Shown: positions 1-33,697 of the stretch, one piece after another
How the letters are laid out: every line of letters starts with the position of its first letter
How positions within the stretch are numbered: position 1 is the stretch's first letter
Assembly (NCBI GenBank): GCA_001577345.1
Contig: LSLI01000023.1
Coordinates: 1 to 33,697 of the forward strand
Length of the DNA stretch: 33,697 nucleotides
Direction of reading: 5' to 3'
From: Candidatus Gallionella acididurans
GTDB taxonomy: Bacteria; Pseudomonadota; Gammaproteobacteria; Burkholderiales; Gallionellaceae
The notes under the pieces: model-generated
Database searches by the model: none
What the model saw: the letters and a program-made list of their open reading frames with translations, nothing else
What the model was told of the DNA's origin: nothing
Translations under genes and position numbers: made by a program

Positions 1-216
1 CTCAAGGCACTGGGCGGCCGGGGCGGCGTGAGCATCATGTCACAGCTGTGCGGTACCCTGCTCGGTGTCGTGATCGCTTTTGCCGGCGGCTATCTGGTCT
101 ATGGTGCGTTGAAAAAACTGGTGGGCATACGCCTGAGTGCCGAGGAGGAATTCAACGGCACCGACCTGAGCGTCCACAAAATCAGCGCGACACCGGAGCG
201 CGAGTCGGGCTGGTGA
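1..216 (+). CDS. amtB: Ammonium transporter (Amt family), C-terminal fragment
   Basis: The frame is open from the first base and stops at TGA 214-216, so only the last 71 residues of a longer gene are present. They hold one hydrophobic helix (about residues 14-36) followed by a cytoplasmic tail with GIRLSAEEEFNGTDLSVHK. A last helix followed by G-[IL]-R-[LV]-S-x-E-x-E-x-x-G-x-D-x-S-x-H is the usual end of Amt/MEP ammonium channels, whose C-terminal tail couples the trimer and contacts GlnK-type PII proteins. These channels move ammonium or ammonia across the inner membrane. The ATG at 37 or GTG at 28 is internal and not a real start. Assignment rests on this short tail only. No glnK is visible in the window; it would lie upstream if present. 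Confidence 0.78.
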   Translation, partial: LKALGGRGGVSIMSQLCGTLLGVVIAFAGGYLVYGALKKLVGIRLSAEEEFNGTDLSVHKISATPERESGW

Positions 217-298
217 TCGACCCTATGCCAGGGAACAATAAAAGCTGTCGGGATAAAGAGCCTGTGCTGACCTCCCGCATCCCGGATCAAGGATACCC

Positions 299-396
299 CG
301 TCATTGCGAGTCGGCAAAGCCGACGTGGCAATCCAGACGGCTTAAACAAAATGCATCTTTGTCTTGCTGGATTGCTTCACTTCGTTCGCAATGACG
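299..396. repeat. Hairpin-forming intergenic repeat (MITE/REP-like)
   Basis: The outer arms CGTCATTGCG (299-308) and CGCAATGACG (387-396) are exact inverse complements. A second internal pair, GCAATCCAG (328-336) and CTGGATTGC (367-375), is also exact, so the transcript could fold into a long interrupted hairpin. The words CATTGCGAG, GTGGCAATCCAG and TTCACTTCGTTCGCAATGACG-like ends are those of a short repeat I recall from intergenic DNA of many proteobacteria. It has no coding capacity. It sits between the amt tail and the NRAMP gene. Confidence 0.7.
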
Positions 397-436
397 GCAT
401 GGGTGTCATGAATTGACGGCATGGGTGTCATGAATT
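393..436. repeat. Tandem duplication of a 22-bp unit
   Basis: A 22-base unit beginning GACGGCATGGGTGTCATG occupies 393-414 and is repeated perfectly at 415-436. The first copy starts inside the right arm of the hairpin repeat, so the duplication includes the repeat boundary and probably arose by slippage there. Confidence 0.9.
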
Positions 437-552
437 ATGGAAATATCATGGATGAATCTGCGAGATCAGTGCCGCATTGCATGCCGGCAATACGTGCGCT
501 AGCGTACTGATGAAATGTGATCGTCGTTGCAATATGAATACCGGCGCTCGGG

Positions 553-1884
553 ATGACCCGCACGCCTGATATCGCACACAGCAGCCAAATCCAGCCGGCA
601 TCCATGAAAAAAACCCTACTCCTGTGGCTGAGCAAGCTGGGGCCCGGCCTGATTACCGGGGCGGCAGATGACGACCCCAGCGGGATCGCCACTTATTCCC
701 AGGGCGGTGCGCAATATGGATTCGCCACGCTGTGGACGTTGTTCCTGACCTATCCGCTGATGGTAGGGATCCAGGTGATCAGCGCGCGCATCGGCTGTGT
801 CACCGGCCATGGCCTGGGCACAAACATCGCAAAATCCAATTCCCGAGGCGTCGCAACGACTTTGGTCGCATTGCTGCTGGTCGCCAACACCATCAACATC
901 GGGGCCGACCTGGCGGCAATGGCCGACGCTGTCCAGCTGGTGGCCGGCGGACCGAGACACATCTATGCGGTCGCGTTAGGGCTGACCTGCCTGTTATTGC
1001 AGGTGTTCATACCTTACCAGAGATACGTCCGGGTATTGAAGTGGCTGACGCTGACATTGTTCGCCTATGTGGGGACGGTATTCGCCTCCCACGTGCCGTG
1101 GGGCGCGGTGTTGCACGGGACACTGTTCCCGAGGGTCGAGATTACACCGGATTACCTGCTGCTCATCGTGGCCATATTTGGCACAACGATCAGCCCCTAT
1201 CTGTTCTTCTGGCAGGCGGGGCAGGAGGTGGAGGAACTGGAAGTGCGGCAAAGCAAGGATTCCCTGCGCAATTCGCCGCAAGATGCGCTGCGCCAACTGC
1301 GCCGCATCAATATCGATACCGCACTGGGCATGGCATTCTCCAACATCATCGCCTTCTTCATCATGCTGACCACAGCCGTCACACTGTATACGCACGGGCT
1401 GCATGACATCCAGACTTCCGCCCAGGCCGCTGAGGCACTGCGCCCGATTGGCGGAGAATTCACGTTTCTTCTGTTTGCTGCCGGCATCATCGGCACCGGC
1501 ATGCTGGCCGTTCCGGTGCTGGCTGGTTCGGCTGCTTATGCAGTGGGGGAAACTTTCCGCTGGCCGTCCAGCCTGGGCTTGAGACTTAATGAAGCCAAGT
1601 ATTTCTATGCGATCATCGCGATCGCAACTCTGGTTGGCGTGCTTCTGGTTTTCAGCCCCATCGATCCGGTCAAGGCGCTGTTGTGGAGTGCGATGATCAA
1701 CGGCGTGATATCCGTCCCGTTGATGCTGGCGATGATGCGCATCTCGACGCGGCAGGACATCATGGGCGGATTTGTGATCGGCACCCGCCTGAAATGGCTG
1801 GGTTGGCTGGCTACCGGGGTGATGGCTGTCACGGTGTTGGCATTCGGCTTGACCAGCCTGGCGGGATATTTGAAGCCGGATTGA
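553..1884 (+). CDS. NRAMP-family divalent metal transporter, divergent clade
   Basis: A polytopic inner-membrane protein of 443 residues with about eleven hydrophobic segments, the size and pattern of NRAMP (PF01566) proton-coupled metal transporters. The helix-1 signature reads GPGLITGAADDDPSG (residues 30-44), where classical MntH has DPGN. The helix-6 signature reads TISPY (212-216), where classical proteins have a methionine in MPH; that methionine is the soft metal ligand for Mn/Fe. Both metal-site motifs are therefore altered, and the substrate cannot be assumed to be manganese. Start: ATG 553 gives the longest frame; ATG 604 (MKKTLLLWLSKLG) is equally possible because neither has a convincing Shine-Dalgarno sequence. 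It converges with the EAL gene, with 47 bp between the stop codons. Family assignment is firm, substrate unknown. Confidence 0.85.
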   Translation: MTRTPDIAHSSQIQPASMKKTLLLWLSKLGPGLITGAADDDPSGIATYSQGGAQYGFATLWTLFLTYPLMVGIQVISARIGCVTGHGLGTNIAKSNSRGVATTLVALLLVANTINIGADLAAMADAVQLVAGGPRHIYAVALGLTCLLLQVFIPYQRYVRVLKWLTLTLFAYVGTVFASHVPWGAVLHGTLFPRVEITPDYLLLIVAIFGTTISPYLFFWQAGQEVEELEVRQSKDSLRNSPQDALRQLRRINIDTALGMAFSNIIAFFIMLTTAVTLYTHGLHDIQTSAQAAEALRPIGGEFTFLLFAAGIIGTGMLAVPVLAGSAAYAVGETFRWPSSLGLRLNEAKYFYAIIAIATLVGVLLVFSPIDPVKALLWSAMINGVISVPLMLAMMRISTRQDIMGGFVIGTRLKWLGWLATGVMAVTVLAFGLTSLAGYLKPD

Positions 1885-1931
1885 TACTGCCGACTGAGAC
1901 CACGAGCCGTTCAGTACCCACACCCTATGGG

Positions 1932-4900
1932 TTACCCGGCCGCAGCCAGAGCCAGAAATTTTGCTTCGAAAATCTCGCTAGCCACCGCTTTGCTGAACAG
2001 GAAGCCCTGCATTTCGTCGCAGCTCAACAAGCGGAGCAGGCGCGATTGCTCCCGGGTTTCGACGCCCTCCGCCACCACTTTGAGATTCAGCGAGTGCGCC
2101 AGCTTGATGATCGTGGACACCAGCGCCAATCCTTCCGGCCCGGCCGCCATGCCGGTCACGAACGAGCGGTCGATCTTCAGCGTGTCCACCGGCAGTCTGA
2201 CCAGATAGCTGAGCGAAGAGAAGCCGGTGCCGAAGTCGTCGACGGCTATCGTGACGCCCATCGCGCGGATCGCCTGCAGGCTGGCGATACTGTGCCTGAC
2301 GTCGGCCATGATCAGGCTTTCGGTGATCTCCAGCTCCAGCCCCTCGGCCGCATGCGCGTCGATGCCGATCTTCTGTTCGATCTCGGCGATGAAACCGCGA
2401 TTGCGCAGCTGCAGCGGCGACACATTGACCGCGATGCGCACCGCTGCCAGGCCGGCAGCCCGCCAGCGCAGGTAATCCGCGATGGCCTGGCGCAGCGCCC
2501 AGCGCCCGACGTCGTAGATCAGGCCGGTCTCTTCCAGGATCGGGATGAAACGGCCCGGCGGCACCAGGCCGGTGCGCGGATCATTCCAGCGGATCAGAGC
2601 CTCGGCGCTGGTGACCTTGCCGCTGACCAGGTTCACCTTTGGCTGGTAATGGAGCACGAATTCCTCGTTGTCGTATGCCTGGCGCAGCTGGTTTTCCAGC
2701 GTGAGCTTGCTGGCCACCGCCTCGGTCATTTTCTGCGTGTGGAACAGGTAGCGCTCGCCGCTCTCCTTGGCTTTTTTGAGCGCGGCCTCGGCGTTCCTGA
2801 GCAGGGTGTCCGCATCATCACCGTCATCCGGGAATAGTGCGATGCCAACCTTGATACCGATGCGAAACACGGTGTCATCGAGCAGGAACGGATGCTGAAC
2901 AAACGCTGCCATGGTTTTCTCGACCAGCCTTGCCAGGTCTTCATTTTGCCTGACTTCCGGCATCACCAGCGCAAAATGGTCCGCATCTATGCGCGCCAAC
3001 AGATTGGCATCGCCCGCATTTTGCGTCATCCACTCCGCCACCTGTCTCAGCAGCGCGTCACCGGTCGCCCGGCCGAGGCTGTCGTTGATGTTCTTGAACC
3101 GCTCAATGTCGATCAGGCCTATCGCAAGCTTGTACCCGCCCTGGACTGCGCCGCGCATATACTGTGTCACCCGATCGAGAAACAGCGTGCGGTTGGCCAG
3201 CCCTGTCAGCACATCGTAGTAGGCAAGGTAATCAAGCCGCTCCTGTTTGCTGATATGGTCGATCGCGAACGAGACATCGCCGGCCAGTTCCGTCAGCAAC
3301 TTAATCTCTGCGTCATGGAAGAATTCGGTCTCGCTGGCATACAGCGTGATCATGCCCACCGCCTCACCAGATACCAGCAATGGCAAAACGATCATCGAGC
3401 GGATCCCGGATTCGGCATATTGCTTGCCCAACAAAACCCTGGAATCGCTTAGCGTATCGTTGGAAACAACGACCTTGTTCTCCCTGATTGCAGGGACAAT
3501 CATGCTGCTTGCAGCAAGCTCACCTGAAGAAAATGCATTTTTGATGGCGTTGACGAGAGCTGCGTCCTTGCCCGCCGAAGCGACCAGGAGGATTTTCATC
3601 GTGTTCCGATCCACGCTAGTTATCAGGGCCATGCGGAAACCGCCCACCTCGACCGCAACACTGCACGCCTGCCTGAACAACTCGTCGCGATCAAGCACGC
3701 GCACGATCAGCGAGTTGATGCCGCTCAGCACTGCATAGACACGATTCAGGAATGTGATTCTCGCTTCCGCCCGCTTGTTTTCGGTGATGTCGCGGAAATA
3801 CCAGACGCGCCCGAAATGCTTGCCATCTTCTCCAATGACAGGAGCGGAATACCGGTCGATTATCCTGCCATCTTTAAGCGGTATTTCTTCGCGACTCTTT
3901 TCGTCGCGATGCCGGTACAGATATCGGACCCGCGCGGTGAATTCTTCCAGATTCTCAACCTGGTCAGCAACAAATTGCAGTACCGGTGCATCCACATGCG
4001 CACTCACGAGCTGGGGTGCAAGCTGCCATAGCTCGATGAAATTCTGATTGAAGGAAATGATTTCTCCGTTCTCGCCCACCACCAGGATGGCATCTAGCGA
4101 AGTCTCCTGCTGGGTCTTGAGGATGGTGTTCTTGTATTTTATTTCCTCTTCAGCGCGCTCGCGCCGGGATTCGCGGGCGAAGTTGTCGAGTGCAAAGCTG
4201 ATATCAGCGGACATTTCAACCAACAGGTCGCGCGCGGCTTCGTCGAAGGGGTTTATCTCCCCGGCAAACAGCGTGAAAGCGCCGATGACCACACCATTCC
4301 TGTGCAAGGGCAATGAGGCTGATGCGGCCAAGCCGGCAAGTACGGCACGCTGATGCCAGGGAGCAGTTGACGGGTCGCCCATATAATCCTGGCACCAATA
4401 CAGACGGTTCTCCCGGATGGCAGTGCCGATCGGGCCGAGCCCAAACGGGTTATCGGCATCCACCGAGACACTCATGTCATTCAGGTACCCGGTGCCATCA
4501 CCGAAACTGGCGACCGGCCGAACCATGCGGGTCTTGCTGTCGACCAGGCCGACCCACGCCATCTTCATGCCGCCGAACTGCACAGCGGCGCGGCAGACCT
4601 GAAGGAATAACTCATCCTCGCTGGTGCAGTGCACGATAGACTTGTTGCACTGGCTCAGCGCGGTATAGAGTTTGGTGTACCGCTGGATTTTCGCTTCAGC
4701 TGTCTTACGCTCAGTAATATTCCGGATATTGCACTGAATGACCTTGATGCCTTCGCAGTCGTAAGAATTGCTGACGAATTCAACGGCAATCTCTGTTCCT
4801 GATTTTGTTTTCAGCGGAAGGTCTTTGTATCGAACATACCCCGTCGCTTGCAACTGCGCGAACATTTCCTTGCTTTCGGCCCTGTCCGCGAACGCACCTA

Positions 4901-5114
4901 TTTCCCATAGTTTTTTTCCGAGGAACTCGGCATGCGTGTACCCCAGCATCTCGACCAGGTAGGGATTGACGTCCTCGATCTGGGCGGTGTCGGCGTTAAG
5001 CAGCAGAATCCCGTCCCGGGCAGTCTCGAACAGCCGGCGGTAGCGGCTTTCGGATATTCGCAGCGCTGCGCCAACCGCATCGGCAACAGATGATACTGAG
5101 TGATCGGATGGCAT
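1932..5114 (-). CDS. PAS-GAF-PAS-GAF-GGDEF-EAL protein, probable c-di-GMP phosphodiesterase
   Basis: 1060 residues with no membrane segment. Order: PAS (about 20-135), GAF (155-310), PAS (330-445), GAF (465-620), GGDEF domain (625-790), EAL (805-1050). The GGDEF active-site signature is degenerate: residues 707-714 read ARIDADHF where active cyclases have ARLGGDEF, so diguanylate cyclase activity is unlikely. The EAL domain keeps its catalytic set: EALIRW at 838-843, NVSP at 897-900, ELEITES at 927-933, DDFGTG at 959-964, KIDRSF at 980-985 and AEGVET at 1015-1020. I infer a cytoplasmic c-di-GMP phosphodiesterase controlled by PAS/GAF sensing; the GGDEF remnant may bind GTP as an allosteric module. 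Start ATG 5112-5114 is preceded by GGAGAG at a good distance. The gene is monocistronic, so targets cannot be read from context. Confidence 0.93.
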   Translation of the reverse strand: MPSDHSVSSVADAVGAALRISESRYRRLFETARDGILLLNADTAQIEDVNPYLVEMLGYTHAEFLGKKLWEIGAFADRAESKEMFAQLQATGYVRYKDLPLKTKSGTEIAVEFVSNSYDCEGIKVIQCNIRNITERKTAEAKIQRYTKLYTALSQCNKSIVHCTSEDELFLQVCRAAVQFGGMKMAWVGLVDSKTRMVRPVASFGDGTGYLNDMSVSVDADNPFGLGPIGTAIRENRLYWCQDYMGDPSTAPWHQRAVLAGLAASASLPLHRNGVVIGAFTLFAGEINPFDEAARDLLVEMSADISFALDNFARESRRERAEEEIKYKNTILKTQQETSLDAILVVGENGEIISFNQNFIELWQLAPQLVSAHVDAPVLQFVADQVENLEEFTARVRYLYRHRDEKSREEIPLKDGRIIDRYSAPVIGEDGKHFGRVWYFRDITENKRAEARITFLNRVYAVLSGINSLIVRVLDRDELFRQACSVAVEVGGFRMALITSVDRNTMKILLVASAGKDAALVNAIKNAFSSGELAASSMIVPAIRENKVVVSNDTLSDSRVLLGKQYAESGIRSMIVLPLLVSGEAVGMITLYASETEFFHDAEIKLLTELAGDVSFAIDHISKQERLDYLAYYDVLTGLANRTLFLDRVTQYMRGAVQGGYKLAIGLIDIERFKNINDSLGRATGDALLRQVAEWMTQNAGDANLLARIDADHFALVMPEVRQNEDLARLVEKTMAAFVQHPFLLDDTVFRIGIKVGIALFPDDGDDADTLLRNAEAALKKAKESGERYLFHTQKMTEAVASKLTLENQLRQAYDNEEFVLHYQPKVNLVSGKVTSAEALIRWNDPRTGLVPPGRFIPILEETGLIYDVGRWALRQAIADYLRWRAAGLAAVRIAVNVSPLQLRNRGFIAEIEQKIGIDAHAAEGLELEITESLIMADVRHSIASLQAIRAMGVTIAVDDFGTGFSSLSYLVRLPVDTLKIDRSFVTGMAAGPEGLALVSTIIKLAHSLNLKVVAEGVETREQSRLLRLLSCDEMQGFLFSKAVASEIFEAKFLALAAAG

Positions 5115-5497
5115 GGAAGCTCTCCGTGAAAGGCTATGTGGATGGCTTGCAACGCAGATTCCGGGCAGGGAAGCACTATTTCATGTTTGATTCCCACCCG
5201 CCGAGTATCTCGCATGAACACGATATCAAGCTGTTTTATTATCGCAGGCTCCACCAGGCAAACCGTGCGCTAACGTACATAGAATGGATCAATCCATTGC
5301 CTTACAGCCTGCGGCATCAGCAAGTGGGGCCGGATGCGGGCTCAGCCCGGCAATAGCATGATCGATGGATCGGACCGGGGGATCGGGCCGGGAGGAACGC
5401 GGGTTCGTCAGCTTGGGTAATTTCTGCCCAGCCCTGATAGTCAGCTTTCGACCCAAAGACCGGCAAAGTACGAAACTGTCCGGGTTGGTGGCGTTGG
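5115..5497. other. Intergenic stretch, no gene seen
   Basis: 383 bp between the EAL gene start and the end of the small exported protein gene. Open frames here are short, lack ribosome sites and overlap neighbouring genes in other frames. It must hold the promoter of the EAL gene, but I see no clear -35/-10 pair and no strong terminator hairpin with a T run. Confidence 0.5.
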
Positions 5498-5866
5498 CTA
5501 CAAGTGGCAGGTGGCGGTCTTGACCCTGGCGTCCAGGAAGTTCTTTTTGCTGATGCCGGTATCGACCTGGACTTCGCCCGTGATTGTCCCCGGAGTATTC
5601 TTGAACACACCTATCGGCGACTGCCGCAGGTCTCTGGAACCCACATGCCCATCGTAGGCCGCCATGATCGATTTCAGTTCGACATCGACATCGCAATAGA
5701 CCATCCCAATATTCCGTGTGGACTCATAGCCGGTGATCGTGAAAGGTATCCTGACATAGCAGGTCACCACACAGTAATTGTCGGATGCCCCCAGCGTAAG
5801 CTGGGGAGCGGCATGGGCTGTCCCGATCACAATTGACAGCCATATAAATACCGTTGCTTTAAGCAC
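5498..5866 (-). CDS. Small exported protein of unknown function
   Basis: Predicted preprotein of 122 residues. From GTG 5864-5866 it begins with a short basic end and a hydrophobic core ending TAHA before APQ, a clean Sec signal peptide cut after residue 19. That start has GGGGA six bases upstream; an in-frame TTG at 5891-5893 would give 131 residues but has no ribosome site. The mature part has four cysteines (near its start a CVVTC pair, one in YCDVDVE, one at the C-terminal TCHL), suggesting periplasmic disulfides, and many beta-strand-like segments. I do not recognise the family. It precedes no gene in operon; the YceI gene upstream on the same strand is about 70 bp away and could be cotranscribed. 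Confidence 0.6.
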   Translation of the reverse strand: MLKATVFIWLSIVIGTAHAAPQLTLGASDNYCVVTCYVRIPFTITGYESTRNIGMVYCDVDVELKSIMAAYDGHVGSRDLRQSPIGVFKNTPGTITGEVQVDTGISKKNFLDARVKTATCHL

Positions 5867-5935
5867 CCCGTATCCCCAAGTGGACACTTGCAAAATTCGG
5901 AATGCTCAACCAACTTATTTTGCAGACCAATTGAA

Positions 5936-6505
5936 TCAGTCCTTGATCGCCTCGATCTCGAACACCAGCTTCACGTCGTCGCCTATCGCAGGCAATCCGT
6001 ATTTCACGCCGAAATCGGAACGCTTGATTTGCGCGCTGGCTGCGGCACCGCATTCGGCTTTCTGGTTCATCGGATTGGTGCCGCAATTGAATTCTTCTAT
6101 CTTTAGGGTGACCGGCTTGGTGACTCCCGAAATGGTCAGGTTGCCGTCCACGCTGGAAGGCACGTCACCCTTGAAGTGTACTGCGGTGGATTTGTAGGTA
6201 ATGCTGGGAAATTCTGCCGCGTTGAAAAAATCCGGCGAGCGCAGGTGCTCGTCGCGCTTTGCATAACCGGTGGTGACCGAGTCAGTTGCAATGGCCACCT
6301 CTATCGATCCATTCTTTGCCGCACGATCCAGCGTTATTTTGCCGCTGGTCTTGTCGAACCGGCCATGCATCGTGGAAAAGCCCAGGTGGTTGATGCTGAA
6401 ATTCGGGAAGGTATGAAACGGATCTATCGTGTAGCTGTCGGCAGCCAGGGCATTAATCGGGAGTGCGGCACAGATGGCGAATACGGCAAATACTGACTTG
6501 CGCAT
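5936..6505 (-). CDS. yceI: YceI-family periplasmic protein
   Basis: 189 residues: signal peptide ending NALA before ADSYTID, then a single YceI domain (PF04264), a lipocalin-like barrel that binds an isoprenoid in characterised members. Family marks are TIDPFHTFPNFSINHLGFS near the N-terminus, RDEHLRSPDFFN in the middle, SGVTKPVTL and the closing DVKLVFEIEA strand. The start is taken as ATG 6503-6505 because AAAGGA lies six bases upstream; the in-frame ATG at 6509-6511 abuts that ribosome site and is unlikely. A palindromic operator-like site lies just upstream (6533-6548), so expression is probably repressor-controlled. The actual ligand and role are unknown; E. coli YceI is known as a base-induced periplasmic protein. 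Confidence 0.92.
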   Translation of the reverse strand: MRKSVFAVFAICAALPINALAADSYTIDPFHTFPNFSINHLGFSTMHGRFDKTSGKITLDRAAKNGSIEVAIATDSVTTGYAKRDEHLRSPDFFNAAEFPSITYKSTAVHFKGDVPSSVDGNLTISGVTKPVTLKIEEFNCGTNPMNQKAECGAAASAQIKRSDFGVKYGLPAIGDDVKLVFEIEAIKD

Positions 6506-6532
6506 GATCATTCCTTTCGTGGAAATAAAAAA

Positions 6533-6548
6533 TCAAACGGGCGTTTGA
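6533..6548. promoter_or_regulatory. Operator-like palindrome upstream of yceI
   Basis: TCAAACG (6533-6539), GG, CGTTTGA (6542-6548): seven-base perfect arms around a two-base centre, 28 bp upstream of the yceI start codon. Size and symmetry fit a dimeric repressor of TetR type. No regulator gene is adjacent, so the binding protein is unknown. The following 293 bp up to the small membrane protein gene at 6842 hold no gene I can support. Confidence 0.55.
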
Positions 6549-6841
6549 CTGAGAATGAGCATATCAATCGAAATTGCTTGTGTAAAGCCGGCTGGATTGC
6601 GCTTGTTCAAGCAAGCTCGGTCAACGAACCTGGGGCACGTCGTCCGGTTGCAGGCTTCGTTTTATTGCAGGCGCGCTGCCTGGGTATCGCAGTATCCGGG
6701 GATCACCCCACAGCCAATACCGGAATAACCCGGCCTACCCTAATTTTGGCTTTTCAATCACACTTTTCCGCAGCAATGGGCTATGATTCGCCCAGCGCGG
6801 CCTGTTTGGCCGGTCTGGCACTTTATTATGAAAGGTTCATC

Positions 6842-7030
6842 ATGGATTCCAAAACACGCACACTTGTATTGTCGGTAGCCGTCTCTGTGGTCTTATGGCT
6901 GTTGGGCGGGTTTGTGTTTAACCATACGCTGGGCATTATTAGTGTATTCGTAAGCATCGCCCTTATCGGGTTGGCCGCAGGCAACATGATGAACACCCCG
7001 GAACTGGCGCACGGCGGCGAAAAGGAATAA
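6842..7030 (+). CDS. Small two-helix membrane protein
   Basis: 62 residues. ATG 6842 is preceded by GAAAGG at seven bases, which decides this start over longer in-frame readings beginning near 6545 or 6778. Two hydrophobic segments (about residues 7-29 and 30-48) are joined by a tight FNHTLG turn, and the tail is short and charged (ELAHGGEKE). It is a probable inner-membrane protein of unknown function. It is followed at 7055-7074 by a hairpin that may end the transcript, so it seems to be a single-gene unit. Confidence 0.6.
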   Translation: MDSKTRTLVLSVAVSVVLWLLGGFVFNHTLGIISVFVSIALIGLAAGNMMNTPELAHGGEKE

Positions 7031-7054
7031 CTCCGTATCGGACTGCGCAATACA

Positions 7055-7078
7055 ACGCCACCTAACGGTGGCGTGTTT
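7055..7078 (+). terminator. Probable terminator of the small membrane protein gene
   Basis: Inverted repeat ACGCCACC (7055-7062), loop TAAC, GGTGGCGT (7067-7074), followed by the short T stretch GTTT. Eight perfect pairs, 24 bp after the stop codon; the T tract is weak. Confidence 0.5.
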
Positions 7079-7160
7079 GCTTGTGACTGCAAGACTTGGC
7101 ATAGCAATACACCTTCCGGTATTGCACGCAGTCGGCTGTTCAGCCATTCCTACCAAAAAA

Positions 7161-9380
7161 TCACTTCGCTTCCTCGCGCAGACGCAACATGCGCCACAAC
7201 CAGACCCCGAACAATAACACCGCGCCGGCTCCCATCCACAGCGGCCAGAGCACGGGCTGATTCCATGCGCGGCGCAACACGTCGCGCCGTCCGGCATCCA
7301 CGCGCCAGTATTTCAGCTTGTTGTTGGCCATCACGTTGGCTTTGACATTGCTCAGCCAGCTTTGCTGCAGCACATAATTTTTCGGATGGTAACCCCACAG
7401 CCACGGCGAGTCGCGGCGCAGGATTTCCAGCATGCGGTCTATGATCGCCTGGCGTGCCGGACTGTTTTCCATGTTCTTCATTTGCTGAAACAGCCTGTCA
7501 TATTCCGGGTTGCTGTAATTCGCCGCATTCTCACCGCCCTTGCTCACCTTGGCTTGCGCGCTACTCAACAGGAACAGGAAATTTTCCGGATCAGGATAGT
7601 CGGCATTCCATCCGTAGTAGAACATCTGTGTATCGCCCTTGCGCACCTTGTCCTGGAAACGGTTGTAGTCGGTGCTGCGCGCCACCAGCTGCACGTTGAT
7701 CTTGGCGAATTGCTTGCGCAGCCAGTCCAGCCGGGACTTGTCACCCGCCCCGCTTGCCGTGGTATCCAGATTGATCACCAGCGGCTGGTGGGTTTGCGCA
7801 TCAACGCCATCCGGATAGCCGGCTTCGGCAAGCAGCCGCTTCGCTGTTTCGACGGACTTGCGCCTGGGCGCACCATCCACCCAGTCGTACACATAGTGAT
7901 TGATCCCGGCCTCGCCGTCGCGGTAGCCGAAAATACCGGGGGGTATCGGCGACTGGGCGGCGATGCCGCGCCCATTGGCAAAAATGGAGATGAACTCCTC
8001 GAAGTCCACCGCGATCGCAATCGCCTGGCGCAGCTTGCGAGCCCTCTCAGGATCACACGATGAATCATTTCGTTTACCCCCTCTCCCTTCGGGAGAGGGT
8101 TGGGGAGAGGGAGCACTCGTTGAACTTGTGCATCCCCCACCCACAACCGGATCAAGCCAGTTGAAGCCGGTGTACATGGTTGAAGTCGCGACCGAGGTAG
8201 ACAGCCTGATACCCTGCGCCTTCATCGCATCGGTCACCGTTGCCTCGCCGCCGACATTCATCTGCACCGCCTGGTCGAAGCTGTCCGAGCTGATCCCCGA
8301 GGCATCGTAATAGCCTTGCAGGAATTTGTTCCAGTAAGGAATGGTTTCCTTTTCAAGCGTGAACACGATCTGATCGATCATCGGCAGGGGCTTGCCCGCG
8401 TCCGCCAGCAAGCCGGCGGCGGCATCGTCAGCATCTCCTTCAGCGGGGTAGGTCTCGCTGTCATAATACGGGTTGCGCGTCATCACCATGCGCCGGTTGG
8501 GATTATTCTCCGACAGGTAATAGGGGCCGCTGCCCACCGGCCACCAATCCAGAATCAGATTGCGTTCACGCATGCCGTCCTGCGCGTAAAACCGCTCGGC
8601 TTCTTCCGGCATGGGCGCAAAGAACGGCATCGCCAGCCAGTATGCAAACTGCGGGTATTTGCCGATGATTTCGATGCGGTAGGTAAGATCGTCCACCACC
8701 TGCACCCCGGGCAAGGGATACTTGTTCAGGTCGAGAAACGCGCCGGGATTTTTTTTCACCGCCTGTTGCAGGGTGGCGGCATAGTCTTTCAGGCCGACGA
8801 TATATTCGCTCATCACGCCGAAAATCGGCAGTTGCAGCAGCGGATGGGCAAGGCGCTTGATCTGGTATGCATAATCGGCTGCCGTGACGGTGCGTGTGCC
8901 GCTGCGGGGAAAGTCGCCCAATGCATGGATGCCGCTCAGATCATGCGCCGTGAGGTGGTCATACTCCAGCCTGCCCTGCGCATCACGCGCAAATGCCGGG
9001 TGCGGCTGGTAGCGCATGCCGGGTTTGATATGGATTTCATATACGCTGTAGGCGACCTTGCTCGCGGGCGCAGTGTCCGGCAACGGCCTGCGGTTCTTGT
9101 CCAGATAATGCACCGTCGGCATCGCGCTTGCCGCCAGCGGCACCAGCTCGTAAGGGCGTTTCAAATAATGATATTGCAATGGCGGCGCGTAGATCTGCGC
9201 GAGAAACTCATATTCGTTTTCGCTATATGCCTGTGCCGGGTCCAGATGCTTGGGACGTTCGGTGAACGCGGTATAAAAAATGGACTTGCCATTGTCCGAC
9301 GCCGGATAGGGGTCGTTCCACAACCCGCCGTCGCAGGCAGAAAGCAGCAGCACCCACATAAAAACAAATATGACTCTCAT
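7161..9380 (-). CDS. Family 5 solute-binding lipoprotein with C-terminal membrane helix
   Basis: 739 residues. ATG 9378-9380 starts a lipoprotein signal with lipobox LLSAC (Cys16); a longer in-frame start at 9452 would bury it, so it is rejected. The body matches SBP_bac_5 (PF00496), the periplasmic receptors of peptide/nickel ABC importers: TERPKHLDPAQAYS near the N-terminus, VGSGPYYL in the middle, and FYYGWNADYPDPENFLFLL near the end. Two oddities: a membrane helix near the C-terminus (PLWMGAGAVLLFGVWLW) then a basic tail, so the protein may be anchored at both ends; and an in-frame insertion (about residues 415-440) of a palindromic repeat coding APSPQPSPEGRGG. No ABC permease or ATPase gene is adjacent, so its partner and ligand are unknown. 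Confidence 0.88.
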   Translation of the reverse strand: MRVIFVFMWVLLLSACDGGLWNDPYPASDNGKSIFYTAFTERPKHLDPAQAYSENEYEFLAQIYAPPLQYHYLKRPYELVPLAASAMPTVHYLDKNRRPLPDTAPASKVAYSVYEIHIKPGMRYQPHPAFARDAQGRLEYDHLTAHDLSGIHALGDFPRSGTRTVTAADYAYQIKRLAHPLLQLPIFGVMSEYIVGLKDYAATLQQAVKKNPGAFLDLNKYPLPGVQVVDDLTYRIEIIGKYPQFAYWLAMPFFAPMPEEAERFYAQDGMRERNLILDWWPVGSGPYYLSENNPNRRMVMTRNPYYDSETYPAEGDADDAAAGLLADAGKPLPMIDQIVFTLEKETIPYWNKFLQGYYDASGISSDSFDQAVQMNVGGEATVTDAMKAQGIRLSTSVATSTMYTGFNWLDPVVGGGCTSSTSAPSPQPSPEGRGGKRNDSSCDPERARKLRQAIAIAVDFEEFISIFANGRGIAAQSPIPPGIFGYRDGEAGINHYVYDWVDGAPRRKSVETAKRLLAEAGYPDGVDAQTHQPLVINLDTTASGAGDKSRLDWLRKQFAKINVQLVARSTDYNRFQDKVRKGDTQMFYYGWNADYPDPENFLFLLSSAQAKVSKGGENAANYSNPEYDRLFQQMKNMENSPARQAIIDRMLEILRRDSPWLWGYHPKNYVLQQSWLSNVKANVMANNKLKYWRVDAGRRDVLRRAWNQPVLWPLWMGAGAVLLFGVWLWRMLRLREEAK
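8077..8111 (-). repeat. In-frame palindromic repeat, copy 1 (inside solute-binding protein gene)
   Basis: CCCTCTCCC (8079-8087), TTC, GGGAGAGGG (8091-8099), then the tail TTGGGGAGAGGG (8100-8111), read on the plus strand. On the gene's coding strand the tail comes first and the element is translated as PSPQPSPEGRGG. It shares stem and tail with the copies in purL and nnrD. Confidence 0.85.
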
Positions 9381-9506
9381 GGCACGAAGTTTAGCGGAAT
9401 AGCACCAGCGCGTCATGGTCAAGGTTGACACAGACTGGCAGTTGCACAACACTGTGCGCGCTGATCATCATCCATGACACCTCCGGATACGGAACAAAAA
9501 TCAACC

Positions 9507-10562
9507 ATGAACACAGACTGGCACAGCTTCCTGATCCAACACGGCGCAGCCATAGACGCCGGTGTAGTGCAGCACTTTGGCGACGCCGCTGCCGAACGAA
9601 ACGCTGCCGCGCAAAACACGGTAGTTTGCGATCTGGGCCAATTTGGCACACTGCGCGTGACCGGCGAGGAAGCGCAGTCGTTCCTGCAAAACCTGTTGAG
9701 CAATGATATTCGCGAAGCCGGCATCAAGCAGGCGCAAATCAGCAGCTTCAACAATGCCAAGGGACGGATGCTGGCGACCCTGCAGATCCGGCGTGCAGGC
9801 GAGGACTATCTGCTGCAATTGCCGCGCGTGCTGTGCGAACCGATACGCAAGAAACTCGGCATGTATGTGCTGCGCGCCAAGGTTAAAATCAGCGATGCCA
9901 GCGACGAGATCGTTTCGTTGGGCCTGTCCGGCGCAAAGGCGCTGGAGATCGTGCTGGAAAAATTCGGCGCACTGCCGGATCTCCCCCTCGGCATCACCGG
10001 AACCGCGCAGGCCAGCGCGACAAGAATGGACGTGACGCGTTTCCAGATCGACACCACTGCATCACACGCTGCCGCATTGTGGCCGGAACTCTGCCAACAC
10101 GCGCAACCGGTCGGCAGCGCGTGCTGGGACTGGCTCAACATCCGTTCCGGCATTCCAGTCATTTTGCCGCAAACCCAGGAGCAGTTTGTCGCGCAAATGG
10201 TCAATCTTGAACTCATCGGCGGGGTGAATTTCAACAAGGGCTGCTATCCCGGACAGGAAATCGTCGCGCGCATGCAGTACCTGGGCAAACTGAAGCGGCG
10301 CACGTATCTGGCACACCTGGATTACCCCGCACGTCCGGACACCAGTGGTGCGCCGCAAGCTGGCGACGAATTATTCAGTGCAGACATGGAAGGCCAACCC
10401 TGCGGCATGATCGTCAACGCGGCCCCGGCGCCCGGGGGCGGTTGCGATGTGCTGGCATCGGTACAGGTCTCCAGCCATGAGAGGAGCACGGTGCACTGGA
10501 AATCACTGCAAGGCGCGGCGCTGCGATTTTTGCCGCTGCCTTATCCGCTGCCGGATGTTTGA
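9507..10562 (+). CDS. ygfZ: YgfZ/GcvT-like folate-binding protein, Fe-S cluster maintenance
   Basis: 351 residues from ATG 9507 (MNTDWHSFL); an upstream in-frame ATG at 9474 adds eleven residues with no homology feel, and neither has a strong ribosome site. The diagnostic motif KGCYPGQE lies at residues 244-251 and includes the conserved Cys246. The N-terminal half has the FLQNLLSNDI and NAKGRMLA segments typical of the tetrahydrofolate-binding GcvT/YgfZ fold. YgfZ (COG0354) acts in the cytoplasm with folate in the repair or assembly of certain iron-sulfur enzymes such as MiaB. It is divergent from the solute-binding lipoprotein, 126 bp away, and convergent with the HPP gene. Assignment is firm. 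Confidence 0.93.
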   Translation: MNTDWHSFLIQHGAAIDAGVVQHFGDAAAERNAAAQNTVVCDLGQFGTLRVTGEEAQSFLQNLLSNDIREAGIKQAQISSFNNAKGRMLATLQIRRAGEDYLLQLPRVLCEPIRKKLGMYVLRAKVKISDASDEIVSLGLSGAKALEIVLEKFGALPDLPLGITGTAQASATRMDVTRFQIDTTASHAAALWPELCQHAQPVGSACWDWLNIRSGIPVILPQTQEQFVAQMVNLELIGGVNFNKGCYPGQEIVARMQYLGKLKRRTYLAHLDYPARPDTSGAPQAGDELFSADMEGQPCGMIVNAAPAPGGGCDVLASVQVSSHERSTVHWKSLQGAALRFLPLPYPLPDV

Positions 10563-10718
10563 GCACCGACTGCCTCCATCCGCAAACCATTCTGCACGCC
10601 AGACTATCGGCACAAGCTGCCGGGGAAATTACCGGGCAAGCCAATACCGGCTTGGACCATATGGGTACATCACAACAGGCAGCAACGGGTGAACGGAAAT
10701 TCGACTACCCTGTGTCCG

Positions 10719-11267
10719 TCAAAACCAGATTTCGGGATAACGCCGCGAAGAGGGTATGTTGTTAACCAGCACGGCCACCGCCAGCAGGACGAGCGGGCCA
10801 ATTGTGGCGGGCATTAACACATACCAAAATCCCAGTTTATGAACCGCCGGTGATCCGATAACGGCAAGAAGCGCGGTTGCGCCTCCGGGTGGATGCAGTG
10901 TGCGAGTCGCATGCATGGCCGCAATCGCCGTGGCAACTGCCACGGATTCCGCGAGCCACAAATTCTGATTCAGGAACTTCCAGCAAAGCACACCCACCAG
11001 GGCAGAGACAACATGGCCACCGACGAGATTGCGGGGCTGGGCCAGAGGACTGCGCACCGCGCCGTATGCGAGCACCGCCGAAGCGCCAAAGGAGCCGAGC
11101 ATCAATGACATGTCGCGCCCGTCGAAAAACAGATGGCTCACCAGGGCGACTCCGGAGATACCCAGGAATGCGCCTATCCAGGACCACAAGATCTCCTCGT
11201 TGCTGACCCGCGGCGGACTGCCGCGAGTCGAGCCTTTCATTTTGCCCAGATATTCGCGGAATTTCAT
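10719..11267 (-). CDS. HPP-family integral membrane protein
   Basis: 182 residues. After a basic cytoplasmic N-terminus there are four hydrophobic helices (about 28-48, 54-72, 84-120 with a break, 146-170). Family signatures are present: GSFGASAVLAYG (58-69), QPRNLVGGH (77-85) and HPPGGATAL (125-133), the motif that names the family (PF04982). Some HPP proteins of cyanobacteria and chloroplasts are nitrite transporters; whether this one is cannot be told from sequence. ATG 11265-11267 has AAAGGA six bases upstream and overlaps the TGA of the preceding CBS gene by ATGA, so the two are translationally coupled and probably work together. Confidence 0.9.
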   Translation of the reverse strand: MKFREYLGKMKGSTRGSPPRVSNEEILWSWIGAFLGISGVALVSHLFFDGRDMSLMLGSFGASAVLAYGAVRSPLAQPRNLVGGHVVSALVGVLCWKFLNQNLWLAESVAVATAIAAMHATRTLHPPGGATALLAVIGSPAVHKLGFWYVLMPATIGPLVLLAVAVLVNNIPSSRRYPEIWF

Positions 11268-11893
11268 GGCAATTCCTTTAATTTGTAAGCGGCAAAGAAA
11301 TTCTTTCTCAGCAGCAAGCCGAGCAACCTGCCGTCAGTTCCAACTACCGGCATGCTGCGGCCGCCGTGACGGTGAAACGCATCCAGCATCTCGACGAACC
11401 CCGCATCCTGACCGATTGTCACTATCGGCTGGGTCATGGCTGCGCCCACAGTCGTTTCATGAAAACTGTGGGTGAACTCGAACGAGTCGTCGAGCAGTTT
11501 CAACAGCAATTCCAGGAAGTTCTCAGCCTTCAGGCGTTTCAGGAAGTCGGTCTCGGTGAGCATGCCCAGCACGTATCCACTGGCATCCACGACCGGCAGC
11601 CCCTTGTAGCCGGAATCTGCAATTTCCCTGGCTGCAATGTCGAGTGTCGTATCGGGGTTTAGGGGTTTTACGCCGCCCCGCATCAGGCGCCCGGCCGTTA
11701 CCCCCGCAAACATGCGCTGAAGCGCATGGCGATGGGCAAGGTGATAAATCGAACGAAAGTCCTCGGTGGAGATGTCCAGATAGCCCGGTATATGCCGCAT
11801 CGCATCCAGGATATCGTCATCGGTAAGCTCCAATTCATCCGAACCCGTGTCGGAAAAATCATTTGTATTGTCTTCCGGCAATGTCTGTTTCAT
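11264..11893 (-). CDS. CBS-pair regulatory protein coupled to the HPP gene
   Basis: 209 residues, soluble. An acidic N-terminal segment with a helical region (residues 20-65) precedes two CBS motifs: CBS1 at about 66-122 (GRLMRGGVKPLNPDTTL, then GLPVVDASGYVLGMLTETDF) and CBS2 at about 148-200 (AAMTQPIVTIGQDAGF, then MPVVGTDGRLLGLL). CBS pairs bind adenine nucleotides and gate attached or partner proteins. The stop codon overlaps the start of the HPP membrane protein gene, so I infer that this protein is its cytoplasmic regulatory subunit; in some genomes the two domains occur in one chain. No clear ribosome site precedes ATG 11891-11893. Confidence 0.88.
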   Translation of the reverse strand: MKQTLPEDNTNDFSDTGSDELELTDDDILDAMRHIPGYLDISTEDFRSIYHLAHRHALQRMFAGVTAGRLMRGGVKPLNPDTTLDIAAREIADSGYKGLPVVDASGYVLGMLTETDFLKRLKAENFLELLLKLLDDSFEFTHSFHETTVGAAMTQPIVTIGQDAGFVEMLDAFHRHGGRSMPVVGTDGRLLGLLLRKNFFAAYKLKELP

Positions 11894-12195
11894 TTGTAGA
11901 TCAATATCCGATGTGATTTTTATGGAAGGCTACTTGTGAAGTTGCGTACATACAAAAATACCCGGTTGAGCAGACCCGTTCACGGCTCAAGCGCCATGAT
12001 TGTAGCACTGGCATTCCCGGGCAGTGAATTTTTGCCATAGTTCGCGACTATACGGTCCGGCCCGAGCAGCAGCCCCGCAGATGGCGTGTATGGATCAAGC
12101 CGAAGCATGCATTGCCGGCACACTACGGCGCGCTCCCGGTACTCAAGCGCACGCCGGAAGGATAGGTCAAACCGGAGCCGGGAAATGACGGATTG
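11894..12195. other. Intergenic stretch, no gene seen
   Basis: 302 bp between the CBS gene start and the acetyltransferase stop. A plus-strand open frame from 12086 is short and runs antisense into the acetyltransferase gene, and I do not accept it. The CBS-HPP promoter must lie near 11900-11960; no confident -35/-10 pair is seen. Confidence 0.5.
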
Positions 12196-12624
12196 CTATA
12201 GTTGCAGGGTCATCTTGATGTGCGGCAGTCCGGCATCGATGAATTCCTCGCCCTGCTCGGCGAATCCGAAGCCGCGATAAAACGGCAATGCCTGGGTTTG
12301 CGCATCCACGTCCACCTCCTTGTAGTCATGTGCGCGGGCGTAATCCAGCAGCGCTTCCACGATCGCCGTGCCGACTTTTTTCTTGCGCCACTGCTGCATC
12401 ACCGCGATGCGGCCGATGTGCCCATTGGAAAACATCCTTCCGCAACCGATAGCTTCGCCGCGCTGGCTGAGTGCCAGCGCATGGCGGCAGCTCTTGTCAA
12501 ATTCGTCCCACTCCAATTCTGCCGGGACACCCTGCTCCCGGATAAACACCGCCTCGCGTATCGATTTCAGCAAAGGTTCACCGTCGTGCCAGCAAACCAG
12601 GCTAACCGTAAAAGGATTGCTCAT
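12196..12624 (-). CDS. GNAT-family N-acetyltransferase
   Basis: 142 residues, the size of a single GNAT domain (PF00583/PF13673). The acetyl-CoA-binding motif A is GRIAVMQQWRKKKVGTA in the middle of the protein, with the usual V-x-x-x-x-R-x-x-x-(I/V)-G-(T/S)-A pattern. The C-terminal strand-loop ALPFYRGFGFAEQGEEF is the standard motif B end. The family moves the acetyl group of acetyl-CoA to an amine; the substrate is unknown. ATG 12622-12624 has GGGAGG at six bases, an excellent ribosome site. It lies 20 bp downstream of the L,D-transpeptidase gene on the same strand and may be the last gene of a tadA-transpeptidase-acetyltransferase unit. Confidence 0.9.
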   Translation of the reverse strand: MSNPFTVSLVCWHDGEPLLKSIREAVFIREQGVPAELEWDEFDKSCRHALALSQRGEAIGCGRMFSNGHIGRIAVMQQWRKKKVGTAIVEALLDYARAHDYKEVDVDAQTQALPFYRGFGFAEQGEEFIDAGLPHIKMTLQL

Positions 12625-12644
12625 GCCAACCTCCCTGTGGAAAT

Positions 12645-13723
<1,079 letters not shown>

Positions 13724-13730
13724 TTACCCC

Positions 13731-14189
13731 ATGTCAGAAAAAAAAGTTGCGGATTTTTCCCTGCCAGCCACGGGCAACAGAACCTTCACCCTGTCCGGCG
13801 CGCGCGGCAAGCATCTGGTCATATATTTCTACCCCAAGGACAACACTCCGGGCTGCACCACCGAGGCGCAGCAGTTCCGCGATTTGTATCCCGAATTCAA
13901 CCGGGCGCATTGCGAAGTGGTGGGTATTTCGCGCGACAGCCTCAAGTCGCATGAAAACTTCAAGGCCAGATTCGCCCTGCCCTTCGAGTTGCTTTCGGAT
14001 AGCGATGAAACCGCATGCAATCTGTTCGGTGTGATCAAGCTAAAGAACCTGTACGGCAAGCAGGTTCGCGGCATCGAGCGCAGCACCTTCGTGTTTGACA
14101 GGGACGGTGCGTTGTGCCGCGAATGGCGCGGACTCAAAGCCGACGGCCATGCACAGGAAGTGCTGGATTTCGTCACAACTCTCAACTAA
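13731..14189 (+). CDS. bcp: Thioredoxin-dependent peroxiredoxin, Bcp/PrxQ type
   Basis: 152 residues from ATG 13731 (MSEKKVADF); longer in-frame starts add unrelated sequence. The peroxidatic site is YPKDNTPGCTTEA with Cys42. E. coli Bcp has its resolving cysteine five residues later, but that position is Gln47 here; Cys61 and Cys96 remain, and Cys96 lies near where some PrxQ proteins carry a resolving cysteine in helix 3. The enzyme reduces hydroperoxides with electrons from thioredoxin in the cytoplasm. It is divergent from tadA and is followed after 9 bp by phoH, so it probably leads the plus-strand run. Confidence 0.94.
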   Translation: MSEKKVADFSLPATGNRTFTLSGARGKHLVIYFYPKDNTPGCTTEAQQFRDLYPEFNRAHCEVVGISRDSLKSHENFKARFALPFELLSDSDETACNLFGVIKLKNLYGKQVRGIERSTFVFDRDGALCREWRGLKADGHAQEVLDFVTTLN

Positions 14190-14198
14190 AGGAACGCC

Positions 14199-15614
14199 AT
14201 GACTCCGCGCAATCAATCTGCGAAAAACACCGAAACCAAATTGTTCGTATTGGATACCAACGTGCTGTTGCACGACCCGACCAGCCTGTTTCGCTTTGAA
14301 GAGCACGATATCTGCCTGCCGATGTTCGTGCTGGAAGAACTGGACAACAAGAAAAAAGGCATGACCGAGGTTGCCAGAAACGCGCGCCAGGCCAGCCGCT
14401 TTCTGGACCAGATCGTCAGCGACGCGCCGCACAGAATCGAGGAGGGTATTGCCCTGGAATCTGCCGCACACAAGAATTGCACCGGGCGGTTGTTTCTGCA
14501 GACCAGTTTCGTCAAATACGAGTTGCCGCAAAATCTGGAACTGGGCAAGGCGGACAACGCGATACTCGGTGTTGTCATCGGCCTGCAGAAACAGCAACCG
14601 CAGCGCCCGGTCATCCTGGTCAGCAAGGATATCAACATGCGCATCAAGGCGCGTGCCCTTGGCCTGGAAGCGCAGGACTATTTCAACGACAAGGTTCTGG
14701 AAGACAGCGACCTGCTCTACACGGGCGTGCTTCCGTTGCCGGCTGATTTCTGGGAACGCCACGACAAGGACATGAAATCCTGGCAAAAGGACGGCCACAC
14801 CTATTACCAGATACAGGGCCCGCTGTGCGGGGCGTTCTTCGTCAACCAGTTCGTCTATCAGGAAAACGGCGATGCGCCATTCTATGCCGTGGTGCTGGAA
14901 CAGAACGACCATACCGCGCTGTTGCGCACGCTGACCGATTACACGCACAGCAAGAACAACGTGTGGGGCATCACCGCGCGCAACCGCGAACAGAACTTCG
15001 TGCTCAATCTGCTGATGAACCCGGACATCGATTTCGTTACGCTGCTGGGACAGGCCGGCACCGGCAAGACCCTGCTGACGCTGGCGGCGGGACTGCTGCA
15101 AACACTGGAGACCAAGCTGTATTCAGAGATCATCATCACCCGCGTGACGGTCCCGGTCGGCGAAGACATCGGCTTCCTGCCCGGGACCGAGGAAGAGAAG
15201 ATGACCCCGTGGATGGGCGCGCTGGAAGACAATCTTGACGTGCTGAACAAGTCCGACGACGAAGGCGGTGATTGGGGGCGTGCCGCAACGCGCGATTTGA
15301 TACGCTCGAGAATCAAGGTAAAATCGCTCAATTTCATGCGCGGACGCACCTTTCTCAACAAGTATGTGATCATAGACGAGGCGCAAAATCTCACACCCAA
15401 ACAAATGAAGACGCTGGTCACCCGGGCCGGGCCGGGCACCAAAGTGGTGTGCATGGGCAATATCGCCCAAATCGATACGCCCTATCTCACCGAAGGCAGT
15501 TCCGGCCTGACCTATGTGGTGGATAGGTTCAAAGGCTGGCAGCACGGCGGGCACGTCACGCTGATGCGCGGCGAACGCTCGCGGCTGGCGGACCACGCGG
15601 GTGAAGTACTATAG
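14199..15614 (+). CDS. phoH: PhoH-like ATPase with N-terminal PIN domain
   Basis: 471 residues, the PhoH2 arrangement. The N-terminal PIN nuclease-like domain starts KLFVLDTNVLLHDP (catalytic Asp19) and continues with PMFVLEELDNKKKG and the second acidic site in LVSKDINMRIKA. The C-terminal PhoH ATPase has Walker A GQAGTGKT (284-291) and Walker B VIIDEAQ (390-396), followed by MGNIAQIDTPYL. PhoH2 proteins of mycobacteria are RNA helicase/RNases; this one probably acts on RNA in the cytoplasm. AAAGGA six bases before ATG 14199 supports the start. It is 9 bp after bcp and 6 bp before msrB, clearly in one transcription unit. Confidence 0.94.
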   Translation: MTPRNQSAKNTETKLFVLDTNVLLHDPTSLFRFEEHDICLPMFVLEELDNKKKGMTEVARNARQASRFLDQIVSDAPHRIEEGIALESAAHKNCTGRLFLQTSFVKYELPQNLELGKADNAILGVVIGLQKQQPQRPVILVSKDINMRIKARALGLEAQDYFNDKVLEDSDLLYTGVLPLPADFWERHDKDMKSWQKDGHTYYQIQGPLCGAFFVNQFVYQENGDAPFYAVVLEQNDHTALLRTLTDYTHSKNNVWGITARNREQNFVLNLLMNPDIDFVTLLGQAGTGKTLLTLAAGLLQTLETKLYSEIIITRVTVPVGEDIGFLPGTEEEKMTPWMGALEDNLDVLNKSDDEGGDWGRAATRDLIRSRIKVKSLNFMRGRTFLNKYVIIDEAQNLTPKQMKTLVTRAGPGTKVVCMGNIAQIDTPYLTEGSSGLTYVVDRFKGWQHGGHVTLMRGERSRLADHAGEVL

Positions 15615-15620
15615 GGAATC

Positions 15621-16016
15621 ATGGTCAAGCCGATCGAAAAATCTGATGCCGAATGGCGCGATGAGCTCACTCCCGAGCAATATCAGGTGTGCCGCCAGTG
15701 CGGCACCGAACCTCCGTTCACCGGGAGCTATTGGGATTGCCATGATGCCGGGATTTATCGCTGCGCCTGTTGCGGCAATGCTTTGTTTGATTCTGCCAGC
15801 AAATTCGATTCCGGCAGCGGATGGCCAAGTTTCTGGCAGGCGCACAATTCCGAAAACATCATATCGCGGACAGATACCAGCCACGGCATGACACGAGTTG
15901 AAGTATGCTGCAAACAATGCGGGGCGCATCTTGGACATATATTCCCCGACGGGCCGCAACCATCCGGATTGCGCTTTTGCATCAACTCGGTCGCACTTGC
16001 GCTGGATAAAAATTAA
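15621..16016 (+). CDS. msrB: Peptide-methionine (R)-S-oxide reductase
   Basis: 131 residues. The SelR/MsrB domain (PF01641) has two zinc CxxC pairs, Cys48/Cys51 and Cys97/Cys100, and the catalytic RFCINS with Cys120. The enzyme reduces methionine-R-sulfoxide in proteins using thioredoxin. There is no signal peptide, so it is cytoplasmic. The N-terminal part reads [13 protein letters not shown], where most members have TRQxGTExPFTG, giving an extra Cys24/Cys27 pair of unknown use, and Cys40 could serve as recycling cysteine. It follows phoH after 6 bp; the start ATG 15621 has AGGG close upstream. Its position with bcp suggests an oxidative-damage theme. Confidence 0.95.
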
Positions 16017-16034
16017 CACTGCACCCGCATCGTT

Positions 16035-16577
16035 ATGAAAATACTATTCGATCTGTTCCCCATCCTGCTGTTCTTCATCGCCTTCAAGTTCGCGGGCATC
16101 TATGTCGCCACAGGGGCGGCTATCGTCGCCACAATTCTGCAAATCGTCTGGACAAAATACCGTCATGGCAAAATCGACAAGATGCTGTGGGTAAGCTTTG
16201 CCATCATCGTGGTATTCGGCGGCGCCACGCTGATATTGCATGACGAAAATTTCATCAAATGGAAACCTACCGTGCTGTATTGGGCGTTTTCCGTGACATT
16301 GCTGCTCTCGGATCTGCTGTTCCACAAAAACCTGATGCGCAATATGCTCCAGGAAAAGATCGCCCTGCCGCTGCATATATGGAAGCGCTTCAACCTGAGC
16401 TGGAGCGTGTTCTTTGCAATCCTCGGGTTTATCAACCTGTATGTGGCATTCCACTACTCCACCGATGTATGGGTGGATTTCAAGCTGTTCGGCTTCACCG
16501 CCTTGATGCTGGTATTCATCCTTGCCCAGGGCGTGTGGCTGTCGAAATATATGGACGAAAAAAAGGAAGACAACTGA
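16035..16577 (+). CDS. yciB: Inner membrane protein YciB (septation protein A)
   Basis: 180 residues with five hydrophobic segments, matching YciB/IspZ (PF04279). Characteristic stretches are [14 protein letters not shown] at the N-terminus, [25 protein letters not shown] in the middle and [12 protein letters not shown]. YciB is an integral inner-membrane protein needed for normal cell length and envelope integrity in enterobacteria and intracellular spread in Shigella; its molecular activity is unsettled. It is 18 bp after msrB and 13 bp before yciI, an order common in betaproteobacteria. No obvious ribosome site precedes ATG 16035. Confidence 0.95.
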
Positions 16578-16590
16578 TGTGGGTGCATAG

Positions 16591-16893
16591 ATGTGGTACG
16601 CGATCATAGGGCAGGATGTGCCGGGCAGTCTGGACAAGCGTGTTGCTGCCCGCCCGGCGCATGTTGCGCGCCTGCAAACCCTGCAAAGCGAGGGGCGACT
16701 GCTGCTGGCGGGGCCTTTCCCCGCGGTGGATGCGCTTGATCCGGGCGCGGCCGGATTTAGCGGCAGCCTGATCGTGGCCGAATTCGGCTCTTTGGCATCC
16801 GCCCGGGAATGGGCGAACGTCGACCCTTACGTGGCTGCCGGGGTATACGCGGAAGTGCGGGTTCAGCCGTTCAGGAAGACTTTTCCGCAATGA
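16591..16893 (+). CDS. yciI: YciI-family protein
   Basis: 100 residues, one YciI domain (PF03795, dimeric ferredoxin-like fold). Marks are [13 protein letters not shown] at the start, [22 protein letters not shown] (shown here in shortened sense: RPAHVARLQ and LLLAGP) with the His of the putative active site, and DPYVAAGVY near the end. The biochemical role is unknown. The TGA stop (16891-16893) overlaps the ATG of the BolA gene, and it follows yciB closely, so the three are cotranscribed. Confidence 0.93.
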
Positions 16894-17156
16894 ATGAATG
16901 CGAAACCAAAATGCGCGCACGGCTTGCCGTGTTTGAGCCGGTGCAACTGGAAATCGTCGACGAAAGCCACAAGCACGCCGGGCATGCCGGCGCCCGCGAT
17001 GGTGGCGGGCATTATGTGGTGCGCATCGTTTCAGCCCAGTTTGCCGGCAAAAATACGGTTGCGCGCCATCGTATGATATATTACGCCATGGGGGAATTAA
17101 TGAAGCGCGAAATCCACGCTCTGACCATACAGGCGCTTGCGCCGGATGAACTTTAG
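16890..17156 (+). CDS. bolA: BolA/IbaG-family protein
   Basis: 88 residues. ATG 16890 overlaps the yciI stop by four bases. The BolA domain (PF01722) shows [10 protein letters not shown] (23-32), [14 protein letters not shown] (51-64, with the invariant RH motif) and [11 protein letters not shown] near the end. BolA proteins bind monothiol glutaredoxins through a shared iron-sulfur cluster and affect Fe-S trafficking and stress morphology; some bind DNA. The histidines His27, His29 and His60 are possible cluster ligands. It precedes the parvulin gene by 48 bp. BolA versus IbaG subtype cannot be decided from sequence alone. Confidence 0.92.
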
Positions 17157-17204
17157 GATAGCCACACTTCAGCCACACTTTGATAATTTTTTAGAGGAAC
17201 CGCA

Positions 17205-17993
17205 ATGTTAAAAACTGGAAAATTTGCAGCGCTGACATTACTCAGCCTACTCATGATCAACACGGCTTTTGCCGAGGACAAATCAGCCGCCATGGTTAAC
17301 GGGGTCTCGCTTCCTCAAAGCCGTGTCGAAGCGCGCGTCAAAACCGCCACTGCACAGGGCCAGGCCGACACCCCGGAACTGCGCAAGGCGATCCGTGAAG
17401 ACATGATCAGTCTCGAAGTGCTGCTGCAGGCCGCAAAGAAGGACGGGCTGGACAAGACCCCTGACGTCATAGAACAAACCGAACTCGCCAAGGACTCCAT
17501 CCTGGCCAACGCGTATGTCCAGAACTATGTCAAAAACCACCCGATCACTGATGACCAGATCAAGCAGGAATATGACAAGCTGAAGACCAATCTTGGCGAC
17601 AAGGAATACAAGGTGAGCCATATCCTGGTGGGATCGGAAGACGAAGCCAAGGCTATCATCAAGCAGCTCGGCCACAAGGGTAATTTCGAAAAAATCGCCA
17701 AGGAAAAATCCAAGGACGCCGGCTCTGCACAACACGGCGGCGCACTGGACTGGGCAGTTCCGAGCAATTTCGTTCCGCCGTTTGCCGAAGCCATGCTCAC
17801 CCTGAAAAAGGGCGCTTACACCAAAGAACCGGTTAAAACCCAATTCGGCTGGCATATCATCAAAATGGACGACATACGCCCCCTGAAAATCCCTTCATTG
17901 GAACAGGTCAAACCGCAGATACTGCAACGCCTGCAACAGGAATCGATCCAGAAGATGATTGCCGACTTGCGCAGCGGCGCAAAGATCGAGTAA
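17205..17993 (+). CDS. Periplasmic peptidyl-prolyl isomerase, parvulin type
   Basis: 262 residues. Signal peptide of 23 residues ending TAFA before EDK. A SurA-like N-terminal helical region (about 28-125) is followed by a parvulin domain (about 132-230) with VSHILVGSEDEA, GGALDWAVPSNFVPPF and TQFGWHIIKMDD. It is a probable periplasmic chaperone/isomerase that helps fold exported and outer-membrane proteins. ATG 17205 has GAGGA at about seven bases. It is the last gene of the bcp-to-parvulin run and ends at a strong terminator. Confidence 0.93.
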   Translation: MLKTGKFAALTLLSLLMINTAFAEDKSAAMVNGVSLPQSRVEARVKTATAQGQADTPELRKAIREDMISLEVLLQAAKKDGLDKTPDVIEQTELAKDSILANAYVQNYVKNHPITDDQIKQEYDKLKTNLGDKEYKVSHILVGSEDEAKAIIKQLGHKGNFEKIAKEKSKDAGSAQHGGALDWAVPSNFVPPFAEAMLTLKKGAYTKEPVKTQFGWHIIKMDDIRPLKIPSLEQVKPQILQRLQQESIQKMIADLRSGAKIE

Positions 17994-18017
17994 TCGGAAG
18001 CGCAGTCGCCACAAAAA

Positions 18018-18045
18018 GGGGATGCCGCTGGCATCCCCTTTTTTT
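18018..18045 (+). terminator. Rho-independent terminator after the parvulin gene
   Basis: GGGGATGCC (18018-18026), loop GCT, GGCATCCCC (18030-18038), then seven T (18039-18045). Nine perfect GC-rich pairs plus an upstream A run that can extend the stem; 25 bp after the stop codon. Confidence 0.93.
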
Positions 18046-18376
18046 CGTGCCGGCGCATTCTGAAAACGCACCTCAACTTCCTCGCCGCTTCCCGACCACA
18101 CGCAAAAGATTTCCATGCAATGAGCCCATCTGTAAATCCGGGATGCACATAGATTGGCAAGGCAAACGCACAATCAGCGACTGTCCACCCGTGGAGCACC
18201 AGAAGCACGACAGAACGCAAGCCGGCGTGGAATCGCCGAACGCGACATTCGGCATGCGCTTGATTAGCAGAAATGTCAGGGCCGGGCGGCAGAAGGCTGG
18301 CACTGGACGGCGGGCAGAAACGACGTCCAACGTTTGAGTTGCATCCGCCGTTCACCGTAACAACGGTACCGGGCGA
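18046..18376. other. Intergenic stretch, no gene seen
   Basis: 331 bp between the parvulin terminator and the end of the convergent outer-membrane protein gene. Open frames on both strands are short, lack ribosome sites and resemble no family I know. I see no repeat or second terminator. Confidence 0.5.
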
Positions 18377-19027
18377 TCAGAACGTATAACCGACGCCTAT
18401 GGAAATGACCGGGTAGAATTTGTAACTGCTCATCGAACTGTTCAAGTCGCTGTTGGCTTGGCTGATGTCCGCGCTAGTCACGTTAGGAATGTTGGTCGTG
18501 ACGTTTGCCTTGGGTGAGCCCTGATACATGATGCCTATATCGCTGGTGAACGACAGGCCCGTGTTTTTCGGGGTTCTTCCCCAGCCTATCCCCAGATAGG
18601 GAGCCACTTTCTTGAATTCGATCGCGGCATTTACAGATTGCCCGGAGGTGACACCGGTATAAGTCTGTCCGCCAATATTGACACTGCCGGCTGTAGGCCG
18701 TGCAGTCATATTCACACTGTTGTTGTTGTAGATGAGGCCGCCGCTCATGCGGAAGCTGCCGGCAAAGGGGTGCCAATCGGCCAGTGCTTCCAGGCTGCTC
18801 AGGTTCAAGTCACCGTTATAGTCTGTGGTAAGCCCGTTCGAAGTGGATGTCTTGTTGAGGTTGTACTTGTAGGTATTCAGCCCGATGCGCCCATCGATTG
18901 ATTGCGCCATCGGAAAGGCCACTTCCATGCCCAAGCCCAACGTGGAGACCTTGCCATTGATCGTGACGTCCGCGTATGCAGGAAGGGTGAGCGCGGAGAA
19001 GGCTGTCGCGAAAATTATTTTCTTCAT
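18377..19027 (-). CDS. Outer-membrane beta-barrel protein
   Basis: 216 residues: signal peptide MKKIIFATAFSALTLPAYA then DVTINGKVSTLGLGMEV, the first strand of a barrel. The chain alternates polar and hydrophobic residues, has LGLGMEVAF, MSGGLIYNNN and APYLGIGWG strands, and ends GVGYTF with the terminal phenylalanine recognised by the BAM machinery. Length and strand count suggest an eight-stranded barrel similar to OmpA/OmpW-like small porins; the exact family is not recognised. AAAGGA lies nine bases before ATG 19025-19027. It stands alone on the minus strand. Confidence 0.82.
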   Translation of the reverse strand: MKKIIFATAFSALTLPAYADVTINGKVSTLGLGMEVAFPMAQSIDGRIGLNTYKYNLNKTSTSNGLTTDYNGDLNLSSLEALADWHPFAGSFRMSGGLIYNNNSVNMTARPTAGSVNIGGQTYTGVTSGQSVNAAIEFKKVAPYLGIGWGRTPKNTGLSFTSDIGIMYQGSPKANVTTNIPNVTSADISQANSDLNSSMSSYKFYPVISIGVGYTF

Positions 19028-19161
19028 TGTTCATTGTCCTTTGATAAACGGTGGGGGTTGGGATCGCAAAATAATTTCACCCGAATTTCAATGCAGCAAT
19101 CCCAAAAAGCAGGACGTGCGGCGGTGTTGAAGCACATGCTAGTCGCCCTATGTACTCAAGG

Positions 19162-22100
19162 TCAAGCCTGGCCCACCCACTTCCTTGCATTCTGGAACAT
19201 CTTCAGCCATGCGCCGTTCTCCTGCCAGCCATACGGATGCCATGAATTCTGCACGGCACGGAACACCCGCTCGGGATGCGGCATCATGATCGTGAAGCGC
19301 CCGTTCGGCGTGGTCAGGCCGGTGATGCCCTGCGGCGAGCCGTTCGGGTTGAGCGGATAATCCTCGGTCGTATTGCCGCGATGATCCACATAGCGCAGCG
19401 TGACCAGTTTCTGTGCCGCCTTGAGGTGCTTTTCATCGCGGAAATCGGCATAGCCTTCGCCGTGCGACACCACGATGGGCATGCGGCTGCCCGCCATGCC
19501 GTCAAACAGGATAGACGCCGAGGGCTGCACCTCGACCATCACGAAGCGCGCCTCGAATTGCTCTGAGCGGTTGCGCGTGAAGTGCGCCCAGCTTTCCGCG
19601 CCAGGAATGATCTCGTGCAGCTTGCTCATCATCTGGCAGCCGTTGCACACGCCCAGCGCAAAGGTATCACTGCGCTGGAAGAACGCCTCGAATTCGTTGC
19701 GCGCCCTGGCGTTGAACAGGATGGATTTCGCCCACCCTTCGCCGGCCCCCAGCACGTCGCCGTAAGAGAACCCGCCGCACGCCGCGAACCCCTTAAAATC
19801 CGCCAGATTGACGCGGCCGCTGATGATGTCGCTCATATGCACATCCACCGCGGCAAACCCGGCGCGATCGAAAGCCGCCGCCATCTCTGCCTGGCCGTTC
19901 ACGCCCTGCTCCCGCAGAATCGCGATTTTGGGGCGGGTGCGCAACAGTGAGGGGGAAATCTTCTCGTTCAGGTCATAACTCAATTTGATGTGCAAGCCGG
20001 GGTCGGCGGCATCCAGCAGCCTGTCGAACTCCTGCAGGGCGCAATCCGGATTGTCGCGCAGCTTCTGCATCCGGTAGCTGGTCTCCGACCAGATGCGCTG
20101 CAGATTGACGCCGCTTTCCGCAAACAATGTTTTACCGTCGCGGGAGATCACTATCATGCCTGTCTGGTTCAATGTGGCGATCTTCTGCACGCTCTTCAGC
20201 CCGGCAGCGCGCGCCATTTCCAGGACATGTTCGACATCGCGGTTGCGCACTTGTATCACCGCGCCGAGTTCCTCATTGAACAAGGCGCGCAATGTATCCC
20301 CGTGAGACTCGTCAAGGCTGATGTTCAACCCGATGTGTCCGGCGAAAGCCATTTCACACAGCGTTACGAACACACCGCCGTCGGAACGGTCGTGATAGCT
20401 GAACAGCTTGCCCTCGACGTTCAGCCTTTGTATCAGCTCGAAGCAGGACTTGAGCAGCAGCGCATCGTCGACATCAGGCGCGACATCGCCGACCTGCTTG
20501 TACACCTGCGCCAATGCCGAGCCGCCCATGCGATTCTTGCCCTGGCCGAGATCGATCAGCAGCAGCGTGGTGTCCAGGAACGGCGCCAGTTGCGGCGTCA
20601 GTGTTTCGCGCGCATCGGGACAGGGCGCGAAAGCGGTGATGATCAGGGACAGCGGCGCTGTGACGGACTTGCTTCCCCCCCCGTCCTGCCACACCGTCTT
20701 CATCGACATCGAATCCTTGCCGACCGGAATACTGATGCCGAGCTGCGGGCACAGCTCCATGCCCACCGCGCGCACCGTGTCGAACAGCGCCGCGTCCTCG
20801 CCATGATGCCCGGCTGCAGCCATCCAGTTCGCCGAGAGTTTGATGTCGCTGATCTTGTCTATGCGCGTCGCCGCGATGTTGGTGAGCGCCTCGCCCACCG
20901 CCATGCGCCCCGAAGCCGGCGCATTCACCAATGCCAGCGGAGTACGCTCGCCGATCGCGAACGCCTCGGCGCGATACGTGTTGAAACCCATCAGCGTGAC
21001 GGCAACATCGGCCACCGGCACTTGCCACGGGCCGACCATCTGGTCGCGGGCCGTCATGCCGCCCACGCTGCGGTCGCCGATGCTGATCAGGAAGTTCTTG
21101 TTCGCCACCGACGGCAGACGCAGCACACGCCCTATCGCCTCTTTCAGCCCGACCTTGGAGATTTCGCAGGTAGTCAGCCGGCGCGTTTCGCGCGCCACGG
21201 TGCGCGTCATTTTCGGCGGCTTGCCGAGCAGCACCGACAGCGGCATGTCCACCGGGTAATTGTCGAACCGCATGTCATGCACGCTGAGCTGGTCTTCTAC
21301 CGTCGTAACACCGACCACCTCGAAGGGACAGCGCTCGCGCTCGCAGAACGCGCGGAATTCTTCCAGGCGCCCGGGCGCGATCGCCAGCACGTAGCGTTCC
21401 TGCGATTCGTTGCACCATATCTGCTTGGGCGACATGCCGGTCTCGTCCAGCGGTATCTTGCGCAAATCGAAGCGCGCGCCGCGCCCGCCGCCGTGCACCA
21501 GCTCGGGCAGCGCGTTCGACATGCCCCCCGCGCCGACATCGTGTATGGACAGGATGGGATTGTTCGCGCCCATCTGCCAGCAACGGTCTATCACTTCCTG
21601 CGCGCGGCGCTGCATCTCGGGATTGCCGCGCTGCACCGAATCGAAATCCAGCTTCTCAACGTTGCTGCCGGTGTCCATGCTGGAGGCTGCGCCGCCTCCC
21701 AGGCCGATCAGCATGCCCGGGCCGCCCAGATGCACCACCAGCGCGCCGACCGGCAGATCGTGTTTGTGGGTGTGTATCGCCGCGATGTTGCCGACTCCGC
21801 CCGCCAGCATGATGGGCTTGTGGTAGCCGCGCATCTCGCCGCTGACGTTCTCTTCGAAAGTGCGGAAATAGCCGGCCAGGTTCGGTCGGCCGAATTCATT
21901 GTTGAAAGCCGCGCCACCGATCGGGCCGTCCAGCATGATCTGCAATGCGGAAACAATCCGGCCCGGCTTGCCATATTGACTCGAAACCCTCTCCCCCACC
22001 CCCTCTCCCGCCTGCGGGAGAGGGGAACCACTCTGTTCTGAGGAGAGGACGTTTGTCCCCTCTCCCACTTGTGGGAGAGGGTTAGGGAGAGGGCTGTATT

Positions 22101-23226
22101 TTTCCCACGGCTGCCCGAAGCCCGGGATGTTCAGGTTGGAAACCGAGAAGCCGGTCAGACCGGCCTTGGGCTTGGAGCCGGTACCGGTCGCGCCCTCGTC
22201 GCGTATCTCGCCGCCGGAACCGGTCGCGGCGCCGGCGAACGGCGCTATCGCTGTGGGATGGTTGTGCGTCTCGACCTTCATCAGCGTGTGCGTCAGTTCG
22301 TCGCTGAACGCGTAAGCGCCATCGGCGCGCGGATAAAATCGCTCGATGCGCGCGCCCTCGATCACCGACGAATTGTCGGAATACGCCACCACCGTGCCTT
22401 GCGGGCTGACCTTGTGGGTGTTGCGTATCATGCCGAACAGCGACATGGATTGTGCCTCGCCGTCGATTACCCAGTCGGCATTGAATATCTTGTGGCGGCA
22501 GTGTTCGGAATTGGCCTGTGCGAACATCATCAGCTCGACATCAGTGGGATTGCGCTTCAGCTTTTTGAAGTTTTCGACCAGGTACTCGATCTCGTCCTGC
22601 GAAAGCGCCATGCCCATCTCGAGATTGGCCTTCGCCAGCGCAGCGCTGCCGCCCTTCAGCACATCGACGCTGGCCAGCGCTTGCGGTTCGCCGTGCCTGA
22701 AGATCTTTTCCGCCGCGCTATCGATATCATCAAGCACCGATTCGGTCATGCGGTCATGCAGCAGCGGCAATATCGCGGCTTGTTCACCTCTGCTCAACAT
22801 CCTGCCATTGGGGGTTTTCAGGTAATACACCACGCCGCGCTCGATGCGCAGCACACCGGACAGGCCGCAATGCTTCGCGATATCCGTGGCCTTGGTAGAC
22901 CAGGGCGAGATCGTGCCCAGGCGCGGCACGACGAGCACCCGCTGCATGGCTCCGGCCTGCCCGGGTTCACCGCTGTGTTTATCCAGGCCCAGCACCTTAT
23001 CCAGCAACTTCGCCTGTGCACTGCTGAAAGTCGCGCCATGGTTTTCCGGCAATTTCGGGGCCGAAAGCGGCGGCGAATTTTTGGCTGTGCTCTCGCGCAG
23101 CACTGTGAAATAGCAGTGGCGCGTGTCAGCGATAACCACATCAGGTGCAGCCGCATGCAATGTGCTGCGCAGTTTTTCTAGGCGAAACACAGACAATGCG
23201 GCACAGCCAACAGATACACGAAACAT
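19162..23226 (-). CDS. purL: Phosphoribosylformylglycinamidine synthase, single-chain
   Basis: 1354 residues from ATG 23224-23226 ([19 protein letters not shown]); ATG 23236-23238 would add MDIP. The enzyme makes FGAM from FGAR, ATP and glutamine in purine synthesis. Visible parts: N-terminal domain, the FGAR/ATP-binding core with [13 protein letters not shown] and [11 protein letters not shown], the second AIRS-like half with [12 protein letters not shown], and a C-terminal glutaminase with nucleophile Cys1194 in [10 protein letters not shown] and His1317/Glu1319 in PHPERV. Residues 376-417 are an insertion absent from the family: between QPWE and YGKPGRIV there are two inverted copies of a palindromic repeat (reads [14 protein letters not shown] ... 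[14 protein letters not shown]). The frame is intact, so the enzyme is probably functional. It is divergent from nnrD with 69 bp between. Confidence 0.95.
21986..22025. repeat. In-frame palindromic repeat, copy 2 (inside purL)
   Basis: Tail ACCCTCTCCCCCA (21986-21998) and stem CCCTCTCCCGC (22001-22011), loop CT, GCGGGAGAGGG (22014-22024), with a flanking C/G pair. Tail-first on the plus strand, so opposite to copy 3 only 30 bp away. Translated on the purL strand as [13 protein letters not shown]. Confidence 0.88.
22055..22093. repeat. In-frame palindromic repeat, copy 3 (inside purL)
   Basis: Stem CCCTCTCCCAC (22058-22068), loop TT, GTGGGAGAGGG (22071-22081), then tail TTAGGGAGAGGG (22082-22093). 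Stem-first on the plus strand. Read on the purL strand it gives [13 protein letters not shown]. Together with copy 2 it forms an inverted pair. Confidence 0.88.
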
Positions 23227-23295
23227 GGGGATGTCCATAATATAAATCCGGGGCGCGATTATACTATGCACCACACATATGAATGACCCAAGAAA

Positions 23296-24219
23296 ATGAC
23301 CGAACGCGTCCCCGCCCCTGCCCCCGAAACCATTACCCGGAACCGGGTCATGGCTGACTTCCCGATACGCCCGCGCGACAGCCACAAGGGGATGTTCGGC
23401 ACGGTCGCGGTGCTCGGCGGCGCCTCCGGGACGGTCGGCGCGCCACTGCTGGCGGCACGCGCGGCGCTAAAGCTCGGCGCAGGCAGCGTGCATGTCGGGT
23501 TGCTGGCAGAGAATGCGCCCGTTGTGGATGCTGTGCAGCCGGAACTGATGCTGCACAGCGCGACAGATTTGTTTCGCCACCGCCCTCTCCCCAACCCTCT
23601 CCCGCAGGCGGGAGAGGGGGGAAAAGTGAAAAGCAATTTCAATCATGATGTGCTGGCGATCGGCTGCGGCCTGGGAACCTCGATTGAGGCACGGGGGCTT
23701 TTGCATGAAGCTCTGGTCAGCGACGTCGCGCTGGTGATTGATGCCGACGCGCTGAACCTCCTTGCCCGCCAGCCTGACCTGCGGGTGCTCCTGCACAACC
23801 GCATGCAAGCCACCGTGCTCACCCCGCATCCAGGCGAAGCCGCGCGACTGCTGGGCTGCGAGAGCCGCGAGATACAGTCGGACCGCATCGCGGCGGTGCG
23901 GCAACTGGCACAAAAATTTTCTTGCAGCGCGGTACTGAAAGGCGCGGACAGCCTGTGCATCACCCGCGACGGCAAATTATTCGTCAACCAGACCGGCAAT
24001 CCCGGCATGAGCAGCGCGGGCATGGGCGACGTGCTGACCGGCATGATCGCGGCCTTCATCGCGCAGGGCATGACTGCGGACAACGCGATGCTGCTGGCCG
24101 TGCACCTGCATGGCGCGGCGGGTGATGCGCTGGCCGGGCAAGGCATTGCGACAGGCATGACTGCCAGCGACGTCACCGAGTCGGCGCGGCTGCTGTTGAA
24201 CCAGTGGCTGGGCAACTAG
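23296..24219 (+). CDS. nnrD: ADP/ATP-dependent (S)-NAD(P)H-hydrate dehydratase
   Basis: 307 residues, carbohydrate kinase-like fold (PF01256). It repairs hydrated NADH and NADPH in the cytoplasm. Motifs: [18 protein letters not shown] near the N-terminus, [34 protein letters not shown] and the catalytic nucleotide-binding [16 protein letters not shown]. Many bacteria have a fused NnrE epimerase domain in front; it is absent here, so this is the dehydratase alone. About residues 95-115 are an insertion ([15 protein letters not shown]) made by the same palindromic repeat as in purL, placed just before the strand [13 protein letters not shown] 23296 has a weak AAGA ahead. It is followed after one base by the aminopropyltransferase-like gene. 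Confidence 0.93.
23583..23620 (+). repeat. In-frame palindromic repeat, copy 4 (inside nnrD)
   Basis: Tail CCCTCTCCCCAA (23583-23594), stem CCCTCTCCCGC (23595-23605), loop AG, GCGGGAGAGGG (23608-23618). Same orientation relative to its gene as copies 1 and 3, translated [13 protein letters not shown]. Confidence 0.88.
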
Positions 24220-24220
24220 A

Positions 24221-24976
24221 TTGTCCACACCGATCGACATATCCGAAGAGGCCGGCGTGCGCTACCTGCACTTCGGCTCGGAATGGGTGCAGGGCGCGAT
24301 GCGCATCGCGCGCCCGTGGAACCTAGAGCTGGAATACACCCGCGAGATGATGGCGTCGCTATTGCTGCGCCAGGATGCAAACTGGCCGCGCAAGGTGCTG
24401 CTGATCGGCCTGGGCGCGGCCTCGCTGACCAAATTCCTGTATCGGCACTACCCGCTCGCGCATCTGACCGTGGTGGAAATCGAACCCGCCGTGGTCGCCG
24501 CCGCGCGGCAATTCTTCAAGCTTCCTGAAGACCCCAAGCGGGTCAATATCGTGATAGGCGACGGCGTGGAATATGTGCTGAACAGCACCAGGAAATTCGA
24601 TCTGGTCCTGGTGGACGGCTACGATGAAAATGCAAGTTCCGGCGCGCTGGATACCCTGCCGTTCTATCAGGGATGCCGGGGGCGTTTGAACGGAGGCGGA
24701 ATCATGTCGGTCAACCTGCTCACCAGCAGTCGCCGCTTCGAAGGCAGCATAACGCGCATAGCCAAAGCATTCGATGATCGCGTACTGGCGTTTCCTTCAT
24801 GCGAAAGCGGCAACGCCATCGCGTTGGCGGCGGATGGCGAGGCTGTTACCATCCCCTTCCATGACCTGCGAGAAAACGCGCTGGAACTGCACAAGGAAAC
24901 CGGCCTGAACCTGATGCCTGCCATCGCGCGGCTGGAGCAGTCTCAAAGTTGCCCGGGCGGCATCCTGAAACTGTAA
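24221..24976 (+). CDS. Spermidine synthase-like SAM-fold protein
   Basis: 251 residues from TTG 24221, one base after the nnrD stop; no in-frame ATG lies near, so a TTG start with translational coupling is likely. Rossmann-fold motifs resemble polyamine aminopropyltransferases: VLLIGLGAASLT (59-70, SAM-type glycine loop), VVEIEPAVV with Glu86, IGDGVEYV with Asp114 and LVLVDGYDENASSG with Asp132. The N-terminal beta domain of true SpeE is reduced to about 50 residues. The protein could be an aminopropyltransferase or a methyltransferase of that superfamily; many betaproteobacteria carry such a 'spermidine synthase-like' gene of unknown substrate. Fold sure, activity unsure. Confidence 0.8.
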   Translation: MSTPIDISEEAGVRYLHFGSEWVQGAMRIARPWNLELEYTREMMASLLLRQDANWPRKVLLIGLGAASLTKFLYRHYPLAHLTVVEIEPAVVAAARQFFKLPEDPKRVNIVIGDGVEYVLNSTRKFDLVLVDGYDENASSGALDTLPFYQGCRGRLNGGGIMSVNLLTSSRRFEGSITRIAKAFDDRVLAFPSCESGNAIALAADGEAVTIPFHDLRENALELHKETGLNLMPAIARLEQSQSCPGGILKL

Positions 24977-25118
24977 GCCGCGCCCCCAGGGCCGGGCTGC
25001 TGCCACTGGTGTACGCGGAGCGATCCATTCCGGAAAGATGCCCGGCAGTGCAAATCCATGGCACAATTAATCTGCAGGGAATCATGATTTTTTGTTCATT
25101 CAATACCGGGGAGAAAAC

Positions 25119-25685
25119 ATGGGCATGCTGATTTTTTTCGGATTCATCGCGGTGCTGCTGATCTACGCCGTCAGCCTGTACAACCATCTGGTCCTCGTCA
25201 AAAACGATGTCGCCAAGGCGTGGGCCAACATCGACGTGCTGCTCAAACAGCGCCATGACGAACTGCCCAAGCTGGTCGAGGTGTGCAAGCAATACAAACA
25301 GTTCGAGCAGGCCACACTGCAAAAAGTCATCGAGGCGCGCTCGCAGGTGCATGCCGCACGCGAACGCCAGGATATCGGCGCGCTGGGTCAGGCGGAAGGT
25401 GCATTGCGCGCCGGATTGGGCAACATCTTCGCGGTGGCCGAGGCTTACCCGGAACTGAAAGCCAATGAAAACTTCATGCAACTGCAGAACCGCATCACCT
25501 CGCTCGAGAACGGCATCGCAGACCGCCGCGAACTGTATAACGACTCGGCGAACATCAACAACGTGCAGATCGAGGTATTTCCTGCCAGCATCATCGCGGG
25601 CATGTTCAACTTCGGCGAGAAACCGCTGCTGGAATTCTCCGCCTCGGAGAAGGCGGATGTGGACATGAAATCGCTGTTCGGCTGA
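25119..25685 (+). CDS. lemA: LemA family membrane protein
   Basis: 188 residues. One N-terminal membrane helix (about 2-20), then a long helical domain with the LemA signature KNDVAKAWANIDVLLKQRH (28-46) and LPKLVE. The end contains YNDSANINNVQIEVFPA, also typical (PF04011). LemA proteins have a short outside N-terminus and a helical-bundle domain whose role is unknown. GGGGAG six bases before ATG 25119 decides this start over ATG 25092. The next gene, 19 bp on, encodes a GIDE-like membrane protein, a pairing that recurs in bacteria and suggests a common complex. Confidence 0.93.
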   Translation: MGMLIFFGFIAVLLIYAVSLYNHLVLVKNDVAKAWANIDVLLKQRHDELPKLVEVCKQYKQFEQATLQKVIEARSQVHAARERQDIGALGQAEGALRAGLGNIFAVAEAYPELKANENFMQLQNRITSLENGIADRRELYNDSANINNVQIEVFPASIIAGMFNFGEKPLLEFSASEKADVDMKSLFG

Positions 25686-25704
25686 CTTTCAACGTCTGCC
25701 GATC

Positions 25705-26604
25705 ATGCTGGATTCGCTGCGCCGCGAATACGCTCAACTGGTCACTTCCGGTGCGCAGTTGCTGCTGCTGCTGATAGGACTCAAACTGGAGTCTCGCAAC
25801 AGCTGGCTGATTTGCCTGTCCGTCATGGCCGCAATCAGTATCCTGGCCTGGCTGTCGGCATTGAACCGGCTGCGCACGGTACGCGATACGCCCACCTCGA
25901 AGATCGCCTCCGCCGCGCAGGGCTATGTTGAACTCCGCGGACGCGGTCACCCGTTTGGGGACCCTTTGCTCGGCAAACTCAGCCTGCTGCCCTGTTTGTG
26001 GTACCGCTACAGGATAGAACAGCGCGAATCCGGAAATAAATGGAAAACCATGGACGCCGGAGAAAGTGACGATACTTTCATACTGCGCGACGACACAGGC
26101 GAGTGCGTAATCGATCCCGAGCAGGCGGAGATACTTACGCTGCACCACGACCAGTGGCATGACGGCGATTATCGCTATACCGAATGGAAGCTTATCGAGC
26201 ACGACAGCCTTTACGTCATCGGCCAGTTCCGCACCCAGGGCGGAAGCAGCGTTGAGTTCGATACCCATGCGGAACTCAACGCGCTACTGGCCGAATGGAA
26301 GCAGGACATGCCGGCACTATTGAAGCGCTTCGATCTGGACAACGACGGCACGCTGAATGCACAGGAGTGGATGCTGGCGCGATCGGCCGCCAACCGTGAA
26401 GTGGCCAGGATGATGCGCGAAGCGCAGGCGCAGCCGGACATCAATATCGTCGGCAGGCCGCGCGACGGAAAATTGTTCATGGTCAGCAATCTCGGCCAGG
26501 ACAAGCTGGCGCGCCGCTACCTGTTATGGAGCTGGGCGCATCTGCTGATCTTCTTCGGGGCATTGGGCGGGGCAGGATGGGTGCTGCAGAAAACAACGAT
26601 TTGA
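25705..26604 (+). CDS. GIDE-domain-like membrane protein with an EF-hand loop
   Basis: 299 residues. Two helices near the N-terminus (about 14-26 and 32-52), a soluble beta-rich middle and a C-terminal helix (about 272-295). The middle resembles the GIDE/BAM domain (PF12483) of mitochondrial MUL1-type proteins: LLGKLSLLPCLWYRYRIEQ, then TFILRDDTGECVIDPEQAE. There is no RING finger, so ubiquitin ligase activity, the usual automatic label, should not be assumed. Residues 210-221 read DLDNDGTLNAQE, a canonical calcium-binding EF-hand loop with acids at positions 1, 3, 5 and 12. It is probably an envelope protein working with LemA. ATG 25705 lacks a clear ribosome site. Confidence 0.78.
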   Translation: MLDSLRREYAQLVTSGAQLLLLLIGLKLESRNSWLICLSVMAAISILAWLSALNRLRTVRDTPTSKIASAAQGYVELRGRGHPFGDPLLGKLSLLPCLWYRYRIEQRESGNKWKTMDAGESDDTFILRDDTGECVIDPEQAEILTLHHDQWHDGDYRYTEWKLIEHDSLYVIGQFRTQGGSSVEFDTHAELNALLAEWKQDMPALLKRFDLDNDGTLNAQEWMLARSAANREVARMMREAQAQPDINIVGRPRDGKLFMVSNLGQDKLARRYLLWSWAHLLIFFGALGGAGWVLQKTTI

Positions 26605-26948
26605 AATCCCGGAAAACAAACCCGGAAAAAACGGGTATCCGGAATTTGTGATTGAAAAAACAAGTGACTGGTATGAGATCGAAAACAGACATAGAATTAT
26701 CTGTGAAACTATAGAATGAAGGTCTTAAACGTGCCATCTGCGGAACTTTACGCATATCAAGTTGAACGACTTGTCTCGCTAGTAAAGCGGCCTATAGCGA
26801 ATTGAATATTTGACCGGCTATTCCCGGCCAGCCAGTCAGTGGAGTTAGTCTGCTTTGGAGCATCGAATCTTGATGCCATGAAGCGCCGCAAACGAGACTG
26901 AAACGTAGTTCAAATTTCTGTAACGCATGTGTTAATCGCTTGCTGCTT
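26605..26948. other. Intergenic stretch, no gene seen
   Basis: 344 bp between the convergent GIDE-like and histidine kinase genes. It is more AT-rich than the DNA to its left. Near 26620-26650 there are short CCGG-flanked A-rich segments without a clear terminator stem. A 29-codon open frame (26716-26805) has no ribosome site. The stretch may hold decayed DNA at the border of the Kai region. Confidence 0.45.
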
Positions 26949-28334
26949 TCACGCTGACGGTTGTTCATTTCCAGCAGAGGTCAGCGCCGCATCCAATGCG
27001 CTCATAAGTTCATTGATCTTGATTGGTTTGGTGAGATACTTGAAGAACCCGGCCTCCAGGCCCTTCTCGATATCATTAAGCATGGCATGTGCACTCAGCG
27101 CGATGATGGGGATGTGCTTAGTTGCCGGGTTTTTGTACAGGATGTTCATAGCTTCGATTCCGCTGATGCCGGGTAGATTGATGTCCATCAGGATGACATC
27201 AGGGAGTTGGGCTTGTGCAAGCGCTACACCCTGATTGCCATCGCGTGCGCTTATCATGCTTAAGCGCGGGCGCCCCTCGATGATTTGCTCCACTAGCATC
27301 AGATTGGTCGGATTGTCTTCCACGTAGAGCAGAAGATGCTGTTCCAGATTCTCATGAGTTTGAGGTGAGATTTCTGCGGGCAGTGTGGTTTTACCGGCAA
27401 GTTGCGGCACCTCGCCCTGAGGCAGTTCGATCCAGAATTCGCACCCTTCACCAACGTTACTTTCCACGCCGATGGTGCCTTCCATCACATCGACAAGTCG
27501 CCTGGTTACCACCAAGCCGATGCCTGTCCCTTCTATGTCGCTGTTTTCTTGCCCGAGCCGATTGAACGGTTGAAATAGCTGCGCCAGCTTTTCTGGAGAC
27601 AATCCCGCACCGCTGTCTTTGACACTGATGCGCACGCGCCCCGGCGTGCTCTCTGCACACCTCACCTCGACCGTTCCATGCTCGCGATTATATTTGATCG
27701 CGTTGGAAAGCAGATTGACTAGGACTTGCTTCAGCCGAATTCGATCAGCACAGACATAGCAAGGGTTGTCGAACTGTGGAAAGGTCAGTTTAATGTCTCG
27801 TTTTTGCGCCTGCGATTCGATCATGTTCTGGCATTCGAGCATGACTCGTTCCAGCGACAAAGATTCTGGCGACAGCGAAACCTTGCCGGACTCAATCAAT
27901 GAGAGATCGAGAATTTCATTGATCAGTCCGAGTAGATACCATCCTGCCTTGGAAATTTGGCCCAGTCTTTCAATCTGGACATCCGTAGGAGGCGGCACAC
28001 TGATCTCCATTAACTGCGAGAAGCCGAGGATGGCATTCAGCGGGGTGCGCAACTCATGGCTCATGTAGGAAAGGAACTCCGATTTCGCAATGTTGGCGGC
28101 CTCGGCTGCTTCTTTGGATTTGCTAGCTATTTCCAGTTCAATGGCGCGGGCCTTCGCCAGTTCTTCGAGAGCCAGCTTGACCTGCCCCTCACTTCCAATC
28201 ACATTCATAGAACGCACCAAACTAGGGCCGTCCCTGCCCAGTACGGCATCAGCCTCCCCGTGTTCTAGTGTTCGCAGAATGTCCTGCGCCCTTTCGAGGC
28301 GTGCTTTTAAGTCATCATGGGCCGCTTCAGTCAT
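26949..28334 (-). CDS. Hybrid histidine kinase linked to kaiBC
   Basis: 461 residues, no membrane helix. A short N-terminal motif (RAQDILRTLEHGEADAVLG) and a coiled coil (52-85) precede HisKA with MSHELRTPLNAILGF (His93), then HATPase_c with N box NLLSNAIKYN (208-217, Asn211), DSGAGL (240-245) and GTGIGL (269-274). A receiver domain follows (about 335-455) with Asp384 in ILMDINLP and Lys436 in LTKP. ATG 28332-28334 has AGGAG at seven bases and overlaps the end of kaiB, so an in-frame ATG at 28365-28367 is not used. It probably receives the KaiC/KaiB signal and autophosphorylates, passing phosphate to its own receiver. No output domain is present, so the final target lies elsewhere. Confidence 0.92.
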   Translation of the reverse strand: MTEAAHDDLKARLERAQDILRTLEHGEADAVLGRDGPSLVRSMNVIGSEGQVKLALEELAKARAIELEIASKSKEAAEAANIAKSEFLSYMSHELRTPLNAILGFSQLMEISVPPPTDVQIERLGQISKAGWYLLGLINEILDLSLIESGKVSLSPESLSLERVMLECQNMIESQAQKRDIKLTFPQFDNPCYVCADRIRLKQVLVNLLSNAIKYNREHGTVEVRCAESTPGRVRISVKDSGAGLSPEKLAQLFQPFNRLGQENSDIEGTGIGLVVTRRLVDVMEGTIGVESNVGEGCEFWIELPQGEVPQLAGKTTLPAEISPQTHENLEQHLLLYVEDNPTNLMLVEQIIEGRPRLSMISARDGNQGVALAQAQLPDVILMDINLPGISGIEAMNILYKNPATKHIPIIALSAHAMLNDIEKGLEAGFFKYLTKPIKINELMSALDAALTSAGNEQPSA

Positions 28335-28626
28335 GATGATCTCCTTCATTGATGCCAAGCGCAGCAAGAATTCTTGCCGTATCGGTCAGTGCGCCGAACA
28401 GGGTAACCGGGCGCGGTGCTGTCATCACCACTGCGGGTGCCACCATGATCATGGCTTGCAGCGCCGCCTCGAAGTCTTGAAGTACATCAATGATCTCAAT
28501 GTAGTGTCGCTCGGGCAGATACGCTGCGCACAGTGCGCGCAAGTTTTGCTTGGCGAGGCGCGAATTGGGTTCGTTGCCCGCAATGAACAGACGAAAACGG
28601 TATTCTTCCGCGCTCATGTCAGACAT
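28327..28626 (-). CDS. kaiB: KaiB-like protein
   Basis: 99 residues, one KaiB domain (PF07689, thioredoxin-like and fold-switching in cyanobacteria). Matching marks: FRLFIAGNEPNSRLAKQNL near the start, EIIDVLQD, then MVAPAVVMTAPRPVTLFGAL. KaiB binds the CI ring of KaiC and in clocks competes for output kinases. ATG 28624-28626 overlaps the kaiC stop; a second ATG at 28615-28617 (MSAEEYRF) is just as likely because no good ribosome site precedes either. The gene also overlaps the kinase start, so the three genes form one coupled operon. Confidence 0.93.
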   Translation of the reverse strand: MSDMSAEEYRFRLFIAGNEPNSRLAKQNLRALCAAYLPERHYIEIIDVLQDFEAALQAMIMVAPAVVMTAPRPVTLFGALTDTARILAALGINEGDHHD

Positions 28627-30040
28627 CTTCTTTCAGGATAGTGATTCCTTGATCCGAGATTTGAAAGTTGTGATGGCGATGTGAATGCACTGAACCACGC
28701 GACTTCACAACCAGTAACTTGCGCTGCATGGCTCCGACATCCTCGACCATTTGCATCTTAATGACCGAGTCGATGAGGGACGAGATACCAATGCCGCTTA
28801 TTTCATCCAGATTGCTGAGGCTGATGGTCTGGTTGGTGATGAGAATGATGATACCCATTTCTTTGCAGGTATTGATCATGCGCATCATGTATTCAAAGGC
28901 TGCCTGCTCGGTGCCCATACGCTTGCAGGCGGAGGCCGATTCAAGCACGACGCAACTGGGCTGCATCTGCTTGATGGCGTTGAGAGCACGTACCAAATGT
29001 TGCTCCGCGCCCATCGCTTCCGGCATGGCCGTCAACAGGCGCAGCTTGCCATCGGCAATCGCCGGGTTCAGATCGGTGCCGGAACTGAGCATCGCCGACA
29101 CCAGCGCCGCCTCCGACTCCTCAAAATTAAGGCACAAAACTTTTTCACCATTCGCGCAGGCTGCATGCGTGAATGCGCTGCACAGCGTTGTCTTGCCGGA
29201 ACCGGTGGAACCCGTAATCAGCACGCTGGAAGCGCGCCGGAAGCCGCCGCCGATAAGCTTGTCGAGCTCCGCCAGTCCGGTCGAAATTCGCTTCCCCAGC
29301 GCCTGATGAGACAGACCGATTTCGGAGATCGGCAGCAAGGTGATGCCGGGCGGTTCGATCACAAACGGATATTCGTTCGAACCGAAACCGGAGCCACGAT
29401 ATTTGATGACTCGCAGGCGGCGAGTACTCAATTGACCGAGCATACGGTTGTCGAGATGAATAACGCAATCGGCCATGTAGTCGAGGAATTCAAAGTGCCG
29501 TGCATGATTCGAATCGCGCGGAGCCTTGACCGTCAATAGCGCAGTCATCTTATGCTCGGAAAGCCACTGATGCAGTGCCAACAATTCGTTTTGCTCACGG
29601 CGTTCATCGTTGATCAGTCGCATCAACACATCGATCGCATCGATGACCACAAACTTGGCGCCCATCGCCTTAATCTTGTGATTGAGGATGGCGAGGAAGG
29701 ACTGAATGCCGAATTCGCCGGTAACAATGGCTTTCGGGTCAATGCGAGCCTCAAACAGGAACAGCTTGCCGTTTTGCTCCAGTGGCGCCAGATCCCAGCC
29801 AAGGGTACGCGTATTAATGCGCAGATCAGCGGCGTGCTCCTCGAAGGTGATGAAAATCCCCGGTTCCCCGTCGAGCGCGGCGCGGTAGAGGAACTCAAGT
29901 CCGAACAGGCTTTTGCCGCTGCCGGGCCCACCGATGATCACTGAGGTGCGCCCCGATGGCAGTCCCCCCTTGAGTATCATATCCAACCCCTCAATCTGAG
30001 TCGGGCACTTGGAGAGGGACGGAAGTTGATTCTCGGTCAT
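28619..30040 (-). CDS. kaiC: KaiC-type double RecA-domain ATPase/kinase
   Basis: 473 residues with two KaiC/RecA domains. CI: Walker A GGPGSGKS (37-44), catalytic pair Glu67-Glu68 in TFEE, Walker B VVIDAID. CII: Walker A GSTGSGKT (277-284), Glu307-Glu308 in NFEES, and VVLES (364-368), where the usual Walker B aspartate is replaced by glutamate. The phosphosite region reads ISSLID (419-424), so residues matching cyanobacterial Ser431-Thr432 are Ser420-Ser421. The C-terminus stops soon after the strand ISDQGITILKEDV and lacks the A-loop and tail that bind KaiA, fitting the absence of kaiA. AAGG lies seven bases before ATG 30038-30040. It is first gene of kaiC-kaiB-kinase. Confidence 0.95.
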   Translation of the reverse strand: MTENQLPSLSKCPTQIEGLDMILKGGLPSGRTSVIIGGPGSGKSLFGLEFLYRAALDGEPGIFITFEEHAADLRINTRTLGWDLAPLEQNGKLFLFEARIDPKAIVTGEFGIQSFLAILNHKIKAMGAKFVVIDAIDVLMRLINDERREQNELLALHQWLSEHKMTALLTVKAPRDSNHARHFEFLDYMADCVIHLDNRMLGQLSTRRLRVIKYRGSGFGSNEYPFVIEPPGITLLPISEIGLSHQALGKRISTGLAELDKLIGGGFRRASSVLITGSTGSGKTTLCSAFTHAACANGEKVLCLNFEESEAALVSAMLSSGTDLNPAIADGKLRLLTAMPEAMGAEQHLVRALNAIKQMQPSCVVLESASACKRMGTEQAAFEYMMRMINTCKEMGIIILITNQTISLSNLDEISGIGISSLIDSVIKMQMVEDVGAMQRKLLVVKSRGSVHSHRHHNFQISDQGITILKEDV

Positions 30041-30170
30041 AACATCGCCTTATTTGCTAATTTGATTGCTGATTTTAAACTGTTATCAAAATAGCTTCGG
30101 GAGTCTGGCATCGTGCGCGCCAATAAACCAAGAGAAAATTTCAATGGGAAAAATTATTAAAAACGGCATC

Positions 30171-30176
30171 ATTATA
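30171..30176 (-). promoter_or_regulatory. Probable -10 box of the kaiC operon
   Basis: TATAAT on the minus strand, a perfect consensus -10 hexamer, about 130 bp upstream of the kaiC start, leaving a leader of roughly 120 bases. A weak -35 candidate (TACTTA) lies 17 bp further upstream at about 30194-30199, at the very edge of the IS200-type element. Confidence 0.5.
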
Positions 30177-30200
30177 CAGAATCTTTTATAAAGTAAGTAT

Positions 30201-30848
30201 CCCACGGCAAAGCCGGGGGCTTTAATTTGTGAGCCGCTCAAAGCGGCTTAACGGGGTCGCTTACGCGGCCTCTACCCTTGTGACCACCTGAAGGTGGCCG
30301 GTCAGCGCCATAGGTTCATCTGGTCTATGCGCCGGTCTTCTTCCTCTTGGTGCCGGATGTACTCCCGTATCAATTCTTCGTCTCGCCCTACTGTTGATAC
30401 GAAATATCCTCTCGCCCAAAAGTGCTGCCCTACGAAGTTGCGCTTGCGTTCTCCGTACACCCGCGCCAGATGGATTGCACTCTTTCCCTTGATATAGCCC
30501 ACCACCTGCGATACCGCATACTTCGGTGGGGTCGATATCAACATGTGCACGTGATCCTGCATCAGGTGACCTTCCTCTACGGTGCTTTCCTTGTACCTGG
30601 CCAGTTTCCTGAATACCTCCCCAAGATGCGGCCTTAATTGCTCGTACAACGTCTTTCTTCTGCATTTCGGAATGAATACCACATGGTATTTGCACTCCCA
30701 TTTACTATGGCTTAGGCTTTCGCTGTCGTCCATCTCGATTCTCCTTTCTCAGTGTGCTTGGCGGCTCACGAGTTGGAGTGTCGCAGATGGACTCCCGCAT
30801 ATGTCAAACTTCTACTGCCACCCCGGCATAGCCGGGGGATTTCCCGTC
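30201..30848 (-). mobile_element. IS200/IS605-family insertion sequence, tnpA only
   Basis: A single Y1 transposase gene is flanked by similar subterminal hairpins: CGGCAAAGCCG (30205-30215) with GGGGCTTT following on one side, and CCCCGGCATAGCCGGGG (30821-30837) with GATTT following on the other. Such hairpins at both ends and the lack of long inverted termini are typical of IS200/IS605 elements, whose transposase recognises them as single strands. Other stems inside are AGCCGCT/AGCGGCT (30232-30248) and CCACCT/AGGTGG (30284-30297), which may shield the gene from read-through. No tnpB is present. Exact edges cannot be fixed because these elements make no target duplication; the limits given are approximate by about 15 bp. 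Confidence 0.85.
30302..30733 (-). CDS. tnpA: IS200-type Y1 transposase
   Basis: 143 residues, full family length (PF01797). The HUH metal site is DHVHMLI with His61 and His63, and the catalytic tyrosine is Tyr125 in REYIRHQEEED. Other family marks are KYHVVFIPKCRRK at the N-terminus and GHLMQDHVH. The enzyme cuts and rejoins single-stranded element ends during replication. ATG 30731-30733 follows AAAGGAG at eight bases, a strong site. No frameshift or stop is visible, so the element may still be mobile. Confidence 0.96.
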   Translation of the reverse strand: MDDSESLSHSKWECKYHVVFIPKCRRKTLYEQLRPHLGEVFRKLARYKESTVEEGHLMQDHVHMLISTPPKYAVSQVVGYIKGKSAIHLARVYGERKRNFVGQHFWARGYFVSTVGRDEELIREYIRHQEEEDRRIDQMNLWR

Positions 30849-30853
30849 ATGGG

Positions 30854-31160
30854 TTAAGCAGTTATTATTAATGGGCAATAAGTTATCCTTTTACAAGTGT
30901 CGGCTTTGCGGCAACGAGTTAGCACGACTGACAGGCAGAAACGGGTTATCAAGAGTCCTTCAAGCTCACAAATTCCCATCATATTGAAGGTCTGCTGCCA
31001 GCTGTAAAGCAGTCGCACAGATGTTGCACCTTGAAGGTCGGGTGTGTGTCGGGAAGCGACAGCCAACCAGAAACTAGCGTAAGTCCGCTATACCTCCAAC
31101 AGCGGCCATGCGGAATCAATCACAAGTTCCGGATACCCAAAAAAACGGGCCAAGCCACCA
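30854..31160. other. Intergenic stretch, no gene seen
   Basis: 307 bp between the IS200-type element and the cytochrome b561 gene. A minus-strand open frame (30854-31066) has no ribosome site and no recognisable family. The AT content and lack of structure suggest decayed DNA. Confidence 0.45.
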
Positions 31161-31688
31161 TCAGTCTTTTCTGCGCAGCATCATCCGCTTCATCAAGCCA
31201 TCCTTGCTGATGAACTGATGCTTGATCGCACCGAGTATGTGCAGCGCCACCAGAGCGATCAGCACATTGACCAGTTGTTCATGCACTGTATGGGCAAACA
31301 CGCTGCGGTATCCATGTTCCTTTGGCAGCAAATTGGCATCGCCCGCCAGCAGCGCCTTGCCGGCACTGCTTGTGATTACCGTCATGATGCCGCTTATAGG
31401 CAGCACATACAGCAATGCATAAAGCAGGTAGTGCACGCCTTTTGCCAGCTTATCCATAGGCGTATCGCCGGTGGGCGGAGGAACCCCGTCCCTGCGGCGG
31501 AAATAAAAACGGAATACAGCCAGCAATAACACGCTGAGGCCAACCGATATATGCACGATATATCCCGCCAGCGTCGCCTTGCTGTCGTCAGTCGCATCGT
31601 CCAGGCTGTCGCCGAGATACCAGGCGGCGATCAACAATATCAAAGTCAGCCAATGAACGATCACCATGCGCTTGCTGTATTGCTTCAT
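31161..31688 (-). CDS. Cytochrome b561, prokaryotic type
   Basis: 175 residues with four membrane helices, as in CybB/YodB (PF01292). Likely haem ligands are His12 (IVHW), His46 (IVHISVG), His136 (TVHEQL) and His150 (ALHILGAIKH), at the spacing of CybB's two b haems. The enzyme moves electrons in the inner membrane, in E. coli from superoxide to quinone. ATG 31686-31688 follows GGGAG at nine bases; the frame remains open upstream to 32279, but that extension lacks homology and is antisense to the ATPase pseudogene. It is monocistronic. Confidence 0.92.
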   Translation of the reverse strand: MKQYSKRMVIVHWLTLILLIAAWYLGDSLDDATDDSKATLAGYIVHISVGLSVLLLAVFRFYFRRRDGVPPPTGDTPMDKLAKGVHYLLYALLYVLPISGIMTVITSSAGKALLAGDANLLPKEHGYRSVFAHTVHEQLVNVLIALVALHILGAIKHQFISKDGLMKRMMLRRKD

Positions 31689-31909
31689 AACTTTAAACTC
31701 CCGGAATTTATCGAACCACGTGAATTTCGTGGAGCCGGTGAGATAGGCTGGCTCCACTATAGTTCCCATCAAAATGGGTACGCAATTTACCCCAAACACG
31801 TTTGACGCGCAGCACTTTTCTGGGTTGATCCAACCGGACAGGCCGTGATATACCGGATGAGCGCTATCGCTGCATGCCCTCATAATCGCAAGGCCTGGTA
31901 TCGATCCCC

Positions 31910-32167
31910 ATGAGCACAGTAAGTGATGGGCCGTCACTCGCATGGCTGAGCACGGCGGAAGCGCGGCGGCGCATTGCCGTATAGGGATACAACGAGCTGT
32001 CTTCGGCAAAACCACGCCGTATCTGGAACACAGTTGCCGAGATGTTGCGCGAGCCTGCGTTTTTGCTACTGCTCGCGGCGGGCGGCAGCGTACTGGCATT
32101 GACGCTGAGCGTGCCGGCGCTGCGCTGGCCGTATCATTTTCCCGGGGCCGCACCGCCAAGAACATAA
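31910..32167 (+). pseudogene. Remnant of a P-type cation ATPase, internally deleted
   Basis: Translating from ATG 31910 gives WLSTAEARRRIAV, a stop (TAG 31982-31984), then GYNELSSAKPRRIWNTVAEM and LREPAFLLLLAAGG. This is the cytoplasmic N-terminal domain and start of helix 1 of a P-type (calcium-ATPase-like) cation pump, whose family reads SxxEAxxRLxxYGxNEL ... EPxFLLLxAAG. The stop falls where the family has tyrosine. The frame then passes straight into SVLALTLSVPALRWPYHF and ends at TAA 32165-32167, which resembles the last helix and C-terminus of the same pumps. About 700-800 residues between are missing. It is therefore a dead gene with an internal deletion and a nonsense change. The C-terminal match is weaker than the N-terminal one. 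Confidence 0.72.
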
Positions 32168-32332
32168 TGGCGATTCCAGGCAATCGACTCGCATACACAA
32201 TGACTCTTTGAGCCAAGCTAAAACAGGAGACCGACCGCTTCTGGCAACGTAGTATGATGGAGCTACAGCCAAGCACCACAACCGGACAGTCAACCCCAAG
32301 TTTCGTTTTAATGATTTGGAGACTCGCCTAAT

Positions 32333-32656
32333 ATGTTTTTTCCATGGGAAAAGGTTCCGCCTCTAGTTCTTGGCCCATTCGTCATCTGCGCCGGAATATG
32401 GGAATTTTTTATACCGGACAATCCTGTGGGTCACAAAAAGGAAGTTGCTTGGGGCATTTTTGTATTCGCCATCGGAATAGCTGTCACTGTTTATGGAGTG
32501 ACCAAACAAAGGCGAAAGAAGAATGAACTCGTACAGCCAGCCGTTCTCCGTCATTCGCGAGTGCCCGCCATGCGGAACCGTTACTTGCCAGTTTTTTACA
32601 TGGATATTCAAGAGACAAACCAAAAGTACCTGTCATTTAATAACCAGGAGGCTGAC
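32333..32656 (+). other. Open frame with two membrane helices, in frame with nirK
   Basis: From ATG 32333 the frame runs 108 codons without a stop directly into the nirK ATG at 32657. The first 65 codons look protein-like: two hydrophobic segments ([19 protein letters not shown] and [18 protein letters not shown]) and a basic end KQRRKK. The following 43 codons look non-coding. GGAG lies eleven bases ahead, a poor site. It may be a small membrane protein gene that has lost its stop codon, or chance. NirK has its own strong ribosome site and signal peptide, so a fusion is not required. Confidence 0.4.
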
Positions 32657-33697
32657 ATGAATAAGAACAAGTTAATTCAAGGTAGGGCATTGGCTTTGAA
32701 AAAGCTATCACTTGGTATCTTTGCAGTCGTTCTTTTCGGTGCCACGGCCCCAAGTCGCGCGTCCACGCCCGATGAGAATTTAAAGGTAAAGATCGAAGGA
32801 CAAGAAACGGCAATCCTCACCGATGCGCCCAATGTGCCACCTCCGATTGCCAGGAAACATGCAACCAAAGTAATTGTCCATCTTGAAGTAAAGGAAGTGG
32901 AAGGCCGTTTAGCTGACGGAGTGAAATACACCTTTTGGACTTTTGGCGGAAAAGTCCCGGGCAAATTTATTCGCATCCGCGAGGGCGATGTTGTGGAATT
33001 TCATCTCGACAATCATCCCGACAATAAAATGCCTCACAACATTGATTTGCATGCTGTCACCGGCCCGGGGGGAGGAGCGGCCTCTTCTCTAACAGCACCT
33101 GGCCACAGCTCTGTATTTTCCTTCAAAGCATTGAACCCCGGTCTTTATGTATACCATTGCGCCACCGCCCCTGTTGCCATGCATGTGGCCAATGGAATGT
33201 ACGGCCTGATTCTTGTGGAACCCAAAGAGGGTTTACGCAAGGTTGATCGGGAATACTATGTCATGCAGGGAGATTTTTATACCAAGGGGGCGAATGGTGA
33301 ACAGGGGCTGCAGCCATTCAGCATGAGCAAGGCGATCGATGAAAAACCGGAATATGTTGTTTTTAACGGGGCCGCAGGATCTCTCGTTGCAGAAAATGCC
33401 CTACAGGCCGAAAAAGGTGAAACCATACGACTTTTTGTGGGCGATGGAGGTCCGAACCTCACTTCGTCTTTCCATGTAATCGGCGAAATTTTTGATACTG
33501 TTTATCAGGAAGGAAATACAAGCTCCGCGGTTCACAATGTTCAAACGACCATGATTCCGCCTGGAGGCGCGGTATTGATAGAGTTTAAAGTTAATGTCCC
33601 CGGCACGTTCATACTGGTGGATCATTCATTGACTCGCGCCTTTAACAAAGGCGCACTCGGGCAGTTAAAAGTATCCGGTAGCGCAGACAAGTTAGGG
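32657..33697 (+). CDS. nirK: Copper-containing nitrite reductase, AniA-like, 3' end outside window
   Basis: 347 codons seen; the gene runs off the window. Start ATG 32657 has AGGAGG at six bases. A signal peptide ends PSRA before STPDE, so the enzyme is periplasmic. Two cupredoxin domains carry every expected ligand: type 1 copper His127, Cys168, His176, Met181; type 2 copper His132, His167, His323; catalytic Asp130 and His273. [16 protein letters not shown] and [10 protein letters not shown] match the AniA class (Neisseria, ammonia oxidisers) rather than the Alcaligenes class. It reduces nitrite to nitric oxide. The core is nearly complete at residue 347; a C-terminal cytochrome domain beyond the window is possible. 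The DNA here is more AT-rich than the housekeeping part. Confidence 0.96.

Follow-up and report, generated by a model that had tools for sequence, protein, structure and literature searches.

The window, a 33,697-nt stretch of Candidatus Gallionella acididurans DNA (contig LSLI01000023.1), contains genes for an SBP_bac_5 solute-binding lipoprotein, a phosphoribosylformylglycinamidine synthase (PurL) and an NAD(P)H-hydrate dehydratase (NnrD), and four copies of one short palindrome lie in frame within them, two of these in purL (Table 1). An earlier note on this stretch had described these copies and had seen none between genes; the same elements were recovered here, all four intragenic, with no intergenic copy in the window. 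Searching the window for CCCTCTCCC with no more than one mismatch gave 14 matches, a number reached in 1 of 100 shuffled sequences (mean 5.8), and the 12 exact matches all fell inside the four elements. The host frames stay open, as the note had stated, but its two reading frames become three: the element is read as PSPQPSPEGRG from the C strand in the lipoprotein, as an 11-residue peptide from the C strand in PurL and NnrD, and as a 14-residue peptide from the G strand in the second PurL copy.

The purL gene has a single match in the genome. Its two elements, inverted to each other with 33 nt between them, lie in a loop insert whose ends were set by where the alignments of relatives stop and that maps between residues 359 and 360 of the PDB 1T3T chain. 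The AlphaFold2 model of NnrD (mean pLDDT 90.8) shows the insert as predicted disorder, with pLDDT below 50 for insert residues 97-103 and 107-114; the SBP model was of poor quality and was left out of the structural reading.

Table 1. Host genes, repeat elements and the transposase gene of the window
Feature	Positions	Strand	Remarks
SBP_bac_5 solute-binding lipoprotein gene	7161-9452	-	763 aa; host of element 1; Pfam PF00496 1.5e-42
One-sided tag of element 1	8070-8078	-	GGTAAACGA on minus strand; conserved, after core
BoxC/TM element 1	8079-8111	-	33-nt core, inside SBP_bac_5 gene; C strand read as PSPQPSPEGRG
purL, phosphoribosylformylglycinamidine synthase	19162-23385	-	ORF of 1407 aa; host of elements 2 and 3
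PurL loop insert	21979-22098	-	residues 430-469; QPWE and YGKP on either side
BoxC element 2	21987-22024	-	second spacer of 5 nt, hence imperfect; 14-residue peptide from the G strand
BoxC element 3	22058-22093	-	TAA spacer; C strand read as a 12-residue peptide
nnrD, NAD(P)H-hydrate dehydratase	23296-24219	+	307 aa; host of element 4
BoxC element 4	23583-23618	+	inside nnrD; C strand read as a 12-residue peptide
IS200/IS605-family tnpA	30302-30733	-	143 aa; NF033573 8.4e-42

The repeat family and its intragenic copies

Judged by its sequence, the window palindrome is a member of the known BoxC/PIT/TM-ECO family, a GC-rich intrastrand-triplex motif (PMC4666352), and three of the four window copies match the TM-ECO pattern CCCTCNCCC N3-6 GGGNGAGGG N3 GGGNGAGGG. 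This family is widespread in Proteobacteria, where Holder et al. (2015, PMC4666352) reported 3610 copies from 262 genomes, and intrastrand triplex formation by the motif was shown for E. coli oligonucleotides (PMC4666352). The family name does not occur in the earlier note. The three-block pattern CCCTCNCCCN{2,8}GGGNGAGGGN3GGGNGAGGG, which allows a first loop of 2-8, gave nine copies in the 3.43-Mb genome, three of them in the window, and none when read backwards; the window copy at 21987 has a second spacer of 5 nt and thus falls outside this strict pattern. The TM-ECO pattern was present in 29 of 37 genomes of the same genus compared with 4 of 24 other genomes of the order, and backwards in none. 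Across 105 distinct copies, the repeat consists of a 33-37 nt core and a one-sided 9-nt 3′ tag, RRCAAACGA, while the 5′ side of the core is no more than weakly conserved. The published BoxC/TM-ECO elements share the three-block sequence, the 3-nt second spacer and the inverted pairs; in the Gallionellaceae copies the one-sided tag also belongs to the conserved unit, a possible difference from the E. coli copies. In a comparison with E. coli, a BoxC-like sequence of 35 nt matched nothing, which low-complexity filtering may account for.

Six of the nine exact copies in the genome itself lie in frame inside genes (five by the classifier and one read by eye), which favours the earlier note over a mainly intergenic distribution. 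Across eight genomes, 142 of 184 copies were classified, of which 45 were in frame, 8 were on the same strand but shifted and 2 were stopped; the share of intragenic copies that keep the frame is far above one third (P = 2e-13), with the caveat that, of 480 positions drawn at random from these loci, the classifier called only 234 in frame. The 45 in-frame copies of 142 contrast with E. coli K-12, where the 23 BoxC/TM-ECO copies are reported to be always intergenic (PMC4666352). The in-frame share differed widely by genome (3 of 24 in G010, 12 of 21 in G016). All 45 in-frame hosts matched a Pfam family, and they include LysA, SucB, MurC, ValS, PolA, MutS, Tgt and aconitase; sites in LysA, SucB/OdhB, GcvPA, MurC and BioA recur in two or three genomes, at the same place or a few residues off. 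Five of the six possible reading frames of the element are used among the hosts, and one is favoured: of the 30 elements counted in the first 29 hosts, 15 are read as its 12-residue peptide. The genome G010 carries about 40 copies, many of them near-identical, which indicates recent amplification; G001, G002, G004, G006, G019, G031, G034 and G036 carry none.

Occupancy of the loop sites and origin of the inserts

The presence of BoxC at loops and linkers is patchy across congeners, and the same loops are filled in several species, in some by unrelated palindromic repeats. With loop types assigned by eye, the 28 PurL loops read in the genus comprised 13 empty (3 aa), 8 with BoxC or a remnant, 5 with a GAAGGG-type repeat and 2 others; the 30 SBP loops comprised 20 empty (5 aa), 8 with BoxC or degenerate BoxC (3 of these with a nested second repeat) and 2 others; and the 27 NnrD loops read out of 30 comprised 16 empty (13 aa), 7 with BoxC or degenerate BoxC, 2 of PAQAGIQ type and 2 others. 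Each search supplied at most its 30 top-ranking loci, and carriers may be over-represented among them because an insert carrier gives one long match. The closest relatives, G006 and G022, had an empty loop wherever it was read. Short empty loops in congeners mark the segments as in-frame insertions in unrelated conserved proteins, as the earlier note had proposed. One clean 6-nt direct repeat (CAATAT) surrounds the PurL insert of the congener L037, and no consistent target duplication was found at insert sites. In a comparison of flank identity, the host DNA beside the insert was not specially alike among carriers. Spread of insert-bearing alleles by transfer was rejected on this comparison, carrier flank identity not being raised.

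Convergence of native low-complexity loops on Pro/Gly-rich sequence is barely credible as an explanation. The PurL loop does vary in length in other bacteria, exceeding 4 aa in 17 of 80 named loci, but DNA identity over 33-36 nt, which links unrelated genes to one another and to copies between genes, across more than one frame and either strand, refutes this reading, and the BoxC peptide, which the earlier note had proposed to seek in distant orthologues, occurs in 0 of the 80 PurL loci. We regard as rather unlikely a single ancient insertion per gene in the ancestor of the genus, followed by decay, nesting and repeated loss with no recent movement. Flanks within the SBP and NnrD inserts are common to several species, a pattern compatible with old insertion and many losses as well as with repeated gains, and since carriers show no special likeness in their host flanks, allele transfer would be unneeded under an ancient insertion. 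However, the outgroup state in PurL is the short loop (3-4 residues in 63 of the 80 named loci), minimum numbers of presence/absence changes of at least 9, 8 and 6 were obtained for PurL, SBP and NnrD, respectively, on a tree with weak support, five congeners have a different repeat family at the PurL site, and the many near-identical copies in G010 also argue against it. Adaptive spread of a Pro/Gly-rich peptide serving enzymes as a useful linker or interaction segment seems quite improbable: the preference for one of six frames and the several enzymes in which two or more species share an insert position would fit selection for function, yet the hosts are unrelated, five frames are in use, the gene is without its insert in many sister species, and other repeats with different peptides have taken the same loops.

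BoxC copies are very probably small non-autonomous insertion sequences that are often intragenic in this Gallionellaceae genus, and we infer that they are mobile at the present day. Insertion would be fairly indifferent to genes, and cells in which it broke a protein would be lost, so that the survivors would be insertions that have a length divisible by three and lie in a surface loop able to tolerate them. The surviving inserts would then be close to neutral, as disordered segments rich in Pro and Gly and about 12-40 residues long, and the enlarged loop would offer safe ground for more insertions and for their decay and deletion. More tentatively, and quite possibly, palindromic repeats as a class land repeatedly in certain loops of housekeeping enzymes, with BoxC and several unrelated families entering, nesting in and leaving the same residue positions across the genus; a family reported as strictly intergenic in E. 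coli may thus keep supplying new protein segments, with turnover faster than species divergence.

Candidate movers of BoxC

The earlier note had also pointed to a REP-associated tyrosine transposase (RAYT). The Y1 gene of the window does not answer to this description, being an IS200/IS605 tnpA near which a 1.5-kb scan showed no BoxC; a true RAYT does lie elsewhere in the genome (L004), with a different palindrome at its flanks. A RAYT acting in trans is a live candidate mover, and the view that BoxC copies are REP-like units moved in this way, which we consider unlikely, fits their palindromic form, the conserved tag on one side and the pairing of copies in opposite orientation. Non-IS200 Y1 genes were found in 26 of 29 BoxC-positive and 2 of 8 BoxC-negative congeners (P = 0.0008, kinship ignored), and in 15 of 15 and 1 of 7, respectively, of the genomes at least 90% complete; their number followed the BoxC number (Spearman 0.64), and IS200-like genes had no such link (8 of 29 BoxC-positive and 4 of 8 BoxC-negative). 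The ten non-IS200 genes tested all had NF047646 REP_Tyr_transpos as their top match, six of them above the cut-off. Against this stand a test allowing for kinship, in which five independent pairs (about 3.5 concordant and 0.3 discordant) gave no significant link (median P 0.25), and the genomes G012, G022 and G035, none over 85% complete, which carry BoxC and in which no such gene was found. Among 33 of 87 listed Y1 matches scanned for up to 1.5 kb, a BoxC hairpin occurred at one, about 1.4 kb away, and 22 rechecked Y1 loci had none alongside except L117 and a disrupted nnrD copy in L113. The palindrome beside the genome's own RAYT and the BoxC tag, which is neither GTAG nor CGTC, likewise weigh against it.

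A second hairpin arm (GCCATGCCCGTT) is present on the 5′ side of 34 of 167 BoxC copies, but BoxC lay within 110 bp at only 7 of 28 assessable arm loci (2 of 30 were unassessable, and in some cases two loci represent both arms of a single hairpin). A full-length MITE of about 125 bp with TAACG...CGTTA ends, drawn from long copies, was rejected, its left arm being mostly without BoxC; no autonomous copy of this putative MITE was obvious in an all-against-all comparison. The arm is treated here as a putative second repeat that neighbours BoxC.

Comparison with known systems and significance

In-frame palindromes in proteins are already known. Rickettsia palindromic elements (RPE), to which the earlier note had likened the repeat, do resemble it in behaviour, since they too are palindromes inserted without loss of frame into conserved protein genes, which seem to tolerate them; by description in the available parts of the sources (PMC2229807, PMC3733652), they are Rickettsia-specific and 105-146 bp long, in contrast to the 33-37 nt core and 9-nt tag of the widespread family studied here. 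Intragenic GTAG/CGTC REPs likewise place short palindromes within conserved genes, in several species, with dimers encoding 20-30 residues and one REP at about the same recB site in two Xanthomonas species, according to the available text of Di Nocera and colleagues (2013, PMC3733652); they differ in their terminal GTAG or CGTC, neither of which is in the BoxC tag of the 105 copies, and the main text of that paper contains neither GGGAGAGGG nor BoxC. The CCCTCTCCCXX(X)GGGAGAGGG repeats of Enterobacter sp. 638 (100 copies) have the same palindrome core, but in the portion of PMC2869309 available they are often at gene 3′ ends and are presumed terminators. Coxiella QMITE1/2 (PMC5896051) and the NEMIS and RU elements (PMC2229807) are also small mobile repeats adding in-frame peptide, and in the available sections of these papers they are larger than BoxC and have terminal inverted repeats, with the effects of QMITEs on functional genes described at 3′ ends (PMC5896051). 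Titles and abstracts on BoxC, intrastrand triplexes, REP/RPE/MITE and Gallionella repeats, a literature with few subscription journals covered, gave no report of in-frame BoxC and no relevant paper on the insert peptide strings. The family, its frequency in frame and the recurrent loop sites appear new.

For annotation, the 12-residue peptide and PSPQPSPxGRG in proteins can signal a repeat insertion and not a domain. The RAYT co-occurrence, if upheld, would be a pointer to the missing BoxC mover. A structurally studied and widespread element that is reported as always intergenic in E. coli is found here inside core-enzyme genes of environmental bacteria, and because many congeners are available in which one site is filled, left empty, nested or taken over by another repeat, whether selfish repeats make lasting protein segments becomes testable by comparison and by simple enzyme assays.

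Identity and anatomy of the repeat

Judged from its sequence, the palindromic repeat of the window is TM-ECO (formerly BoxC or PIT), an intrastrand-triplex motif, and it fits the pattern described in PMC4666352, where 3610 copies are reported across 262 proteobacterial genomes; the same core has been noted in Enterobacter sp. 638 (PMC2869309). The four repeats claimed by the earlier note are real. CCCTCTCCC was matched 14 times at ≤1 mismatch, where shuffles averaged 5.8, and the four elements account for all 12 exact matches. They lie inside ORFs, as that note had stated, in the genes for an SBP_bac_5 lipoprotein (SBP), PurL (two, inverted) and NnrD. The window is one entire contig (C23) of a 3.43-Mb genome in 316 contigs, and the named nearest relatives by PurL similarity, among which own-genome records may be omitted, include Gallionellaceae, Gallionella and Sideroxydans.

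The 105 distinct copies in the genus have a 33–37 nt core and, after it, the one-sided tag RRCAAACGA, which is conserved; on the opposite side conservation is weak. Core length was divisible by three in 114 of 170 copies, and all six frames were open through core and tag in 65 of 170, the corresponding figures being 159 of 1025 for random 45-mers and 18% for shuffled elements. In one relative, G010, the 40 copies include many near-identical members of the subfamily CCCTCTCCCTCCGGGAGAGGGTTTGGGTGAGGG (loci L259-L278), mostly not called in frame, which suggests a recent burst. A distinct hairpin repeat, AACGGGCATGGC...GCCATGCCCGTT (L379-L408; 63 arm matches in G010 and 33 in the relative G008), occasionally adjoins BoxC.

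Copies within genes and their hosts

A strict three-block pattern found nine copies in the window genome and none when read backwards. The intragenic placement first noticed in the window extends genome-wide, with six of the nine in frame in genes, five by a codon-usage classifier and one, called 'opposite strands' by the classifier, by eye in an RNB-domain gene. The classifier, which put the correct frame first for 483 of 546 windows from its own training ORFs, was applied to 142 of 184 strict copies in eight genomes, one of them (G050) from a different family of the order.

Strict copies classified in the window genome (G000) and seven relatives
Genome	Set	Classified/strict	In frame
G000	first (75)	9/9	5
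G010	first	24/40	3
G013	first	19/19	9
G016	first	21/23	12
G020	first	2/7	0
G027	second (67)	22/25	7
G008	second	25/32	5
G050	second	20/29	4

In total, 45 copies were in frame, 8 on the same strand in another frame and 2 in the same frame with a stop; the others had coding on one side only (53), non-coding surroundings (30), opposite strands (2) or edges (2). Of 480 dummy positions placed in these loci, the classifier called only 234 in frame, which indicates that it often misses coding positions. In-frame copies made up 45 of 55 intragenic ones, compared with about one-third expected if frame were irrelevant (P = 2e-13), a conservative test because some shifted copies may be neighbouring genes.

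All 45 in-frame hosts matched a Pfam family. NCBIfam names among those tested were LysA, SucB, AcnA, ValS, Tgt and MurC, and the remaining names were read from Pfam matches: acyl-CoA dehydrogenase, an EPSP synthase-cytidylate kinase fusion, HsdR, GcvPA, polyprenyl synthetase, BioA, CoaBC, MutS, FolC-like, MetG, TilS, PolA, PheT, RecQ, MutL, IPP transferase, ferrochelatase and U32 peptidase. In LysA, SucB/OdhB, GcvPA, MurC and BioA, insertion recurred at the same site or a few residues apart in two to three genomes each. The first 29 hosts (30 elements) used five of six reading frames, and one 12-residue peptide reading accounted for 15 of the 30.

In-frame palindromes in genes are of a kind already known, from RPE in Rickettsia (PMC2229807, PMC3733652) and from GTAG/CGTC REPs in several species, including in repair genes and tRNA synthetases (PMC3733652); MITE fusions with genes are also described (PMC5896051). 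No report of BoxC itself in that role was found among titles and abstracts of the literature searched. The 23 copies of E. coli K-12 are described in PMC4666352 as always intergenic, whereas those of this Gallionellaceae genus are often in frame.

Filled and empty loops

The BoxC segments of PurL, SBP and NnrD are insertions relative to relatives, not native loops. With loop types assigned by eye in best matches only, so that carriers may be favoured, PurL (matched in 34 of 37 same-genus genomes; loop read in 28) had 13 short QPWExxYGKP loops, 8 with BoxC or a remnant, 5 GAAGGG-type and 2 with other short extra sequence; the best 30 of 37 SBP loci had 20 empty loops, 5 BoxC/degenerate, 3 BoxC with a nested second repeat and 2 other; and the best 30 of 37 NnrD loci (27 readable) had 16 empty, 7 BoxC/degenerate (2 broken by additional repeat sequence), 2 PAQAGIQ-type and 2 other. 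For PurL, native loops shared with distant orthologues, which would have told against the earlier reading, were not seen: among 80 named loci spanning Gallionellaceae to Pseudomonas, the loop had 3–4 residues in 63 and was longer in 17, and none contained the BoxC peptide. On the tree (37 rows, insert columns excluded), at least nine presence/absence changes are needed for PurL, eight for SBP and six for NnrD, rough counts because strong support is limited to 12 of 34 branches and 8 rows fall below half filled. The rows closest to the window genome, G006 and G022, were empty at every loop read (G022 PurL was not read). In an AlphaFold2 model of NnrD (mean pLDDT 90.8), insert residues 97-103 and 107-114 fall below 50, and the insert is predicted to be disordered within an otherwise confident fold.

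Other repeats also occupy these loops. GAAGGG/CCCTTC-type repeats sit at the BoxC site of PurL, with similar flanking residues, in L031, L034, L035, L038 and L046, and the NnrD loops of L202, L217 and L203 hold two more, encoding (S)V(I/M)PAQAGIQ... and KPFALSSSKGN. Cysteines flank the insert in long SBP loops (L229-L233, L236, L237, L249; two in L236, L231 and others); in L233 the cysteine loop lacks BoxC, which may reflect the state before insertion or after a deletion.

Positions of elements and neighbouring features
Feature	Locus	Position	Remark
PurL insert site	PDB 1T3T	between chain residues 359 and 360	
BoxC copy in ORF resembling HsdS (putative)	L010 (own genome, C64)	1501-1534	near 3' end; much of the ORF's C-terminal tail comes from element
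Nested repeat GAAACnnCTAGCCATTCGACTA...GTCGCTGGTTATCC	L231, L237, L249 (SBP); L227 (NnrD)		inside BoxC, still in frame; two unrelated genes
Hairpin GTCGGGTTAGYGTAGCGTAACCCGAC	L004	1330-1355; 1966-1991	both sides of RAYT; unlike BoxC
23-nt inverted repeat pair, 96% complementary	window	26633-26655; 31116-31138	encloses sensor kinase gene, KaiC-like gene, IS200 tnpA
Y1/RAYT-type gene by nnrD	G009:C5, G018:C65, G020:C54, G027:C5		~170-190 bp off in three congeners, ~780 bp in fourth; G027 and G009 genes match RAYT model

A possible mover and the proposed fate of insertions

The Y1 transposase gene of the window is an IS200 tnpA, and the genome has a true RAYT elsewhere (L004; NF047646, 194.7 bits). 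In favour of the earlier lead towards a RAYT, BoxC co-occurs with non-IS200 Y1 genes, which were present in 26 of 29 BoxC-positive congeners vs 2 of 8 BoxC-negative ones (P = 0.0008) and, among genomes at least 90% complete, in 15 of 15 vs 1 of 7; their numbers also rose with those of BoxC (rank correlation 0.64), and IS200-like genes showed no such link across congeners. Against it, BoxC does not flank Y1 genes (a scan of 33 of 87 listed Y1 loci gave one hairpin, ~1.4 kb away), the palindrome on both sides of the L004 RAYT is a different one, and five independent pairs on the tree, ~3.5 concordant and ~0.3 discordant, were too few to reach significance. A RAYT might therefore move BoxC in trans.

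In a single case, L037, a 6-nt direct repeat surrounds the PurL insert; it may be a target duplication and could allow the insert to be deleted exactly. BoxC inserts mostly preserve frame, are patchily present and recur at sites. Of the earlier proposal of a mobile element that makes protein segments, the in-frame insertion stands, and the transposition is what we infer. BoxC would arrive by transposition and harmful insertions would be purged; inserts in loops would survive near-neutrally, and loops already enlarged would take renewed insertions.
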